Position numbers and translations under genes: made by a program
Notes under the pieces: model-generated
Told to the model about the DNA's origin: nothing
What the model saw: only the letters and a program-made list of their open reading frames with translations
Databases searched by the model: none
Shown here: positions 1 through 64,000 of the stretch, in pieces
How positions within the stretch are numbered: position 1 is the first letter of the stretch
Layout of the letters: each line of letters begins with the position of its first letter
Source of the DNA: an uncultured Hoeflea sp.
GTDB lineage: Bacteria; Pseudomonadota; Alphaproteobacteria; Rhizobiales; Rhizobiaceae
Reading direction: 5' to 3'
Length of the DNA stretch: 64,000 nucleotides
NCBI RefSeq assembly: GCF_947501405.1
Contig: NZ_CANMVK010000002.1
Span: 620,001-684,000, forward strand

Positions 1-6
1 TCAGCT

Positions 7-999
7 TCAGTCCGCGGCCTTGCCGAGCTTGGCGCGCAATTGCGTTTCGGCCTGTTCGAGCACGCTGAGCACGCGCAGGCCCTCGGCAGCATCTGTAAGC
101 GGGGTTTTGTTGGCGGCCGCAGCCTCGATGAAATGTCGGCATTCCTCGCGCAGCGGCTCGGCCTGCGCAACCTCGACAAACCGCGACTGTCCCTTGGACG
201 CGACCGGCCGGCCGTCAACCCAATCGACCTTGCTGTCATAGACTTCGAGCTTTTCGTTCCAGGGGCGGACATCATCGAACATCGCCATGCCCTTGTCGCC
301 GACGACGACCAGGCGCTGTTCCTTGAACGGGTGCAGCCATGACACCAGAATGTGGGCTTCCAGCCCGCCCGGAAACTCGAGATGTGTGGTGGCGAAGTCG
401 ACGAGATGCGGCGTGACATGAGCAGCTGTGCCGGTCGCCATAACGTTATGTGGTGCTTCGCCGGCCAGCGCCAGCACCATGGAAATGTCATGGGGCGCGA
501 AGCTCCACAGCACATTTTCCTCCTGTCGTATTTTCCCCATGCTCATGCGGTTGGAATAGACATAGCGCGGTGTGCCGATATCCCCGGCCTTGACCAGCGC
601 CAGCAGCGCCTGAAACACCGGATGGTACTGCAGAAGGTGGCCAACCATCAGCACGCGACCGGCCTTTTGTGCAATTGCCGCAAGTTTCTCGCCATCGGCG
701 ACCGAAAGCGCCAGCGGTTTTTCGACAAAGACGTGCTTCCCCGCTTCAAGCATCTGCGCGGCGACTGGCAGATGCAGTTCGGCTGGTACCGCGACACACA
801 CCGCATCGATTTCGGAACTGGCGGCGATCTCATCCAGAGACAGGGCCGGAACGCCATAGTCAGCGCTGAACTGCGCAGCTGTTGCCGGGTTGGCGTCGCT
901 GATGGCGCGCAGGACACCGAGTGCGGCAATGTTTTTGACAATATTCTTGCCCCAGCCGCCGCAACCGGCAACGGCCAAGCGCATCTCGCTCGTGTTCAT
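7..999 (-). CDS. Gfo/Idh/MocA family NAD(P)-dependent oxidoreductase (WlbA/WbpB-like)
   Basis: A 330-residue dehydrogenase of the Gfo/Idh/MocA family, which oxidises or reduces sugar and cyclitol hydroxyl groups. The N-terminal Rossmann fold shows the dinucleotide motif GCGGWG at about residues 12-17, and the family motif EKP with its catalytic lysine lies at 93-95. The middle region (GHLLQYHP, WSFAPHDIS) resembles UDP-N-acetylglucosaminuronate 3-dehydrogenases of the WlbA/WbpB type, but no sugar-nucleotide genes lie nearby, so the substrate is open. I chose the ATG at 999 because AAGAGAG stands just upstream; a longer frame to 1050 has no such site. It is divergent from the aminotransferase gene across about 400 bases. 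Confidence 0.8.
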   Translation of the reverse strand: MNTSEMRLAVAGCGGWGKNIVKNIAALGVLRAISDANPATAAQFSADYGVPALSLDEIAASSEIDAVCVAVPAELHLPVAAQMLEAGKHVFVEKPLALSVADGEKLAAIAQKAGRVLMVGHLLQYHPVFQALLALVKAGDIGTPRYVYSNRMSMGKIRQEENVLWSFAPHDISMVLALAGEAPHNVMATGTAAHVTPHLVDFATTHLEFPGGLEAHILVSWLHPFKEQRLVVVGDKGMAMFDDVRPWNEKLEVYDSKVDWVDGRPVASKGQSRFVEVAQAEPLREECRHFIEAAAANKTPLTDAAEGLRVLSVLEQAETQLRAKLGKAAD

Positions 1000-1295
1000 T
1001 CCATATCTCTCTTGTTCAATCGATGTCTTCCCAATCCCGGAAATTGGCACGGCTCGATTTCGAACGCCAATCGGGCTGATCCCTGTCGCGGTAATGCGAT
1101 AATGCAGACGTATAGGTTCCGCAAGGTTTTAGCGACCACCGGGCCGTTTGTTGCAAAGATGCCGTCAACTGGCAACCATCCCAAGTGAGGTCGCGTCAGG
1201 CCTTGGCCCTGGCCATGGTCGCGTCGAGCCTAGCGTTTACCTACATTGGGATCGTGGAACGATCAGCCGTGGACGCAGGCCGGATGCCTAGGGTT

Positions 1296-1330
1296 CCGGG
1301 AGCGTCGATACCACCTGTGGGGGACTGTGG
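1296..1330 (+). promoter_or_regulatory. Candidate shared regulatory element, copy 1 (GATACC...GGGGGAC)
   Basis: GATACC at 1307-1312 is followed six bases later by GGGGGACTGTGG. Related blocks occur at 8741-8774 and 21611-21650, each upstream of a gene with a probable polyamine role. This copy lies about 75 bases before the aminotransferase start, in the 406-base gap between it and the divergent oxidoreductase. I see nothing else clear in that gap. The link to a regulator is inference. Confidence 0.45.
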
Positions 1331-1405
1331 CTTGATCTTCAAGTGCGCGAGACTGCGCTCAGACATGGCCACAGTTGCCGGCAACCGGATTGATGGAGAC
1401 ATATC

Positions 1406-2776
1406 GTGACTGTCCTCGACAAAGGCGCTGCGTGGAAGAACGATCGAGCGCACGTGATTCACCCCTACACGGATTTTGCGACCTTTCATCAGGAAGGCAG
1501 TCAGATCATCGAGCGGGCCGAGGGCATGTATGTCACCGACACCGCGGGCAACCGACTGCTCGACGGGATTGCAGGGCTCTGGTGCGTCAATATCGGCCAC
1601 GGCCGCAAGGAAATGGCCGATACCATCGCCGAACAGGTGATGAACATGGAATATTACAATCCCTTCGGTCACAGCTCCAACATTCCCGCGGCCACGCTTG
1701 CTGCCAAACTGGCCGAGCTGGCGCCGGGAGATTTGAACCATGTCTATTACACCTGCGGCGGGTCAACGGCCAATGATGCCGCCATCCGGCTGGTGCATTA
1801 CTTTTTCGATATGAAGGGCCAGCATCGCAAGAAAAAGATCATCTCGCGGCAAAACGGCTACCACGGGGCAACCTATGTGGCGGCATCGCTCACCGGTATC
1901 CAGGGAACCAAATATGGGTTCGACCGGATTGGCGAGGACTTTATTCATCATGTCTCGGAAGCCAATCTCTTTGCCAAACCGGAAGGTTGGAGCGATGCGG
2001 ATTACTGCGACTATCTGCTCCGCGAGTTCGAGGCGCGCATCCAGCAGCTGGGCCCGGACAATGTCGCCGCATTCATCGCGGAGCCGATCATGGGCGCAGG
2101 CGGCGTTCTGGTCGCGCCGGATGGGTACCACAAGCGGATGTGGGAGGTCTGCAAGAAGTATGACATGCTCTACATCGCCGACGAGGTTGTCACCGCGTTT
2201 GGCCGGCTGGGAGAGTGGTTTGTCTCCGAGACGATCTATGGCTACCAGCCCGATATTATGGTGTGTGCCAAGGGGATCACCTCGGGCTATATCCCGCTTG
2301 GGGCGACGTTGATCACCAGCGAGATCTACGACGTAATCGCAAAGCCGCAATGCGAAGGCGGTGTGCTTTCCATGGGACTGACCTATTTCGGTCACCCGGT
2401 TGCCTGTGCCGCGGCCCTCAAGAACATCGAGATCATGGAGCGCGAAAACCTGTTCGCGAATGTGAAGGCGGTCGGGCCCTACTTGCAGGAAACTGCGCAG
2501 TCACTCCTCAATCTTCCGATCGTCGGCGATGTTCGGGGCAGCCATCTGATGATGGGGATCGATCTGGTGGCGGACAAGAAGATGAAGACGCCGCTTGAGA
2601 TGTCTGAGAAGACCGGAAGCGAACTGTTCCGCAAATGTATCGAACGTGGCGTGATCGTGCGCCCCGTGGGCGACCGGCTGGTGATATCGCCACCGCTGAT
2701 CATTTCGAAGGATCAGTGCGATCAGATCATCGAAGCCATAAGCGAAAGCATCTCAGAACATTTGGCTGAAGGATAA
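1406..2776 (+). CDS. Class III PLP-dependent aminotransferase (putrescine:pyruvate/omega-aminotransferase-like)
   Basis: A 456-residue fold-type I, class III aminotransferase, the usual length for omega-amino acid:pyruvate and polyamine:pyruvate transaminases (SpuC type). The phosphate-binding segment GGSTANDAAIR, the cofactor aspartate motif IADEVVTAFGR and the Schiff-base lysine in VCAKGITSGY (K289) are all visible. The GTG start at 1406 is preceded by GGAGAC. The next gene, nine bases downstream, is N-carbamoylputrescine amidase, so a role in converting putrescine to 4-aminobutanal fits well. Beta-alanine or GABA transamination cannot be excluded from sequence alone. A candidate regulatory block lies about 75 bases upstream. 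Confidence 0.85.
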   Translation: MTVLDKGAAWKNDRAHVIHPYTDFATFHQEGSQIIERAEGMYVTDTAGNRLLDGIAGLWCVNIGHGRKEMADTIAEQVMNMEYYNPFGHSSNIPAATLAAKLAELAPGDLNHVYYTCGGSTANDAAIRLVHYFFDMKGQHRKKKIISRQNGYHGATYVAASLTGIQGTKYGFDRIGEDFIHHVSEANLFAKPEGWSDADYCDYLLREFEARIQQLGPDNVAAFIAEPIMGAGGVLVAPDGYHKRMWEVCKKYDMLYIADEVVTAFGRLGEWFVSETIYGYQPDIMVCAKGITSGYIPLGATLITSEIYDVIAKPQCEGGVLSMGLTYFGHPVACAAALKNIEIMERENLFANVKAVGPYLQETAQSLLNLPIVGDVRGSHLMMGIDLVADKKMKTPLEMSEKTGSELFRKCIERGVIVRPVGDRLVISPPLIISKDQCDQIIEAISESISEHLAEG

Positions 2777-2784
2777 GACCCGTC

Positions 2785-3663
2785 ATGCGCAATGTAACCC
2801 TCGCCGCCACGCAGATGGCCTGCAGTTGGGATCTGGATCAAAACATCGAGACTGCCGAACATCTCGTCCGCGAAGCGGCGGGGCAGGGCGCCCAGATCAT
2901 CTTGCTACAGGAGTTTTTCGAAACGCCGTATTTCTGTCTGGAGCAGGATCTGGAATATCTGAACCTGGCCCGGCCGCAGGGCAACAACCGCGCCGTGGCC
3001 CACTTTGCCGCTCTGGCGAAAGAGCTGGGCGTGGTGTTGCCGATTTCGTATTTCGAAGCGGCCGGTATGGCGCGCTACAACTCATTGGCCATCGCCGACG
3101 CCGATGGAACGATTCTCACGAACTACCGCAAAACCCATATTCCGCAGGCGCCGGGTTATGAGGAAAAGTTCTACTTCAACCCCGGCGACAGCGGTTTTCA
3201 GGTCGTTGAGACCCGGTTTGGCCGCATCGGCTGTGGCATATGCTGGGATCAGTGGTTTCCCGAAACAGCGCGCAGCCTTGCGCTCAAGGGCGCCGAAATC
3301 CTGATGTTTCCGACGGCCATCGGGTCGGAGCCGATAAACCCTGCGCTAGACAGCGCAGGCCATTGGCGGCGCACCATGCAAGGGCATGCAGCCGCCAACA
3401 TGATCCCGCTGGTGGCCTCCAACAGGATCGGACGCGAGGTTCAGGGGCAGACAGAGGGGCATTTTTACGGGACCTCGTTCATCACCGGATACACCGGCGA
3501 AATTCTGGCAGAGGCAGGCCGGATCAAGCCCGGTGTTGTCACGGCAACCGTCGATCTGGACGAGGCCGCTTCCTACCGCGGATCCTGGGGCATCTTCCGG
3601 GATCGCCGTCCCGAGACCTATGGCACGCTACAAACGCTTGACGGGCGCACCCCGGTGCAATGA
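2785..3663 (+). CDS. aguB: N-carbamoylputrescine amidase
   Basis: A 292-residue nitrilase-superfamily enzyme that hydrolyses N-carbamoylputrescine to putrescine, CO2 and ammonia. The catalytic triad is complete: E43 in LLQEFFETPYF, K116 in NYRKTHIP and C153 in CGICWDQWFPE. The last segment is characteristic of the AguB branch. Length matches the family (about 290). It follows the aminotransferase by nine bases and is probably co-transcribed. With the agmatine deiminases encoded nearby, it supplies the second step of the agmatine-to-putrescine route. The product is cytosolic; no signal peptide is seen. Confidence 0.93.
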   Translation: MRNVTLAATQMACSWDLDQNIETAEHLVREAAGQGAQIILLQEFFETPYFCLEQDLEYLNLARPQGNNRAVAHFAALAKELGVVLPISYFEAAGMARYNSLAIADADGTILTNYRKTHIPQAPGYEEKFYFNPGDSGFQVVETRFGRIGCGICWDQWFPETARSLALKGAEILMFPTAIGSEPINPALDSAGHWRRTMQGHAAANMIPLVASNRIGREVQGQTEGHFYGTSFITGYTGEILAEAGRIKPGVVTATVDLDEAASYRGSWGIFRDRRPETYGTLQTLDGRTPVQ

Positions 3664-3677
3664 CGGATCGAGCGAAA

Positions 3678-3711
3678 CTTCAGCGGGTCGTCCGCAAGCG
3701 CCATGCTGAAG
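3678..3711 (+). terminator. Possible stem-loop after aguB
   Basis: CTTCAGC at 3678-3684 pairs with GCTGAAG at 3705-3711, just after the aguB stop. There is no T-run, so a factor-independent terminator is doubtful. The 273-base gap up to 3936, between convergent genes, shows no gene. Confidence 0.3.
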
Positions 3712-3936
3712 ACCGGGGCGACTAAATCCGCTTGTGGACGCAACACCTGTCATCCGCGAAACCGCGCCGGCTGATGGCATGGGACATCAGGATCTGATGG
3801 CAAGATGGAACGAGCGCCTTTCGGACCGGCCCATTTTCGTTTCGACGGGATACGCAAAGCATCGCGGGCGCCGGCAGCGGAAGTGCGGGCTTTGGTCAGC
3901 ACATTGATCAATTGAGTGCGGTCGCGCACCCTGCTT

Positions 3937-5043
3937 TCAGGCGCTCGGTACCTGTTGTGTAATGCAGTGAACGCCACCGCCACCGCCGCCGATCATGCGA
4001 CCGGAAACGCCCTGCACTTTGTGACGTGGAAAAGCATCCTGAATGATTCCCAATGGCTCGTCGTCTTCGGAGTTAATGCCCGAGACGGGCACAATCACGG
4101 CTCCATTGCAGATGTAGAAATTCATATGAACCAAATCAAAACTGGTCAACGGCACTTCGATGATTTCAAACCGCCGCCCGCGCGCGTCCGTTGTGTTTGC
4201 CAGAACCTGTTTGGCCGCAGCCGTGATGGCCGTGTTGGGGTCTGAAGCGTCGTAAATGGTGTGCAGCAGCACAACACCAGGCCTTGCGATAGCCGCGATA
4301 CCGTCGACATGCCCATCGGTGATCGGATCGGGGGTCAACCCGTTGGGAAGCCAGATCACCTTGGTTGCGCCAAGATGACGCTTCAATTCCGCTTCGACCT
4401 GTTGTTTTGACCAGCCGGGATTTCGATTGCGGTGCAACAGGCATTCCTCGGTTGTGAGGATCGTGCCTTGACCATCGAAGGCGACGGCGCCGCCTTCGAG
4501 AACCAGATCGCTTTGATACATCTTCATGCCCAGATGGGCAGCAAACCGACCCTTCGCCAGCTGATCGGAACGGTATGGCGGGAACTTCGCGCCCCAGCCA
4601 TTGAAGGTGAACCCTGCGATCCTGCGATCACCGGCGCTGTTTTGCACGATCATCGGTCCGCTATCGCGTGACCAGGCGTCGTTCAGCGGCATGTCGATCA
4701 GCTCGATCTGACTGCTCAGCATCGCTTGTGCGGCCGCACGGTCGTTGCGCCTGACAGCCATGGTGACGGGCTCGAATTCCGAGATCACATTCGCAACATT
4801 TGCCCATTCCCGACGCGCGGCACTTAGCTGGTGGCGAGGCCAGTTCTGAGGCGGAGGAAACTTCATCAAGGTCTTTTCATGCCGCGCCCATTCCGCCGGC
4901 ATCGCATAGCCGTCATCCGCGGCGGCCCCGCCGACAAGCTGCGCGCCGGTTGATGCGTAGTCGATCGAATTTGCAGCCTGTGCAGGCAATGTCATGCCAA
5001 GCCCTGCGGCCATCGAGTTCGTTAGAAACCGTCTTCTGTTCAT
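3937..5043 (-). CDS. Agmatine deiminase family protein with Tat signal
   Basis: A 368-residue protein of the agmatine deiminase (peptidylarginine-deiminase-like) family, which converts agmatine to N-carbamoylputrescine plus ammonia. Catalytic residues are present: D127 in AWSRDSGP, H245 and D247 in TDGHVDG, and C360 in GGGVHC. Unusually, the N-terminus is a twin-arginine signal (MNRRRFLTNS, then a hydrophobic stretch ending near AQA at 21-23), which predicts export of the folded enzyme. The usual MLWP-like segment after the MPAE motif reads TLMKFPPP here, so substrate preference may differ. The ATG at 5043 has AAGGTG upstream. It is the last gene of the leftward transporter operon, 17 bases after the permease stop. 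Confidence 0.85.
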   Translation of the reverse strand: MNRRRFLTNSMAAGLGMTLPAQAANSIDYASTGAQLVGGAAADDGYAMPAEWARHEKTLMKFPPPQNWPRHQLSAARREWANVANVISEFEPVTMAVRRNDRAAAQAMLSSQIELIDMPLNDAWSRDSGPMIVQNSAGDRRIAGFTFNGWGAKFPPYRSDQLAKGRFAAHLGMKMYQSDLVLEGGAVAFDGQGTILTTEECLLHRNRNPGWSKQQVEAELKRHLGATKVIWLPNGLTPDPITDGHVDGIAAIARPGVVLLHTIYDASDPNTAITAAAKQVLANTTDARGRRFEIIEVPLTSFDLVHMNFYICNGAVIVPVSGINSEDDEPLGIIQDAFPRHKVQGVSGRMIGGGGGGVHCITQQVPSA

Positions 5044-5060
5044 CTTCACACCTTGCCCGT

Positions 5061-5990
5061 TCACACACCTGCCTCAGATGCACCAAGAGAGGGATCGAGA
5101 TAATCGCGCAGCGAATCGCCGAGCAGATTGAAGCCGATCGCGACCAGGGCGATGGCCCCTCCGGGGAACACGGCCAGCCACCAGGATGCGGGCTGGTGCG
5201 TCAGGCTGTCAAAGATCATCGCGCCCCATTCCGGCGTTGGTGGTTGTGCCCCGAGGCCCAGAAAGGAGAGGCCGGATGCCGCAAGGATGACAAATCCCAC
5301 ATCGGTCGTGGCCTGGACAATGACCAGCGGCCACACCATGGGCAGAAGCGACGAAAAGATGAGCCGCGTATGTGATGCACCCAGGCAACGGCTGGCTGCG
5401 ATGAAGTCCTGCTGCTTGAGCGATAGAATCCGGCTGCGGATAAGCCGGGCATACCAGGGCCAGAATACGGCCGCCAGCGCCACAGTGGTCGATAGCATCC
5501 CGCCCCCGAAGCTTGCTGCAATTGCAGCCGCCAGGATCAGCGCCGGAAACGCCAGGAACAGGTCGGTGATGCGCATCAGGATTTCGTCGACGATCCCGCC
5601 AACATAGCCGGCAACCAGCCCAACCGTGGTGCCGACAATGGCTGCCACGAAAAGAACGGCCATGGAGACCGACAGGGAAATCCATGATCCCGCGATGACG
5701 CGAGACAACATATCGCGCCCGATCTTGTCGGAGCCCATCCAGTGCTCCAAGCCGGGCGGCTCCAGCCGCGCACGGATATTCATCTTGAGCGGATCAAAGG
5801 CCGTAAGATGGGAGTCCGCAACATATGCGCCAAACGCCAAAAGCGCGGTCACGGCAACGAGTGTAACAATCATCATGGCAAGCGTTGCCTGACCCGATGA
5901 TCTCGTAAAATCCCAGACCCGCCGCAGTATGCTGCTCATCAGCTCTCGCCGGGCGCGTTGGGGTCTGGTCACATTACCTTGCATGGTCAT
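5061..5990 (-). CDS. ABC transporter permease, DppC/OppC type
   Basis: A 309-residue inner-membrane permease of the dipeptide/oligopeptide class. It has an N-terminal membrane anchor at about 35-60 and further membrane segments in the C-terminal two thirds. The cytoplasmic EAA-type loop is seen as AASRCLGASHTRLIFSSLLP. The family hallmark GTDxxGRD appears as MGSDKIGRDMLSR. The start overlaps the stop of the DppB-like gene in an ATGA, so translation is probably coupled. With the DppB-like permease it forms the membrane channel for the binding protein at 7006-8661 and the two ATPases encoded divergently. In this context the cargo may be a polyamine, agmatine or a guanidino peptide, but that is inference. 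Confidence 0.9.
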   Translation of the reverse strand: MTMQGNVTRPQRARRELMSSILRRVWDFTRSSGQATLAMMIVTLVAVTALLAFGAYVADSHLTAFDPLKMNIRARLEPPGLEHWMGSDKIGRDMLSRVIAGSWISLSVSMAVLFVAAIVGTTVGLVAGYVGGIVDEILMRITDLFLAFPALILAAAIAASFGGGMLSTTVALAAVFWPWYARLIRSRILSLKQQDFIAASRCLGASHTRLIFSSLLPMVWPLVIVQATTDVGFVILAASGLSFLGLGAQPPTPEWGAMIFDSLTHQPASWWLAVFPGGAIALVAIGFNLLGDSLRDYLDPSLGASEAGV

Positions 5991-6994
5991 GAAAGGCTCA
6001 CTCTCGGATCAAGCAGCGAATAGCTCAGATCGACAAGAAAATTGATCAGCGTGTAGGCGATCGAGACGACCAGGGTTATCGCCATGATGGCATTGTAGTC
6101 GGACGCCGATATGGCGTTCGCCGTGTAGCGCCCAAGCCCTGGCCAATCATAGATCAACTCGATGAACACTGCCCCGGAGATCAAAAGCCCGGTGTTGAGG
6201 CCGAAGATTGTCACAATCGGCAGCAGCGCATTGCGCAAGGCGTGATGGCGGTAAACCCGGGTGGGAGCGATGCCCTTGGAGCGCGCGGTGCGGATGAAAT
6301 CCTGATTGAGAACTTCGAGCATCGAGGTGCGCACAACCCGAATGGTGATTGCCATTGAAGGAATTGCCAGAACGATGACCGGCAGGATCATGTGGTTCAG
6401 CGCGTCGCCCAGAAGATCAAGGCGCCCCGCCCTCAAGCTGTCGATGGTCATGAAGCCCGTAACGAACTCGGGTGCAGTCACACCGGTGCCCAGCCTGCCG
6501 CCAAAGGGAAGCAATCCGAGCATCGCAAAGAAGATCAACTGAAAGACCAGGGCCAACCAGAAGTCAGGCACGGACAAACCCATCACCGCCAGGCCGCGCA
6601 CACCGGCATCCGCCGGCTTGCCGCTGCTGACGGCCGCCAGGACGCCAAACAATGTGCCCAGCACCAAAGACAGCAGGGCCGCGACAATCACCAGCTCGAG
6701 CGTTGCCGGAAAGAAGGTGAGAATATCCTGTGATATCGGCCGGCGCGTAACGATGGAGTGGCCGAAGTCCCCTTGCAGCACATTGCCGACATAGGTCGCG
6801 AATTGAGCGGCAATGGGATCGTCCAGCCCCAAACGCTCACGCACCGCGGCGACGGCATCGGCGTCGGCCCGCGCCCCGGCAATCAGACGTGCCGGGTTGC
6901 CCGGCAAAAGCCGGGCAAGAGCGAATGTCATCAGGATGACTCCGACGATCAGAAATGATGTCGACACCAACCGCCGGAGTATGAAACGAACCAT
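5987..6994 (-). CDS. ABC transporter permease, DppB/OppB type
   Basis: A 335-residue permease with the DppB pattern: an N-terminal transmembrane helix (residues 9-30), the LPGNPARLIAG segment that follows it in this family, a periplasmic region, then five hydrophobic helices. The EAA loop reads RTARSKGIAPTRVYRHHALR. It starts 11 bases after the binding-protein stop and overlaps the DppC-like gene by four bases, so the leftward order is binding protein, DppB, DppC, Tat-type agmatine deiminase. It pairs with the DppC-like subunit in the cytoplasmic membrane. Confidence 0.9.
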   Translation of the reverse strand: MVRFILRRLVSTSFLIVGVILMTFALARLLPGNPARLIAGARADADAVAAVRERLGLDDPIAAQFATYVGNVLQGDFGHSIVTRRPISQDILTFFPATLELVIVAALLSLVLGTLFGVLAAVSSGKPADAGVRGLAVMGLSVPDFWLALVFQLIFFAMLGLLPFGGRLGTGVTAPEFVTGFMTIDSLRAGRLDLLGDALNHMILPVIVLAIPSMAITIRVVRTSMLEVLNQDFIRTARSKGIAPTRVYRHHALRNALLPIVTIFGLNTGLLISGAVFIELIYDWPGLGRYTANAISASDYNAIMAITLVVSIAYTLINFLVDLSYSLLDPRVSLS

Positions 6995-7005
6995 CGATCC
7001 TTCAA

Positions 7006-8661
7006 TCAGCTTTTGCGGGACAAATTATACATGTCCAGCGTGGCGACATAGATCGGGTTGTTTTCGATGCCGACGATATCGTTGCGAGACACAAATTGCG
7101 CCCGCTCCTGCAGGATCGGCAACCAGGCCGGATCTTCCGTGGTCAGAATATCCGCCAGACGGCGGAATTTGGCTGCCGTCTCTTCGCTCATTTCCTGATT
7201 GTTCATATCGTCAATCAGTGCAGTGGCTTCCTCGTTGGAATAGCGGCCGGTGTTGCCGTCAAATGTCGCGGCATTGCCGCTGAACAGGCCCCAGGCGAAG
7301 CTGTAGGGATGATCGACATTGGGCCACCAGGAAAAGTAGAACAAATCGGGGCGTTCTTCCGCGGTGCCCTCACCGAAGAAGACATCCAGATAGGCCGAGA
7401 AGGACAATTCCTGAAGTTTCAGATCGATCCCGATTTCAGCGAGCCACGCCTGAAGCAACTGGCCTTCGATGTCGCCAAAGCCCGAATAGTAGGCCATCGT
7501 CAATTCAGTGCCTTCCGCAATGCCGGCCTCGGCAAGCAGCGCGCGGGCACGCTCCGGGTCATAGGGCAACAAGCGGTCCTTGCCGTCCATGCCCTGCATC
7601 AGGGATGGGAAGACCGAAGTCGGTTTGTCGGCCGTGCCCAGCACCACCTCTTCAATATAGGCATTGTGGTCGAACGCATGACAGATCGCTTGACGCGCCT
7701 TGGGATCGGCAAGAATGCCATCGGTGGCAAAGGCGACATACTGGATTGTGAATGTCGGGCTGTCGGAAACGTTGAAGCGCGGGTCATCGCGCAGGGCCAC
7801 CATGTCTTCGGGCTCCATCGCCAGTGTCATGTCGGCTTCGCCGGTTTCGAGAAGCTGACGGCGCGTGGATGAGACCGGGATCGTTTTTGTAATCACCCGG
7901 TCGAAGTGATCGTGGGACCAGCCGCCGCGGTAGTTCTCATTCTTGGCAAAGACCGCTTCCTGACCCGGGTTCAGTTTTTCAAGGACAAACGGGCCCGTCC
8001 CGACAGGATTGGACTGCAGATACTCCGAGCCGAGATCATCATCGCCCTTGGAATTGGCTTCAGCCGCGGTCGGGCTGGCGATCCAGAAGCCGTATTGCGA
8101 ACTGACCTGGCGGTCAAAGAACGGCCGGGACACGCCCAGATCAAAACGGATGGTTTGTGCATCAATCATCGTGATCTGGGTGTCGGGATTCTCAAGTTGC
8201 CACGTGCCGGCAAGGCCTGCCGGGTGCACAACCATGCGGGTGACGGCTTTCTTCACGGCCTCGGCATCGCAAACGGTTCCGTCATGGAACATCGCGCCTT
8301 CCGCGAGGGTGAAGGTCCAGCTCGAGCCGTCTTCATTTGCCTGCCATGAGGTTGCCAGGGCAGGTTTGACCGAAAGCGTGTCCATACCGTCAAGAACGGT
8401 CAGGGTTTCATAAACCGGGCGCAGGCCATAGGCCCATTCGATGTTCGTTGCCGGATCGAGGTTTTCGACAGCCGCGTCAACCAGAACCACCAGGGACCTG
8501 GGATCGCGCGCACCAATCGCTGCAGGTGTGGCGTGGCTATCGGCAAATGCGCGCCCTGCAGTGGTAAATGAAGCTGCCATCAATGCGCTGCTGCCCGCCA
8601 GGAACGATCGGCGCGGCATATGAAACTGGGGCAGGGCAGGGCGCTTATTCTTGAAAGACAT
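7006..8661 (-). CDS. ABC transporter substrate-binding protein, peptide/nickel class (SBP family 5)
   Basis: A 551-residue periplasmic binding protein of the DppA/OppA family. The N-terminus carries a Tat-like signal with the twin arginine in PRRSFLAGSS at about 16-25 and a likely cleavage after GRAFA near residue 40. Family landmarks include LDPATNIEWAYGL, WTFTLAEGAMFHDGT and NPVGTGPF. Both this protein and the agmatine deiminase at the end of the same operon are predicted to leave by the Tat route. It probably delivers ligand to the permeases at 5061-6994. Agmatine-related compounds are plausible ligands given the neighbours; di- and oligopeptides are the default for the family. Confidence 0.9.
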   Translation of the reverse strand: MSFKNKRPALPQFHMPRRSFLAGSSALMAASFTTAGRAFADSHATPAAIGARDPRSLVVLVDAAVENLDPATNIEWAYGLRPVYETLTVLDGMDTLSVKPALATSWQANEDGSSWTFTLAEGAMFHDGTVCDAEAVKKAVTRMVVHPAGLAGTWQLENPDTQITMIDAQTIRFDLGVSRPFFDRQVSSQYGFWIASPTAAEANSKGDDDLGSEYLQSNPVGTGPFVLEKLNPGQEAVFAKNENYRGGWSHDHFDRVITKTIPVSSTRRQLLETGEADMTLAMEPEDMVALRDDPRFNVSDSPTFTIQYVAFATDGILADPKARQAICHAFDHNAYIEEVVLGTADKPTSVFPSLMQGMDGKDRLLPYDPERARALLAEAGIAEGTELTMAYYSGFGDIEGQLLQAWLAEIGIDLKLQELSFSAYLDVFFGEGTAEERPDLFYFSWWPNVDHPYSFAWGLFSGNAATFDGNTGRYSNEEATALIDDMNNQEMSEETAAKFRRLADILTTEDPAWLPILQERAQFVSRNDIVGIENNPIYVATLDMYNLSRKS

Positions 8662-8740
8662 TGGCAGGCTCCATTCTTGGTCAGACGATTTATGCGCAGG
8701 TAAACTGCGATCAGGCTAGCATCAGGATCATCCGTAGCCC

Positions 8741-8774
8741 CCGGACTGTCGATACCCACAAAGGGGCACAGTCA
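8741..8774 (+). promoter_or_regulatory. Candidate shared regulatory element, copy 2, with dyad symmetry
   Basis: GATACC at 8751-8756 is followed by CACAAAGGGGCAC. The block is flanked by GACTGT (8744-8749) and its exact inverse ACAGTC (8768-8773). It sits between the divergent binding-protein gene (start 8661) and the DppD-like gene (start 8875), so it could control both arms of the transporter. It resembles copies at 1296-1330 and 21611-21650. Confidence 0.5.
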
Positions 8775-8874
8775 GTGGAGGGCCTTTGCTGTAATGTCAT
8801 TCAATAACGGTATTGCGGCATCACCCCGAAGGCAGGGCGGGCCGGGCATTCGTCAGATTGGACGGCATTCAGGA

Positions 8875-9867
8875 ATGGCTCTTCTCAAAGTCAGAAATCT
8901 GACCGTCGCGGTCGGCAAGCGCACCCATCTGGCGGATATCGTCGATGCCTTGTCTTTCGATCTCAATCGCGGCCAATGCCTTGGCATTGTCGGCGAGAGC
9001 GGATCGGGAAAAAGCACCGCCGCCATGGCGATCATGGGCTTGCTGGACGGAAAGTCTCTGGAGATGTCCGGAAGTGTTGTCTTTGACGGCACCGAACTGA
9101 CGGATCTGACGCCACGCGAGTTTCGACGCTTGCAAGGCAGCGATATCGCGATGATCTTTCAGGACCCGATGAGCAGCCTGAACCCCGTATTGCGGATCGG
9201 AGATCAGATCACCGAATGCGTATTGGCACACCATCGCAGTTCCAAGAAAGACGCTTGGGACAAGTCAGTGGATGTGTTGAAGCAGGTCGGCATGCCCGAT
9301 CCCGTCGGAATGATGCAGCGTTACCCGCATCAACTAAGTGGCGGGCAGCGCCAGCGCGTGATGATCGCAATGGCGATCATTTTTAAGCCCCGGTTGCTGA
9401 TTGCGGATGAGCCTACCACTGCGCTTGACTTGACCATTCAGGCCCAGATCCTCGAACTGCTCAAGGCGCTGTCCAGAGATCTTGATATGGGGCTTATCCT
9501 GATCACCCATGATCTCGGCGTGGTTTCGCAGATGTGTGACGAGGTGATCGTTTTGTATTCGGGCCGCGACGTGGAGCGCGGGCCTACCCAGGAGGTGCTG
9601 GAGCATCCCAAGCACCCCTACACGATCGGTTTGCTTGGCGCGCATCCGTCACTCGACGCAGAAGACGCCATGCTGACGCCCATCTCGGGCGCGCCGCCCT
9701 CCATCTGGCGCCGCCCGTCAGGGTGTGCCTTCAGGGACCGTTGCCCGCAGGCTGAAGCGATGTGTGCCGATCAGGTGCCCGAGCTCGCAACGGTGGGACA
9801 TGCGTCCCATCAGGCGGCATGCCTGATCTATGGTGGGCATGTGAGCCCGGAAGGTGAAACAGCGTGA
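8875..9867 (+). CDS. ABC transporter ATP-binding protein, DppD/OppD type
   Basis: A 330-residue ATPase with Walker [10 protein letters not shown], signature LSGGQRQRV, Walker [13 protein letters not shown], and the C-terminal oligopeptide-transporter extension containing the cysteine-rich segment [14 protein letters not shown]. The start is uncertain. An ATG at 8875 gives MALLKVRNL, which matches the usual DppD N-terminus, but AGGA lies too close to it. An upstream ATG at 8794 with GGAGGG would add 27 residues. It is divergent from the binding-protein operon and overlaps the DppF-like gene by four bases. It energises import with that partner. Confidence 0.9.
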
Positions 9868-10883
9868 GTGTACCGGTCTTAAGGGTTGAGGGCCTCAGTG
9901 TTGAGTTCCCCGCTTCGGGCGGCCGTGGATTGTTCAAGCCGAAAACGACTTTCAAGGCGTTGAGCGAGATAAGCCTGTCCCTTGTCGCGGGCGAAGCCTT
10001 GGGACTTATCGGCGAATCCGGAAGCGGCAAAACCACCCTGGGCAAGGCAATTGTCGGGCTGGTTCCAACCTCGCAAGGCAGGATCGAGGTCGCTGGAACC
10101 GAGCTCGATGTGCAGAAGGATGCGGATCGCTCCGCCCTGGCGTGCCAGGTTCAAATGGTGTTTCAGGATCCGTTTTCATCGCTGCATCCACGCAAGACCG
10201 TCGGCAACACGCTGTCGGAACCGTTTCGCATCCAAAAGACGGTGGAAAGCAGCGCCCAACCTGGAAAGGTGGCGGCGCTTTTGCAACGTGTGGGGCTGGA
10301 TCCCGCACATGCGGCGCGATATCCGCAGCATTTCAGCGGCGGCCAAAGACAGCGCATCGCCATTGCCCGCGCTATTGCCAACCAACCTTCGGTGCTGGTT
10401 GCGGACGAGCCTGTCAGCGCGCTTGATGTATCCGTGCAGGCGCAAATCCTGAACCTGCTTGACGAGCTGAAAGCGCAGGAAAACATGGCGATGCTGTTCA
10501 TCAGCCATGATCTGTCTGTGGTCCGGCATCTTTGTCAGCGCATTGCCGTGATGTATCTGGGGCGCATTGTTGAGATCGGTCCTGCGAAGGCCATGGCTGC
10601 CAGTCCGGTGCACCCCTACACGGCGGCCTTGATGTCTGCGGTACCCCGGGTCAAGGCACGCAACAAAGCGATGTCAAAGCCGATCGTTCTCAAGGGGGAC
10701 GTGCCGTCTCATGCGGCAATCCCGAGCGGGTGCCCGTTTCATACCCGGTGCTGGCTCTATGCCAAAAAAGGCCAGCCGGAGCGTTGCCGGTCTGAAGTGC
10801 CGGATCTGGTCGGTGTGGGGGCAGATCGCCAATCCGCCTGTTTCTTTCCTCAGGAAGCTGACCCGTCCGCGGCGGGGGCCTGA
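9864..10883 (+). CDS. ABC transporter ATP-binding protein, DppF/OppF type
   Basis: A 339-residue ATPase with Walker A GESGSGKTT, signature FSGGQRQRI, Walker B VLVADEPVSALD and the family C-terminal cysteine cluster CPFHTRCWLYAKKGQPERC. It overlaps the DppD-like gene at GTGA and completes the heteromeric ATPase pair for the permeases at 5061-6994. The 3' end overlaps the convergent LysR gene by 34 bases, so the two messages are antisense to each other at their tails. Confidence 0.92.
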   Translation: MSVPVLRVEGLSVEFPASGGRGLFKPKTTFKALSEISLSLVAGEALGLIGESGSGKTTLGKAIVGLVPTSQGRIEVAGTELDVQKDADRSALACQVQMVFQDPFSSLHPRKTVGNTLSEPFRIQKTVESSAQPGKVAALLQRVGLDPAHAARYPQHFSGGQRQRIAIARAIANQPSVLVADEPVSALDVSVQAQILNLLDELKAQENMAMLFISHDLSVVRHLCQRIAVMYLGRIVEIGPAKAMAASPVHPYTAALMSAVPRVKARNKAMSKPIVLKGDVPSHAAIPSGCPFHTRCWLYAKKGQPERCRSEVPDLVGVGADRQSACFFPQEADPSAAGA

Positions 10884-11746
10884 CTGCGCAGCCAATTCCA
10901 TAGGCTGCGCACAGCCGGCCGCTGAAGATTGCGCTCCAGCGTTATGGCATAGACAAAACGATCGCTTTCCAGAACCGGACCAGGAGCCTGGATCAATCTG
11001 CCGTCCTTGATCCATGGGTCTGCCCACCGGGGATTGCCAAGATAGACCCCCAGACCACGCGACGCCGCATCAAGCGCAAAGGTCGGGTCCGAGAAGTTGA
11101 GACCTGCCGAGAAATTCATGCGCGACAGGCCGGCATGCCCGTACCATTTCTGCCAGTCGTCGGGCTCTTCATCATGGATCAGAGGCACGGTCTCGGGCGT
11201 CTGCTCGAAGGGCTCCAAAAGGGCGGGGGCGCAAAGCGGCGCCCTCTGCTCGCGTTCGAAAACCTCTCCGATTTCGTGTGGATGTTGAGGCGGGACGTGC
11301 TGAAATGCGATGTCAAATTCCGTCTCGGCCAGTTCCGTTTCATTGGTACCGGTAAACAACCAGGGTTCGATCCCGGGGTCGTCCGCTTTCAGCTGCTGCA
11401 GCCGTGGTAGCAGCCAGCCTGCAGCCAGAATTGGCGGTAGCTTCACCACAACCGTTCCCGGCTTGGAGTAGGAATCAAGCCGCTGCACACCCTGTCGAAC
11501 CATCTCGAGCGCGCCGGCACTGGTCTTGTAGAAGTCCGCCCCTGCGTCCGTCAGCTCGATGCCGCGGCCGACTCGGAGAAACAGCGGTTGACCCAGGTGG
11601 TCCTCAAGCGTGCGGATCTGGTGAGAGATGGCCGATTGGGTGACGTTAAGCTCTTCTGCCGCAAGAGAAAAACCTCCCAATCGCGCCGCGGCTTCAAAGC
11701 CGACAAGCGAGCCCAGGGGTGGAAGCATGCGGTAGGGATTATTCAT
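10850..11746 (-). CDS. LysR family transcriptional regulator (GcvA-like)
   Basis: A 298-residue LysR-type regulator. The N-terminal winged helix-turn-helix is at about residues 10-70, with LAAEELNVTQSAISHQIRTL as the recognition region, followed by a co-inducer-binding domain. The opening PPLGSLVGFEAAARLGGFS places it near the GcvA/AmpR branch. It is divergent from the second agmatine deiminase gene (start 11850), the classic arrangement in which a LysR protein controls its neighbour. A polyamine or guanidino ligand is therefore likely, by inference. The 103-base intergenic region is AT-rich and could hold its site. Confidence 0.88.
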   Translation of the reverse strand: MNNPYRMLPPLGSLVGFEAAARLGGFSLAAEELNVTQSAISHQIRTLEDHLGQPLFLRVGRGIELTDAGADFYKTSAGALEMVRQGVQRLDSYSKPGTVVVKLPPILAAGWLLPRLQQLKADDPGIEPWLFTGTNETELAETEFDIAFQHVPPQHPHEIGEVFEREQRAPLCAPALLEPFEQTPETVPLIHDEEPDDWQKWYGHAGLSRMNFSAGLNFSDPTFALDAASRGLGVYLGNPRWADPWIKDGRLIQAPGPVLESDRFVYAITLERNLQRPAVRSLWNWLRSQAPAADGSAS

Positions 11747-11849
11747 GAGAAGAATTAATCAAATTGGCAAGAAATACGCGTTTGTCCATCACAATACCTC
11801 ATGAATAAGATTGTCGCAAGGTAATCCGCGCAGCGCTCAAGGGGGAAAC

Positions 11850-12866
11850 ATGACGCAGCCAACACCAAAGCAAAGCGGCTTTCGCATGCCCGCCGAATGG
11901 ACGCCACATGAACGGACCTGGATGATGTGGCCGTCAAGGCCCGAGGTCTGGGACGACATGGACGCCACCTGTCGCAACTATGCGGCGGTGGCCCACAGCA
12001 TTCGCCGTTTTGAGCCGCTCACCATGTTGGTGCGCAGCGAGGACATGGCAGAGGCGCGCAACTTTTTGGGCAGTGACATTGAGCTGCTGGAGCACGCTAT
12101 CAATGACAGCTGGGCGCGCGACGCCGGGCCCTGTTTTCTGGTGAACGGCGAGAACGAGCGGGCAGCGGTTTCGTTTGAATTCAATGCCTGGGGCGGCAAC
12201 TACACGCCTTACGACGGTGACAACGCAGCCTCAGCTGCGATTTGCAAGGCCGCCGGGGTGCGCGAGTTCACCTCACGTCTTGTGGCGGAGGGCGGCGGGG
12301 TAAGCGTCGATGGCGAGGGCACAATTCTAACCACCAGGAGCTGTTTTCCAAACATCAACCGCAATCCGGATTGGCGGCTTGAAGACATCGAAACCGAACT
12401 GATGCAAATGCTGGGCGGCGATAAGGTTGTCTGGCTGCCGGGCAACCACCTGGAAACCGAAACCGACGGCCATGTCGATGGCACGGCTGTTTTCCTCGCA
12501 CCCGGTATCGTTCTGGTCGAGGGCGAAGGACCGGTTGATCACGAATGGTACGACATCAACGTTGCCAACATCGCCGCGCTCGAGGCGCAGACGGACGCCA
12601 AAGGCAGGGCTTTCAAGCTGGTCCGGGTTCCCGATGCGGCCGGTCATGGATCGGATCATGAGAAGTTCTGCAGCTCCTATGTGAATTCCTACATCTGCAA
12701 CGGCGCTGTGGTGATGCCGAAATACGGCCTGCGCGAAGATGATCTCGTGCGCGAAGTCTATGAGGAATACCTGCCGGGCCGCGAGATTGTGCAGGTGGAA
12801 ATTCCCTCCATCGCAATCGGTGGCGGCGGCATCCATTGTATCACCCAGCAGGAGCCAAAAGCATGA
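11850..12866 (+). CDS. aguA: Agmatine deiminase
   Basis: A 338-residue cytosolic agmatine deiminase and the most canonical of the three family members here. The segment MPAEWTPHERTWMMWPSRP matches the usual substrate-loop region. Catalytic residues are in place: D91 in WARDAGP, H208/D210 in TDGHVDG and C330 in GGGGIHCITQQ. The reaction is agmatine plus water to N-carbamoylputrescine plus ammonia, feeding AguB at 2785-3663. The ATG at 11850 follows AAGGGGG, and no signal peptide is present. It overlaps the next homologue by four bases (ATGA) and is transcribed away from the LysR gene. Confidence 0.92.
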   Translation: MTQPTPKQSGFRMPAEWTPHERTWMMWPSRPEVWDDMDATCRNYAAVAHSIRRFEPLTMLVRSEDMAEARNFLGSDIELLEHAINDSWARDAGPCFLVNGENERAAVSFEFNAWGGNYTPYDGDNAASAAICKAAGVREFTSRLVAEGGGVSVDGEGTILTTRSCFPNINRNPDWRLEDIETELMQMLGGDKVVWLPGNHLETETDGHVDGTAVFLAPGIVLVEGEGPVDHEWYDINVANIAALEAQTDAKGRAFKLVRVPDAAGHGSDHEKFCSSYVNSYICNGAVVMPKYGLREDDLVREVYEEYLPGREIVQVEIPSIAIGGGGIHCITQQEPKA

Positions 12867-13915
12867 CCCAGGATCTCCAAGCAGCATTGGCGGCAGGCAA
12901 GACACCGGGCGAACTGGGATTTGTCATGCCAGCCGAAACAGTCCGGCATACCGCATGCTGGATGGCCTGGGTGCATGATGATGACCCTGAAACCTGGGGC
13001 GCCGAGCTGCCGAGGGTTCAGCGGGCCTTTGTCGAGATTGCGACCGCAATTTCCCAGTTCGAACCGGTTCGCGTTGTGGCCCACCCTGAAACCTGCAAGC
13101 AAGCCCGCAGGATGCTGCCCCCGCAGGTGGACGTCGTCGCCTTGGGCCAGGATGATCTGTGGTTTCGCGACACCGGTCCCTTGTTTGTGCAAAATGACAA
13201 AGGTCAGACCATTGGATCGAATCTTGTGTTCAACAACTGGGGGAACAAATTCCCGATTGAACCGGGAGACCGTGATGTCGGTGCAAATCTTGTGAACCAT
13301 CTGGGTCTGCCGCTGTTCCAGTCACCGCTTTGCGGTGAAGGCGGCGGTCTGATCAGTGACGGGCGCGGGACTGTGATCACCACGGAGACCTGCTTTCTGA
13401 ACCCGAACAGAAATGCGGGCATGAGCAAGGCGGATGTCGAACGCGAGCTGTTTCACGCAATCGGTGCGCGCAAGGTGATCTGGCTGCCTGGCGACACCGA
13501 AGAATGGATTACCGATGGTCATATCGACGGGGTGCTGACCTATATCAAACCCGGCCACGTTCTTTTTGAGGACAATCCGGATGACGACAATCCGCACCAA
13601 CAGGTGTGCCGTGAAAACCTTAAGGCCCTGCGCGGTCAGACGGATGCGGACGGCAACGAAATCCAGATCACCTTGCTGGACGAGGCGTACCTGTTCCGTC
13701 ACGACAGCGAATTCACCGCCACCTCCTACGTCAATTGCTATATTGCCAATGGCGGGGTTGTTTTGCCACACTTCGGCACATCTGAGACGGATGACGCCGC
13801 TGTCGCCACATTCCAGGATGCGTTTCCGGATCGGCGCATTGTGCAGGTGGATATCCGTGACATTTGCTGGAACGGCGGTGGCATCCACTGCATGACGCAG
13901 CAGCAACCGACATAA
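12863..13915 (+). CDS. Agmatine deiminase family protein, divergent paralogue
   Basis: A 350-residue agmatine-deiminase-family protein directly overlapping the preceding aguA (ATGA), with GGAGCC upstream of its start. Catalytic residues are retained: D103 in LWFRDTGP, H220/D222 in TDGHIDG and C343 in GGGIHCMTQQ. The region after MPAE reads TVRHTACWMAWVHDDDP instead of the usual WP-containing form, so the substrate pocket differs from the upstream copy. It may act on another guanidino compound or form a hetero-oligomer with its partner; both are inference. No signal peptide is visible. Confidence 0.88.
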   Translation: MTQDLQAALAAGKTPGELGFVMPAETVRHTACWMAWVHDDDPETWGAELPRVQRAFVEIATAISQFEPVRVVAHPETCKQARRMLPPQVDVVALGQDDLWFRDTGPLFVQNDKGQTIGSNLVFNNWGNKFPIEPGDRDVGANLVNHLGLPLFQSPLCGEGGGLISDGRGTVITTETCFLNPNRNAGMSKADVERELFHAIGARKVIWLPGDTEEWITDGHIDGVLTYIKPGHVLFEDNPDDDNPHQQVCRENLKALRGQTDADGNEIQITLLDEAYLFRHDSEFTATSYVNCYIANGGVVLPHFGTSETDDAAVATFQDAFPDRRIVQVDIRDICWNGGGIHCMTQQQPT

Positions 13916-13924
13916 GGGGCGAAA

Positions 13925-14821
13925 ATGTTCAACCGATCAGCGCAAAAGCAGCTCAGCCCATGTGTTACCCTGATTGACCGGGCGAAGAAGTCACCCGAAA
14001 GCCTGGCAACCTGTATGCAAAAGCTGGCGGTGGCCGTTGATCTGGTCGGCCAGAGCGGATTTTTGTCTGCCCTGGCCGAGGTCTGTCAGGCGGCGTCTGG
14101 CTATGACAGCACCTTCGTTGCGGCGTATTTCGACGGCCATTCGCCCGTGGAACTCTACGATAATCTGGATGCGCAGTTCAGTGCGTCGACGATCAAGCCC
14201 TATCTCGACTTCGCCTATCTTCTCGACCCGTTCTACACGCTGATCCAAACAAAAGCCCATGGCGACGTCGTCACGCTCAAGGAGTGTGCGCCAGATGATT
14301 TCCTGACGTCTGAATACTACCGCACCTTTTATGCCGGAACGGGGCTGTTTGACGAGACCAGCCTGTATGTGCCGTTTGGGGATGGAGCCTGCCTGCTGGT
14401 TTCGCTGGGCAGCCGCCAGGAAGATTTTGAGCTTTCAGATCAGGCGCGCGAGATGCTCAACGCGCTTTACCCCTGTATCGCGGCGGTCTGCCGGCGCCAC
14501 TGGCCCAAGCTGGATCCCGCCAATGTGACCGGACAGGGGCGCATCGGCGTCCATCTTGAGAAGTCCTTCGAGCGTTTTTCAACATCGGTGCTAAGCGCGC
14601 GCGAAGCGGAGATCGTCCATTTGATCCTCAAGGGGCATTCTTCCAAATCCATCGCACGTGTGTTGGGCAACAGCCCCGAAACGGTCAAAGTGCACCGCAA
14701 GCGCATCCACAACAAACTGGAGATCGGGTCGCAGGGAGAGCTGTTTTCGCTGTTTCTGGAGGCCCTGGCCTGCACCCCTTCAAACGCAACACAGGACCCG
14801 CTCACCTACCTCACCAGATAG
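13925..14821 (+). CDS. LuxR family transcriptional regulator
   Basis: A 298-residue regulator with a C-terminal LuxR/FixJ-type helix-turn-helix at about 220-285 (LSAREAEIVHLILKGHSSKS, then TVKVHRKRIHNKL). The N-terminal 200 residues are of unknown ligand specificity and lack a phospho-acceptor receiver pattern. It starts nine bases after the deiminase stop, so it belongs to the aguA operon. It is one of two obvious candidates, with the LysR protein, to control the polyamine genes and perhaps the GATACC/GGGG elements. Three inverted repeats follow its stop. Confidence 0.85.
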   Translation: MFNRSAQKQLSPCVTLIDRAKKSPESLATCMQKLAVAVDLVGQSGFLSALAEVCQAASGYDSTFVAAYFDGHSPVELYDNLDAQFSASTIKPYLDFAYLLDPFYTLIQTKAHGDVVTLKECAPDDFLTSEYYRTFYAGTGLFDETSLYVPFGDGACLLVSLGSRQEDFELSDQAREMLNALYPCIAAVCRRHWPKLDPANVTGQGRIGVHLEKSFERFSTSVLSAREAEIVHLILKGHSSKSIARVLGNSPETVKVHRKRIHNKLEIGSQGELFSLFLEALACTPSNATQDPLTYLTR

Positions 14822-14848
14822 GCATGCGGATCGTCGGTGCCAAAGCAA

Positions 14849-14880
14849 TTCAGGTTCAGACGAAATCGGCTGAACCTGAA
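14849..14880 (+). terminator. Perfect 11-bp inverted repeat after the LuxR gene
   Basis: TTCAGGTTCAG at 14849-14859 pairs exactly with CTGAACCTGAA at 14870-14880 across a 10-base loop. It lies between convergent genes, so it could end transcripts from either side. No T-run follows. Confidence 0.5.
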
Positions 14881-14950
14881 TGTATCAACGAAGTCTACGG
14901 ACTAAATCGTTGTCCCGCTTCCAGCGAAGTGCCAGGCGATCTACAGCGCC

Positions 14951-14970
14951 GCGCATCCAATCGGATGCGC
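14951..14970. repeat. Short palindromic intergenic repeat
   Basis: GCGCATCC and GGATGCGC form a perfect 8-bp stem with an AATC loop. The surrounding CTACAGCGCC...AAAGGACGCTGTAACACTTTG resembles abundant intergenic palindromes that I recall from Rhizobiales genomes. That link rests on memory, not a search. Confidence 0.45.
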
Positions 14971-15011
14971 AAAGGACGCTGTAACACTTTGAAAGAATGA
15001 ATGTACGTTAT

Positions 15012-15035
15012 CGCTCAATTGAATCCAATTGAGCG
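15012..15035 (-). terminator. Perfect 10-bp inverted repeat before the end of the amidohydrolase gene
   Basis: CGCTCAATTG at 15012-15021 and CAATTGAGCG at 15026-15035 form a perfect stem with loop AATC, ten bases beyond the stop of the leftward amidohydrolase gene. It probably terminates or protects that transcript. Confidence 0.45.
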
Positions 15036-15044
15036 CGACATGCA

Positions 15045-16727
15045 TTAATCTGAAAACAGACCGCCTGCATCGAACACAGCTTCACCCTGCAACAGGGTTG
15101 CTTCGATCTTCGCGTTTGCTATTTCCGCAACCGGCATCTCAAGGATGTTCTCACTGATCACCACCAGATCGGCGTATTTTCCAACCTCAATGGATCCTGT
15201 GCGATCATCATGTTTCAGCAGGTAGGCGGGGTTTATCGTCATCGCCTCAATGGCTGTGGCGACATCGGGCAAACCGTTGCTGTCACGTCCGACGGCGGCC
15301 GTGATCTTGACCAGCGGGTTCAATTCGTCCGCGTCCCAATCGCTGCTCAGCGTCACGGTTGCGCCCGCATCGATCAGGTCGCCAGCGGCAAGCAGCCGGG
15401 TGGCGCGATCGCCGAGAAATGTCTGCATGAAATCGACATAGCCGGAATCCAGCGCGCTCGGCGCGAGCTGAAAATCTGCCACTGCGTCCAGTTCCGCAAA
15501 ACGGGGGTGATCTTGCGGGTCGGTCAGATAAAGATGTGTCAGGCGATGGGGACCCGATGCCCGGTCGGCATGGGCAATCGCATCGAGGGCCAGACGCGCG
15601 CCATAATCGCCGGTGACATGGAAATGAAGTTGAAATCCCGCGGCGCTCAATTCACGGGCAGCGCGCATCAAGTCCTCTTCGGGGAAATACAGATAGCCAT
15701 GTTCTTCGCCTTGCCTGAGGCCCAGGCCGTCTTCGTAAGGGGCAAGCAGAGCACCGGTGGCCTGGCTTAGAATGCCATCGACATAGATCTTGGCCTGATT
15801 GAACCGCACCAGACGTTCCGGGTCATTGTGATAGAGTTCACGCAGCTCGGCGAGCTGGTCTTCAAACGGCCTGTCGGGATAGATGTAAAACGCATTGGAG
15901 GCGCGAATTGTCAGCGCGCCATTGTCCTCCGCCCAATCCCAGACCTTGTGGTGTCCCTGAGGCCAGTACCCACCCGCATCGCTTGCGGTTGTGATCCCGT
16001 TTGCGTTGAGCTCCTTTGCAGCGGCCAGAAGGCTGTCATAGGCAAAGTCCAGATTGTCCCTGGTTGGCGGAAACGCCTGGGTGCGCAAATTATGCGGAGC
16101 GTTTTCAAGCACCACGCCATTGGGCGCGCCGGCATCATTTCGCAAGATGATGTTTCCATTCGGAGCGTCGGCGGCAGTGTCGTAACCAACGCTTCTCAGC
16201 GCCAGGGAGTTGGCCCATGCGCCATGGCCGATGTCATCGAGAATAAGAACCGGACGGTCCGGCACAAGCTCATCCAGCACCGCAACCGGATTGGGGTGCA
16301 GCTCCAGAAGGGCGGTCATGTTCACACCCGATCCCAGCACCCATTCACCGGTGTCTCCATTCTCGGCGCAATCTTCGACCGTGGCGCGATAATTGTCGAG
16401 ATTATCAAACGGCTCGAACTCGCAAAGCACCGAGTTCACCCCGGCTTCGACGGCATGCAAGTGGACATCCTGAAATCCCGGCAACACCATGCGCCCCATA
16501 AGGTCAATCACCTTGGGGTCTTGGCCGGCGGCGGCCATCACGCTTGTCATCGATCCCACTGCGATGATGATCCCGTCAGGATCGAAGGCAACCGCTTCTG
16601 CCCAGCTGCGGTTTTCATCCACGCTGTAGATGTTGCCACCTGTCAGCACCACGGTTTGCGCCAGCCCCACCTGAGGAAACAAGGCAAGCGCCAAAGCAAC
16701 CGTCGTTTGAAGCAGTGTCTTTTTCAC
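15045..16727 (-). CDS. Exported amidohydrolase (YtcJ-like metal-dependent hydrolase)
   Basis: A 560-residue amidohydrolase-superfamily protein with a Sec signal peptide (MKKTLLQTTVALALALFPQV, cut near LAQ). Metal-site motifs are the HLH in GFQDVHLHAVEAG, later histidines in LHFHVTG and THLYLTDP, and the aspartate in LSSDWDADELNP. The C-terminal YLLKHDDRTGSIEVGKYADL is the usual return to the composite beta domain. YtcJ-type proteins hydrolyse amide or imide bonds, but the substrate here is unknown. I chose GTG at 16727 because GGGAGG stands just upstream. It lies 60 bases beyond the hydantoinase/carbamoylase-type gene on the same strand. Confidence 0.82.
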   Translation of the reverse strand: MKKTLLQTTVALALALFPQVGLAQTVVLTGGNIYSVDENRSWAEAVAFDPDGIIIAVGSMTSVMAAAGQDPKVIDLMGRMVLPGFQDVHLHAVEAGVNSVLCEFEPFDNLDNYRATVEDCAENGDTGEWVLGSGVNMTALLELHPNPVAVLDELVPDRPVLILDDIGHGAWANSLALRSVGYDTAADAPNGNIILRNDAGAPNGVVLENAPHNLRTQAFPPTRDNLDFAYDSLLAAAKELNANGITTASDAGGYWPQGHHKVWDWAEDNGALTIRASNAFYIYPDRPFEDQLAELRELYHNDPERLVRFNQAKIYVDGILSQATGALLAPYEDGLGLRQGEEHGYLYFPEEDLMRAARELSAAGFQLHFHVTGDYGARLALDAIAHADRASGPHRLTHLYLTDPQDHPRFAELDAVADFQLAPSALDSGYVDFMQTFLGDRATRLLAAGDLIDAGATVTLSSDWDADELNPLVKITAAVGRDSNGLPDVATAIEAMTINPAYLLKHDDRTGSIEVGKYADLVVISENILEMPVAEIANAKIEATLLQGEAVFDAGGLFSD

Positions 16728-16787
16728 GTTCGTTCCTCCCAAGTTGACAGCTTTTGTGCGAGCCTTTCTTGCATAAGGCCATGGTTC

Positions 16788-18113
16788 TCACCGGTGAAGT
16801 GAATCCGCTTCATGCGGAGTTCTCGTATGGCTGGGCGTCTCGGCCTCGTCAGGTTCACCTCGCGACGGATGCACCGCATCACGTGATTGGGCAAATTCAA
16901 GTGCGATATCAAGCAGGACATTCGCCCCGGCTGCGACATGTTTCGGTGCGGCGTATTCGCGTTCATTATGGCTCACCCCGCCCTTGCACGGGACAAAGAC
17001 CAGCGTTGAAGGAACGACGCGAGCAAGGTTGAAGGCATCGTGACCGGCGCCCGAGATGATGTCCATCGCGGGATAGCCACGCGCTACGGCGGCATTTCGC
17101 GCGGCATCCACCATGTCTTGATCAAAACGCACGACAGGGGAGTGCCATGTGCAATCTGCCTTGAGCTTCAGATGTTCATTGTCGCTGGCGATTTGGTCAA
17201 TGCCCGCCAGGAATTTCTGTTGCATCTGCTCCAGCATAGTTTCATCCGGATGGCGCAAATCGACGGACAGCCTGATTTGTTCCGGTACGACGTTGATTGA
17301 TCCCGGGTGAGCGCCAATTTCGCCGATCGTGGCACGTGCGGCGGTATCTCCGTCCGGAAGTCCAAAAACCAGATCAATCACCCGCGCGAGCGCCGGTACC
17401 GGATCCCGGCGGGCGGCCATCGGGACGGGCCCTGCATGGGTCGTTTCGCCTTGCAGCACAATGGTGAACCAGCGGATCGCCTGACCGCCCGTGACGATGC
17501 CGATGGTCTTGTCTTCCATTTCCAGAATGGGGCCTTGCTCAATATGCAGTTCGGCATAGTGCCCGATCTGGTGAAACCCGGGCGGCAAACCATTGTCATA
17601 CCCATGAGCTGTAAGCTCGTCGGCAACCCGAACGCCGCTTGAATCCTCGGTTGCCAGCACGTCGGGCAATGACAACGCACCGGTAAAGACCCCCGATCCC
17701 ATCATCGCAGGTTGAAACCTTGTCCCTTCCTCGTTGGTCCAGATGGCCACATCCACGGGAGCGCGCGTCTGAATGCCCCGGTCGTCAAGGGTTTCGAGAA
17801 CCTCCAGCCCGGCGAGCACACCCAGCACGCCGTCAAACCGGCCTCCATTGGGCTGGGTATCGAGGTGAGAGCCGAGCACCACCGGCAACGCGTCGGCATC
17901 GCTGCCCGCACGCCGCACGAAAAGGTTTCCGACCTTGTCATATGTCGCGCGATAGCCCCTGTTTTCGCACCAGGCGAGAAACAGTTCGCGGCCGTCGATA
18001 TCATCCTGGGACAGAGCAAGCCGGCGGCTGCCATTGCCGGGAATTGCCCCGATTTCGGCCATATCCATAAGGCGCGACCACAAACGGTCGGAATTGATGG
18101 AAGGGGCTGTCAT
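16788..18113 (-). CDS. M20 family Zn-dependent hydrolase (N-carbamoyl-amino acid hydrolase/allantoate amidohydrolase type)
   Basis: A 441-residue M20-family amidase of the hydantoinase/carbamoylase branch. Metal ligands are recognisable: the histidine and aspartate of LGSHLDTQPNGGRFDG, the glutamates of WTNEEGTRF, the histidine of ELHIEQGP, and the late histidine of KGGVSHNERE. These enzymes cleave N-carbamoyl or ureido groups from amino-acid-like substrates. In this locus an N-carbamoyl compound would fit, but N-carbamoylputrescine already has AguB. The ATG at 18113 follows AAAGGAAAGAG. About 30 bases separate it from the MOSC gene upstream, so they are probably co-transcribed. Confidence 0.85.
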   Translation of the reverse strand: MTAPSINSDRLWSRLMDMAEIGAIPGNGSRRLALSQDDIDGRELFLAWCENRGYRATYDKVGNLFVRRAGSDADALPVVLGSHLDTQPNGGRFDGVLGVLAGLEVLETLDDRGIQTRAPVDVAIWTNEEGTRFQPAMMGSGVFTGALSLPDVLATEDSSGVRVADELTAHGYDNGLPPGFHQIGHYAELHIEQGPILEMEDKTIGIVTGGQAIRWFTIVLQGETTHAGPVPMAARRDPVPALARVIDLVFGLPDGDTAARATIGEIGAHPGSINVVPEQIRLSVDLRHPDETMLEQMQQKFLAGIDQIASDNEHLKLKADCTWHSPVVRFDQDMVDAARNAAVARGYPAMDIISGAGHDAFNLARVVPSTLVFVPCKGGVSHNEREYAAPKHVAAGANVLLDIALEFAQSRDAVHPSRGEPDEAETPSHTRTPHEADSLHR

Positions 18114-18145
18114 ATCTCTTTCCTTTGATCGAACTGAAAATCTCA

Positions 18146-18730
18146 TCACCCGTGCGGGTAAAGCCGTAGCGGCGGCAGGTGGACTGCGATTTGATCATCG
18201 AGATTGATGTCGCCTTCCTTCTCGACCCAGGCCACCACCCCGCGTCGATTGGCTGCCGCTTTGGCAAAGAACCTCCCGTGACCGGGATAAAGCGCCTCAA
18301 TTTCGTCGCCCGGATAGCGGCAGGGGCGGTTTTCATTGTCCACCACCAGCGCGGCGCCCGAGCTGAACAAAAGCCGTGTGGATGGAGGCAGAAGCGTGAA
18401 ATCAGGGATGCCGGAGACCACCATATTGGCGCCAATCCACCCCGCGTCGAATTCCGGCAAGTCCATCTTGTGTTGAATGACCAACAGTTCCTCGACCGAC
18501 AAAATGGAGACCTGCCGTGTGTTGCGGATCGGCGTGCCATCCGGATATTGCCGCCGATAGCGAACATCCGCCTTTGTCACCAGTTTCGAATGACGGTCTT
18601 CCTGCATTCCGCCAAACGTCATCGTCGCCTTTTCAATCGGCTTCGTTTTCAGGCTATCGTCTTCCACTTCACCATTGGCCAACAGCGCTTTGACAACTCC
18701 GGTGATTTTCGAAGGATTGAGAATGGTCAT
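18146..18730 (-). CDS. MOSC domain-containing protein
   Basis: A 194-residue stand-alone MOSC domain, the fold found at the C-terminus of molybdenum cofactor sulfurases and in YiiM-type reductases. Typical features are the early GGMQEDRHSKLV region, the GANMVVSGIPDFTLLPP strand pair and a conserved cysteine in NENRPCRYPG that would carry sulfur or contact molybdopterin. No molybdoenzyme gene is nearby, so its client is unknown. It lies between the carbamoylase gene and the NADH dehydrogenase gene on the same strand. Confidence 0.8.
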   Translation of the reverse strand: MTILNPSKITGVVKALLANGEVEDDSLKTKPIEKATMTFGGMQEDRHSKLVTKADVRYRRQYPDGTPIRNTRQVSILSVEELLVIQHKMDLPEFDAGWIGANMVVSGIPDFTLLPPSTRLLFSSGAALVVDNENRPCRYPGDEIEALYPGHGRFFAKAAANRRGVVAWVEKEGDINLDDQIAVHLPPLRLYPHG

Positions 18731-18765
18731 GTGAGCGGTCTCATTGGCTTTCTTCCAGGTGCATG

Positions 18766-20070
18766 TCAGTGCAGTTTCAGCCGGGGGTGAACACGCTCGC
18801 GCAACAACTCGCTGAGGATAAACAGGGAGCCTCTGAACACGCCGTGCAGGATAAATTGATGCCGCCGGTACAAGAATTTGTAGGCTCTGCGGGCGAGCCA
18901 GCCATCGACATTCCTGGAGCCGAGCAGATTGCCCATCATCTGACCGATCGTTGAGTGGGTTCCCAGGTTGATCAGCGAGCCGTAGTCCTTGTACTCAAAC
19001 GGCCGGGCGGATGCTCCGCTTGCCAGAACGCGGTACATTTCCTTGGCGAGATGTTCAGCCTGCTGGGAAGCGACCTGCGCCTTGGGCGGCAAGGGGCGAT
19101 CAGGCGTCGGACCGGGAAAGCGCGCACAATCACCAAGCGCCCAGATCCTGTCGTCATCCGCCAGTTGCAGCGTCTCCCGGATCGACAGGAACCCCATGCT
19201 GAGATAGGAGCTTGGAAACAGGTGGCTGAGCGCGCCCGGCGCCCCGATGCCTGCGACCCAGGCCGTCATCTCAGAGGCGACAACGCCATCATTATCGGTT
19301 TTGACATCGCCGCCCGGCAAAACCTCTTGAACCCTGCAGGACGTTCGAACGTCAACGCCGAGATCTTCCAACCGCGCCATCGCCTTTAAAGACAGGCCCT
19401 CGCTAAGTTGCGGAAGAATACGGGCCGCGGATTCGACCAGGCATATCGAAACGTTCTTTTCAGGGTCAAATGCGTCGAACCCGTAGCGGGTCAGATGCCC
19501 GATCGCGTGGGATAGTTCGGCGACCAGCTCAACTCCTGTCGCACCTCCGCCGATGACACTGATGTTCAACTGCTTTTTCTCCGCACTCTCCTTGGTATCG
19601 AGGCGAAGGCAGTGCTCGAAGAAGGCGTCCTGAAACCGGTGCGCCTGATCCAGAGTATCGAGGAAAAAGCAGTTCTCCCTGATACCGGGAATATCGAAAG
19701 TCCGCGGTTCACTGCCGAGAGCCAGAACCAGATGATCGTATGCCAAGGTGCGTTCAGGGATGCTTTCGCCTGCCGGTCCCGAGCGTGCGGAGATGACCAC
19801 GGTCTGGTTCTCGCGGTCTATGCTCAGGATTTCGCCAGTGCGAAACCGAAACCCGTGAAGCCCTGCGAGAGAAAGATAGCTCAACTGGTCTCCGGATATC
19901 CCCCGAGTGCCCGCCGCAACCTCATGGAACAGCGGTTTCCAGACATGGTTCATTTTCCGGTCGACCAGCGTGACGCGGTCAGCGGGCCTGTTGCGCAGCT
20001 TCCTGGCAAGGCGGATGGCCAACTCCAATCCGCCCGCACCCCCGCCGACAATGACGATTTCAGCCATCAA
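18766..20070 (-). CDS. Type II NADH:quinone oxidoreductase-like flavoprotein
   Basis: A 434-residue FAD-dependent pyridine nucleotide oxidoreductase of the NDH-2 class. The FAD-binding dinucleotide fold is at the N-terminus (VGGGAGGLELA), the NAD-binding fold near residue 160 (GGGATGVELVAEL), and a second FAD contact is WALGDCARFPG. The C-terminal part (GSRNVDGWLARRAYKFLYRR) resembles the membrane-binding tail of NDH-2. It would pass electrons from NADH to quinone without proton pumping. The start overlaps the aldehyde dehydrogenase gene by 11 bases, which suggests it reoxidises the NADH made by that enzyme. Confidence 0.86.
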   Translation of the reverse strand: MMAEIVIVGGGAGGLELAIRLARKLRNRPADRVTLVDRKMNHVWKPLFHEVAAGTRGISGDQLSYLSLAGLHGFRFRTGEILSIDRENQTVVISARSGPAGESIPERTLAYDHLVLALGSEPRTFDIPGIRENCFFLDTLDQAHRFQDAFFEHCLRLDTKESAEKKQLNISVIGGGATGVELVAELSHAIGHLTRYGFDAFDPEKNVSICLVESAARILPQLSEGLSLKAMARLEDLGVDVRTSCRVQEVLPGGDVKTDNDGVVASEMTAWVAGIGAPGALSHLFPSSYLSMGFLSIRETLQLADDDRIWALGDCARFPGPTPDRPLPPKAQVASQQAEHLAKEMYRVLASGASARPFEYKDYGSLINLGTHSTIGQMMGNLLGSRNVDGWLARRAYKFLYRRHQFILHGVFRGSLFILSELLRERVHPRLKLH

Positions 20071-21562
20071 GCGTCACCCAGACGGATTTCGTTTGGCTGT
20101 TTTCCAAAAGCGCATCCATGCTCTTGTCACGGCCATGGCCGGATTCCTTCCAGCCACCCCAGGGCTGGGTCATGTCGCCATTCATGTATCCGTTGATCCA
20201 GACCATGCCGCATTGCAGCTCGCTGGCGATTGTATGTGCGGATGTCAGATTCTGTGTCCACACGCCGGCAGCCAGGCCATAGGGGCTGTCATTGGCAAGC
20301 CGGATGGCGTGTTCAATGCCGTCATGCGCAATCACGGCGCCGACCGGGCCAAACACCTCCTGTTGCGCGATCGTCATATCATTGGTGACATTGCGGAAAA
20401 GGGTTGGCGAGACGAAGCACCCGTCAGGGGATGAAACATCCGCGTCCCCTTGCACGAAGGCGGAGGCTCCTTCGGCTGCCGCATTGTCGATCATTGAAAG
20501 GACTTTGGTCTGATGCGCGCGGTTGACCAGCGGACCCATGGTGGTGCCGGGATCAAGCGGATCGCCGGGCACGAAAGCCTCCGCTTCCTTTTTCAAGAGA
20601 TCGCAGAACTGGTCGTGGATCTCGTTTTGCACCAGTATGCGCGATCCGGCTGAACAGACTTCGCCCTGATTTCCGAAGATTCCACGTGCCACCACCGCCG
20701 CGGCCTTTTGCAAGTCACGCGCGTCATTGAGGATGATCTGCGGTGACTTGCCTCCAAGCTCCGCATCCACCCGTTTCAGGTTCGACTTGGATGCGTAGTC
20801 GTACATCAGCCTGCCAACGCCGGTTGATCCGGTGAAGGCGATCCTGTCGACCTGCATGGAACTTGCCAACGTCTTGCCCGCCGTTGCGCCCACTCCGGGG
20901 ACAACATTGAAAACACCTGCAGGACCGCCAGCCTCCAAAAACAGTCTGCCAAGCAACAAAGCGCTCAGCGACGCATCCTCGGCGGGTTTCAGAACCACGC
21001 TGTTGCCTGCCGCCAGCGCCGGCGCAACCTTCCAGCAAGCCATCATCATCGGGTAGTTCCAGGGCGTGATACAGCCGACCACGCCAAGCGGCTGGCGCTG
21101 GATATAGTGCAGGGCGCCGGGTGCATTTGTTGGGCAGGCTCCGCCGACCTTGTCGATACACTCCGCCATGAAGCGAACCGTCAAGATGCTTCCCGGCACA
21201 TCAATGCTGAGCATCTCGGAAATCGGCTTTCCCATTTCGAGCGTGTCGAGCAGGGCAAAGGTCGCTGACAGTTGTCCGATCAGATCCGCAAAGCGCATCA
21301 GGATTTTGTTGCGGTCCCGCGGATGCATTTTGCTCCAGACACCGCCATCAAACCGCTCTCTGGCAACCGCAACTGCCCGGTTGACATCTGCGGGCGTCGC
21401 ACTGGCGACATCGCAAATCACCGACCCGTCGGTGGGATTGGTGCTGGTGAAAGTTTCACCTTCGGATGCGTCGCGCCAATCGCCATCAATCAGCAACCTG
21501 CCGTCGGCCTGTAAATCTGCTGCCAGCCCATGCCAGTCCGGTGCAATCGCTCTATCCAACAC
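20060..21562 (-). CDS. Aldehyde dehydrogenase, PuuC-like (4-aminobutanal class)
   Basis: A 500-residue NAD(P)-dependent aldehyde dehydrogenase. The general base glutamate is in DAELGGKSPQ, the catalytic cysteine in GEVCSAGSR, and the cofactor segment is GVVGCITPWNYPM with FTGSTGVGR. The N-terminus (LLIDGDWRDASEGETFTSTN) and the C-terminal PWGGWKESGHGRDKS are typical of the gamma-glutamyl- or 4-aminobutyraldehyde group. In this island it would turn 4-aminobutanal from putrescine transamination into GABA. Betaine aldehyde is an alternative substrate. A candidate regulatory block lies about 50-90 bases upstream of its start. Confidence 0.85.
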   Translation of the reverse strand: MLDRAIAPDWHGLAADLQADGRLLIDGDWRDASEGETFTSTNPTDGSVICDVASATPADVNRAVAVARERFDGGVWSKMHPRDRNKILMRFADLIGQLSATFALLDTLEMGKPISEMLSIDVPGSILTVRFMAECIDKVGGACPTNAPGALHYIQRQPLGVVGCITPWNYPMMMACWKVAPALAAGNSVVLKPAEDASLSALLLGRLFLEAGGPAGVFNVVPGVGATAGKTLASSMQVDRIAFTGSTGVGRLMYDYASKSNLKRVDAELGGKSPQIILNDARDLQKAAAVVARGIFGNQGEVCSAGSRILVQNEIHDQFCDLLKKEAEAFVPGDPLDPGTTMGPLVNRAHQTKVLSMIDNAAAEGASAFVQGDADVSSPDGCFVSPTLFRNVTNDMTIAQQEVFGPVGAVIAHDGIEHAIRLANDSPYGLAAGVWTQNLTSAHTIASELQCGMVWINGYMNGDMTQPWGGWKESGHGRDKSMDALLENSQTKSVWVTLDG

Positions 21563-21610
21563 TCTTCGCCCGCCTCATAGCTGTCACGTTCCTCAAAGAA
21601 TCGGCTGAGT

Positions 21611-21650
21611 TGGCACCCGATACCAGTCCCACAGAAGGGGGACCTGGGCT
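21611..21650 (-). promoter_or_regulatory. Candidate shared regulatory element, copy 3
   Basis: GATACC at 21619-21624 is followed by AGTCCCACAGAAGGGGGACCTGG, similar to the blocks at 1296-1330 and 8741-8774 but with longer spacing. It stands upstream of the aldehyde dehydrogenase, which reads leftward from 21562. The shared parts are GATACC, a CAC and GGGG(G/C)AC. Confidence 0.42.
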
Positions 21651-21791
21651 TGGCCTTGAGGATCCATTGCGACGGGTCGCTGAGGTTTCGGACTGCTCCA
21701 ATCCCCGAATGGACGATACAGCCCGTGGCTGGATGCGCTCAGTACAAACGGAGGGATTTTCAGTTCGTGTTGAACACACCCGGAGGATCCG

Positions 21792-21990
21792 ATGGGAGAA
21801 CGAGAACGACGCATTTTTACCGAAGATTTGAAGCGAGAGGTGGTTCAACCAAGGGAAACCACGGATGCCAAGAAGCCGATTTGCTGGCCGGTCCAGGGGA
21901 GGATACCGCCACAGAACTGGCACGATCGCTCAACGACTGGCATTTGTGCTCAAACACGAGTGGGGAAACAAGTCAGATCAACAATTTGAA
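21792..21990 (+). pseudogene. Degenerate transposase OrfA remnant (IS3-like)
   Basis: The frame from 21792 opens with MGERERRIFTEDLKREVV, which looks like the start of an IS3-family OrfA. Similarity then disappears, and a short stretch in another frame (ATELARSLNDW) resembles the following helix-turn-helix. The sequence reads as a short, frameshifted relic. The 790-base gap between the aldehyde dehydrogenase and the SDR gene contains no intact gene. Confidence 0.4.
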
Positions 21991-22160
21991 AGTGATTGGC
22001 CATGCATTTTTATCGGGCGAACCAGTCTCAGTGTGTATTCCGTCAAGCAGTCTCGGCGTGTTGGGTCGCAATTATGCTTCCGAACCTCGCGTTTTGTGTG
22101 CTGTAGAGCGGGAGATCACAGCGAACTCCTTGCAGTTATGCAGGATGACACTGCCGCTAA

Positions 22161-22237
22161 GTGGGACCCGATTGTTGTTACGTGGGGTCTGATTGCAGTT
22201 GGGTGGGATCGCATTGTCGTTGGACGGGATTGGTGCG
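22161..22237 (+). repeat. Three and a half degenerate 21-bp tandem repeats
   Basis: Units at 22161-22181, 22182-22202 and 22203-22223 share the pattern GTGGGRYC..ATTG..GTT, and a partial fourth unit begins at 22224 with ACGGGATTGG. Tandem transposase-binding repeats of this kind occur at the ends of IS21-family elements, so this may be an orphan IS21-like end. No istA/istB gene follows. Confidence 0.45.
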
Positions 22238-22353
22238 TCCGTTCCCCGGGAATGCCGCAGCGCCAGAAGGTCAGATTGCGCTACGTCAAAGCGAGACGCG
22301 GGGCCATTTTGCTATCAAATGATCTCAACAACCTCGATCAGCTCAAGGCCCAT

Positions 22354-23115
22354 CTATCTCGACATCCAGCCGCCGTCAGCCGGCAGGATTGCGCCATGAA
22401 CGAACCTCGCCAGATCGCTGCACAGAAAGGCGATCGGCTCGGCGATTTCCTCAGGGGTTCCCCAACGGCCAACCGGAAGGCGCTCCATGAGAGAACGCGT
22501 GCGGTCCGGATCAGCCTGAAGAGCGGCAGTATTGTCTGTGGCGATGTAGCCCGGCGCTATGCCGTTTACATTGATGCCCTTGTCCGCCCATTCGTTGGAA
22601 AAAGCGCGAACCAATTGAGCAACCGCACCCTTGCTGGCCGTGTAGCCAGGCACATTGATGCCGCCCTGGAAACTCAAAACCGAGGCAACCAACACGATTT
22701 TCCCGCCCCCTTTTTTGAGCATGGAGCGCCCCACGGCCTGGGTCAGGATGAAGGGTGCATCGATATTGACGGCCTGAACATGATCCCAGTCCTCAAGTGA
22801 ATGTTTTGCCGCCGGCGCGCGCCTGATGGTGCCGGCATTGTTGACCAGAATGGAGATGTCGCCGCGCCTTTCCATGTCGTTGGCAAACGCGACAGTGGCA
22901 TCCCGGTTCGAGAAATCGCACTGGTATGCCATGAAGCTCCGACCCGCGGACCCAACAACTGTCTCCGCCTCACTGCCTTGGGCTTCCAGCGATGCGCTGG
23001 TGCCGATGATGTCAGCGCCCGCTTCCGCCAGCGTCTTGCAGATCGCCAAGCCGATGCCGCGTTTGCAACCGGTCACGAGAGCGGTTTGACCGGAAAGGTC
23101 TATTGCGAGGCCCAT
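22354..23115 (-). CDS. SDR family NAD(P)-dependent oxidoreductase
   Basis: A 253-residue classical short-chain dehydrogenase. The cofactor motif is TGCKRGIGLA at about 16-25, NNAGT follows near residue 92, the catalytic serine is in VASVLSFQG, and the YTASK motif holds the active tyrosine and lysine. Its similarity is greatest to sugar-acid reductases of the KduD/gluconate 5-dehydrogenase type, but substrate assignment is unsafe. It starts four bases after the stop of the E2 catalytic gene and is the last gene of the nine-gene leftward operon that begins with the regulator at 32904. Confidence 0.85.
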   Translation of the reverse strand: MGLAIDLSGQTALVTGCKRGIGLAICKTLAEAGADIIGTSASLEAQGSEAETVVGSAGRSFMAYQCDFSNRDATVAFANDMERRGDISILVNNAGTIRRAPAAKHSLEDWDHVQAVNIDAPFILTQAVGRSMLKKGGGKIVLVASVLSFQGGINVPGYTASKGAVAQLVRAFSNEWADKGINVNGIAPGYIATDNTAALQADPDRTRSLMERLPVGRWGTPEEIAEPIAFLCSDLARFVHGAILPADGGWMSR

Positions 23116-23119
23116 GGGA

Positions 23120-24019
23120 TCAAACCACCATTCTGCGAGGGTCGGTCAAAAGCTGTACGTAACGCGCCATGAAACGGGCGGCGTCGGCACCATTGATCAC
23201 ACGGTGGTCATAAGACAGATCCAAAGGTGTCATGGGCACCGGCATCCAGTTTTCATTTTCCCAGACCGGTACGATCTCGGTGCGGGTTATTCCCAGGATA
23301 GCCAGTTCGGGTGGATTAACGATCGGTGTGAAGGCCGTCCCCCCTATGCCTCCGAGGTTCGAGATCGACATCGAGGCACCGCCCATTTCATCAGGTCGGA
23401 TTTTGCGTGCCTGAGCGCGCCAGGCCAGGTCTGTGATGTTCGCCGCAATTTGCCACAGTCCCTTTTTGTCCGCGTCGCGAATGACCGGAACCATCAACCC
23501 ATACGGTGTGTCCACGGCAATTCCGATATGGACATAGTGCTTGAAGACAATCGTTGACCCATCCGAAGACAGCGAGGCATTGAAGCGCTGAAATTCCTGC
23601 AGGCAGATTGTCAGCGCCTTGACATGAAAGGCAAGCGCGGTGAGCCGCAGACCACGTCGATTGGCTTCAGCTTTCTGCGAGTTGCGGAAGGCTTCCAGCC
23701 TGCGCATGTCGGCCCGGTCATGATGGGTGACCTGCGGGATCATGCTGTCGGCGGCAGACAGGTTCGCGCTGGCCAGCTTGGCCATTCTGGAAAGCGGTTC
23801 CTCGCTGACCGGGCCGAAGGCCGCGTGATCCACATCCCAATACCGGTCCGGCGCGGGCATGGCTGATGCCGTGGGCGTTGTGCCATTCAGATGACTGTCG
23901 ACATCTTCCCGGGCCAAGCTCAGGCGGCCCGATTTTCGCGCGACTTCGGACAAATCAACCTGGTTTCGCCCGGCATAGGCAACCACAGACGGGCTTGCGA
24001 TATAGCTTTCGGTACTCAT
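23120..24019 (-). CDS. 2-oxoacid dehydrogenase acyltransferase (E2) catalytic protein lacking a lipoyl domain
   Basis: A 299-residue protein with a peripheral subunit-binding domain at about residues 6-42 (SPSVVAYAGRNQVDLSEVAR) and the E2 acyltransferase domain from about 75 to the end. The active-site histidine motif is SYDHRVINGADAARF, a form known from genuine pyruvate dehydrogenase E2 enzymes. A normal E2 starts with one to three lipoyl domains, but this one has none. The lipoyl domains are on the separate protein at 25465-26823. It lies one base after the semialdehyde dehydrogenase gene. It would transfer an acyl group to CoA if acylated lipoyl domains are presented in trans. Confidence 0.85.
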   Translation of the reverse strand: MSTESYIASPSVVAYAGRNQVDLSEVARKSGRLSLAREDVDSHLNGTTPTASAMPAPDRYWDVDHAAFGPVSEEPLSRMAKLASANLSAADSMIPQVTHHDRADMRRLEAFRNSQKAEANRRGLRLTALAFHVKALTICLQEFQRFNASLSSDGSTIVFKHYVHIGIAVDTPYGLMVPVIRDADKKGLWQIAANITDLAWRAQARKIRPDEMGGASMSISNLGGIGGTAFTPIVNPPELAILGITRTEIVPVWENENWMPVPMTPLDLSYDHRVINGADAARFMARYVQLLTDPRRMVV

Positions 24020-24020
24020 C

Positions 24021-25451
24021 TCACCACTCTGCCGAGATGTACTGGGTTTCCATGAATTCCTTCATGCCCTCATGCCCGCCTTCACGGCCCAGGCCCGATT
24101 GCTTGACCCCGCCAAACGGAGCTGCGGGATCGGACACGAGACCTCGATTGAGCCCGACCATGCCATATTCAAGGCGTTCGCAAACCCGCATGGCGCGCTT
24201 CATGTCCTCGGAAAACACATAGGCAACAAGCCCGTATTCCGTGTTGTTGGCCCGCTCAATGACATCTTCCTCGTCAACGAACGTCTGAAGCGCAGCGACT
24301 GGGCCGAATATCTCGTCATTTACGCAGTCTGAAGTCTCTGAAACATTTGACAGAACCGTCGGCGGATAGAAAAAGCCGATACCATCGGGGCGCGTACCAC
24401 CAAGCTCGACCCCGGCGCCTTTGGCCACCGCATCATCGACAAAGGCAGCAACCTTGTCGCGGGTGGCGGCATTGACCAAGGGCCCGACATCGACACTTTT
24501 GTCGATGCCGTTGCCGACCGTGAGCGCGGCCATCGCCTCGGTGAACCTGGAGGTGAAGGCTGGTGCCACTTTCTCATGGATATAGAACCGGTTTGCCGCT
24601 GTGCAGGCTTCACCAAGATTGCGCATCTTGGCCAGCATCGCGCCTTGAACGGCCTTGTCGATGTCCGCATCCTCAAACACGATCAGCGGCGCGTTTCCGC
24701 CAAGTTCCATGGCCGGTTTGAGAACCTGGTCTGCCGCTGAGTGCAACAACTTGCGGCCAACGTCAGTGGAGCCGGTAAACGAGATCACACGCACGCGTGG
24801 ATCGTGCAGCATGTGATCTACCAGCCTGCCGGATTTTCTTGAAGGCAGAACATTGACCAACCCTTTTGGAACCCCTGCTTCTTCCAGTATCGGCATCAAG
24901 GCCAGCATGGTCAGCGGCGTCTCGGACGCAGGCTTGATGATGACTGGACAACCAGCCGCGAGCGCTGGAGCTATCTTGCGAGTCCCCATGGCTGCCGGAT
25001 AGTTCCAGGGGGTTACCAGAACAGCAATACCCGCCGGCTTTTGCTGGACAATAATGCGCGCGCCGGAGGCGGGGGCATGAGTGATCAGACCATCGGCGCG
25101 CACTGCCTCTTCGGCAAACCAGCGGAAGAATTCTGCTGCATAGGTGGCTTCGCCCATGGCATCGGTATGGGCCTTGCCGTTTTCGAGTGTGATCAGGCGG
25201 GCAAAATCCTCGAGTCTTGCCGTCATGAGCGCCCATGCCTTGCGCAGGATCTCCGAGCGTTCGCGCGGCTTTCGCGCAGCCCAGTCCGAATAGGCCGCCT
25301 GGGCTGCATCCAGAGCTCTGTCACCATCTTCAATTTCGGCGGACGCGACGGATGCGAGGACCTCTTCCGAGGCTGGATTGATCACATTAAAGCGATCTCC
25401 TGACGCGCCATCGCACCATTCACCATTAATGTAGAGTTGTGTGTGTTCCAT
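24021..25451 (-). CDS. NAD(P)-dependent succinate-semialdehyde dehydrogenase-like aldehyde dehydrogenase
   Basis: A 476-residue aldehyde dehydrogenase of the GabD type. It has the base glutamate in MELGGNAPLIVFEDAD, the catalytic cysteine in GEACTAANRFY, and the GabD-like ending FGGVKQSGLGREGGHEGMKEF. It would oxidise succinate semialdehyde or a related omega-semialdehyde to the acid. It is placed between the two E2-type genes inside a 2-oxoacid dehydrogenase operon, which is unusual and suggests it works on an intermediate of the same pathway. It could also complete GABA breakdown from the island to the left, though no GABA transaminase is seen between them. Confidence 0.83.
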   Translation of the reverse strand: MEHTQLYINGEWCDGASGDRFNVINPASEEVLASVASAEIEDGDRALDAAQAAYSDWAARKPRERSEILRKAWALMTARLEDFARLITLENGKAHTDAMGEATYAAEFFRWFAEEAVRADGLITHAPASGARIIVQQKPAGIAVLVTPWNYPAAMGTRKIAPALAAGCPVIIKPASETPLTMLALMPILEEAGVPKGLVNVLPSRKSGRLVDHMLHDPRVRVISFTGSTDVGRKLLHSAADQVLKPAMELGGNAPLIVFEDADIDKAVQGAMLAKMRNLGEACTAANRFYIHEKVAPAFTSRFTEAMAALTVGNGIDKSVDVGPLVNAATRDKVAAFVDDAVAKGAGVELGGTRPDGIGFFYPPTVLSNVSETSDCVNDEIFGPVAALQTFVDEEDVIERANNTEYGLVAYVFSEDMKRAMRVCERLEYGMVGLNRGLVSDPAAPFGGVKQSGLGREGGHEGMKEFMETQYISAEW

Positions 25452-25464
25452 GGGGGACTCCCGG

Positions 25465-26823
25465 TCAGAGAATGTGGCGGAGCGGCTCTTGCAGGCGCTC
25501 TGCGAAATTGGTCAGGAACTGGATCGCTTCGCTTTCGGTCAATTGACCCGCCAGGAAGTCCAGTCCGAGGACATAGGAGGCCTCCTCCCGGCCTATGGTG
25601 AGGACCGGTGCTACACCGGCGGTCAATCTGACCGAGGTCAACAAGCTGCCGGTGAGATCGCGCATGATCAGATCTGCCACCGTCTCGGCGTCGATGGTCT
25701 CGGGTTGCGTCAGGCGCGTCTGATCGCAATTGGCATATTGCGTTTTTTGCAGGCTTGGGGTGCTGATCTCGATCACCAGCCGGTCAGATCCATGCTGCTT
25801 GGCATGTCGCAATGCGGCCGCGGCGAAGCGCAACCAAAGCTGGGCCGGTTGCAGTGCAATGTTGCCGTCCTCTGCAAACCAACGGATAAAGTCTTCGATA
25901 CCGTTGGCGGGAACACGGGCGGAGATGTGCAGCGGAGTGGTGTTGGCTGCGCTGCTGATACCGCTCTGTGCGGCAGGTGGAAGAGCACGCAGTGTTTCCA
26001 GATCAGAGACATGATAGGGCTGGGCAGCGCTCTGTTTGGCCAGCCGGGAGAGGTCAAGACCTTGCTCACGTGCAAGACGCCGTGCTTTGGGTGAAGCCAG
26101 AACGCGACCACCTGGAACAATCGATGCTACTCTGGCCGCTGTTTCCGGAGCTTCTTGTATGGCGGGTTTCGGGTTCGCCTTTACAGGCGCGGCGATCACG
26201 GCTTGAGAGCCTGGGTTCCCCGTTTGATGTTGCTCGGATGCAAAGCTGCGTGAAACCGTGCTTGTCGGTGGTTCTGCGGAGATGACGGCGATGGTAGCGC
26301 CAACCGGCACGGCTTCCTGAGCTTCAGCCAGAACAGCTGCGACATAGCCATCATGACCGGCTTCGACCTCCATGACCGATTTGTCGGTTTCCACTTCCAG
26401 AAGAATATCATCGGCCGAAACCGGATCTCCGGGAGCTTTGTGCCACACAACGATCAAGCCCGTGTCCTGTGTCATGCCCAAAGCGGGCATGATGACGGAT
26501 GCTCCCTCGGGCAGGTCGTCGCTTGGCGTGGTTTGTTCATTCTGGCTTGGTTTCGAATGTGCCGGGACCGCATTGTTGCCGGCGGCATTTTCAGAAATCC
26601 TGGCGACTGCTTGTCCCACAGGCACGTCTTCGCCGGCGCCAGCCAGAATGTCGGTCAGAAAACCGTCGGCCTGGGCTTCCACTTCTATGGTCGCCTTGTC
26701 GGTTTCGACTTCCATTATGGCTTCGCCAATCCTGACCGGGTCGCCGGAGTTCTTCAGCCAGGAGACGATCTTGCCGGTATCCTGGGCCATCCCCAAGGCG
26801 GGCATGATGATGTCATGCGGCAT
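25465..26823 (-). CDS. E2-like protein with two lipoyl domains and a degenerate acyltransferase domain
   Basis: A 452-residue protein with two N-terminal lipoyl domains, each with a lipoylatable lysine: K43 in EVETDKATIEVEA and K148 in EVETDKSVMEVEA. A peripheral subunit-binding domain follows near 245-280 (VLASPKARRLAREQGLDL). The C-terminal 150 residues look like a shortened E2 core, but the DHRxxxG active-site motif is absent. It may supply the swinging arms while the protein at 23120-24019 supplies catalysis. The ATG at 26823 lies inside the end of the E1 beta gene (11-base overlap). A longer in-frame extension upstream is the antisense-like part and was not used. Confidence 0.85.
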   Translation of the reverse strand: MPHDIIMPALGMAQDTGKIVSWLKNSGDPVRIGEAIMEVETDKATIEVEAQADGFLTDILAGAGEDVPVGQAVARISENAAGNNAVPAHSKPSQNEQTTPSDDLPEGASVIMPALGMTQDTGLIVVWHKAPGDPVSADDILLEVETDKSVMEVEAGHDGYVAAVLAEAQEAVPVGATIAVISAEPPTSTVSRSFASEQHQTGNPGSQAVIAAPVKANPKPAIQEAPETAARVASIVPGGRVLASPKARRLAREQGLDLSRLAKQSAAQPYHVSDLETLRALPPAAQSGISSAANTTPLHISARVPANGIEDFIRWFAEDGNIALQPAQLWLRFAAAALRHAKQHGSDRLVIEISTPSLQKTQYANCDQTRLTQPETIDAETVADLIMRDLTGSLLTSVRLTAGVAPVLTIGREEASYVLGLDFLAGQLTESEAIQFLTNFAERLQEPLRHIL

Positions 26824-27808
26824 GAAACAAGTCTCCGCGGATTGCCAGCCGTGCCCGTTCCGCCACTGTCTGTTCGGTTGGCACCGTGACGTCTTCCAGT
26901 GCAGGCGAGAAAGGCACCGGCACGTCCATTGCGCCCATGCGCTGAACTGGTGCATCGAGATGGTAGAAGGCCTTTTCGGAGATGCGGCTGGCGATTTCAC
27001 CGGTGATGCCATAGCTCTGGTGGCCCTCATCGATGACGATGGCACGCGAAGTCTTGCGCACGGATTTCAATATGGTGTCCTCGTCCAGCGGCACGATCGT
27101 ACGCGGATCGATCACTTCGGCGGACATGCCCTCGGCAGCAAGAATGTCGGCAGCCTTCAACGCCACCTGCACCATCGAAGACGTCGCAACCAGGGTGATA
27201 TCGGTGCCTTCGCGCAGCACATTGGCGACGCCGAAGGGGATGAAATACTCCTCCTCCGGCACCGGCGCCTTGTCCTGGTACATCAGCTTGTCCTCGAAGA
27301 TGACCACCGGATTGTTGTCGCGGATGGCAGTCTTCATCAGGCCCTTTGCCTCATAGGCTGATGAGGGCATGGCGACCTTGAGGCCGGGGATATGCGCCAC
27401 GAGGGCATGCAGCGATTGGGAGTGCTGGGCGGCGGAGCGGCGGGTAGCACCTAGGTTTGTGCGCAGCACCAGCGGCACGTTCAGTTTGCCGCCGGACATG
27501 TAATGGGTCTTGGCAGCCTGGTTGCAGAGCTGGTCCATGACCAGGTAAAGGAAATCGCCGAACATGAGATCGACAATCGGGCGGCTACCGGTCATCGCAG
27601 CCCCGACGGCGATCCCCATGAAGCCTGGCTCGGCGATCGGTGTATCAATGATCCGCTCGGTGCCGAACTCTTCGACGAGCCCGGATAGAACCTTGAAAGG
27701 CGTGCCAGCTTCAGCCACATCCTCGCCAATGACAAAGATCGACGGATCACGCCGCATTTCTTCGGCAATAGCCTCGTTGACGGCTTTTGAGAGTGTGATC
27801 TCACGCAT
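26813..27808 (-). CDS. 2-oxoacid dehydrogenase E1 component, beta subunit
   Basis: A 331-residue transketolase-like beta subunit of a thiamine-diphosphate-dependent E1, as in pyruvate, acetoin and branched-chain 2-oxoacid dehydrogenases. Typical segments are FVIGEDVAEAGTPFKV, DTPIAEPGFMGIAVGAAMTG, GATRRSAAQHSQSLHAL and the C-terminal IDPRTIVPLDEDTI. It is 12 bases downstream of the alpha subunit gene, and its 3' end overlaps the lipoyl-protein gene. With E1 alpha it decarboxylates a 2-oxoacid (or cleaves acetoin) and acylates the lipoyl arm. The particular substrate cannot be read from the sequence. Confidence 0.92.
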   Translation of the reverse strand: MREITLSKAVNEAIAEEMRRDPSIFVIGEDVAEAGTPFKVLSGLVEEFGTERIIDTPIAEPGFMGIAVGAAMTGSRPIVDLMFGDFLYLVMDQLCNQAAKTHYMSGGKLNVPLVLRTNLGATRRSAAQHSQSLHALVAHIPGLKVAMPSSAYEAKGLMKTAIRDNNPVVIFEDKLMYQDKAPVPEEEYFIPFGVANVLREGTDITLVATSSMVQVALKAADILAAEGMSAEVIDPRTIVPLDEDTILKSVRKTSRAIVIDEGHQSYGITGEIASRISEKAFYHLDAPVQRMGAMDVPVPFSPALEDVTVPTEQTVAERARLAIRGDLFHAA

Positions 27809-27820
27809 CGTAGACTCCTG

Positions 27821-28816
27821 CTAGGCGGCACTGGAAGCGAACACATGCATGTCCACTTCGTTGACGGAGGGGTAGGCCGCTTTTTCCGCATAGGCGACGG
27901 CTTCTTCCGCCTGGGCCTTGATGTCTTTGTTGATGCTGACCAGCTCATCGTTCGTGACAATCTTCTGGTCTTCGAGCCATTTGCCGAAATTTGCGATGGG
28001 ATCGCGGTTCGACTTCCATTCGGCCTCTTCATCCTTGGGCCGGTAATACTCGCGATTGATATCTCCGACGTGATGGCCGTGGTATCGATAGGTCATCAAT
28101 TCAATGAAAAAGGGGCCTTCACCCTTACGTGCGCGGGCTACCAGATCGGTTGCCAGCTTGTTGACGGCGAGCACATCCTGGCCATCGACCTGGTGGCTTT
28201 CGATACCAAATGCTTCCGCACGAGCCGTGATGGAGCCGGCGGCGATTTCATCGGTCCGCGTATATTCGCTATAGCCGTTGTTTTCGCACGCATAGATGAC
28301 TGGCAGCCTCCACAACGCGGCCATATTCATGACTTCGTACATAAGGCCTTGTGCGGTGGCTCCGTCGCCGAAAAAGCAGACTGTGACGTCGGTCTTGCCG
28401 AGGCGCCTGGCGGAAAGCGCCGCACCTGTTGCAATGCCCATCGAACCGCCGACAATGGCATTGGCTCCCAGGTTTCCATTGGCCTGATCGGCAATGTGCA
28501 TAGAGCCGCCCTTGCCACGGCAATAGCCCTCTTCCTTGCCCAGCAATTCGCAGAACATTTCCTTGAAGTTGGCCCCCTTGGCAACGCAATGGCCGTGGCC
28601 GCGATGTGTGGAGGTGATCTTGTCATCACAGGTGAGGGCTTCACAAATGCCAACCGCAACCGCTTCCTGACCCGAATACATATGGGTCAGGCCAGGCATT
28701 TTCGCTGACAGATAGAGTTGATTGGCATTGTCTTCAAACGCCCGGATACGCACCATCTGCCGGTACATTCTGAGATAGTCGTCGCGGTTCGAATTGGCTT
28801 TTTTGGCAGCGCTCAT
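27821..28816 (-). CDS. 2-oxoacid dehydrogenase E1 component, alpha subunit
   Basis: A 331-residue E1 alpha subunit. The thiamine diphosphate motif runs from GDGATAQGLMYEVMNMA to ENNGYSEYT, and the phosphorylation-loop region reads MTYRYHGHHVGD. The length and the separate alpha and beta genes fit the pyruvate/acetoin (AcoA/PdhA) class rather than the fused AceE type. GGAG precedes the ATG at 28816. No dihydrolipoamide dehydrogenase (E3) is encoded in the window, so that subunit must be shared with another complex. Confidence 0.92.
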   Translation of the reverse strand: MSAAKKANSNRDDYLRMYRQMVRIRAFEDNANQLYLSAKMPGLTHMYSGQEAVAVGICEALTCDDKITSTHRGHGHCVAKGANFKEMFCELLGKEEGYCRGKGGSMHIADQANGNLGANAIVGGSMGIATGAALSARRLGKTDVTVCFFGDGATAQGLMYEVMNMAALWRLPVIYACENNGYSEYTRTDEIAAGSITARAEAFGIESHQVDGQDVLAVNKLATDLVARARKGEGPFFIELMTYRYHGHHVGDINREYYRPKDEEAEWKSNRDPIANFGKWLEDQKIVTNDELVSINKDIKAQAEEAVAYAEKAAYPSVNEVDMHVFASSAA

Positions 28817-28877
28817 CAGTCTGGCTCCGTTGGTGCAACGGCACGCCCGGCCCCATCAAAGGACTGGGCGTGCCTGA

Positions 28878-30182
28878 TCAGTAGCGGTTGGCGATTGGTA
28901 GCTCTTCCGCCGGGAACAGACTGATGACGCGGCAGCCGGTATCGGTGACCACCACTTCCTCTTCAATCCGCGCAGCGGAGTAGCCGTCGGAAGCAGGGCA
29001 GTAGGTCTCCAGCGCAAAGACCATTCCGGTCTGGATTTCCATTGGATTGTCGAAGCTGACTGCGCGGCTGATGATTGGCCGCTCGTGCAGGGCAAGTCCG
29101 AGACCATGGCCGAACTGCAGACCAAAGGCGGCGAGCTCGTTGGGGAAGCCGAGGCTCTCCGCAGACGGCCAGACCGCAGCGATCTTGTCGGTGGTTACGC
29201 CGGGCTTGATCAGCGCTATGGCCGCATCAAGCCACTCCCGTGCCCTGATATAGGCATCGTTCTGCGACGGCGTCGCGCGACCAATGTTGAAGGTGCGGTA
29301 GTAGCAGGTCCGGTAGCCCTGATAGCTCTGCAGGATGTCGAAAAAGGCCTGATCGCCTGGTCTGAACAACCGGTCGGTAAAATTGTGCGGATGCGGGTTG
29401 CAGCGTTCGCCGGATATGGCGTTGATCGCTTCAACATCGTCCGAACCCATTTCGTAAAGCAACTTGTTGGACATCGCGACAATGTCGTTCTCGCGGATGC
29501 CAGGCTTCAACTCCTCCCAGATCATGTGATAGACGCCGTCGACCATGGAAGCTGCCTGGTTGAGCAGGTGGATCTCGTCGACATTCTTGATCTCTCGCGC
29601 CGACAGCATAATCTGCTGGCCATCGACCACGTTGACCCCGGCAGCCTGCAGCGCGAAGAACATGGCTGTCTCTGCATAATCGACACCGACCGGCATGTCG
29701 GCGACGCCGGCGCGCTTGAGCAGACCGTAAATCTCCTCGGCGTAGCGTTTCATCAGCCCGAACGAGGGAGGGATGGTGCCGCGCATGCCGACGACGCCGG
29801 CAAGCATACGGTCGGGATCAAGCCAGTCGCAGTACTCCTTGTGGTGTACTGCGGCGGAGCCGAAATCCCAGACATAGGGTTCTTCGTCGCCTGCAAGCAG
29901 GCAGAAACGGCACATCTTGTCCCGTTCCCACTCGCCGATTTTGGTGCCCGAGACATAGCGAATGTTGTTGACGTCGAACATCAGCAGCGCGCCGCACTCC
30001 GATTTCTTCAGTGCGTCCTTGGCGCGGCTGAGCCGGTAGCGGCGCAGCCGGTCATGGTCGACCCGGCGCTCGAAATCCACGGCGGTGTGGCCGAGGGCGG
30101 GAAGATGCTTGTCCCAGCGCCAGTTCGGGTCGATGTCGCCCGGCTGCAGGATACGGGGATTGAGGGCCGTTGTGTGAGCCAT
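28878..30182 (-). CDS. M24 (creatinase/prolidase-fold) family protein with an altered metal site
   Basis: A 434-residue protein with the creatinase N-terminal domain and a C-terminal pita-bread domain. Prolidases have five metal ligands; here D282, H359 (QFGHGLGLALHE), E392 (ALETY) and E407 (RIEEEV) align, but the second aspartate of the usual D-x-(S/T)-R-T motif is replaced by C293 in TCYYRTF. The fold also hosts non-peptidases, including creatinase, ectoine hydrolase and the DMSP lyase DddP, to which the N-terminal part is loosely similar. GGAGG lies before the ATG at 30182. It is in the same leftward operon as the E1/E2 genes. Function is unknown. Confidence 0.72.
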   Translation of the reverse strand: MAHTTALNPRILQPGDIDPNWRWDKHLPALGHTAVDFERRVDHDRLRRYRLSRAKDALKKSECGALLMFDVNNIRYVSGTKIGEWERDKMCRFCLLAGDEEPYVWDFGSAAVHHKEYCDWLDPDRMLAGVVGMRGTIPPSFGLMKRYAEEIYGLLKRAGVADMPVGVDYAETAMFFALQAAGVNVVDGQQIMLSAREIKNVDEIHLLNQAASMVDGVYHMIWEELKPGIRENDIVAMSNKLLYEMGSDDVEAINAISGERCNPHPHNFTDRLFRPGDQAFFDILQSYQGYRTCYYRTFNIGRATPSQNDAYIRAREWLDAAIALIKPGVTTDKIAAVWPSAESLGFPNELAAFGLQFGHGLGLALHERPIISRAVSFDNPMEIQTGMVFALETYCPASDGYSAARIEEEVVVTDTGCRVISLFPAEELPIANRY

Positions 30183-30258
30183 AATAGCCTCCTTGACGCC
30201 GGTGCGGCGCGGATGTCGGTTGGATTGTTGGTATGCGGTCGGGCAAGGCCCGGACGGG

Positions 30259-31068
30259 TCACTGCATGATCATGCCGCCGTCGATCATGATCAGTTGGCC
30301 AGTCATGTAGTCGCTCTCATCGGAGACGAGGAAGGCTGCGGTGCCCTTGACGTCCTCAGGGTAGGAGTACTTCTTCATCGTGATCATGGTCTTGGCGAGG
30401 TGGTCCATTGACTGGCCCTCTTCCTCGAACATGCCGATCTCCACCAGATCTTTGTCAAGCTGTTCCCAAAGCTCAGTGCGCACCACACCCGGGGCGTAGC
30501 CGTTGACCGTGATCTTGTGCTCCCACAAAGCCTTGGCGCCGCCGATAATCATGGCAAGGGCGCAGTATTTGGAACAGGAGTATGGGATCACATCGAGGAA
30601 CGCGGTGCGCGACACGATCGAGCCGACATTGATGATCTTGTAGGGGTGGTCGTCCATCGGCCCCTGCGCCATCATCTGCCGGGCCGCCTCCTGCATGCCA
30701 AAAAGCATGCCTTTGGCGTTGATGTTCATGATCGCGTCCCAGTTGTCTTCGTCGATATCCATGAACATTCGCGGCTTGTTGATGCCGGCATTCATCAGCG
30801 CAACGTTAATGGACCCGAAGGCGTCGACAGTCTTGGCGACCGCGGCTGCGTTGTCTTCCCGGCTGGTAACATCCAGTTTCAGCGCAACGGCCTTGCCGTT
30901 TCCAGCTTCGTTGATGCGCTTGGCCACTTCATTGGCCCCATCGACATTGATGTCACCGAGGCAGATATTTGCACCTTGTGCCGCAAAATATTCTGCATTG
31001 GCTGCACCCATTCCCTGGGCGCCACCGGTGATCAATATGTTTTTGCCTTTGAGTCGATTGGGGTCCAT
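30259..31068 (-). CDS. SDR family oxidoreductase
   Basis: A 269-residue classical short-chain dehydrogenase with cofactor motif TGGAQGMGAA near 15-24, the NAG motif as MNAGI, catalytic serine in VGSIVSR and the YSCSK tyrosine/lysine pair. Its C-terminal half is closely related to the SDR at 34176-34973: both share WEQ(L/V)DxDLxEIG and DYMTGQ(L/I)(I/V)MIDGGM. The two paralogues lie on opposite sides of the regulator and promoter region. AGGAGG precedes the start, and the gene follows the regulator by 18 bases. Confidence 0.86.
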   Translation of the reverse strand: MDPNRLKGKNILITGGAQGMGAANAEYFAAQGANICLGDINVDGANEVAKRINEAGNGKAVALKLDVTSREDNAAAVAKTVDAFGSINVALMNAGINKPRMFMDIDEDNWDAIMNINAKGMLFGMQEAARQMMAQGPMDDHPYKIINVGSIVSRTAFLDVIPYSCSKYCALAMIIGGAKALWEHKITVNGYAPGVVRTELWEQLDKDLVEIGMFEEEGQSMDHLAKTMITMKKYSYPEDVKGTAAFLVSDESDYMTGQLIMIDGGMIMQ

Positions 31069-31086
31069 GGTTTCCTCCTCATAGAA

Positions 31087-32904
31087 CTAGTCGTTGTTTT
31101 CTCTGTTGATTGCGTCAGCGCGTGCTTGCGCCTTGCGCAATGCTTGTTTGGGACTAACGAGCCCGCGCAGCATGTCGTGCAGCTCTTCACCGCAAATGCG
31201 GATGATCTCGCTGATTTCGGGAACCGGCGGGCGCGGCCAGAACTGGAGTTCATCGCGCCAAGACATCCCGTCGACCGCCTCAAAGATCGGTGACGAGCGG
31301 CGGACCTCGGGATCGGCGCTGACCGAGTAGCGTGGATTGGTCCGGCTGCCGTTCTGGATGTAGAGTTTCTGCGCCTCGGGCGAAGTGAACATGATCAGCG
31401 CATCAGCCGCATTGGCGAGCCGTTCAGGTGCGATATTTGCGGGTATGGCCATGGCGTAACCGCCCACCGGCGCAATCGGGGATGCTCCTGGTCCATAGGG
31501 GTGCGGAACATATCCTGTTTGCCCACATGCCGGGGAGGACGGGTCCAGCTCAAAGTAAGGGGCGAGCAGGGTGTATCCATAAGCCATGGCAATCTGTCCC
31601 GCGGCATACGGACGGACTCGCTCGTACCAGGACATCGATAGGATGTAGGGAGGCGAGTAGTCGAGCAATGCCATCAGGTATTCCGCAGCGGCGAGTCCGG
31701 CATCGGTATCAATAAGGGCGCGCCGTGATGCCGTGTCCAGATGATCGGTGTCGAACCCGCCCGCAACAGCAGGCAGATCCAGGATTGGCTGCCCGAAATC
31801 CGCAAGTGTCATAAGGAAGGTGTGGCCGAGCGCGGTGCCGCGTGCTGCGTTCCATGCAATGCCGTAACGACCATGGCCAGGGTCGTGAAGTTGTCGCGCG
31901 GCATCGAGAAGCTCGCTTGTGGTGGTTGGCGGCTCAAGGCCAGCCTCGGCAAACAGATCTTTTCGATAAAACAAAAGCTCCGGGGTGGTTTGGGCGGGAA
32001 CCCCGTAGGCACGACCGCCCCAATGCGTTGCCTTCCATCCCGCGGTATGAAAATCAGCAGGATCAAGCCGTTGCAGATCGAGCACTTCCTCCAAAGGCAT
32101 GAGAATGCCTTTCTCAACGAGTTCGCCGATCCAGGGCAAGTCGACCGCGACAATGTCGTAGCGGCTGGATTTGCGTTCGGCGTTTCGCAGAACTTCCTGG
32201 TGGAGCCGGTCGATGGAGAAAGCACGTTGATTGATTTGCGCGCCGAGGGCCTGCTCGAACTGCCGTTTGAGCGTATCCATAACCATGAATGTAGGATCGC
32301 CATGGACGAGAACCCGCACACCGCCTGACAGCTTCAGCGGCTCTGGAAGCACTTGCAATGGCGGAATTGATCGCGCCGCCATATACGAGCTTCCGAAATA
32401 GTAATCGCTGGCATTGGTGCGTTTTTCGCCGAACTCGAAACTCTTCTGCGCCAGCCGTTTTACGCGGCCCGTAAGCTGCATCCAGGAATCCAGCAACTTG
32501 TCACTGGGGTGGATCGAAAACGTCTTGCCGGTTCGTGTGCGCGGACGTTGCTCGACAAGTCCGGCATCAATCATCTCTTTGACGCGGCGTGCAGCGGTTG
32601 CATAGGGAACGCCCGCAGCGCCGATCAATGAAGTCGGCGTGACAATCTTGGCTTCGAGGTGGCTGCGGATCAGGTGAAGGGACATGCGATAGGATGGATT
32701 CGGCGTGTAAACGTCGATGACGTCTTCAAGTTCATCATCAAAAGCCTTCAAAAACGAAATCGCCTGAAGGATCTCGGTCTTTGCCTGTGGTGATGTCGCC
32801 AGAGTTTGCGCGCTTGAACCTCCCATGTGATAACCCACTGCCTCTCTCCCCCCGTGAAGATAGTTTTCACGGTCCTCTGAACGCGGTCTTTTCGGGCTTG
32901 TCAT
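31087..32904 (-). CDS. One-component regulator: winged helix fused to an ABC-type solute-binding domain
   Basis: A 605-residue protein with no signal peptide. Residues about 70-145 form a winged-helix DNA-binding region (TSLIGAAGVPYATAARRVKE, then EMIDAGLVEQRPRTRTGKTF). Residues about 195-590 resemble family 1 extracellular solute-binding proteins, with a substrate-facing region such as YGVPAQTTPELLFYRKDLF and the late MFTSPEAQKLYIQNGS. Such a domain normally acts in the periplasm; here it is probably a cytoplasmic ligand sensor. The gene is divergent from a ribose-type ABC importer operon and heads the catabolic operon, so it very likely controls both. GGAGG precedes its ATG. Confidence 0.83.
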   Translation of the reverse strand: MTSPKRPRSEDRENYLHGGREAVGYHMGGSSAQTLATSPQAKTEILQAISFLKAFDDELEDVIDVYTPNPSYRMSLHLIRSHLEAKIVTPTSLIGAAGVPYATAARRVKEMIDAGLVEQRPRTRTGKTFSIHPSDKLLDSWMQLTGRVKRLAQKSFEFGEKRTNASDYYFGSSYMAARSIPPLQVLPEPLKLSGGVRVLVHGDPTFMVMDTLKRQFEQALGAQINQRAFSIDRLHQEVLRNAERKSSRYDIVAVDLPWIGELVEKGILMPLEEVLDLQRLDPADFHTAGWKATHWGGRAYGVPAQTTPELLFYRKDLFAEAGLEPPTTTSELLDAARQLHDPGHGRYGIAWNAARGTALGHTFLMTLADFGQPILDLPAVAGGFDTDHLDTASRRALIDTDAGLAAAEYLMALLDYSPPYILSMSWYERVRPYAAGQIAMAYGYTLLAPYFELDPSSPACGQTGYVPHPYGPGASPIAPVGGYAMAIPANIAPERLANAADALIMFTSPEAQKLYIQNGSRTNPRYSVSADPEVRRSSPIFEAVDGMSWRDELQFWPRPPVPEISEIIRICGEELHDMLRGLVSPKQALRKAQARADAINRENND

Positions 32905-32958
32905 GTTGACCTCCAGGCAAAATGTTCAATTTGAGAGACTTCGGACAGCCTCAAGAAA

Positions 32959-32990
32959 TCCAATATGAACATAAAAATTCTCATTCTGGA
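32959..32990. promoter_or_regulatory. Candidate operator: imperfect palindrome in the divergent promoter
   Basis: TCCAATATGAA at 32959-32969 faces the near-inverse CTCATTCTGGA at 32980-32990 (8 of 11 positions symmetric), in the AT-rich 225-base gap between the regulator gene and the ABC binding-protein gene. It is the best visible binding site for the fused regulator. Confidence 0.4.
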
Positions 32991-33129
32991 TATAATTTGG
33001 ACTCTTTCATCCATCGCGTATCGTCATTGTTGTCTGGATCACCCGAGCAATTGGGTGACAGCCTTGGTTGGGAGTGGCCGGGGCGATAAGGAGACAACAC
33101 GAGGGCATTCGCGCCCGGGAGGAAAAACC

Positions 33130-34089
33130 ATGAAATTACGCAACATTTTGGTTGCCACAACAGCAATCGCAGCCGCTTCTATTGCCGGCTCCGCTGCAGC
33201 TGCCGACAAAATGAAAATCGGCATCACGCAAAACAATGTCGGCGTCGACAGCTATCAGACGACCTATGACAAGTCCTTCAAGGAGGCTGTTGAAGCGAAC
33301 GACAATGTGGAAGCGGTCGTTCTCGATGCCGGCGGCGACGTTGCCCGCCAGATCGCCCAGATCGAGGATTTGATCCAGCAGCAGGTGCAGGCCATTATCA
33401 TCTGGCCAACCAATGGCGAGGCCGTTATTCCGGCCGTCCGGAAGGCCCACAAAGCGGGCATTCCGGTGATTGTGACCAACTCCAATATTGCCGAAGCAGG
33501 CTTCGAATTCGTCAAGTCCTTCTCGGGGCCGGACAACATCACACAGGGCTCGCGCTCGGCGGAAATCATGTGCGACAAGTTCAAGGAAATGGGCATCGAG
33601 ACCACTGCTCAGGTTGTGCAGATCTCTGGTCAACCCGGCTACACCACCGCGATCGAACGTCAGAAAGGCTTCGATGATCGTCTTCCGGAGGTCTGCCCGG
33701 ATGTGACCATTGTTGAAACTCAGCCCGGGGATTGGAACCGCGAAAAATCTCAGAAGGTGATGGAGGCGTTCCTCGTCAAGTATGACAAGATCGATGGCGT
33801 CTATTCAGGTGACGACAACATGGGTGTCGGAGCGCTCAATGCTGCCAAGGCAGCCGGACGCGACGGTATCATCTTCGTTGGCGCCACCAATTTCGCCGTC
33901 GGATATGAAGCGATGGAAAAAGGTGAATACTGGGGCTCGATCTACCAGTCTCCGGTCGATGATGCCAAGGCGGCGCTGAAAACGGCCATCGATGTGCTGG
34001 AAGGCAAGGAACTGCCGTTCCTCAACTACTTCGACACACCGAAGATCACTCAGGACAACATGTCCGATTTCACAAAGCCGGTTTTCTGA
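33130..34089 (+). CDS. Sugar ABC transporter substrate-binding protein (RbsB-like)
   Basis: A 319-residue periplasmic binding protein of the ribose/galactose (Peripla_BP_4) class. The signal peptide is MKLRNILVATTAIAAASIAG with cleavage near AAAA-DK at about 25. Typical segments are QIEDLIQQQVQAIIIWPTNG, GIPVIVTNSNI and GVYSGDDNMGVGAL. I placed the start at 33130 because GGGAGGAAAAACC precedes it and the signal peptide begins there; the longer frame from 32965 lacks both. It is the first gene of the rightward operon. A sugar, polyol or similar small hydroxylated ligand is expected. Confidence 0.9.
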   Translation: MKLRNILVATTAIAAASIAGSAAAADKMKIGITQNNVGVDSYQTTYDKSFKEAVEANDNVEAVVLDAGGDVARQIAQIEDLIQQQVQAIIIWPTNGEAVIPAVRKAHKAGIPVIVTNSNIAEAGFEFVKSFSGPDNITQGSRSAEIMCDKFKEMGIETTAQVVQISGQPGYTTAIERQKGFDDRLPEVCPDVTIVETQPGDWNREKSQKVMEAFLVKYDKIDGVYSGDDNMGVGALNAAKAAGRDGIIFVGATNFAVGYEAMEKGEYWGSIYQSPVDDAKAALKTAIDVLEGKELPFLNYFDTPKITQDNMSDFTKPVF

Positions 34090-34109
34090 GGCGTGTATGG
34101 TTTCTTCTT

Positions 34110-34133
34110 CGGACGCGGCAAGGGCCGCGTCCG
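34110..34133 (+). terminator. Perfect 10-bp hairpin between the binding-protein and SDR genes
   Basis: CGGACGCGGC at 34110-34119 pairs exactly with GCCGCGTCCG at 34124-34133 around AAGG, starting 20 bases after the binding-protein stop. Such hairpins commonly limit read-through or protect the upstream message, giving more binding protein than membrane subunits. Confidence 0.65.
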
Positions 34134-34175
34134 GGGCCGATCTGCTGATTTTGCCATGTGGCCGGGGAGGTGAAC

Positions 34176-34973
34176 ATGGGCCGGTTACCTGGACGCTCCT
34201 GCATCGTGACCGGAGCCGCTCGCGGCATTGGCCGAGCCATCGGCGAAGCCCTGCTGAGGGAGGGTGCCGATGTTTGCTTTGCAGATATCGATGCAGACAA
34301 GGTCGGCGAGGTTGCAGCTCTTAACGAGGCGGTCGCTGCAGCCGCAGGCGGTAAGGTGACGCATGTTTGCGTTGATGTAACCGATCGGGTGCAAGTCCGC
34401 GCGATGATTGCGCACGCGGTATCCGTCTTCGGAAAGATCGATGTCAAATTCAACAACGCCGGCGTAAATCGGCCGATGAACTTTCTCGATATCACGGAAG
34501 ACAACTGGAACTTCATTATGGGTGTGAATGGTCTTGGCTGCCTGATTGGCATGCAGGAGACGGCGCGCCAGATGATTGCCCAGGGCACCGGCGGCAAGAT
34601 TATCAATACCGCATCGATTGCTTCTCGTCAGGGATTCGACAACGTCGCACCTTATTGTGCGAGCAAATTTGCGGTCGTATCCCTGACCCAGTCGGGCGCG
34701 CGCGATCTCGCAAAGCATAACATCACGGTGACCGGTTTTGCTCCGGGCGTCGTCGCGACAGAAATGTGGGAACAGGTCGATCAGGATCTCATGGAGATTG
34801 GCGCCGCGGAGCGTCCGGGACAGGCAATGGAGGATTTTGCCGCCGGGATTCTAAAGGGCCGTGTCGCAACACCGCGCGACATTACCGGTACCACGACGTT
34901 CCTGGCTTCGGCTGACAGTGATTACATGACCGGCCAGATCGTCATGATTGATGGCGGGATGGTTCTGGTCTGA
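34176..34973 (+). CDS. SDR family oxidoreductase
   Basis: A 265-residue classical short-chain dehydrogenase with cofactor motif TGAARGIGRA, NNAGV, catalytic serine in TASIASRQG and the YCASK pair. It is a paralogue of the SDR at 30259-31068. I chose ATG 34176 because GGGGAGGTGAAC lies directly before it; an in-frame ATG six codons earlier lacks such a site. Its place between the ABC binding-protein and permease genes suggests that it oxidises the imported substrate, as polyol or sugar dehydrogenases in such operons do. Confidence 0.87.
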   Translation: MGRLPGRSCIVTGAARGIGRAIGEALLREGADVCFADIDADKVGEVAALNEAVAAAAGGKVTHVCVDVTDRVQVRAMIAHAVSVFGKIDVKFNNAGVNRPMNFLDITEDNWNFIMGVNGLGCLIGMQETARQMIAQGTGGKIINTASIASRQGFDNVAPYCASKFAVVSLTQSGARDLAKHNITVTGFAPGVVATEMWEQVDQDLMEIGAAERPGQAMEDFAAGILKGRVATPRDITGTTTFLASADSDYMTGQIVMIDGGMVLV

Positions 34974-34991
34974 ACAGGGTGCTGTTTTGAC

Positions 34992-35014
34992 AGCAGCGCA
35001 ACTATCGCGCTGCT
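34992..35014 (+). terminator. Perfect 8-bp inverted repeat before the first permease gene
   Basis: AGCAGCGC at 34992-34999 pairs with GCGCTGCT at 35007-35014 over a seven-base loop, 28 bases upstream of the permease start. It may tune read-through or mRNA stability inside the operon. Confidence 0.4.
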
Positions 35015-35041
35015 CAGATTTCGAATGGGAGGCAGGAAACG

Positions 35042-36019
35042 ATGGCTGGTGGTTTCACCAAATCGGATATTGGCGGGCTTCTTGCCAAGCAGGGCATTCT
35101 GATTGCTTTCGTCATTTTCATGATCGGCTTCACGGTCGCCAACGAGCGTTTCCTGGCGCCTGAAAACATCATGGGAGTGGTGCGCTCCTCTGCGATTCTC
35201 GGCGTCATGGCACTCGGTGTCACCTTTGTGGTGATCAGTGGCAATCTGGATCTGTCAGTCGGGTCGATGATGTCGTTCTCGACGATTGTCGTGCTGGACC
35301 TGCATGACAAGATTGGTCCCGAGCTGGCCATTCCCGCCATGTTTGCGATGACTCTTTGCCTGGGTGCCTTTATCGGGTTCCTGGTTGGCTATCTCAAGCT
35401 CAATTCGCTGATCGTGACGCTTGGCATGTTATCCGCCATTCACGGGCTTACTCTGACTTATTCCGGCGGCAAGAACATGGATATCGCCAACAAGGGCGAA
35501 ACCTGGTTTGCGGTCTTTGGGCAGGGGAGTTTTTTGGGGATTCCCGTGCCGATCCTGATCTTCGGATTGTTGGCGGCGCTGCTCGGGATGGTGCTTGGAA
35601 AGACGCCTTTCGGCCGAAAGGTCTATGCGGTTGGCGGCAATGGTGTGGCGGCGACCTTCTCGGGCATTCCAAGGGCCAGGGTCGTGTTCACCTGTTATCT
35701 GCTGTCTTCCTTGTGTGTTGCCACTGCGGGCCTCATTCAGGCCAGCCGGAGCATGGGAAGCCAAAACACGGTGGGCCAAGGGCTGGAGCTCGAGGTCCTG
35801 GCTGCTGTCATTCTCGGTGGTGCATCGCTGCTCGGCGGCTCCGGCACGATCTTCAAGACCATTATCGGTGTGTTGATCCTTGGCTTCATACAGAACGGCC
35901 TGCTGCTCGTCGGGCTGCAGTTTTACGCACAGTATGTGGTCACCTGGGTCATCATCATTCTGGCGGTTTGGCTCGATATTGCGGCCAAGCGCGGCCGCTT
36001 GTTGTCACCGATCGCGTGA
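35042..36019 (+). CDS. Sugar ABC transporter permease (RbsC-like), first copy
   Basis: A 325-residue inner-membrane permease of the ribose/xylose (BPD_transp_2) class, with about eight to ten hydrophobic segments. Hallmarks are VVISGNLDLSVGSMMSFS and AAVILGGASLLGGSGTIFKT. GGGAGGCAGG stands before the ATG. It lies ten bases before a second, different permease gene, so the channel is probably a heterodimer, whereas RbsC itself is a homodimer. Confidence 0.92.
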   Translation: MAGGFTKSDIGGLLAKQGILIAFVIFMIGFTVANERFLAPENIMGVVRSSAILGVMALGVTFVVISGNLDLSVGSMMSFSTIVVLDLHDKIGPELAIPAMFAMTLCLGAFIGFLVGYLKLNSLIVTLGMLSAIHGLTLTYSGGKNMDIANKGETWFAVFGQGSFLGIPVPILIFGLLAALLGMVLGKTPFGRKVYAVGGNGVAATFSGIPRARVVFTCYLLSSLCVATAGLIQASRSMGSQNTVGQGLELEVLAAVILGGASLLGGSGTIFKTIIGVLILGFIQNGLLLVGLQFYAQYVVTWVIIILAVWLDIAAKRGRLLSPIA

Positions 36020-36029
36020 GGACGGCTTG

Positions 36030-37031
36030 ATGCAAAACGAAACCCGCACCAGACTGATCAAGAAGGGCGCCATTTGGGGCTTCATCCTGTTCGAGCTCGC
36101 GTTCTTCTCGATCGCCGGGAGTTACCTTTCGCTGTCCGAAAGCGCCTTCATGGATGTCGACAACATGTTGTTGTTGCTCAAACAGTCGGCGCCGATCGGC
36201 ATTATCGCGCTGGGTATGACGATCATCATGATCAACGGCAACATCGACCTGAGCGTTGGGGCAACCTATGCACTCGCGGCAATCGTGATGCTGGACAGCA
36301 TGACTTGGCCGGTCTTTGCCGGGCTCGGTGACTGGGTGATCCCTGTATCCTGGATTCTGGCTCTCCTAACCGGTGTGGTGCTTGGTGCAGTCAACGGCCT
36401 CATTGTCTGGAAAACCGGTGTCGATGCCTTCATCGTTACCCTGGGATCGATGCTTGGCTACCGTGGGCTGGTGTTCATGTACAACGGCGAGGAGCCGACG
36501 TCGCAGCTCAACTGGACCCTGGTCGATTTCGCCGAAGCCCAGTTCCTGGGCCTGCACACGGCAACCTGGTTCCTGCTGGCGGTCGCTATAGGTCTGTGGT
36601 TCGTGATGAACCGAACGGTTCATGGCCGCAATGCCTATGCCATTGGCGACAATCGGGAGGCCGCGGTCAATGCGGGCATTCGTGTCGGACCGCACATGAT
36701 GATCAATTTCATGCTGATCGGGTTTCTGGCCGCTCTCTCCGCAGCCGTGTTCTATTCCGAAAGCGGGTCGGTCAATCCCAATGATGGCGAACTGTTCGAA
36801 CTCTGGGCCATCACCGCCGTGGTGCTTGGCGGCACCAAACTGACCGGCGGATCCGGGTCGATTGTCTCCACGCTTGGCGGCGTCATTGCCATTCAGCTCT
36901 TGCGCAAGGGGTTGGGCTACATTGGTGCCGGTACCGAGACGGTCAATCTTGTCATCGGCCTGATCCTGATCGCGGTGTTGTTCCTCGATCGCCAACTCAA
37001 CATCAAGGCCAAGGGGGAGTTGAAGGTATGA
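36030..37031 (+). CDS. Sugar ABC transporter permease (RbsC-like), second copy
   Basis: A 333-residue permease of the same family, with the matching landmarks IMINGNIDLSVGATYALA and TAVVLGGTKLTGGSGSIVST. It overlaps the ATPase gene by four bases (ATGA). I chose ATG 36030 since it lies just after the preceding stop; the longer frame from 35880 would overlap the first permease gene. With that protein it forms the membrane part of the importer. Confidence 0.92.
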   Translation: MQNETRTRLIKKGAIWGFILFELAFFSIAGSYLSLSESAFMDVDNMLLLLKQSAPIGIIALGMTIIMINGNIDLSVGATYALAAIVMLDSMTWPVFAGLGDWVIPVSWILALLTGVVLGAVNGLIVWKTGVDAFIVTLGSMLGYRGLVFMYNGEEPTSQLNWTLVDFAEAQFLGLHTATWFLLAVAIGLWFVMNRTVHGRNAYAIGDNREAAVNAGIRVGPHMMINFMLIGFLAALSAAVFYSESGSVNPNDGELFELWAITAVVLGGTKLTGGSGSIVSTLGGVIAIQLLRKGLGYIGAGTETVNLVIGLILIAVLFLDRQLNIKAKGELKV

Positions 37032-38557
37032 GCAAACAAGCTTCTCAACCGGTGCCTGCGCTTCGGCTTGAAGATATCGTCAAGACCTTCCCTGGCGTGC
37101 GCGCACTCGACGGTGTGTCGTTTGACGTCATGCCAGGCGAGGTACACGCCCTGATGGGAGAAAACGGCGCTGGCAAGTCGACGTTGATGAAGGTTCTTGG
37201 CGGCATCCATCAGCCTGACAGCGGCCGGATCATTGTCAATGAAACCCCAGTAAGGATGGGCTCGCCGCTCGAGGCCAAGCACAAGGGCATTGTCTTCATT
37301 CATCAGGAACTCAGTCTGGCCGAGGAACTGACGGTTGCCGAAAACATCTATCTGGGTGAATTGCCGCGCAAGCGCTTTGGTGTGGTGGATTGGCAATCCC
37401 TGTTCGAAAAGACCAACCGGATTTTGCAGCGTCTCAAGGTTGGTTTCGATGCCAAGACCCAGGTTGGGGATCTGTCGATCGCCAACCAGCAGATGGTGGA
37501 GATTGCTCGCGCACTTACCCATGAAGCCAAGGCAGTGATCTTCGATGAACCGACGGCATCACTTACCGATGCCGAGAAAGTGGTTCTGTTCGAGGTGGTC
37601 GAAGATCTCAAATCCCATGGTGTCGGTATCATCTACATCTCGCACCGGATGGAAGAAATCTTCAAGATCACCGATCGCATTTCGGTTCTGCGTGACGGCC
37701 AGTACCGCGGCACCCTGGAAACCGCAAAGACGAGCGAGGAAGACGTCACCCAATTGATGATCGGGCGCAAGCTTGATCTGACCCGCCACGTCAAAGACCA
37801 TGAATTTGGCGATGTCGCACTTGAGGTGAAAGGGCTTTCCTGCGGGACGCTCTACCGGGATGTCAATTTCAATGTCCGCGAGGGGGAAGTGGTCGGCTTC
37901 TATGGGCTTGTCGGGGCCGGGCGCACCGAAATCGCCGAAACCCTGTTTGGTCTGCGAACGCCGACCGGTGGCAGCATCCTGTTGGAAGGTCAGCAGGTGG
38001 AAATCACCTCTCCGGTGGATGCGATCAGTCTTGGGATCTCGCTGGTGCCGGAAAACAGAAAAGAACAGGGACTCGTCCTGGGCATGAACTGCCGGGATAA
38101 CATGACACTGCCGCAAGTGGGAGATTTGACCGCGGGTCCCTTTGTGTCGGACGGCGCGGAGATAGCGATCTTCGACCTTTACCACGACAAGCTGGAGATC
38201 AAGACCCCAAGCTGGAAGCAACTGGCGGGCAATCTTTCGGGAGGCAATCAGCAGAAGATCGTCATCGGCAAATGGCTGTCCATGCATCCAAAGGTGCTTA
38301 TCGTGGACGAACCAACCCGTGGAATCGATGTCGGTTCCAAGTCTGAAATCCACAGACTCATCCGGGACCTCGCTTCGCAAGGCTACGCCGTTGTCGTGAT
38401 TTCATCCGAAATGCCGGAAGTGCTGCATGTTTCGGACCGCATCGTGGCGATGTACAGCGGGCGGATCATGCGCGAGTTCACCTCGGAAGAGGTCACCGAA
38501 GACAGCCTGATCCAGGCGATTTCGGGCATCGTCGCAAGTGACGAGAAGGCCGCTTGA
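37028..38557 (+). CDS. Sugar ABC transporter ATP-binding protein (RbsA-like, two nucleotide-binding domains)
   Basis: A 509-residue tandem ATPase. Domain one has Walker A GENGAGKSTL, signature LSIANQQMVEIARAL and Walker B VIFDEPTASLT. Domain two has the degenerate Walker A GLVGAGRTE, normal for this family, and the signature LSGGNQQKIVIGKWL. It energises import through the two permeases. The start overlaps the permease stop, and the stop lies one base before the next gene, so the operon is tightly packed. Confidence 0.94.
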   Translation: MSKQASQPVPALRLEDIVKTFPGVRALDGVSFDVMPGEVHALMGENGAGKSTLMKVLGGIHQPDSGRIIVNETPVRMGSPLEAKHKGIVFIHQELSLAEELTVAENIYLGELPRKRFGVVDWQSLFEKTNRILQRLKVGFDAKTQVGDLSIANQQMVEIARALTHEAKAVIFDEPTASLTDAEKVVLFEVVEDLKSHGVGIIYISHRMEEIFKITDRISVLRDGQYRGTLETAKTSEEDVTQLMIGRKLDLTRHVKDHEFGDVALEVKGLSCGTLYRDVNFNVREGEVVGFYGLVGAGRTEIAETLFGLRTPTGGSILLEGQQVEITSPVDAISLGISLVPENRKEQGLVLGMNCRDNMTLPQVGDLTAGPFVSDGAEIAIFDLYHDKLEIKTPSWKQLAGNLSGGNQQKIVIGKWLSMHPKVLIVDEPTRGIDVGSKSEIHRLIRDLASQGYAVVVISSEMPEVLHVSDRIVAMYSGRIMREFTSEEVTEDSLIQAISGIVASDEKAA

Positions 38558-38558
38558 G

Positions 38559-39431
38559 ATGAAAATCGGCTTCGCCGGATTAGGGCGGATGGGACGTCGA
38601 ATGGCCGCAAATTGCGTTCGCGCCGGCCATGAAGTAACCGTCTGGAACCGCAGCCTCGATCCTATCGATACCTTTCTAAAGGCCTATGAGGCGAAAGCCG
38701 CCGAAGTCCCTGGCCAGCTGGCTTCCGGGTGCGAAACCGTTCTCACCATGCTCGCCAATGACGATGCAGCCTACGCCGTCTATCTCGGGCCAAAGGGTTT
38801 GATACAAAGCCCTGGTGCAAAGCTGTTGGTCGAGATGGGTACAATGAGTCCGGGTCTCGTTCAGGAGTTGTCGAGTGCCGCAGCCGCTGCGGGTAAAGTC
38901 TTTGTTGATGCGCCGGTTTCCGGCGCCACGCAGGCTGCCGAAGATGCGCAATTGTTGATCATGGCGGGATGCGAGCAGGATGCTCATCCGTCGCTTGCCG
39001 ATGTGTTCGGATCAATAGGCCGCAAGACAATCTGGCTTGGTTCAGTTGGTGCGGGCGCTGTCATGAAGTTGGCTGTCAACATGCTGGTCCACGGACTCAA
39101 CCAGACCGTCTCCGAGGCTCTGACCCTGGCAGGCAGAGCCGGCATAAGCGAAAGCGACGCTTTCGATGTCATTGAAAACTCAGCCGCGGCAGCACCGATG
39201 CTTGGTTACAGGCGCGCTCACTATCTCAAGGAGGCCGATCAGGACGTCTCCTTCACCATCGACCTTGCAAGAAAGGATGTGACACTGGCGTTGGCCCTGG
39301 CTGACGAACTCGGTGTCAACATGCCACAGACCCAAACCACCTTGGATGTTCTCAAGATGGCGCAGAACGACGGCTACGGCCAACGCGATATGGCCTCGGT
39401 TTTCGCATTCATGAAAGGACAAGCACGATGA
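38559..39431 (+). CDS. Beta-hydroxyacid dehydrogenase family protein (3-hydroxyisobutyrate dehydrogenase-like)
   Basis: A 290-residue NAD(P)-dependent dehydrogenase with the N-terminal motif GFAGLGRMGRRMA, the substrate-binding VDAPVSGATQAAED and the catalytic lysine region GAVMKLAVNMLVH. Members oxidise 3-hydroxyisobutyrate, tartronate semialdehyde, 6-phosphogluconate-like acids and related beta-hydroxyacids. ATG 38559 follows the ATPase stop by one base. Within this operon it probably acts on an acid formed from the imported compound, which the 2-oxoacid dehydrogenase encoded divergently may later decarboxylate (inference). Confidence 0.85.
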   Translation: MKIGFAGLGRMGRRMAANCVRAGHEVTVWNRSLDPIDTFLKAYEAKAAEVPGQLASGCETVLTMLANDDAAYAVYLGPKGLIQSPGAKLLVEMGTMSPGLVQELSSAAAAAGKVFVDAPVSGATQAAEDAQLLIMAGCEQDAHPSLADVFGSIGRKTIWLGSVGAGAVMKLAVNMLVHGLNQTVSEALTLAGRAGISESDAFDVIENSAAAAPMLGYRRAHYLKEADQDVSFTIDLARKDVTLALALADELGVNMPQTQTTLDVLKMAQNDGYGQRDMASVFAFMKGQAR

Positions 39432-40144
39432 AAGCGGCTCTATTCGTTGGCGGCTGGGAGGGGCACACCCCAACCGATTTCGGGGATTGGTGCGAAGCCC
39501 TTTTGAAACAGCAAGGTTTCGAGGTGACCACCCACAACACGCTTGCACCGCTGGCCAATCCATCGGCAATGGCCGATGTCGATCTGATCGTTCCGATATG
39601 GTCAAGCGCGCGGTCTTCGCATCAGGATGAGTTTGGCAACATCACCCGGGAGGAAGAGCTCGGCCTGCTGAAACTGATTGCGGATGGATGCGGGATCGCA
39701 GGCTGGCACGGCCATATGGGCGATGCGTTTCGCGACCATCCGAGTTATCATTTCATGCTTGGCGGGCAGTTTGTTGCTCATCCACCGGGGTGGCCGGACA
39801 ACCCGGTGCCATCGGATGATTTCATAGACTACGACGTCACAATTACCCGGCCCGATGATCCGATCGTCAGAGGCATCAAGAGCTTCAAATTGCATTCGGA
39901 GCAATATTACATGCTGGTCGATCCATCCAACGAAGTGTTGGCAACCACAACCTTTTCGGGCGATCATCTGTGGTGGATTGAGGGCACCGTCATCCCTGTG
40001 GTCTGGAAGCGTCGTTGGGACAAGGGCCGGGTGTTTTATTGTTCGATAGGGCACACGCTTGATGATCTGAAAGTGCCGCAGGTGACGGAAATCATCAGGC
40101 GCGGCATGCTTTGGGCCGCAAGGGAGGCCGGGGCGTCAAGCTAG
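39428..40144 (+). CDS. ThuA-like domain protein
   Basis: A 238-residue protein of the ThuA family (glutamine-amidotransferase-like fold), named for trehalose/maltose utilisation in rhizobia but of no settled biochemical function. Typical pieces are the opening ALFVGGWEGHTPTDF, GIAGWHGHMGDAFRDHPSYH and SEQYYMLVDPSNEVL. The start overlaps the preceding gene by four bases (ATGA). It closes the seven-gene rightward operon and is followed by a good terminator. Confidence 0.88.
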   Translation: MKAALFVGGWEGHTPTDFGDWCEALLKQQGFEVTTHNTLAPLANPSAMADVDLIVPIWSSARSSHQDEFGNITREEELGLLKLIADGCGIAGWHGHMGDAFRDHPSYHFMLGGQFVAHPPGWPDNPVPSDDFIDYDVTITRPDDPIVRGIKSFKLHSEQYYMLVDPSNEVLATTTFSGDHLWWIEGTVIPVVWKRRWDKGRVFYCSIGHTLDDLKVPQVTEIIRRGMLWAAREAGASS

Positions 40145-40185
40145 AGCATTTCTTGCGTTTGTCGGGTCACAAATCGCTGCCTTGC

Positions 40186-40206
40186 AAACAGCAAATAGCT
40201 GTTTTT
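40186..40206 (+). terminator. Factor-independent terminator after the ThuA gene
   Basis: AAACAGC (40186-40192) and GCTGTTT (40198-40204) form a perfect 7-bp stem with loop AAATA, and the T-run extends to 40206. It ends the importer operon. Confidence 0.7.
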
Positions 40207-40909
40207 AAACGCGTTTTTTGACGCATCTGTGGTTCAACGCTTGCAGGAATTGCTCTGGGCACAAGATGCTTCATCGACCTTTTTCCAACAGAGGCCGTTT
40301 CGGCCGATAGCTTCATCGTGTCAATGACTGACTGAGCCTGGGTTGCTTTCTCGAAATCAGGAAAGCTGTTGCGGCGATTTAGGTGCGCCATGACGACCAT
40401 ATGATCGTGGCTATCGCCTGGCGCTTCGTGACGGTCGGCATGCTGCCGAATGCCACCCCAAGTCACTGGCGGCCTCCATTCAATCGTCGGTGCTCTCTAC
40501 GTAGCCGCCGAGATGTCAGCGATCGAGCTCAAGCGGTTCCGAATGGACGGTATGACATTGCGGAAAATCGAGGTGATGGAATCCACCCTCCGCAGTAACC
40601 CGGAAATCTGTCACGGCATCAAGGTCCTCACGGACACCGAAGCCTTTCGCCATGGCTACCGGCAAGGGTTCGACCGGGCTCTCCAGCCCATGACCGGTCA
40701 CGCATGGGAAATGAACGATCCTGCTGCACGCATCTCCATGCCTTAAATGATCACGCGGTTCGAGCGGGTCAGGTTCGAAATCGCCTCGGAGGAGGACGGC
40801 AAGATCCGGACGTTGAGAGCGAGGAAGTTCGTGGTATGGGACACAGACGACTTAAATCCAAGCCGCTCTTCCGGAGGCTTCGACCGCGTTTGCTTAAGCG
40901 CCAAAACTC
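40207..40909. other. Stretch without a recognisable gene
   Basis: About 700 bases between the importer operon and the RTX relic. An open frame at 40450-40746 (rightward, 98 residues) has no motif I recognise and no clear ribosome-binding site. The stretch may be worn-down accessory DNA. Confidence 0.4.
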
Positions 40910-41192
40910 CGAACATCTTCATTGGCAGCATTGGAAACGACGTGAGCGCCGATGACGGCAATGACATCATCGTGTTTTGGGGCTGCGTTTCCAACGACAG
41001 CATTCCCGGTCAGGGTGATGATATCACCATCACCAATGCAGCCGTTACGGATGCGATTCAGAGTTCAGCGAAGTCGAATACATCCGCTTCGGCGATACCG
41101 GTCCGGTGTCGCTTGCCGATATCGTCGCCAACTCAGGCCACAATCCCGGCGATACCTGGTTCGATTCCGAGCCGGTCGGCGGGCTGAACTGA
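40910..41192 (+). pseudogene. Decayed copy of the C-terminus of the RTX protein gene
   Basis: This stretch matches the last 280 bases of the intact RTX gene at 45290-45569. Both contain ADDGNDIIVF, and both end in VEYIRFGDTGPVSLADIVANS followed by NPGDTWFD and EPVGGL. Here the reading frame changes midway by a net two-base insertion, and only part of the gene is present. It suggests an older RTX gene was lost and its tail left behind, or that the locus rearranged by duplication. Confidence 0.8.
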
Positions 41193-41514
41193 GCGCAGAA
41201 TGGCATGCCCCCCGCGAGATTGGCTCGGCCAATTCCCGATATGTTGCCCCATTCCCGTACATTCCGCCGATTGCCCCGGCTGACGCGAAGGCAAAGCGCT
41301 AACCTTCTGGCCTGCCGAAGTGTCGCACCCTGATTTTGCCCTAAAATCTCAGGATTGTTTCCGCGCGAGAACCATGATCATTCTCGCCACTAACGGGAGT
41401 GGCCCGGGGTAACTGATCCCGGTTGAGTGTGCCAGTCACGAAACCGATCATGAGGTGGACTACGAATGAAATGCGAATTTGACGTGGTGTTTGAATGAAC
41501 CGGGCCATTGTCCG

Positions 41515-42144
41515 ATGAGAGCAACATTGGTGCTTCTTTTCATTATTGCCGTTCTCGTCGTGTCCCAGGTGGTCATGTACCGGCTGGAAGGTGGCCTGAA
41601 GGTCGCCGACGGCTATGCGGAGCCGCCGCTTTCCACGGTGTTTCATGCGAAATTCTCCGAGCCGCTGGCTGCGACCGACAACCGCGGCCTTTCACATCTC
41701 GGTATTGTGGAGCGTTGGTTTTACTGGCGTGCGCTGCGGAAGTTCCCTACCTTGGACCACTGCCTCACATCGCCCGCCAAGGATAACGCCGACGCCTTCG
41801 ATTTCAACTGGAAATCCATGCGCGCTTCCGAGCAAGCCCAGCTGTGCCTTCACCATATGAGTGTCAGGCTCAAGGACCCTGTCCAAATTGCGGGTTGGCT
41901 TAGGGGACAGGGATTCAACACCGGCCCAATCGCAGAAAGTATAAATAAAGGGATATTTGGCGTTTACGGAATTTGGAATACTTCAAATAATAATAATGTG
42001 GATCCTTTTTCAATTTTTTCAACATTTAGATTGTATGTTGGTCGATTGATAACGTCAAATGGGATCTATGTGGAAATAACTATTGATGAGATATCTGAAT
42101 ATACTATAGATATAAATGTGCGATACCAAGCAGAATACATATAG
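41515..42144 (+). CDS. Membrane-anchored small protein of unknown function, partner of the RTX protein
   Basis: A 209-residue protein with one N-terminal transmembrane helix (residues 4-21, LVLLFIIAVLVVSQVV), so the rest is probably periplasmic. I recognise no domain. It ends 11 bases before the RTX gene and is likely co-expressed. The first two thirds have ordinary GC content, while the last 70 codons are AT-rich (17 of 60 bases G or C at 42001-42060), like the start of the RTX gene. Its place and topology would suit an immunity protein or a secretion accessory, but neither is shown. The start is uncertain; a TTG at 41479 is also in frame. Confidence 0.6.
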   Translation: MRATLVLLFIIAVLVVSQVVMYRLEGGLKVADGYAEPPLSTVFHAKFSEPLAATDNRGLSHLGIVERWFYWRALRKFPTLDHCLTSPAKDNADAFDFNWKSMRASEQAQLCLHHMSVRLKDPVQIAGWLRGQGFNTGPIAESINKGIFGVYGIWNTSNNNNVDPFSIFSTFRLYVGRLITSNGIYVEITIDEISEYTIDINVRYQAEYI

Positions 42145-42155
42145 AGGGAATCGAA

Positions 42156-45100
42156 ATGGCAAAACTATACATCGCAGCTAATCTGGTGACAAAGACGGCA
42201 CCATTAATAAATGCTGGCCATCTCCAAATCGTTTATAAAAATGATATGAATCAGTATTACGAAATTGAAGTCCAAATTCCAGATGCAGATTACGGTATGG
42301 CAGGTGGTGATTGGAATTTTGTGGGGAGCAATGGGCAGGCATTTCACGGTAGAGATGGGGATGATACCGATCATGTCAAGCTCGATGGAACGCCGACGAA
42401 TACCGCCAGATATGCGCGAACGGAGCTTACTTTGCGGGACGGGCAGACTGCGGAAGATGTCTGGACTATGCTTCTAGGCATCCACAATAGTATTGTTACG
42501 AATGGTAGCAATTTGGATTATGATACATATCTGTCAATGCAAAACAGCAACAGCTATGTCACCAGCATGTTGTATGCAATCGGTCAAGATATAGCTGATT
42601 ATATTGGTCGCTTGAGCACAGCAACGGATATTAAACGATATCCCGGCATCCAAACAAATGTTCTCAAACACGGCGATAACGGTGCTTTTGGCGACTACAA
42701 TGATGGAGTAAGCATTACTATTGAAGGCACCCCTGGCAATGATTTCCTGCGGGGTGGAAACAATGATGACGCCATCAATGGAAATGGCGGCGACGACATC
42801 ATTCTTGGAAATGACGGAAAAGACCTGTTTGAAGGCGGCGCCGGGCGCAACATTCTCTCGGGCGGGGAGGGCGACGATACGTTCCGGCTTCATTCGGAAA
42901 GCGGGACTGGCGACGATTTCTCGGTGATCTGGGGCGGCGCCGGGGCTGATACCTATCATCTGACAGCGGACCACGACGGGTACAGCCGGGAATGGTCGAA
43001 CATTGTCGCGATCCATGCCGGCGAGATCAGCGACGAGTTGCTGAGCAACCTCGATATCGCCGCCTTCGAGACTGCGCTTGAAGGCGAGTTGGGCACCCAG
43101 ATCGACTATGTGGTCATCAATCCCGGGAGCGATGATGTGTTTCTCGACCTCTATGGCAACGCACTGCAATGGTCGCTTGAGGAAACCGTCGAAGAATATC
43201 CGGACAAATTCGGCAGAGATTTCTTTGATACCGGAGATACACACAACGGCCTGCCGATCTTTGAGCCAACCGAGTGGGTCGATGTCGATGACACGGTGAC
43301 CTATTCGTATCTCAAGGTGAACGGAAACGATGGTGGCGTGTTCACGCATAACTCCTGGACTGGAACAGGAAATGGTTTTGTCACGCCGGGTTCCTTCTAC
43401 AATGATCTTTCGGTTTCACCGAACCAGAGCGGCGGCGGCTCACCGATTGTGGGATATTCGCTCATCGGCTTCACCGAAGGTCTGGCGGGCCTGTCGTTCT
43501 CCTCCTACGAGAATGTGAATTCCTATGTTACCGAGACCCGAACCGTGGTGCGCGCGATCGACAGTCTGGGAACCAACTTCACCTTGGATCACCGCTTTGG
43601 TCCGAACGGCGAAGGCTATTACAAGGTGCCTGTCGATGAACCTGAAATCCTCGGAACAACTCTCAGCGACGAGACGGAGTCCGATTCCAGCGATCCGCTG
43701 ATCAGCCCCGAATACGACACTGCCGCCAAGCTGCGGATGGATCTGAACGCCTATCAGTTGCCACAGGACGGCACTCCAGGTGGCGGTACACCGGGTGGCG
43801 GCGCGCCAGGCCCCGGCAACGACTATCAAAAAGGCTCGGCGGATCCCGATACCTTTTATCTGGGCGATGGCCACGATGTCGCCTTCGGTTATGCCGGCGC
43901 GGATTCCTTGTTCGGCGATGCCGGTAACGACATGCTGTTCGGCGGTGACGGCGACGACCAGCTCTCCGGTGGTGATGGCGATGATACGCTTCTGGGCGAG
44001 GCCGGCGCCGACAGCCTGACGGGCGGTAATGGCGACGATTTGATCTATATCGACGATGACGACACCTCGTGGTCGGGCGATGCAGGGATCGACACGCTGA
44101 TCCATACCGGCTCGGTTGCCAAACAATATGCGCTGGCCCAGGGCGGGTTCGAGCATGGCAGATTTGGCTCCGGCAATGATACGATCCAGGGCACTGGCGA
44201 CGCCAACGAGATCCATGGCGGCTTGGGCGATGACACGATCAATGGCGACGGTGGCAACGATGTTCTCGTCGGCGGAGCAGGCAATGACAGCCTAAATGGC
44301 GGCGATGGTCTCGATACCCTCGACGGTGGTTTTGGGGATGATCTGCTCGACGGTGGGAGCGGTGAAGATATCGCAAGCTATGACGGCATCGCGACCGATT
44401 ATGCCTTCACTCTCAACATCGACGGGTCGACAACTGTTCAGAACGCTGCTTACGGCACGGACACACTCCTTGGCATTGAGAGAGTTTCGTTCTCCGGCGA
44501 TGGCAGCATTTACGATCTGACAGAACTCAATTCGTCGGGGCCGAATGTAATCACAGGCACCTCCGGCGATGACTATCTTGCAGGCACATCTAGCGATGAC
44601 GAGATAAGTGGCCTTGCCGGCGATGATCATCTCGATGGCCTTGCCGGTAATGACACCTTGCTCGGCGGTGACGGCAATGACACGCTCAATGGCGGGGCGG
44701 GCGATGATGTGCTCGCTGGCGGAGGCGGCACTTACAATCAGGTCGATTACGAAGGTGTTCGTACAGACTTCAGCTTCATCCGTAACGTGGATGATAGCGT
44801 GACGGTCACCAGCACGGCCTGGGGAACGGACACACTGACAGACATCAATGGCGTCTGGTTTGTCGGGGAGGCCAAGTGGTACGATATCGATGACCTGATC
44901 GATTACAACAGCTTCGACACCATCGACACCGGCACCACGGGTGATGACTACCTTGTCGGCACCGCCGGCAATGATGCGATTCTCGGCGGCGAAGGAACCG
45001 ACACGCTCTATGGCGGGCTTGGCGACGATCTGCTCGACGGGCAGGGCGGCGGCTACAATCAGGCCGATTACGATGGGGCCGCATCCGATTACACCTTCAC

Positions 45101-45569
45101 CCGCAATGCCGATGACAGCATCACCGTCAGCCACGCCACCTATGGCACCGACACGCTCAAAAACATCGATGGCGTCTGGTTCTATGGCGAGAGCGCCTGG
45201 TACGACATCGACACGCTGGCGCCGGATCCCAACACCTATGTGGGCACCGGACATTCCGGCTATTTCGGCGGTACCACCGGCGACGACACGATCATCTTTA
45301 CCGGCGGCACCGGCAATTATGTCAACGCCGATGACGGCAACGATATCATCGTGTTTTCAGGCAATGTCGCTGACTACAATATCCTCGGTCAGGGCGATCA
45401 TTTCACCATCGAGGACACGGCCGGCAACCAGAACATCCAGTTTACCGAAGTCGAATATATCCGCTTCGGCGACACCGGTCCGGTCTCGCTTGCCGATATC
45501 GTCGCCAACTCGACCTACAATCCCGGCGACACCTGGTTCGATCCCGAGCCGGTCGGCGGGTTGATCTGA
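42156..45569 (+). CDS. Large RTX protein, predicted type I secretion substrate
   Basis: A 1137-residue acidic protein without a signal peptide. Residues 1-185 form an unrecognised domain with NSNSYVTSML at 130-139, encoded by AT-rich DNA. Calcium-binding GGxGxDxLx repeats follow in blocks near 190-275, 554-650, 672-740, 800-860 and 920-965. A non-repeat middle domain spans about 275-550. Four related 45-residue modules of the pattern (T/S/A)DYxFxxNxDxSxTV...YGTDTL begin near 746, 869, 976 and 1070. The C-terminus is short and non-repetitive, as in type I substrates. The secretion ABC and fusion genes follow. Activity (toxin, enzyme or adhesin) is not apparent. Confidence 0.85.
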   Translation: MAKLYIAANLVTKTAPLINAGHLQIVYKNDMNQYYEIEVQIPDADYGMAGGDWNFVGSNGQAFHGRDGDDTDHVKLDGTPTNTARYARTELTLRDGQTAEDVWTMLLGIHNSIVTNGSNLDYDTYLSMQNSNSYVTSMLYAIGQDIADYIGRLSTATDIKRYPGIQTNVLKHGDNGAFGDYNDGVSITIEGTPGNDFLRGGNNDDAINGNGGDDIILGNDGKDLFEGGAGRNILSGGEGDDTFRLHSESGTGDDFSVIWGGAGADTYHLTADHDGYSREWSNIVAIHAGEISDELLSNLDIAAFETALEGELGTQIDYVVINPGSDDVFLDLYGNALQWSLEETVEEYPDKFGRDFFDTGDTHNGLPIFEPTEWVDVDDTVTYSYLKVNGNDGGVFTHNSWTGTGNGFVTPGSFYNDLSVSPNQSGGGSPIVGYSLIGFTEGLAGLSFSSYENVNSYVTETRTVVRAIDSLGTNFTLDHRFGPNGEGYYKVPVDEPEILGTTLSDETESDSSDPLISPEYDTAAKLRMDLNAYQLPQDGTPGGGTPGGGAPGPGNDYQKGSADPDTFYLGDGHDVAFGYAGADSLFGDAGNDMLFGGDGDDQLSGGDGDDTLLGEAGADSLTGGNGDDLIYIDDDDTSWSGDAGIDTLIHTGSVAKQYALAQGGFEHGRFGSGNDTIQGTGDANEIHGGLGDDTINGDGGNDVLVGGAGNDSLNGGDGLDTLDGGFGDDLLDGGSGEDIASYDGIATDYAFTLNIDGSTTVQNAAYGTDTLLGIERVSFSGDGSIYDLTELNSSGPNVITGTSGDDYLAGTSSDDEISGLAGDDHLDGLAGNDTLLGGDGNDTLNGGAGDDVLAGGGGTYNQVDYEGVRTDFSFIRNVDDSVTVTSTAWGTDTLTDINGVWFVGEAKWYDIDDLIDYNSFDTIDTGTTGDDYLVGTAGNDAILGGEGTDTLYGGLGDDLLDGQGGGYNQADYDGAASDYTFTRNADDSITVSHATYGTDTLKNIDGVWFYGESAWYDIDTLAPDPNTYVGTGHSGYFGGTTGDDTIIFTGGTGNYVNADDGNDIIVFSGNVADYNILGQGDHFTIEDTAGNQNIQFTEVEYIRFGDTGPVSLADIVANSTYNPGDTWFDPEPVGGLI

Positions 45570-45581
45570 GGCGCTTGCTAA

Positions 45582-45612
45582 CGGGCGGGGGCTGTTACGC
45601 AGCTCTCGCCCG
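45582..45612 (+). terminator. Stem-loop between the RTX gene and the secretion genes
   Basis: CGGGCG at 45582-45587 pairs with CGCCCG at 45607-45612, with additional GGCT/AGCT pairing inside. It begins 12 bases after the RTX stop and may reduce read-through into the transporter genes, so that cargo outnumbers transporter. Confidence 0.5.
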
Positions 45613-45693
45613 GAGCAATTCTGTCGACCCATAAAAGACCTGACCTGAAGCTGTTTTTGAGACGCCACACCGGGTCCGGTAGGAGCGGGACAG

Positions 45694-47517
45694 ATGCTTG
45701 GAAGAATGCCGATTGTGACATCCGACAGACCAAGCCCTCGGGCTACCGGGGCTCGCGCACCGAAACTTCCCGGCATCGTCAGGCGGGCGGTGCTTGATAT
45801 CGGCCTGTTTTCGCTGCTGATCAACCTGCTGATGCTGGCTATGCCGCTCTATCTGCTTCAGGTCTATGACCGGGTGCTGCCATCCGCCAGCATCGAAACT
45901 CTGATCTATCTGAGCCTGATCGCGATAGGCGCACTGATTGTTCTCGGGGTGATGGAGGTCATCCGTTCGTTTTATGCACAACGGGTGGCCGCGGGCTTTG
46001 ACCGGTCACTTGCTTCCACCCTGTTCGGATCCATCCTGTTGTCCAAAGGCGCTGGCAGCGGTGATCTCCAGCCTTTGTGCGATCTGGGCGCAGTGCGCGG
46101 CTTTATTGCCTCCAAGGGGCTGACAGCGCTGTTTGATCTGCCATTTGCGCCCTTGTTCGTTGTCTTGCTCTACCTCGTGCACCCGGCCCTGTTCTGGATC
46201 ACACTGGCGGGTGTCATCTTAATGTTGGCGCTGTTGTTCATCAACCTGGCGGCTGAACGGAGCAGCGGGCAGCAGGCGGCTGAGTTGACCGCAACGGCGC
46301 AGCTCTCGGCCCAGGCCTTCGCCCGCACCGCTGACAGCCTTCGGGCCATGGGGATGGAGGCCAATGCCACAGAACACTGGGGCGCCCGATACGCGAAAAG
46401 CCTGCGTCAGCAAGCGCGGTCCGCCGCGATCAACGCCACATTCAGCGGCATCTCGCGCTCGGTGCGGATGCTGCTGCAACTGGCAATATTGGGCGTTGGC
46501 GCCTGGCTGGTGCTGGGCAACGAGATGACCGCCGGCATGATCTTTGCCGCCTCGATCATCTCCGGCCGGGCTCTGCAACCGATCGATCAGTTGATCGGCG
46601 GCTGGCGGCAGATTGCCGAGGCGCGCAAGGCCTGGGGCCGGATCGGGCCGGTTGCCAAGGCCATGCGTGAGGCGCAGTCCGCCAAGACCGAACTCCCGGT
46701 CCCGCTCGGTGCGATCTCTGTGCGCGATCTCGTCGTCGCGCGGCAATCGGGCCAGCCCGGTGCGAAACCCATTCTCCAGGGTCTGAGTTTCGACATAGGC
46801 GCCGGCGAGGCGATTGCATTGATCGGCCCGAGCCGGGCTGGCAAGACCACCCTGGCTCGATGTCTGACCGGGGCGATCGCTCCCAGCGGCGGGTCGGTCA
46901 GCATTGATGGTGCGGAGTTGGGCACGTGGAACCAGGCCCAGCGCAAGTCCCTGTTTGGCTACCTGCCGCAGGACGTACAGCTATTGCCGGGCACCATTGC
47001 CCAAAACATTGCCCGCTTTGATCCCGATCCTGAAGACCAGGCCATCGTCGCGGCTGCCAGGCGCGCGCATGCCCATGAGCTGGTACTGTTGCAAGGCGAT
47101 GGCTATCAGACTGAAATTGGCAGTGCGGGCACCGGCTTGTCGGGCGGCGAGCGGCAGCGAATTGGACTGGCGCGCGCCTTTTACGGCGATCCGAAGATCC
47201 TGGTTCTTGATGAGCCCAATGCCAATCTGGACGCCGCCGGCGAAGAAGCGCTGGCTCAGGCGCTGGCTGACGCCCGTGCCGCCTCGACCACGGTTGTCAT
47301 CGTCACCCACCGCCTTTCGATTGCGGCGAAATGCGACCGGGTGATGATGCTCCAGGATGGAGCGATCGCAGCCTTTGGCCCAAGCCAGGATGTACTGGCG
47401 TCGATGACCGCGAACCGGCCCGCCGCGGCGCCTCCCGCAAAGAAGGGAACCTTCCCAATGGCGGGGCCTGGTTTCAGCATGGGATCACAATGGCGCAAAC
47501 CGGGTGGTCAGGTCTGA
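45694..47517 (+). CDS. Type I secretion ABC transporter, ATPase/permease (PrtD-like)
   Basis: A 607-residue fused half transporter with six predicted membrane helices in residues 30-310 and a C-terminal ATPase domain. Walker A is GPSRAGKTT (378-386), the signature LSGGERQRIG and Walker B ILVLDEPNANLD. It lacks the N-terminal C39-like domain of HlyB-type transporters, which places it in the PrtD/LipB branch that exports RTX proteases, lipases and similar proteins. AGGAGCGGG precedes the ATG. It would drive export of the RTX protein encoded just upstream. Confidence 0.92.
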   Translation: MLGRMPIVTSDRPSPRATGARAPKLPGIVRRAVLDIGLFSLLINLLMLAMPLYLLQVYDRVLPSASIETLIYLSLIAIGALIVLGVMEVIRSFYAQRVAAGFDRSLASTLFGSILLSKGAGSGDLQPLCDLGAVRGFIASKGLTALFDLPFAPLFVVLLYLVHPALFWITLAGVILMLALLFINLAAERSSGQQAAELTATAQLSAQAFARTADSLRAMGMEANATEHWGARYAKSLRQQARSAAINATFSGISRSVRMLLQLAILGVGAWLVLGNEMTAGMIFAASIISGRALQPIDQLIGGWRQIAEARKAWGRIGPVAKAMREAQSAKTELPVPLGAISVRDLVVARQSGQPGAKPILQGLSFDIGAGEAIALIGPSRAGKTTLARCLTGAIAPSGGSVSIDGAELGTWNQAQRKSLFGYLPQDVQLLPGTIAQNIARFDPDPEDQAIVAAARRAHAHELVLLQGDGYQTEIGSAGTGLSGGERQRIGLARAFYGDPKILVLDEPNANLDAAGEEALAQALADARAASTTVVIVTHRLSIAAKCDRVMMLQDGAIAAFGPSQDVLASMTANRPAAAPPAKKGTFPMAGPGFSMGSQWRKPGGQV

Positions 47518-48836
47518 TGGCGGCGATGGCAACGGATTATGCCTGGGAACGCGGGATCGAAGCCTCGCCAAGGCGGATAGGCTGGGCGGGATATCTTGTC
47601 ATCGCTGTTCTTGTTGCCACCTTCGGTCTCTGGGCTGCACTGGCGCCGATTTCCGGGGCAGCCCTTGCGCCAGGCGTGATTGCTGCTGCCGGACGCAACA
47701 TCATGATCCAGCATCTGGAAGGCGGAATTATCGATGAGATCCTGGTTTCCGAGGGCGAACGGGTCACAGTCGGTCAGGCCTTGATGGTTCTGGAATCGAC
47801 CGATGCCAAAACCCAGCTCAACCGCCTGACCACTCAATTGGTGACCAATCAGGCGATGATGGCGCGTTTGACCGCTGAACGGGATGGGGCGCTTTCAATG
47901 GTTCTGCCATCGGGCGCGAACGCGCTCGGCGACAAAGCCCGGGAGATTTTTGAAGAGCAGAACAAGGAGTTTCAGGCGCGGCTGTCGCGATACACTTCCG
48001 AACGCCAGATCCTGCATCAACGGGTCGCAGCACTTGATGACGCGCGTGCTGGACTTCAATCTCAACAGGCTGCGATCGCCGAGCAGCTGGGAATCGTTTC
48101 CAAAGAGCTCGCCGCCAAGAAATCCCTGGTCGATCAGGGCCTGACGAACCGGTTCGAATACACGCAGATCCTGCGCAACCGAGCCGATCTGATTGGCCAG
48201 CAAGGTCTCGTGGCTTCGGAGTTTGCCACCGCATTGACCCAGCGCATTGAAGCGCTCGAACAGCTGGAACGGCTTGCGACACAGCGGGTCGAGGAGGCGG
48301 TGACGAGACTGAACGAAGTCCGGACCGCCCTGGCCGACATCGAGGACCAATTGATTGCCGCACGGCGGGTCTTGGAGCGCACCCTCATCACAGCACCGGT
48401 AGATGGCATTATCGTCTCGTCTGTCTACAACTCGCCGGGGAGTGTCATACCACCGGGCGGGGAGATGCTCGAGATCCTGCCAACCACCAGGAAGGTTATC
48501 GTCGAAGCCCGGCTTAACCCGCAGGACATCGATATCGTCAAGGTCGGCCAATCAGCCAGGCTCAGGCTGTCGGCGCTCAACATGCGGCTGACCCCGGAAG
48601 TCGCAGGCGAAGTCACTCACCTCTCGGCCGATCGCCTTGTCGATGAAGTCACGCAGGAACCTTACTACCGCGCACGCATCGGGATCACCGACGACCTTCC
48701 AGTCTCTGTGGCACTGGATCAGCTTTACCCCGGAATGCCGGTGGAGACCTTCATCGAAACCGGCGAGCGGACATTCTTCGAATATCTGGCACGCCCGATC
48801 CTCGATTCATTCAATCGCGCGTTTGTGGAAGAGTGA
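47517..48836 (+). CDS. Type I secretion membrane fusion protein (HlyD/PrtE-like)
   Basis: A 439-residue periplasmic adaptor. It has a short cytoplasmic tail, one membrane helix near residues 22-42 (GYLVIAVLVATFGLWAALAP), a biotinyl-lipoyl-like hairpin (IQHLEGGIIDEILVSEGERV), long coiled-coil helices and a C-terminal beta-barrel (GMPVETFIETGERTFFEYLA). I chose ATG 47517, which overlaps the preceding stop as TGATG; ATG 47490 is an alternative. It links the ABC transporter to an outer-membrane TolC-type channel, which is not encoded here. Confidence 0.92.
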   Translation: MAAMATDYAWERGIEASPRRIGWAGYLVIAVLVATFGLWAALAPISGAALAPGVIAAAGRNIMIQHLEGGIIDEILVSEGERVTVGQALMVLESTDAKTQLNRLTTQLVTNQAMMARLTAERDGALSMVLPSGANALGDKAREIFEEQNKEFQARLSRYTSERQILHQRVAALDDARAGLQSQQAAIAEQLGIVSKELAAKKSLVDQGLTNRFEYTQILRNRADLIGQQGLVASEFATALTQRIEALEQLERLATQRVEEAVTRLNEVRTALADIEDQLIAARRVLERTLITAPVDGIIVSSVYNSPGSVIPPGGEMLEILPTTRKVIVEARLNPQDIDIVKVGQSARLRLSALNMRLTPEVAGEVTHLSADRLVDEVTQEPYYRARIGITDDLPVSVALDQLYPGMPVETFIETGERTFFEYLARPILDSFNRAFVEE

Positions 48837-48873
48837 GCGCGCTCACAACACGATGTCGATCGAGAAATTGGAT

Positions 48874-48899
48874 CACTCCAAGCTCGGGCTTTTTGAGTG
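48874..48899 (+). terminator. Stem-loop after the type I secretion operon
   Basis: CACTC/GAGTG and AAGC/GCTT pair to form a stem with TCGG as loop and a TTT bulge, 38 bases after the fusion-protein stop. It is a plausible end of the secretion operon. Confidence 0.45.
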
Positions 48900-48997
48900 A
48901 CGGTGAGTGAGTTACATTTACACTACCGTTCCTCTTTTGACGGAGGATGGCTTTGGTTTCTGTGGCGATGGACATGTAACTGCGCGCGAAAGCACCC

Positions 48998-49931
48998 TGA
49001 CCTGCTCCCCGATTTGTCCGCGTCTATAAGTTAGCCCTGTTCACGTTGTGGTCCATTGCGGACCGGGTTGCAAATTCGTTCGGGGTGAGCCCGTCGAGGC
49101 TCGTGTGCGGTCGGTTCAGATTGTAGTCGATCCTCCAGTCTTCGATGATCTCCCGCGCATGGCGATAGCTGGTGAAGAGATGCCCGTTGAGGCACTCGTC
49201 CCTGAGCCTTCCGTCGAAGCTTTCGATAAAGCCGTTCTGCATCCTTAGTCCGGCAGGCAAGCGAAGCGCCGCCGAGAGGGGGCTTGCCAGGTGCGATGTA
49301 ATGCCACACGACGCTTCGATCTTGCTGCCACTTCAGCATCGCATTGGCCGTGAGTTCAGTGCCGTTGTCGCTGACTACGAGCAAAGAATAGCCGCGGCGT
49401 TTCGCGATGGCATCAAGCTCCCTGGCAACGCGGTTCCCCGAGATCGAGTTGTCGACGACGGTTGCCAGGCACTCCCGGGAGAAGTCGTCGAGGACGCACA
49501 GGATGCGGAAGCGCCGCCCATCGACCAAGGTGTCGGAGACGAAGTCGAGGCTCCAGCGCTGGTTCGGATCCTGCGGGATCGTCATCGGCGCCCGCGTGCC
49601 CAAGGCTCGCTTGCGGCCGCCGCGCTTGCGAACGGTGAGCCGTTCCTCGCGATAGAGGCGGTAGAGCTTCTTCCAGTTCACCTCGACACCTTCGCGTTTC
49701 AGCAGGATGTGCAGGCGGCGATAACCAAAGCGCCGGCTTTGTGACGCCAGTTCTCTCAGCCGCTTGGCCTCAGACACTTCCATGCCGCCATACTTCGAGC
49801 GCCACTTGTAGAAGGTCGCATCGCTGACGCCGTATTTGCGGCGCAGGTCCGCAGCCGACAGCCCCGCCTGATGCTCCTTCATCAGGGCGCAGGCTAACCT
49901 CAAACCGAGGACATTTCAGGGGAGCAGGTCA
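48998..49931 (-). mobile_element. Decayed IS3-family insertion sequence (IS407-like group)
   Basis: The element is bounded by a perfect 13-bp inverted repeat, TGACCTGCTCCCC at 48998-49010 and its complement at 49919-49931, with partial symmetry continuing inward (TTGTCC, ATGTCC). It contains one reading frame derived from both transposase genes. At 934 bp it is shorter than the roughly 1.2 kb usual for the group. The flanks show no clear target duplication, consistent with age or rearrangement. Confidence 0.85.
49024..49903 (-). pseudogene. IS3-family transposase, internally deleted and frameshifted
   Basis: The frame begins inside OrfA (LMKEHQAGLSAADLRRKYG, SDATFYKWRSKYGGMEVSEA), then jumps directly to the middle of OrfB (RRFGYRRLHILLKREG). 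About 80 residues covering the OrfA tail and OrfB head are missing. The integrase core continues (RWSLDFVSDTL, VSDNGTELT), but after HYIAPGKP a foreign insert of about 37 bases shifts the frame. The true end (MQNGFIESFDGRLRDECLNG) is in another frame, ending at 49024. No active transposase can be made. Confidence 0.88.
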
Positions 49932-49993
49932 CTGATGATCTTACTGCTGACGGAACCTTGTGCATGTCACGCGACCCGAAGGCCGGTCTTCGA

Positions 49994-50398
49994 TCAGACA
50001 GCTTTGGTCGTCACCAGCAAGACGATGGCCACCAGTAGACTGAAACCTATAAGCAGGGCCGTCTTTGTCGCGGTGTCGGGGCTGAAGTCAGCTTCTCGCA
50101 CCTTTCGACGCAATCGACCGGTGATCATCCCGTGCAAACCGGACAAGCCAAGAACCAACAGGATTTTTGCTGAAAGCCAGAGGCCAGAACTGAACCAACC
50201 ACCTTGAGCGCCAAGGAGAATGCCCAAAGCCCATGTAAGCAGCATGGCGGGTGTGGTGACCTTTCGGTCGAAGGTCTGGATGGCCGGTAGAGCATCGGCA
50301 TTCGGGAAGCGCAAGAAGAGGGCGACCACGGCCATGCCTGAGACAAAAACAATCACCGAGATGATGTGTGCGGCTTTTGTCAGTTCGTAGAGCATCAT
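49994..50398 (-). CDS. Small four-helix membrane protein, CopD/HemJ-like
   Basis: A 134-residue protein with four predicted membrane helices. The opening YELTKAAHIISVIVFVSGMA and the later LWLSAKILLVLGLSGLHGMI resemble HemJ-type protoporphyrinogen oxidases and CopD-domain proteins, including the histidines in helices one and three. It is shorter and more divergent than typical HemJ, so the heme link is tentative. It overlaps the DUF3817 gene by four bases in a small ArsR-led operon (51243 leftward to 49994). Confidence 0.6.
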   Translation of the reverse strand: MMLYELTKAAHIISVIVFVSGMAVVALFLRFPNADALPAIQTFDRKVTTPAMLLTWALGILLGAQGGWFSSGLWLSAKILLVLGLSGLHGMITGRLRRKVREADFSPDTATKTALLIGFSLLVAIVLLVTTKAV

Positions 50399-50694
50399 CC
50401 AGTCTCCGGAGCGAACTGCCTGCGCAGCCAGCGTTCATTGATAAAACCGCCGAAAGGGATCATCGCCCCGACAAGCAAGCGGCCGGCACCCGGCCCATTG
50501 ACCAGACCTTCCGCCCATGAGCGGATCACAATCCACACAAAGAACAGAAACATCGCACCGTGGATCGGGCCTAAAATCGCCGTTGCTGCTGGAACATCGG
50601 CAAGGCGTTTAAGCGGCGTCGCGATACACACCAGCGCCACAAGCGTGACCGCCTCAGCAAAGGCCGCATAGCGCAACTCTTGTCCACTCGTCAC
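50395..50694 (-). CDS. DUF3817 domain membrane protein
   Basis: A 99-residue protein with three hydrophobic segments and the DUF3817 pattern: an early ATPLKRL, GPIHGAMFLFFVWIV in the middle, and IPFGGFINERWLRRQ at the end. The biochemical role of the family is unknown. The GTG start overlaps the preceding stop (GTGA), and its own stop overlaps the next gene (ATGA), so the operon is tightly coupled. Confidence 0.8.
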   Translation of the reverse strand: MTSGQELRYAAFAEAVTLVALVCIATPLKRLADVPAATAILGPIHGAMFLFFVWIVIRSWAEGLVNGPGAGRLLVGAMIPFGGFINERWLRRQFAPETG

Positions 50695-50915
50695 TCGACT
50701 TCCTTAAGCAACGCCTCGATATGCGTGACACGCTTTTCTAGATTGCTGGATTGTTCATCGAGCGTTTTTAACCGCAGATCAGTGTCCGTACCCCTGGCAG
50801 CGTGTGAGCGATCACGGACGAATTGCGCGCCATATTTCATGGCAAAAACCGCCAAGATGACGAGCAGAATGATGATCGTCATAATGAAGGGCAAGGTTGG
50901 ATTGAACTCAGGCAT
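50691..50915 (-). CDS. Small single-helix membrane protein with a C-terminal coiled coil
   Basis: A 74-residue protein with one membrane helix (TLPFIMTIIILLVILAVFAM) and a charged tail of coiled-coil character (LDEQSSNLEKRVTHIEALLK). I recognise no family for certain; the layout recalls PspB-like small regulators. ATG 50915 is chosen because GGAG stands six bases upstream, inside the end of the ArsR gene. Confidence 0.6.
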   Translation of the reverse strand: MPEFNPTLPFIMTIIILLVILAVFAMKYGAQFVRDRSHAARGTDTDLRLKTLDEQSSNLEKRVTHIEALLKEVE

Positions 50916-51243
50916 TTTGATCTCCATTTTTGCCGTTTGCCAGCGACACAGGTGTTGGCTTGGTGGCGGCGATGATCTCCGGGGTCAGGGGCAAGTCAAA
51001 AGAATTGACCTTGAAGAAGTGCGCGGACTTGCCGTTTTCAGCCGTCCCGATTTCGCACCACACAAGCTGAGCATCTTCGAGCCTGCGCAGGTGCATTTTG
51101 AGGAGTGGACGACTGATACCTGCTGAGCGGGCAAGCGCGCTTACATATTGCGCGCCGTTGCGATGAAGCTCAGCAACGATCCAAAGCCGGACAGGATTGG
51201 CCAACGCCTGGAGTTGGAAAAGCAGAGTGTCCGCTTGGGTCAT
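50908..51243 (-). CDS. ArsR-type winged-helix transcriptional regulator
   Basis: A 111-residue winged-helix protein. The recognition region is QYVSALARSAGISRPLLKMHLRRL, preceded by LFQLQALANPVRLWIVAELH, which is the ArsR/SmtB opening. No ELCVCDL-type metal-binding motif is present, so the signal is probably not a heavy metal. It heads the small operon of membrane proteins. A perfect palindrome lies 13 bases upstream of its start. Confidence 0.8.
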   Translation of the reverse strand: MTQADTLLFQLQALANPVRLWIVAELHRNGAQYVSALARSAGISRPLLKMHLRRLEDAQLVWCEIGTAENGKSAHFFKVNSFDLPLTPEIIAATKPTPVSLANGKNGDQNA

Positions 51244-51255
51244 AGCATCTCACCT

Positions 51256-51265
51256 ATTACGTAAT
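51256..51265. promoter_or_regulatory. Perfect palindrome ATTACGTAAT upstream of the ArsR gene
   Basis: This ten-base palindrome lies 13 bases before the ArsR start, in an AT-rich promoter region. It is a likely autoregulatory operator. Confidence 0.45.
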
Positions 51266-51379
51266 AAATTCCTTACATGAAAGAAAAACATTACTCAATG
51301 GGCTGATCACAAACGCTGCTATCGAAATGCCTTCCTTTAGACACTGATGGGCAGAAGCACGCGGCGGTGATTTTAAAGG

Positions 51380-52030
51380 TCAATTTCTTCCGGACAGCAT
51401 GTTTCTTTCGATCGCAACCACGTTATCGACAACGATAGCCTTCTGACCATTCGGTCCGGTTGCTTCGCGCTCGATAGGCCCGAGAAACAGCGCACGCCAA
51501 GCGCTTGGGTCCAGTTTGAGCTCCGTTAGTTCATCTTGCGCCGTGGGGTAAACGGTATCGCGCGCCGCCCATGACCATGGAGCGCGCGAGCCATGCGCGC
51601 CTATGAGCAGCAGACCGTTCGGCGCAACGGCTGCGGCAGCGCGGCGAAGCACCGCAGTACGGTCAAACGCAACCGGCGAATGGAGAAACATGGCCGTTAC
51701 AAGATCGAATGTTCCCTGTGGGAAGGACGCACCAAGATCATGACGCTCATACTTTACACGCGAGGCCACGCCTGCCTTGCCCGCTGCCTCTCGCGCCGCA
51801 CTTAGGGCCGCATCCGCCACATCGACGCCTGTCACCGTCCAGCCCCGTTTTGCGAGCCAGATGGCATCATCGCCGCGGGCACATCCAAGGTCTAATGCGT
51901 GTCTTGCAGAGCGACCGTCAGCAAAACGCGCAAGAATGGCCGAGGGACGACCGCCTGACGGTTTGGTCATCTTGGCGTAATGCTGCTCCCAAAAAGTGGC
52001 GGCATCGCCTGATACGTGCGGTTTGCTCAT
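51380..52030 (-). CDS. Class I SAM-dependent methyltransferase
   Basis: A 216-residue methyltransferase with the SAM-binding motif ALDLGCARGDDAIWLAKRGW, acidic ribose contact in VTGVDVAD, and motif IV as FDLVTAMFLHSP. It resembles the small methyltransferases that act on thiols, metalloids or small molecules (TehB-like). The ATG overlaps the stop of the MFS exporter gene, so the two are probably translated together. Methylation followed by efflux is a plausible detoxification pair, by inference. Confidence 0.85.
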   Translation of the reverse strand: MSKPHVSGDAATFWEQHYAKMTKPSGGRPSAILARFADGRSARHALDLGCARGDDAIWLAKRGWTVTGVDVADAALSAAREAAGKAGVASRVKYERHDLGASFPQGTFDLVTAMFLHSPVAFDRTAVLRRAAAAVAPNGLLLIGAHGSRAPWSWAARDTVYPTAQDELTELKLDPSAWRALFLGPIEREATGPNGQKAIVVDNVVAIERNMLSGRN

Positions 52031-53496
52031 GTCTTAGCCTTTCCTTCTATGAAGATTGACCCACCAACCAGCACGGTCAGGACACTGAAAACCGCAATGG
52101 AGTAGACGGTTGCCTGCGTTGCAGCATTGACAAACTGGTGTGTGATATCGTTTCCCGCCTGCATCCCATCTTCACCCAGGCGGGAGAAGAACAGTTGGCC
52201 CGCTATTGCGATGCCGAGAGCTGCACCAATCTGCTGGAAAGCTTGCATCGCGCCTGACCCTGCGCCCGCGTCCTCTACTTCAACGCTCGACATGGTGACC
52301 TGGAACAGCGACATGATTGCCGTTCCCATTCCCAAGCCACTGATTAGCAACGGCAGTGCAAAGGCGTAGGGGTTCATATCTGCGCCCGTGGTTCGGATCA
52401 CGAATGAAAGCCCCATCATGCCGATCACAAGCAGAGCCGCTCCGGCTGCAATCCGCGGCGATAGGTATCGGCTCGCGAAGCGCTCCGTCACCAAAGACGC
52501 AAGCATGACGCCAACTGGAAAAGGTGTGGTGACAAGGCCGCTTTGCAGCGCGGTCAGGCCAAAGCCTGATTGCAAAAACACCGCAAGCACCAAAAAGAGG
52601 CCGGGAATGCCACTGAAGAACAGTGTCACCAGACCGAGGCGCCGCAAATAGGGTGGATTGGACAAAAGGCCTGACGGCATCAAGGCGGACAATCCAAGTG
52701 CGCTTCGTTTGCGCTCATAGGCCATGAACGCAAGTGCCATCGGGATTGACGCGGCAAGGAGCGCAAAGCTCCACCATGGCCAGCCAAACGCACGCCCTTC
52801 AATAAGCGGAAAGACCAACAAAAAAGCGGCAAGCGCAAACAGCGCGCTCCCAATCCAATCCGGACGCATTTCGGTCTTGGTCTCAAGCGCAGGGACCAAG
52901 ACCCATGCACCGATCAGGGCAGCGATGCCGAGCGGGATATTGATCAGAAACGCCGGCCGCCAGCCAAGACCTGCAACGTCGAGCGCAATCAAAGCACCGC
53001 CGATGATCGGGCCAACCACGACGGCCAGGCTGGAAATCGTGCCGAAAAGACCAAAGACGCGAGACTTCTCCTGCGGCGGAAAAATCACATGCACAATGGC
53101 CAACACTTGCGGCACCATCATCGCGGCCGCAATGCCCTTCACCGCGCGAGCGACGATAAGGCTGATGATATCCGGTGCCAAACCGCATGCCGCGGACGAG
53201 ACTGTGAACCCGGTAAGCCCCCACATAAACATGCGACGCCGACCAAAGACATCGCCGAAACGGCCAAACGGAAGAAGGCCAACGGCAAGCGCAAGCACGT
53301 AGATAGCGGCAACCCATTCCAGCTGTGTCGCAGTAGCTCCCGTGTCAGCCTGAATGCCGGGCAACGCCACATTGACGATGCTTATGTCAATGAGGTTCAT
53401 GAAGCTGGCAAGGAACAGGACACTCAATGCAACCCACCTGTTCGGCTGGGCGGCTTTGGCTATGGGGCTATCGCTGGCTATTTGTGTTGTCTTCAT
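52027..53496 (-). CDS. MFS drug exporter, DHA2 (EmrB/QacA) family
   Basis: A 489-residue transporter with about 14 hydrophobic segments. Motif A appears as GRFGDVFGRRRMFMWG, and the first helix carries the family pattern ASFMNLIDISIVNVALPGI. DHA2 proteins export drugs and dyes in exchange for protons. It is divergent from an Rrf2-type regulator across about 80 bases containing a direct repeat, so regulation by that protein is likely. Confidence 0.92.
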   Translation of the reverse strand: MKTTQIASDSPIAKAAQPNRWVALSVLFLASFMNLIDISIVNVALPGIQADTGATATQLEWVAAIYVLALAVGLLPFGRFGDVFGRRRMFMWGLTGFTVSSAACGLAPDIISLIVARAVKGIAAAMMVPQVLAIVHVIFPPQEKSRVFGLFGTISSLAVVVGPIIGGALIALDVAGLGWRPAFLINIPLGIAALIGAWVLVPALETKTEMRPDWIGSALFALAAFLLVFPLIEGRAFGWPWWSFALLAASIPMALAFMAYERKRSALGLSALMPSGLLSNPPYLRRLGLVTLFFSGIPGLFLVLAVFLQSGFGLTALQSGLVTTPFPVGVMLASLVTERFASRYLSPRIAAGAALLVIGMMGLSFVIRTTGADMNPYAFALPLLISGLGMGTAIMSLFQVTMSSVEVEDAGAGSGAMQAFQQIGAALGIAIAGQLFFSRLGEDGMQAGNDITHQFVNAATQATVYSIAVFSVLTVLVGGSIFIEGKAKT

Positions 53497-53551
53497 GCAT
53501 CATCAAATGAAGCATGATCGGACATAAGTCAATCTCATGCACTATCAAATG
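53495..53551. promoter_or_regulatory. Direct repeats in the MFS/Rrf2 divergent promoter
   Basis: ATGCATCATCAAATG at 53495-53509 recurs as ATGCACTATCAAATG at 53537-53551: 13 of 15 positions match, spaced 42 bases apart (about four helical turns). The first copy overlaps the exporter start codon. It is a plausible operator pair for the Rrf2 protein. Confidence 0.45.
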
Positions 53552-53576
53552 TTACAAGACACTCAGAAGGGCTAGG

Positions 53577-53993
53577 ATGCGACAGGATAATCGGCTATCG
53601 CGCGTGCTTCACGCGTTGCTTCATTTGGACGGCATGGACAAGCCAGCGACGTCTGAACAGATCGCGCAGATGCTGCAGACCAACGCCGCCGTGGTACGCC
53701 GCACCATGTCGGGACTGCGGGATGCTGGAATTGTCACCTCAACCAAGGGTCACGGCGGCGGTTGGTCGCTCGCCAAACCACTGGACGAGATCACTCTGCT
53801 TGCAATCTACAATGCTCTCGGCCCGCCGCAGCTGTTTGCAATTGGGAACGATGATGAGAACCCAAGCTGCCTCCTCGCCAGATCAGCCTATGCTGCAACC
53901 AATGAAGCCTTGGACGCCGCGCGCCAGCATTTTGAGCAGTCCCTGGAAAGGGTCACCGTAGCGCAGCTTGCTGAGCATCAACGATCAGCTTGA
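53577..53993 (+). CDS. Rrf2 family transcriptional regulator
   Basis: A 138-residue winged-helix protein of the Rrf2 family. The DNA-binding part is in the first 75 residues (SEQIAQMLQTNAAVVRRTMS, then GIVTSTKGHGGGWSLAKPLD, the Rrf2 wing). It has a single cysteine (PSCLLA) instead of the three-cysteine iron-sulfur cluster set of IscR or NsrR. The ATG at 53577 follows GAAGGGCTAGG. It is divergent from the exporter and methyltransferase genes and probably represses them. Confidence 0.85.
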   Translation: MRQDNRLSRVLHALLHLDGMDKPATSEQIAQMLQTNAAVVRRTMSGLRDAGIVTSTKGHGGGWSLAKPLDEITLLAIYNALGPPQLFAIGNDDENPSCLLARSAYAATNEALDAARQHFEQSLERVTVAQLAEHQRSA

Positions 53994-54102
53994 ACGACCT
54001 AAGCGGAAATGTAAGGTGCTGTGAAACCTCGTGAAGTGGCATCGGCACTATCAGCCCATAGCCGAACTACGCTGATTACTCTAGCGACGTCCGCTTGGGC
54101 GG

Positions 54103-54268
54103 GATACTGTTGAAAAAGGCTCGCGTCTGAAAACTGATCAAAAAACTTAGAAACTGATTTCACTCAACGGCACCGCATAGAACCAGGTTCCTGATACATT
54201 CTACATGTGAAATTACATGCTGCGAAATCGGCCATCAGATGCAACTCGGCGAGTTTTTCAACAGTATC
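54103..54268. mobile_element. MITE-like element with terminal inverted repeats and a 4-bp direct repeat
   Basis: The ends are inverted repeats: GATACTGTTGAAAAAGGCTCGC at the left (22 bases) and, read on the other strand, GATACTGTTGAAAAACTCGC at the right, differing only by two inserted bases. The element is 166 bp long, has no open frame, and is flanked on both sides by GCGG (54099-54102 and 54269-54272), as expected for a target duplication. It lies just upstream of the broken integrase gene. Confidence 0.6.
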
Positions 54269-54335
54269 GCGGCAAAGCGGCCGTTGGCGCTGGCCCGCGC
54301 TTCAATGCTGATCTTCAAAGTAAAGGAGATCAGCC

Positions 54336-54962
54336 ATGGCTGTCGTACTGCAATACGTCGCACCTTATCGCCCATGGAATAAGGGTAAACTTGTCGGGCA
54401 GAAACCACCCCTCAAGCCACGCGAGGTTTGGGCGATCCGCGTTCGACTTCAGATCGCAAACAAGAAGCGTGATCTGGCACTCTTCAATCTGTCGCTCGAC
54501 AGCAAACTGCGCGGCTGCGACCTGCTCAGCTTGAAGGTTTCTGACGTCCGCACCGGTGGCGATACCCGGAGCCGAACAAAGATTATCCAGAAGAAGACCG
54601 GAAACCCGGTCCAGTTCGAGATCATGGATCAATCCCGTGATGCGATCCGTGATTGGTGTGAATTTAAAGGATTGGAGCAATATGACTGGCTATTCCCAAA
54701 CCGGAAGGATCGAAACCGCCACTTCTCGACGCGCCAGTATGCCCGTCTGGTCGACGACTGGGTCAAGTCGATCGGACTGCGACGCTCAGCCTACGGAACG
54801 CACTCGATGCGTTGAACCAAAGCGACGCTGTTCTATCGTAAAACCGGCAATCTGCGGACAGTGCAGCTATTCCTAGGCCACACCAACATCGATAGCACGG
54901 TTCGTTATCTAGGCGATGAGGTCGAGGATGCGTTGGAGCTGGCGGAGAGCATTGAGCTGTGA
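54336..54962 (+). pseudogene. Tyrosine recombinase/phage integrase with an in-frame stop
   Basis: The frame encodes a short tyrosine integrase, 207 sense codons interrupted by one TGA at 54813-54815. The first catalytic arginine is in LDSKLRGCDLLSLKV, and HSMR holds the HxxR pair. The stop follows at once, where homologues usually have arginine (CGA to TGA by one change). After it the frame resumes with TKATLFYRKTGNLRTVQLFL, then the second histidine and the nucleophile tyrosine in GHTNIDSTVRYLG. AAAGGAG precedes the ATG. The truncated 159-residue product would lack the tyrosine. Confidence 0.85.
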
Positions 54963-55311
54963 TCGGGTTGCTTCACCGCTCGTGGCGGCAATGCGGACAT
55001 AATCGCAAAATCAAACGGCGGACACAGAGAGTGGCACAAAGAGCCGCTAATTGCCCGTCTTCCGAGTGTGCTAAAAACGACCATTTGTGGATTTTCTAAA
55101 CGGTAGGGTTTTGGGAGCAGTGAAGAGGAGCCGTTCGTAGCCTAAACAGACACATGCCAATCTGTGTTCGCGACTGCTGTTCTCGCGCGGGGCATCTGAT
55201 GGTGGGGGCAAATAAAGGGAAACGTGCTGGAAGGACCTTCGTTCGTTTCCAGAAATTGCATGTGTTCGTACCCGGTCATGCTTCCAGACTGCGCAACCAA
55301 TCATTTTCCAT
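54963..55311. other. Intergenic stretch, nothing recognised
   Basis: A 349-base gap between the integrase relic and the cupin gene. A leftward open frame at 55071-55304 has no recognisable motif and no good start signal. I see no repeat or RNA gene. Confidence 0.4.
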
Positions 55312-55647
55312 TTAGGGCTTCAGCGGATATCGGTCGGGTTCCTCGAACACGTCGATCACCAGGCTGCCAGCCTTCAGTTTAGCGGCATGGGGTGTTCCGG
55401 CGGGGATATCCCAGCTGTCACCAGGCACACATTGGCGGGTGCGTCCATCGACCGTTAGTTCAAGGCCACCCCGAACAACCGTGCCCCACTGCGCGCCGTG
55501 CTGGTGCTCTGGTATCTCCACATCCTTATGAACATGCAGGAAGACCACCAGCGCCCCATCTGAGCGCACCGCCGACGTGGAGACGGCGTCTTCGGGGAAA
55601 GGGATATCCAGAGACGGCTGGTCTTGAATGAAATTCGGATAGGGCAT
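55312..55647 (-). CDS. Small cupin domain protein
   Basis: A 111-residue single-domain cupin. Motif one is seen as PEHQHGAQWGTVVRGGLEL, with metal-binding histidines, and motif two as PGDSWDIPAGTPHAAKL. Small cupins act as isomerases, dioxygenases or ligand-binding proteins; nothing here decides which. It lies 14 bases downstream of the quinone reductase gene on the same strand and is probably co-transcribed with it. Confidence 0.85.
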   Translation of the reverse strand: MPYPNFIQDQPSLDIPFPEDAVSTSAVRSDGALVVFLHVHKDVEIPEHQHGAQWGTVVRGGLELTVDGRTRQCVPGDSWDIPAGTPHAAKLKAGSLVIDVFEEPDRYPLKP

Positions 55648-55661
55648 GATACCTCCTGGGG

Positions 55662-56636
55662 TTAGGGGATGAGTACAATCTTGCCTGCGTTGCCGGGCTG
55701 AAGGACGAGTTCGTGAGCCTCCACCGCGTCAGCCAAAGCCAACTGCCGCCCCACCTTGGGTTTAATTGCACCGTCTGCGGCGGCAATGAGGATGTCCGCC
55801 AGTATATCGTTCAGCTGCCTCTCGGGCACGTTCCACAGCATGATGCCTCGAATATCGAGCTCCTTTATCATCGCCATGCGGGCATTGATTGCAATCTCCC
55901 CTCGGTTCCCGATCACAACAATCCGGCCATGCATTGCCGCGATTTCCATGTCAGCTGCAAGGTTCACATTCGCCAGCATTTCGAGAATGAGATCGGGACC
56001 ATGGCCGCCGCTGGCCTCTCTGACGCGATCGAGATAGCCCGCCTGTGAGTGATCAACGGCGTGATCGGCGCCTTCCTTTAGAACGAGCGCCAACCCCGCC
56101 TTCGAGCCCGCGCTGCCGATGACCGTCAGGCCGGCCCGTTTGGCGAGTTGGATGGCCGATGTGCCGACCGAACCGCTCGCCCCGTGGATAAAGACGGTTT
56201 CCCCTTTTTTGGCACCGCCACGCGCGAACAGCGCGTAGTGGGCAGTCGGATAAGAAACACCAAACGTTACAGCCTCGGCATAGCCCATACTCTCCGGAAT
56301 GGGCAGGACATGCGATGCTGGCCGCATGACGCATTCTGCATAGCACCCGCTGAAATCGAACCCCATCGCGACGCCCGTAAAGACCCGGTCTGCGATTGCC
56401 AGCCCGGTAACGTTCTCTCCGACAGCGATAACTTCTCCCGCGGCATCACCCCCTGGAATGCAGGGCAGCGCCGGTTTGATCCGGTAGGTTCCTTCGCGCA
56501 TGTAGGTGTCTGCGGGATTCACGCCGGCTGCCTTGACGGCAATGACCACATCATCCGGCCCTGGTACGGGATCGGCCACCTCATTGAACTGCAAGACCTC
56601 TGGTCCGCCGAATCTGTGAAATTGAATGGCTTTCAT
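55662..56636 (-). CDS. NADPH:quinone reductase-like medium-chain dehydrogenase
   Basis: A 324-residue zinc-independent alcohol dehydrogenase-like enzyme of the quinone oxidoreductase class. It has the GroES-like N-terminal domain (AAGVNPADTYMREGTY, PGGDAAGEVIAVG) and the NADPH-binding motif HGASGSVGTSAIQLAKRAG. Cysteine zinc ligands are absent. ATG 56636 follows GGGGAGGCG; an ATG six codons earlier lacks a site. It would reduce quinones or activated alkenes. The cupin gene follows closely. Confidence 0.88.
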   Translation of the reverse strand: MKAIQFHRFGGPEVLQFNEVADPVPGPDDVVIAVKAAGVNPADTYMREGTYRIKPALPCIPGGDAAGEVIAVGENVTGLAIADRVFTGVAMGFDFSGCYAECVMRPASHVLPIPESMGYAEAVTFGVSYPTAHYALFARGGAKKGETVFIHGASGSVGTSAIQLAKRAGLTVIGSAGSKAGLALVLKEGADHAVDHSQAGYLDRVREASGGHGPDLILEMLANVNLAADMEIAAMHGRIVVIGNRGEIAINARMAMIKELDIRGIMLWNVPERQLNDILADILIAAADGAIKPKVGRQLALADAVEAHELVLQPGNAGKIVLIP

Positions 56637-56752
56637 GTTTCGCCTCCCCACCAAGTTTTTTCTCTAGTGGCCGGACAACCGGCACGAGGCACTACCTGGC
56701 CAATTGTTCCTTGCGCATGGAAAACAGGCCGATGTCCTTGCCTCTTTGGCCT

Positions 56753-57379
56753 CTACAGAGCCATCCGAAAGAAGAGCATATGCTCCACCAGCTCGGGCGA
56801 AATCCCCGCCGTACCGCCGACATCGAATGGTTCCACGCGCGTGAAACCCAACTTCTCATAGAGTGCCGGCATCTCGGGATTGGCGGCGAACGTGTCGGCC
56901 AAGAGTATCTTTAGACCCATGGCACGTGCGTCGACGAGACGCGCCTCGACCAAAGCTTGTCCAAGGCCCAGGCCACGCGCCTGCGGACGCACGTACAGAT
57001 GCTTCATCTCGCCCACCCCAGGCGAGATGGTGCGCAGCGCGCCTGTCCCCAGCAATGTGTTGTCCGCAGACCAGGCCAAATAGTAGCTGCCAACGGGGGG
57101 GAGGACCTGCTCAAACTTGCTCCAGAAGCCATCCACGTGCAGCATGATGTCGAAGTCCGGTCCACCACCTTTCACCATCCTGCGACGCATCCTGCGTACA
57201 TGCTCGACCAGCAGATCTCTGGCCGCCTTGACCGGTACGTCCGCACGTGAATGGTAGCGTTTCAGGTAAGCTGCACGACAGGCAGGGTTATGTTTTATCG
57301 CAGGAACATTCCCGCCGTCCGCGCCGAAGGCGGAAAGGCTGGGTGCATCCATACATGCCAAATTTGGCGAATTTTGCAT
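56753..57379 (-). CDS. GNAT family N-acetyltransferase
   Basis: A roughly 208-residue protein with the GNAT fold in the C-terminal 160 residues. The acetyl-CoA loop is VRPQARGLGLGQALVEARL, and the C-terminal motif B region is ALYEKLGFTRVEPF. The substrate is unknown. ATG 57379 is chosen because GGAGGG lies upstream and because it leaves room for a promoter; an upstream ATG at 57451 would leave only 24 bases to the divergent LysR gene. Confidence 0.8.
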   Translation of the reverse strand: MQNSPNLACMDAPSLSAFGADGGNVPAIKHNPACRAAYLKRYHSRADVPVKAARDLLVEHVRRMRRRMVKGGGPDFDIMLHVDGFWSKFEQVLPPVGSYYLAWSADNTLLGTGALRTISPGVGEMKHLYVRPQARGLGLGQALVEARLVDARAMGLKILLADTFAANPEMPALYEKLGFTRVEPFDVGGTAGISPELVEHMLFFRMAL

Positions 57380-57475
57380 GGGAACCGCCCTCCGTGTTTT
57401 GCTCTTGAGCCACATTGGTAGCAAAGTGCTCGCAAAAGTGCGAGAAAACAAAAATATGAAAATGATACCTCAGCT

Positions 57476-58360
57476 ATGATGTTGATCGATTGGCGCGACC
57501 TTCCAACTCTCTCTGCGTTACGCGCGTTTGATGCGACGGCCCGCCATGGTGGCTTTGCCGGTGCGGCACGATCTTTGAATGTTACCCATGCAGCCATCGC
57601 CCAACATGTTCGCGGGTTGGAAGCCCATCTTGGCGTTAGTCTAGCTGTGCGACAAGGGCGCAAGGTTGTGCTCACGCAGGCCGGCAAACAGCTGGCCCAT
57701 GCACTAGGAGACGGATTTGACACGATCTCCAGCGGCATAGCGCGACTGAAAGAGGCCCATGCCAACCGCGCGCTTCGGGTCACAACAACCCCCTTCCTGA
57801 CGGAGCGGGTCATCATGCCGAAACTGTCAGAGTTTTGGGCCGCCCATCCTGGCGCTGAAATCTCGATGTCGCCGACCCGAGAGTATGTCGATGTGGTTGG
57901 CGAAGGATTTGATCTCGCCGTCCGGGCGCTTCTGCCTGGTCAAACGGTTGGTTTGCCTGGATCAGGGCTGAACTGTGAAACAGTCAACGAGGCGACGCTT
58001 ATCGGCATCACGTCGCCAAAGCTTCTCGCTGACTATGGACCGGAGCCTGCCAATCTCCCATGGCTCTGGCATGATGTGATGGACGTCAAACTGGAAATGA
58101 TGCGCCGCTTCGGCCTGCCCATTGAGCAATTGAAGCGCGTGCCGATTGGCAGCGCAAACTTGCTCCTGGAGGCCGTCCGCCAAGGGCTTGGTGTCACGAT
58201 CTTTAACGAAACCATCGCTCGCGATGAGATCGAAGCTGGCGGGATCGTTGAGATGCCTCTGCCGCAGATCGTGAAGGTCGGCTATCACGCGCTCACCCCA
58301 AAAGGCCTGGAGCACCCGCTCGTCCGGCCTTTCGTTGCGTGGGTGCGAACGCTTTTGTGA
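57476..58360 (+). CDS. LysR family transcriptional regulator (GcvA-like)
   Basis: A 294-residue LysR-type protein with the winged helix at residues 12-65 (GGFAGAARSLNVTHAAIAQH) and a substrate-binding domain. It is divergent from the GNAT acetyltransferase gene and probably controls it. It is of the same GcvA-like branch as the LysR protein at 10850-11746 but not a near copy. The C-terminal effector domain gives no clue to the ligand. Confidence 0.88.
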   Translation: MMLIDWRDLPTLSALRAFDATARHGGFAGAARSLNVTHAAIAQHVRGLEAHLGVSLAVRQGRKVVLTQAGKQLAHALGDGFDTISSGIARLKEAHANRALRVTTTPFLTERVIMPKLSEFWAAHPGAEISMSPTREYVDVVGEGFDLAVRALLPGQTVGLPGSGLNCETVNEATLIGITSPKLLADYGPEPANLPWLWHDVMDVKLEMMRRFGLPIEQLKRVPIGSANLLLEAVRQGLGVTIFNETIARDEIEAGGIVEMPLPQIVKVGYHALTPKGLEHPLVRPFVAWVRTLL

Positions 58361-58920
58361 TCGCTACTGAGGTCATCCCTTTCTTCGTTGACCCGTCTAC
58401 CCACGCCAACCGATTTCACCACCCATCTTGCCGATCTCGAAGCGCTAATCGCCGACTTCAAAACGGCCAAGGAGCAGGCCGAGTCAAATCGGCCGCAAAT
58501 GAAACCAAAAAGTTAAATGGCAGACTGGCTGCTCCTTGTTCAATTTAGGCGTGTGCGGCTTTGCAGCTGATGTCCGTTATGGGGGTCAAGCGGAAACATC
58601 CACGTCAAACTGGCAATGTCGGCATACCGCCCTTTTAGGACCTTGTTGCGGAGCGCAGCGAATGGCTGCTTACAGGAGCGAAGTCCAAGATCGCGAACGA
58701 CAGGCTTGAGGGCGTCAAACGGCCACTATTAACGCGATGCCTAGCCCCTGAAAGCGACGCTCTGCAACAGCTACAAACTCCCGCTGGATTTCCACGCCAA
58801 AGCAAGCATTGCTGTTGTCGGGTCAAGCGATGAAAGCTGACGGCTGACCCTGCCCGCAGCGCGGGCTTCACTCAGTGCGGGGTCGGATGATCCCGTCCTG
58901 GAACCTGAGTGGAGAGCAAG
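58361..58920. other. Intergenic stretch with a possible gene-tail relic
   Basis: A 560-base gap. Around 58400-58516 an open rightward frame ends LADLEALIADFKTAKEQAES...KS and stops at 58516. It could be the 3' end of a lost gene, but it has no start. The rest shows nothing recognisable. The gap marks the left side of the recombinase cassette. Confidence 0.35.
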
Positions 58921-59277
58921 ATGAATACCTCAAAAATCGCGAATGACGCAGGCCAGGCTGCGCTACCTAATGCGGCGCCGGCTAGTGCGCCAAAGCAGAA
59001 GCGCCGGGCCCTTTCATCGAAGCCGGACAAGTCTGGCCCAAAGATCAAACAGGATCAGTTGGTGGCCCTGCTGTCAAAGCCGAATGGCGTTCGTATCTCG
59101 GCGATTTCGGAACGGCTGGGATGGCAGGCCCATTCGGTGCGGGCAGCGATCTCGGGTCTGCGCAAGCGCGGACATGATGTTGTGACTTCGAAGTACCCAA
59201 AGATCGGCGAGATGGTTTACACGATCAATGCCGCAGCGGAGGAGAGTGAAGCCGATGCTGTAGGGATGTCGTCATGA
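58921..59277 (+). CDS. DUF3489 domain protein
   Basis: A 118-residue protein with a basic, alanine- and lysine-rich N-terminus and a winged-helix-like DUF3489 region at about 45-105 (QDQLVALLSKPNGVRISAIS, then WQAHSVRAAISGLRKRGHDV). The DUF is typically found with DUF2924 and large serine recombinases in integrated elements of Alphaproteobacteria. It may regulate or assist the recombinase. GGAGAGCAAG lies directly before the ATG at 58921. Confidence 0.85.
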   Translation: MNTSKIANDAGQAALPNAAPASAPKQKRRALSSKPDKSGPKIKQDQLVALLSKPNGVRISAISERLGWQAHSVRAAISGLRKRGHDVVTSKYPKIGEMVYTINAAAEESEADAVGMSS

Positions 59278-59304
59278 ATCGGGCGGTAAGGGCAGTGGGA
59301 GGTT

Positions 59305-59724
59305 ATTGATGTTGCCCGCTTCGAAGCCTTGTCGCGTGAAGACTGCATCGACGAATGGCGGCGGACGATCGGAGGCCAGTCGCTGAAGTATGTCTCGGTC
59401 CAATTCATTCGCAGCGCGCTGGCCTTTGAAGCGCAGATCAAAGACCATGGTGGGCATTCAACTGTTGTTCGAATGGCGCTCAAAGCCGCTTTGAAGACTG
59501 ATCAAAGATCGTCTGAAGCAGGAGGTCGACCAAGGCCGGTTCTCCAATCCTCTCTCAGACCCGGGACCCATCTGGTTCGTGAGTGGAACGGCAGGATCTA
59601 TCAGGTCGAGGTTCTGGATGATGGCTTCCGGATGGATGGCAAACGGTGTCGCTCGCTGAGCGCCATCGCCCGGAAGGTCACGGGCGCTCATTGGTCCGGG
59701 CCACGCTTCTTCGGATTGGGCTAG
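59305..59724 (+). CDS. DUF2924 domain protein, start codon unclear
   Basis: The frame encodes a DUF2924 protein of 131 residues from the TTG at 59329 (LSREDCIDEWRRTIGG, GTHLVREWNGRIYQVEVLDD, SLSAIARKVTGAHWSG). The homology seems to begin earlier, at VIDVARFEALSRE, where no ATG, GTG or TTG occurs in frame back to the stop at 59287. GGGAGG lies directly before ATT 59305, so an ATT start or loss of the original start are both possible. It ends three bases before the recombinase gene. Confidence 0.72.
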   Translation: MDVARFEALSREDCIDEWRRTIGGQSLKYVSVQFIRSALAFEAQIKDHGGHSTVVRMALKAALKTDQRSSEAGGRPRPVLQSSLRPGTHLVREWNGRIYQVEVLDDGFRMDGKRCRSLSAIARKVTGAHWSGPRFFGLG

Positions 59725-59727
59725 ACT

Positions 59728-61508
59728 ATGAAGAAGATCCGCTGTGCCATCTACACACGGAAATCATCGGAGGAGGGGTTGGATCAGGAGTTCAACTCAC
59801 TCCATGCCCAACTGGAGGCCTGTGCAGCCTACATCGCCAGCCAGAAGCACGAGGGCTGGGTGGCGATGCCTGAGCACTATGATGATGGCGGTATCTCCGG
59901 TGGTACTCTGGAAAGGGCAGGGCTCAAGAAACTCCTCCAGCATGTGGATGAAGGACTGGTTGACCAGATCGTCGTCTACAAGATCGACCGGCTCACGAGG
60001 TCGCTTGCCGATTTCGCCAAGCTGGTCGATCGACTGGACGCGGCCAAAGCGTCGTTTGTGTCGGTCACCCAATCCTTCAACACAGCTACAAGCATGGGAC
60101 GGCTGACGCTCAACGTGCTTCTCTCCTTCGCCCAGTTCGAACGCGAAGTCACAGCGGAGCGGATAAGGGACAAGATCGCAGCTTCCAAGAAGAAGGGTCT
60201 GTGGATGGGTGACACCGTCCCCATGGGCTATGAGCCCGAGGGTCGAACATTGAAAATCGTATCGGAAGAGGCTGAGCCGGTGAGAACACTCTATGATCTC
60301 TACCTTCAGCATCGTTCGATCCTGGCGGTGGCGAAGCATGCCAACAGGTTGGGGCTGCGTGGCAAGGCAAAGGTCAGAAAACAGAAGAAGGTCAACAAGC
60401 GGCCTGAGGAGCAGGGAGCCGACGCCGCACCGCATTTGAGTGATCTCGAAAGTACAGTCAATTGCACCGAAGGCGGTTCGACCAAGAGTGTTAACCAGCC
60501 AACTTCAATCGATCGGAACGCTTGCGGCGCTCCCTTCGAACGCGCGACGCTCCATTACCTGTTGACCAACCCGGTCTATGCCGGTCGGATCCGGCACAAG
60601 GACGTCATCCACGAAGGCCAGCATCCAGCGATCATTGATCCGGATATCTGGAATCAAGTCCAGGAGCACCTGAAGGAAAGTGCAGCCCGAAAGCGGGATG
60701 AAGACAAGGGTGGGGCAATCATCAGTCTGCTTGCCGGTAAGCTTGTTGATGAGACCGGTGGCAAGCTCACCCCGAGCCATGCCGGCAAGAAGGGCAAGCG
60801 CTACCGCTATTACGTCTCAAACCGGCTGCTAAATACTGCCGCTAAGAACGCCACCAACACCAATACCGGCGGCTGCCAGCCAAGGTGCTTGAGGATCAGA
60901 TTGCCAAAGCAACCCTGTCCCATCTGCGCAACCGGCTCCCGGTCGATCTGCTGATCAATCCCGCCGCCTATGCAATGTCAAACACTGGCAACCACCTCGC
61001 TCTACTGGATGCGCAGTCACGCACAAGAGGTCCGAACGCTATCCTATCCTGTATCGAACAGGGCATCATCAGGCCGGGTGCAATAGAGATCAGTCTCAAT
61101 CCCGAGACGCTCGCCGATACCATCGAGATATCAGAAGATGAGCTGAACCCGGAGGCACTGGTGTTCATCCTGCCGTTCCAGTTCAGAAAGCGTGGAGTCG
61201 AAACGAAACTCACGATCGGAATTGACACCTCGAAACCCGTTGACACCACGCTGATCCGCGGTCTCGCCAAGGCGCATCAGTATTATGACGCGATCAAGAA
61301 CGGTCAGACGTTCGAGCAGATTGCAGCCAGCGAAAACCTCTCCAAGCGGCGGATCATGCAGGTAATCGACCTGGCATTTCTCGCCCCGGATATCGTCAAG
61401 CTGATCGTCCGGGGTGAGCAGCCCGATGGCTTGACTGCGAAATGGCTTGGCATCAGCCCGTTGCCTTCGGATTGGCAGGCACAGCGACGTATCGTTGCGG
61501 CGCTCTGA
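59728..61508 (+). pseudogene. Large serine recombinase, frameshifted
   Basis: A recombinase of the resolvase/invertase large-serine type. The catalytic serine is S13 in AIYTRKSSEEG, with the resolvase core to residue 150 (KIDRLTRSLADFAKLVDRLD) and then the recombinase domain (FERATLHYLLTNPVYAGRIR). At about 60867 the frame breaks after TNTNTGG. The remainder continues in the next frame as LPAKVLEDQIAKATLSHLRN and runs to 61508. The usual text here would be GGWRLPAKVLED, so a 7-base deletion in a GGCGGCT tandem repeat explains it. As written, the first frame ends at 60954 with 408 residues. Confidence 0.85.
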
Positions 61509-61726
61509 TAATGCCAAAATCCCAAGCGGTCGGACACACACTGATGGTCCGGTTATGCTCTTCCGGCAAACTGTCAACCCTGAATTGGCCTACTGAGACT
61601 TCGGGTGATTCCTTGCCCAGATATGGGCCCGTATCCAGTCTCAGTCACCGACGCGCGCTTGCATATCATTGAAACTTCGCACCAATCTGAGCGAAGAAGC
61701 AGGTCGTGTCGATATCTGAGAAAGAT

Positions 61727-61800
61727 TGGCTGGGGAACCTGGATTCGAACCAGGACTAACGGAGTCAGAGTCCGTGGGTCTACCGTTAACCTATTCCCCA
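61727..61800 (-). tRNA. tRNA-Gln (anticodon CUG)
   Basis: Read on the minus strand it starts TGGGGAA and ends TTCCCCAGCCA, so the acceptor stem pairs fully and CCA is encoded. The T-arm contains GGTTCGAATCC, the D-arm follows, and the anticodon arm is ACGGA-CTCTGAC-TCCGT with anticodon CTG, which reads CAG glutamine codons. It lies 218 bases past the recombinase relic. Confidence 0.95.
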
Positions 61801-62145
61801 ACATGCGCTGCCCGAAATCGGGCCGGCGCGGCGGCTTATAGCCAATAACCTGCGGCGATGCAAACGCAGTCTGCGTATTTTTCGCGCCAATCTTGCGGCC
61901 CGTATTATCGAGCCTGCTGCGCCATTGGTCAAACCTGCCATGCCGGGCAGCCGGCGGTTCGAAGGTGGTGTCCGGCGGAGAGGCGCCCAGGCTTGCGCTT
62001 GTGAAACGGTCTTTGCGACTGTGGCGCGACCACGGCGCGGCCAAGCCGGCGTGTAAGCTGCGCGGCCATGTCGACCGTGAAAAAGACTTTTGCGTTCTTT
62101 CGCCCGCTTTGATAGTCTTTTCCCAACAACAAATCGTGACGCGCG
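61801..62145. other. Intergenic stretch upstream of the Ppx/GppA gene
   Basis: About 345 bases between the divergently read tRNA gene and the Ppx/GppA gene. It should hold both promoters. I see no gene or strong repeat in it. Confidence 0.4.
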
Positions 62146-63792
62146 ATGCGGGCCTCCGGCTTGCCGCGCACGACAGGACAGACCGTGAAAGACCTTCGGG
62201 ACGGCGACAAGCCAAACGCGGAGGTGTCACTGGCAGGTGATAAGCTGTCCGGGCGCGCTGACGAGGCTGCGACGGGCGGTGTCAAGCACAGCGGCGGCAA
62301 TGCCGCGCCTTCAGGGTCCGCAACCGGTGGTGCGCCACCGCAAGCGGCCTTGGCCAGCGACTCCCCGGATCATGCCAAGCGGACCACCCCGTCCGGTCGG
62401 CGACGCCGTCGTCGTCGCAAATCCGCGCGTTCAGCAGCACCTCAGCCGGCCAATGGCGAGCCGCAGACAGGAGCCGCCCCGGCTGCGCGCCCCGCCAGTG
62501 CCGCCCCTGCCAAGCCCGGAGAAAAACGCGGCCGCCGCCGCCGTGGCAAGAAGGGCCGCGCTATCCAGGGCCGGCCGCTGACGCCGCAAAAAGAGCCGGG
62601 CCAGACCTCCCCGCAGGCCCACATCGCATCGCCCGGTGAAGACACGGCGCCGCTGCGTCATCCTCATCCTCATGCCCGGACCCATGACCGCGCCAATGGC
62701 GGTCCTGCCGCGCCTGGGGCCCAGCCGCAGCGCCGCCGTGCCCCCGACAATCTCTACGCCGCGCTTGATCTGGGAACCAACAATTGCCGTTTGCTGATCG
62801 CCCAGCCCACCCGGCCCGGCCAGTTCCGGGTGGTCGACGCGTTTTCGCGCATCGTCCGGCTCGGCGAAGGCCTTGACGCAACCGGCGAACTGGCCGCGGA
62901 TGCCATGGACCGCGCCGTCGAAGCCTTGAAAATCTGCGCCGGCAAGCTCGAAAACCGGCCGGTCCGGCGGCACCGGCTGATTGCCACCGAAGCCTGCCGC
63001 TCGGCTCGCAACGGCGCAGAGTTTCTCGATCGCGTGTTTCGCGAGACCGGCTTGCAGCTCGAAATTGTCACCCGCGAAACCGAGGCGCGGCTGGCAGTGG
63101 CGGGCTGCTCGTCGCTGGTCGGCCGCGACACCGACGGACTGGTGCTGTTCGACATCGGCGGCGGCTCGTCGGAAATAGCCATGATCGATTTGACCGAAAA
63201 CCGGTCCAACCGGCTGGCCAATCACATCAAGGCCTGGACCTCGCTGCCGGTGGGCGTTGTCACCCTGTCCGAGCGCCATGGCGGTTGCATGGTCACCCGC
63301 GAGATTTTCGACGGCATGGTCGAGGAAGTTGACGCCATGCTGGCAGCTTTCACCCCGCCGCCCTTGCCAGCCTTTGCCCGGACGGGCGAGGCCGGGCACG
63401 ATCGCATGCATCTGCTGGGCACATCCGGCACGGTCACCACACTGGCCGGACTGCATCTGGAATTGCCGCGCTATGACCGGCGCAAGGTCGATGGTCTGTG
63501 GATGTCCAATTCCCAGGTCGACAGCATGCTCGACATGCTGCTGTCGTGGGATTTTGATGCCCGGGCCGCCAATCCCTGCATCGGAGCCGACCGCGCCGAT
63601 CTGGTTTTGGCCGGATGCGCGATTTTGCAGTCAATCCGCAAGCGCTGGCCCTCGCAGCGCATGCGGGTCGCCGACCGGGGTCTGCGTGAGGGCCTGCTCA
63701 ATGAAATGATGGCTGCCGATGGCGCCTGGCGCGGACGCGGCCGGCAATACCGGTACCGCAACCATCGTCCCAATCCGGAGGCCAAGCCGTGA
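62146..63792 (+). CDS. Ppx/GppA phosphatase family protein with a long basic N-terminal extension
   Basis: A 548-residue member of the exopolyphosphatase/guanosine pentaphosphatase family, which cleaves terminal phosphate from polyphosphate or pppGpp. The ASKHA-type domain starts near residue 203 with [18 protein letters not shown] and includes [15 protein letters not shown] and [16 protein letters not shown]. The first 200 residues are low-complexity and very basic, with two arginine clusters ([20 protein letters not shown]), and probably disordered or RNA-binding. An alternative GTG start at 62184 with AGGACAG would be 13 residues shorter. It overlaps rlmE by four bases (GTGA). Confidence 0.85.
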
Positions 63793-64000
63793 CCCGACCG
63801 CCATCAGGTCCGACCGGCCGAAAACTCGGCCAGAAGGTCAAAAAGGGCAAGTTGAAGGCGTCGTCCCGGCGCTGGATCGAACGCCATCTCAATGATCCCT
63901 ATGTCCAGCAGGCCAAGCAGGAGGGCTATCGCTCGCGCGCGGTCTACAAGCTGCTTGAGATCGACGCCAAGCACAAGATTCTCGACAATGCCCGCCGCAT
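63789..64000 (+). CDS. rlmE: 23S rRNA (uridine-2552) 2'-O-methyltransferase, N-terminal part
   Basis: The frame starting at GTG 63789 encodes a basic leader ([20 protein letters not shown]) followed by [20 protein letters not shown] and YKLLEID, the conserved N-terminal region of RlmE (RrmJ/FtsJ). This enzyme methylates U2552 in the ribosomal A-loop. The gene runs off the window, so the SAM-binding motif is not seen. Translation is coupled to the upstream Ppx/GppA gene by a GTGA overlap, an arrangement I recall as usual in Rhizobiales. Confidence 0.93.

Follow-up and report, generated by a model that had tools for sequence, protein, structure and literature searches.

We interpret the sixteen genes described here as a candidate regulon for the catabolism of a polyol, perhaps a cyclic one (cyclitol), under a sensor in which a winged helix is fused to a solute-binding protein (SBP) domain, and we give this reading a probability of about 55%. 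The window, i.e. the whole stretch of 64,000 nucleotides that was analysed, carries nine leftward genes (22354-32904) and seven rightward genes (33130-40144) round a divergent promoter of 225 bp (Table 1), as the first-pass annotation of this DNA had described. Its spacing of mostly under 80 bases also held, as 13 of the 14 within-arm junctions are below that value (-11, -4, -4, 1, 1, 4, 10, 12, 13, 18, 61, 68, 76 and 83 bp; the widest becomes 86 bp if counted from the ATG at 34176). The content of the rightward arm was listed correctly and its order was not: the genes run SBP, SDR, permease, permease, ATPase, beta-hydroxyacid dehydrogenase (HIBD) and ThuA, with the SDR second. Gene families were checked with Pfam and NCBIfam profiles.

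Table 1. Genes and operator-like sites of the divergent cluster, with profile or motif scores
Feature	Position	Strand	Score or model
KduD-like SDR, accessory	22354..23115	-	TIGR01832 293 bits, below cut-off 339
E2 acyltransferase core, catalytic motif present, without lipoyl domain	23120..24019	-	PF00198 254 bits
Aldehyde dehydrogenase, succinate-semialdehyde type	24021..25451	-	TIGR01780 542 bits, below cut-off 646; Pfam Aldedh
Two lipoyl domains, E3-binding domain, degenerate acyltransferase-fold core	25465..26823	-	PF00364 (two stretches), PF02817
TPP-dependent E1 beta	26813..27808	-	NF006667 397.5 bits, above cut-off 321
TPP-dependent E1 alpha	27821..28816	-	TIGR03182 346 bits, below cut-off 394
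M24-fold enzyme, DddP-related, Asp-to-Cys metal-ligand variant (C293)	28878..30182	-	PF00557 126 bits
SDRx, acetoin-reductase/2,3-butanediol-dehydrogenase-like SDR	30259..31068	-	TIGR02415 213 bits, below cut-off 304
Regulator, winged helix and CUT1-type solute-binding domain, presumably cytosolic	31087..32904	-	PF01547 101 bits
Operator-like palindrome 1, GAAATCCAATATGAACATA	32955..32973	.	19.5 bits
Operator-like palindrome 2, AATTCTCATTCTGGATATA	32976..32994	.	12.3 bits; 21 bp from palindrome 1
RbsB-like periplasmic binding protein (CUT2)	33130..34089	+	NF007936 119 bits, below cut-off 337
SDRy, acetoin-reductase/L-iditol-dehydrogenase-like SDR	34176..34973	+	TIGR02415 245 bits (cut-off 304); NF005472 236 bits (cut-off 338)
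RbsC-like permease 1	35042..36019	+	PF02653 123 bits
RbsC-like permease 2	36030..37031	+	PF02653 141 bits
Double ATPase, sugar-importer type (AraG/RbsA-like)	37028..38557	+	NF008442 AraG 560 bits (cut-off 689); NF008030 RbsA 551 bits (cut-off 745)
HIBD, tartronate-semialdehyde-reductase/HIBADH-like	38559..39431	+	PF03446, PF14833; NF008592 174 bits, below cut-off 397
ThuA-domain protein	39428..40144	+	PF06283 143 bits

The arrangement is not specific to this strain, which would have spoken against a regulon, and is a widely shared bacterial gene set. When loci were compared by tblastn, the same divergence of regulator and SBP was found in 50 of the 80 named loci bearing the M24 enzyme (39 with the full arrangement, 8 with a swapped block and 3 cut), and each of these 50 holds SDRx, M24, regulator, SBP and both permeases. 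The conserved neighbourhood and the shared promoter support the earlier proposal in part, but this is not one fixed sixteen-gene pathway: the transporter can be another one, the E1/E2 block can be replaced, and the KduD-like gene is often missing. The block of E1/E2 and aldehyde dehydrogenase (ALDH) is swapped out in nine of the 80 named loci (the eight typed ones and the incomplete L155) and in L050; two SDRs and an FMN 2-hydroxyacid dehydrogenase replace it, found in 10/10 swapped loci versus 0/39 full-arrangement loci. The KduD-like ninth gene occurs at >50% identity in 5/39 full-arrangement named loci, and the gene is present in 7/15 other loci of the window's family (L038-L052). HIBD and ThuA were each seen in at least 22 of the 50 divergent loci, counts that are lower bounds because the flanks analysed, of 10 kb, stop close to the two genes, and an ALDH of >60% identity accompanies window-type E1 in 50 of 56 loci. 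Other clusters keep M24-E1 with a changed transporter, of which there are three types, or have M24-E1 without Rbs genes. Some of them combine a Liv-type transporter with GST-like and FrsA-like genes, and actinobacterial and haloarchaeal M24 loci carry LLM or RidA genes, which suggests, against the polyol reading, that the M24-E1 module may serve diverse substrates.

The regulator and the M24 enzyme also occur together across genomes. Regulators of at least 764 bits, a cut chosen after the scores were seen, are found in 17 of 297 genomes in the window's family, and all 17 are among the 19 with M24 (Fisher p 9e-26). The high scores of two of the 17 (G160 and G275) come from the use of their regulators as rows of the search alignment; p is 6e-22 once they are dropped and 2e-18 when all regulators at E<=1e-120 (28 genomes, 17 with M24) are counted. 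The alphaproteobacteria in which the cluster was seen include many with marine names, and plasmids carry it too, one of them typed as conjugative. Among the titles and abstract openings returned by our literature search, none described this gene set, its regulator or a split E2 in bacteria, in line with the earlier remark that the set matches no textbook operon.

A conserved 19-bp palindrome (AATATCCAtnaTGGATATT) in the shared divergent promoter was not noticed in the first-pass annotation, and it adds predicted operators to the claim that both arms are co-regulated. It scores at least 15 bits in 51/51 divergent promoters versus 4/1020 shuffles, and the two best sites are exactly 21 bp apart in 40/51 promoters versus 7/1020 shuffles. 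The motif was trained on related promoters; outside the training set, the best site in the locus reached at least 15 bits in 11/12 alternative-transporter loci, and 19.6 and 19.5 bits in L053 and L055. In 19 loci of an AT-rich clade, which we infer to be HIMB59-like, sites of at least 11 bits are confined to the promoters of SDRx, SBP/regulator and iolE, and sister-regulator loci have a site of at least 20 bits in 7 of 11 cases. Within 600 bp upstream of M24, 3/5 loci from genomes with a strong regulator have sites of 12-19 bits, and 0/11 loci from genomes without one exceed 5.2 bits. Paired operator-like palindromes thus recur wherever this regulator type was examined, save in L102 and L127, which have the regulator in the genome and no site by M24, and in L116 and 4/11 sister-regulator loci, which have no strong site. 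A 15.7-bit site is also present in L065, whose genome lacks the regulator, but it is distant from M24 and falls inside an ORF. The second site of the window is weak. The exact motif core is absent from the window's genome and matched in 1/15 genomes scanned, at that genome's own cluster, a scan that is uninformative since the majority of sites differ from this core. A search for a sigma-70-like promoter found none.

The sensor gives one indication of the nature of the substrate. In the regulator model, residues 70-133 form helix-helix-helix-strand-strand, and the best Foldseek match is 5iai (TM to target 0.91). SgrR-type regulators, which consist of wHTH and SBP_bac_5, likewise fuse a winged helix to a solute-binding-protein fold, whereas the domain here is SBP_bac_1/SBP_bac_8 of the CUT1 type and places the protein outside that family. 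Profile relatives of the sensor domain are 5iai, 1eu8, 6dtq and 4rya, and a polyol is suggested because 5iai is nearest and 4rya is listed as sorbitol-binding. Against a polyol, the trehalose/maltose binders 1eu8 and 6dtq outrank 4rya, and the best PDB match of the RbsB-like SBP, 2ioy, is listed as sugar-binding. This SBP, two BPD_transp_2 permeases and a double-domain sugar ATPase make up an importer of the CUT2 (Rbs) type. A ribose transporter was rejected, as the RbsB and RbsA models both score below their cut-offs (Table 1), and the binding site presumably differs from that of RbsB, judged by eye. SDRx and SDRy are paralogues (46% identical) that both score best on the acetoin-reductase model, below its cut-off, and therefore hint at diol or acyloin chemistry.

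By profile, the closest solved relatives of the M24 enzyme are 4s00 and 4rzy (130 bits, nearly full length), listed as Peptidase M24, which we take to be DddP. The M24 fold is common to both, and D282, H359, E392 and E407 align with DddP metal ligands, which are Asp295, Asp297, Asp307, His371, Glu406 and Glu421 (PMC4108388). Of these six ligands, Asp297 has no counterpart in the M24 enzyme, and the Asp307 position is Cys in 36/36 sequences, the window's included. With these ligand differences and 110.7 bits against an NF043017 equivalog cut-off of 600, DddP DMSP lyase was rejected as an identity for this protein.

The gene annotated at first as an E2 core does encode an acyltransferase core with the catalytic motif and has no lipoyl domain: DHRxx[ND]G is present in 42/43 orthologues, the lipoyl motif E[TS]DK in 0/43 with the extended frame included, and the gap to the ALDH gene, 0-30 bp in 42/42, leaves no room for such a domain. 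Besides its two lipoyl domains, the supposed lipoyl protein has an E3-binding domain and a core of acyltransferase type from which the catalytic motif is missing (DHR in 0/54 homologues; AlphaFold2 model with mean pLDDT 76, Foldseek matches being E2 cores), which makes it E3BP-like. Lipoyl domains and the predicted active acyltransferase are on separate chains. In the E2/E3BP pair of the eukaryotic PDC, one chain has the catalytic core and another a dead core with lipoyl and E3-binding domains; the same division is seen here, although the catalytic chain is without a lipoyl domain and the pair is bacterial and dedicated to a catabolic cluster. The acetoin dehydrogenase system comprises AcoABC with AcoD, plus 2,3-butanediol dehydrogenase. 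The cluster holds predicted counterparts in one operon, a small alpha/beta E1, lipoyl protein, E2 core, ALDH and butanediol-dehydrogenase-like SDR, and differs in its two-chain E2, sugar-type ABC importer, M24 enzyme and regulator. The 2-oxoacid decarboxylation named in the first-pass annotation was not established, since the E1 pair is of PDH/acetoin-dehydrogenase type; with these SDRs and the ALDH, acyloin cleavage would fit at least as well. Four other E1-alpha homologues (28-44%) are encoded in the window's genome.

The possible link to cyclitols comes from other lineages, as the module lies among iolE, iolB-, iolC-, aldolase- and Gfo/Idh-like genes in the HIMB59-like clade, where the iolE promoter carries the same palindrome in 9/10 loci reaching iolE, and sister-regulator clusters contain Gfo/Idh genes and, in L254, also an intradiol dioxygenase. 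The module is not simply an inositol pathway, because IolD is encoded over cut-off elsewhere in 25 of the 28 M24-bearing HIMB59-like genomes queried (a 29th, with a partial M24, was left out); this and IolD over cut-off in 18/32 mixed genomes led us to reject replacement of IolD by M24 or E1 in its simple form. Unlike that clade, the window cluster has no iol operon (iolD/iolE): it lies on C2, IolD is found at C1:995410 and a below-cut-off IolE-like match at C1:993156. Nor does the M24 cluster adjoin iol genes in the alternative-transporter genomes examined, where IolE matches sit elsewhere, and we rejected IolE proximity as proof of inositol use in them. The place of the module in the HIMB59-like inositol operon could be packaging. 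The word inositol is absent from the AEGEAN-169 genome paper (PMC10308909).

Under the polyol reading, an Rbs-type ABC transporter would import the polyol, and the regulator would be a cytosolic sensor that binds it or an early intermediate in the CUT1-type domain and acts on both arms through the palindromes. SDRy and SDRx would oxidise vicinal hydroxyls to an acyloin or dione, at which the M24 enzyme with its altered metal site may carry out hydrolysis or elimination. The dedicated E1 complex, with lipoyl carrier and acyltransferase on separate chains, would then cleave the product to an acyl-CoA and the ALDH oxidise the aldehyde co-product, presumably by the logic of AcoABC with AcoD; in other lineages the two SDRs and the FMN enzyme stand in place of this block. 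A bolder and tentative version is a new cyclitol route, in which two SDR oxidations give a cyclic dione, the Cys-variant M24 enzyme opens or cleaves it and the split acyloin-type dehydrogenase finishes the pathway, controlled by cytosolic polyol sensors of winged helix and CUT1 binding-protein fold that would form a broad family not described before, with one operator code across alphaproteobacteria; sister clusters might proceed via a hydroxyquinol-like aromatic intermediate.

We consider it possible, with considerable doubt, that the substrate is instead an acyclic sugar alcohol or sugar acid, which the SDRs and HIBD would turn into a 2-oxoacid for an ordinary 2-oxoacid dehydrogenase, the HIMB59-like inositol link being incidental. 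E1 alpha is indeed closest to PDH-type models and structures, HIBD scores best on tartronate-semialdehyde reductase and then on HIBADH and L-threonate dehydrogenase (all below cut-off), the FMN enzyme of the swapped block would yield a 2-oxoacid, and the SBP has among its PDB relatives 5hko and 4rs3, which are polyol-bound. However, the M24 enzyme and the E1-ALDH pairing are left unexplained, and the palindrome at the iolE promoter speaks against an incidental link. It seems unlikely that the transporter with an SDR, M24 with E1/E2 and ALDH, and ThuA with HIBD are independent modules outside any single linear pathway, co-regulated because they share one inducer class. The swapped block, the three transporter types and M24-E1 without Rbs genes are signs of the recombination this would involve, yet M24 accompanies all the high-scoring regulators (with the post hoc cut and the two alignment genomes noted above) and the core from SDRx to both permeases stays together in every divergent locus. 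Less probable still is that the palindromes are the target of another transcription factor, e.g. of LacI or GntR type, while the wHTH-SBP protein has its sites elsewhere. In favour of this, the motif is a plain palindrome paired with the regulator by sequence comparison, and some regulator-bearing loci lack a strong site; against this, it tracks the regulator family through other transporters, most of the sister loci and the AT-rich clade, where regulator identity is 33%, and is missing upstream of M24 where the strong regulator is missing.

For the candidate polyol regulon, the palindrome makes the question of the substrate directly testable, as it offers an EMSA target of 40 bp and points to a family of regulators with their regulons. 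The list of candidate ligands is short, i.e. polyols and cyclitols, and two concrete predictions for biochemistry are the changed metal ligand of the M24 enzyme and the division of E2 over two chains. The occurrence of the cluster in alphaproteobacteria with, in many cases, marine names, on plasmids and in a streamlined clade taken for an ocean lineage makes it probable that the substrate is a common dissolved compound that has yet to be linked to these genes.

All sixteen genes of the divergent regulon were found at the positions first given for them in this 4.45-Mb genome. The start codons of the regulator and of the facing RbsB-like binding protein (SBP) lie 225 bp apart, as the first-pass annotation had it, and the tight spacing that it described holds for 13 of the 14 within-arm junctions, which are shorter than 80 bp. 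The conserved synteny that it proposed to look for was also found beyond this strain. At least 552 relatives of the M24 gene were confirmed in the named genome collection, and regulator and SBP diverge in 50 of the best 80, which were compared with their flanks. These 50 comprise 39 loci with the full downstream block (type A), eight with a swapped block (type B) and three that are truncated; the rest of the best 80 are eight loci with an alternative Rbs cassette (type D), ten with the window-type E1 and no divergent pair (type C, some of them short contigs), five with another E1 and seven others. All 50 divergent loci have M24, the first leftward dehydrogenase (SDRx), rbsC1 and rbsC2, and 49 have rbsA, while SDRy of the rightward arm (>70% identity) occurs in 38, E1 alpha, E1 beta and the lipoyl protein each in 39, the aldehyde dehydrogenase (ALDH) in 38, the E2 core in 36, the beta-hydroxyacid dehydrogenase (HIBD) and ThuA each in at least 22, the flank often stopping there, and the KduD-like gene (>50% identity) in six. 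Two Phaeobacter plasmids (L077, L078; 60.9 kb typed non-mobilizable and 82 kb typed conjugative) carry 15 of the sixteen genes, without the KduD-like one, together with lpdA. M24 relatives about 35-63% identical were seen on actinobacterial and haloarchaeal plasmids (L079-L083), beside varying HIBD-like, SSADH, E1, LLM flavin enzyme or RidA genes. With the own genome counted, M24 matches (E<=1e-60) occur in 19 of 297 genomes of the Rhizobiaceae, 16 at >=79% identity, and the search of the Alphaproteobacteria found M24 in 16 of 385 genomes.

Coordinates of the regulon, its operator-like sites and two further features
Feature	Sequence	Coordinates	Remark
Divergent regulon	window	22354..40144	sixteen genes
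Operator-like site	window	32955..32973	19 bp, shared promoter
Operator-like site	window	32976..32994	19 bp, shared promoter
1137-aa ORF	window	42156-45569	eight RTX calcium-binding repeat stretches; directly outside regulon
Free single lipoyl-domain protein	L064	7080-7410	between E1 beta and ALDH; one locus of the AT-rich clade read

Residues 1-200 of the regulator have no Pfam match and are followed by an SBP_bac_1 domain; the structure model (mean pLDDT 78.6) has a helix-helix-helix-strand-strand arrangement at 70-133 and an SBP fold beyond 196. The top Foldseek match of the model was 5iai (TM to target 0.91, 26% identity), with trehalose/maltose binders next, and the profile scores were 169 bits for 5iai, 134 for 1eu8 (trehalose/maltose), 102 for 6dtq (maltose) and 95 for 4rya, which carries the database name sorbitol-binding protein. 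We take 5iai to be a ribitol-bound structure, and a polyol would be a compatible ligand for the sensor domain. Among the 297 family genomes, 17 have a regulator scoring 764 bits or more, a cut chosen post hoc; all 17 have M24 (17 of the 19 M24 genomes), and M24 is absent from 11 family genomes with regulators of 489-669 bits. The p value of this co-occurrence was 9e-26 as computed, 6e-22 without G160 and G275, the two genomes whose regulators are rows of the search alignment, and 2e-18 with all 28 regulator genomes.

The palindromic EM motif of 51 promoters (the window and 50 others) is AATATCCATnATGGATATT, of 22 bits. The best site reaches 15 bits or more in 51/51 training promoters versus 4/1020 shuffles, and a spacing of exactly 21 bp (two helical turns) separates the top two sites in 40/51 versus 7/1020; the motif was fitted to these mutually related sequences, so the fair tests are loci outside the training set. 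Among alternative-transporter loci, 11 of 12 have an in-locus site of at least 15 bits (L044, L045, L051, L059, L104, L111, L115, L117, L159, L170, L173), the best site in the incomplete twelfth, L116, reaching 12.8 bits, and sites of 19.6 and 19.5 bits occur at the M24 clusters L053 and L055, where the regulators are 36-37% identical. The sister-regulator set (31-44% identical) consists of ten loci from genomes without M24 and of L260, whose genome G210 has M24 elsewhere; sites of 20 bits or more occur in seven of the 11 (L252, L253, L254, L256, L259, L260, L261), those of L252, L254 and L261 in the gap that separates the regulator/HIBD pair from the operon facing it, and L255, L257, L258 and L262 have no site of that strength. 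The negative control consisted of 16 genomes whose M24 loci have other contexts. A strong regulator (>=768 bits) is present in five of these genomes, and three of these five M24 loci (L126, L131, L134) have 12-19 bits directly upstream, the sites of L126 and L131 being near-identical; the other eleven genomes, one with just a 107-bit regulator match, have no site above 5.2 bits within 600 bp upstream of M24. A 15.7-bit site in L065 lies inside an ORF away from the M24 upstream region, and one of 18.1 bits in L061, outside the regulator-tested genomes, lies near a contig end. Judged from the sequences compared, the module is tracked more faithfully by the regulator and palindrome than by any single transporter, which suggests that the regulator senses a shared early compound.

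The same core is nested among inositol genes in an AT-rich, one-genus family with genomes of about 1.4 Mb, presumably HIMB59/AEGEAN-169 (n=52, many incomplete; M24 match in 29). The order on one strand is SDRx-M24-E1a-E1b-ALDH-Gfo/Idh-IolC-IolB-aldolase-GalM, adjoining the alternative Rbs cassette, a 32-33%-identical regulator and an SDR-IolE pair. Of the L064 proteins, IolE exceeds its NCBIfam cut-off (393/290), IolC narrowly misses its own (298/300), IolB falls well short (158/205) and the aldolase stays below the cut-off of every model; the cluster gave no match to an E2 core. Motif matches of at least 11 bits in 19 clade loci are confined to the SDRx (19/19), SBP/regulator (16/16 containing that promoter) and iolE promoters (9/10 loci reckoned from coordinates to reach there; the tenth, L067, has 10.0 bits), counts whose weight is limited by the close relatedness and non-independence of the genomes. 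Shuffled L064 gives 0.08 matches of at least 15 bits and 0.48 of at least 11 bits per 20 kb. The module could be thought to replace the inositol pathway here, but IolD is over its cut-off and encoded elsewhere in 25 of the 28 M24-bearing clade genomes queried, so the module adds to that pathway. The top motif scores in two IolD stretches scanned were 13.7 and 10.6. In the AEGEAN-169 genome paper (PMC10308909), 'inositol' has 0 occurrences.

In L252, L253 and L254 a sister regulator with the same palindrome stands beside an HIBD gene and faces an operon. That of L254 encodes Zn-ADH, Gfo/Idh/MocA, Zn-ADH, PRISE-like, intradiol ring-cleavage dioxygenase and Fe-ADH proteins, a set that suggests a possible cyclitol-to-hydroxyquinol-type route. 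The first three of these genes recur in L252, and the scan for the last three covered L254 alone. In L256 and L261 the sister regulator is accompanied by an Rbs-type transporter and by two SDRs, one KduD-like and the other sharing 56-57% identity with SDRy; the palindromes there score 25 and 29 bits.

The E1 is of the PDH/acetoin type, and since the host genome has four further E1-alpha homologues (28-44% identity), it looks like a dedicated complex. The window-type lipoyl protein (n=54) has two lipoyl motifs in 37 cases and one in 17, with the DHR motif in 0/54, and in the structure model (whole-chain mean pLDDT 76) its C-terminal part takes the form of a shortened E2 core. The E2 core, which starts 0-30 bp past ALDH in 42/42, has DHRxx[ND]G in 42/43 and the lipoyl motif in 0/43, extended frame included. 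Lipoyl-E2 chains of the ordinary kind occur in five other M24 clusters that were read (L052, L053, L055, L060, L063). The paralogues SDRx and SDRy (46% identity) both have acetoin reductase as best model, below cut-off. The swapped block consists of two SDRs and an FMN 2-hydroxyacid dehydrogenase (family assigned from L152), a homologue of which is found in 10/10 swapped-block loci, L155 and L050 included, and in 0/39 of type A. In type C the same M24-E1-lipoyl core is accompanied by a Liv-type binding protein, by MaiA-like GSTs and by FrsA-like/alpha-beta hydrolases; one to four loci were examined for each of these pieces. The first profile matches of M24 were 4s00/4rzy (130 bits, database name Peptidase M24), which we take to be DddP. 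Their Asp295, Asp297 and Asp307 coincide with the DddP numbering in PMC4108388. With 111 bits against a cut-off of 600, the M24 protein falls outside the DddP model. DddP Asp307 aligns with Cys293, a Cys in 36/36 proteins (the window and 35 relatives, down to 36% identity), and of the metal ligands listed in PMC4108388, Asp297 is without counterpart and four others are kept.

The mechanism that we favour, inferring every catalytic step, is that the SDRs would oxidise the substrate to an acyloin or dione, that the M24 step would follow this oxidation and that E1/E2 with ALDH would perform the final cleavage. The iol-nested clade and the sister clusters with their Gfo/Idh, zinc-ADH, intradiol dioxygenase and Fe-ADH genes point towards carbocyclic polyols, and, given the polyol reading, we put the chance that the substrate is a cyclitol at about one in two.
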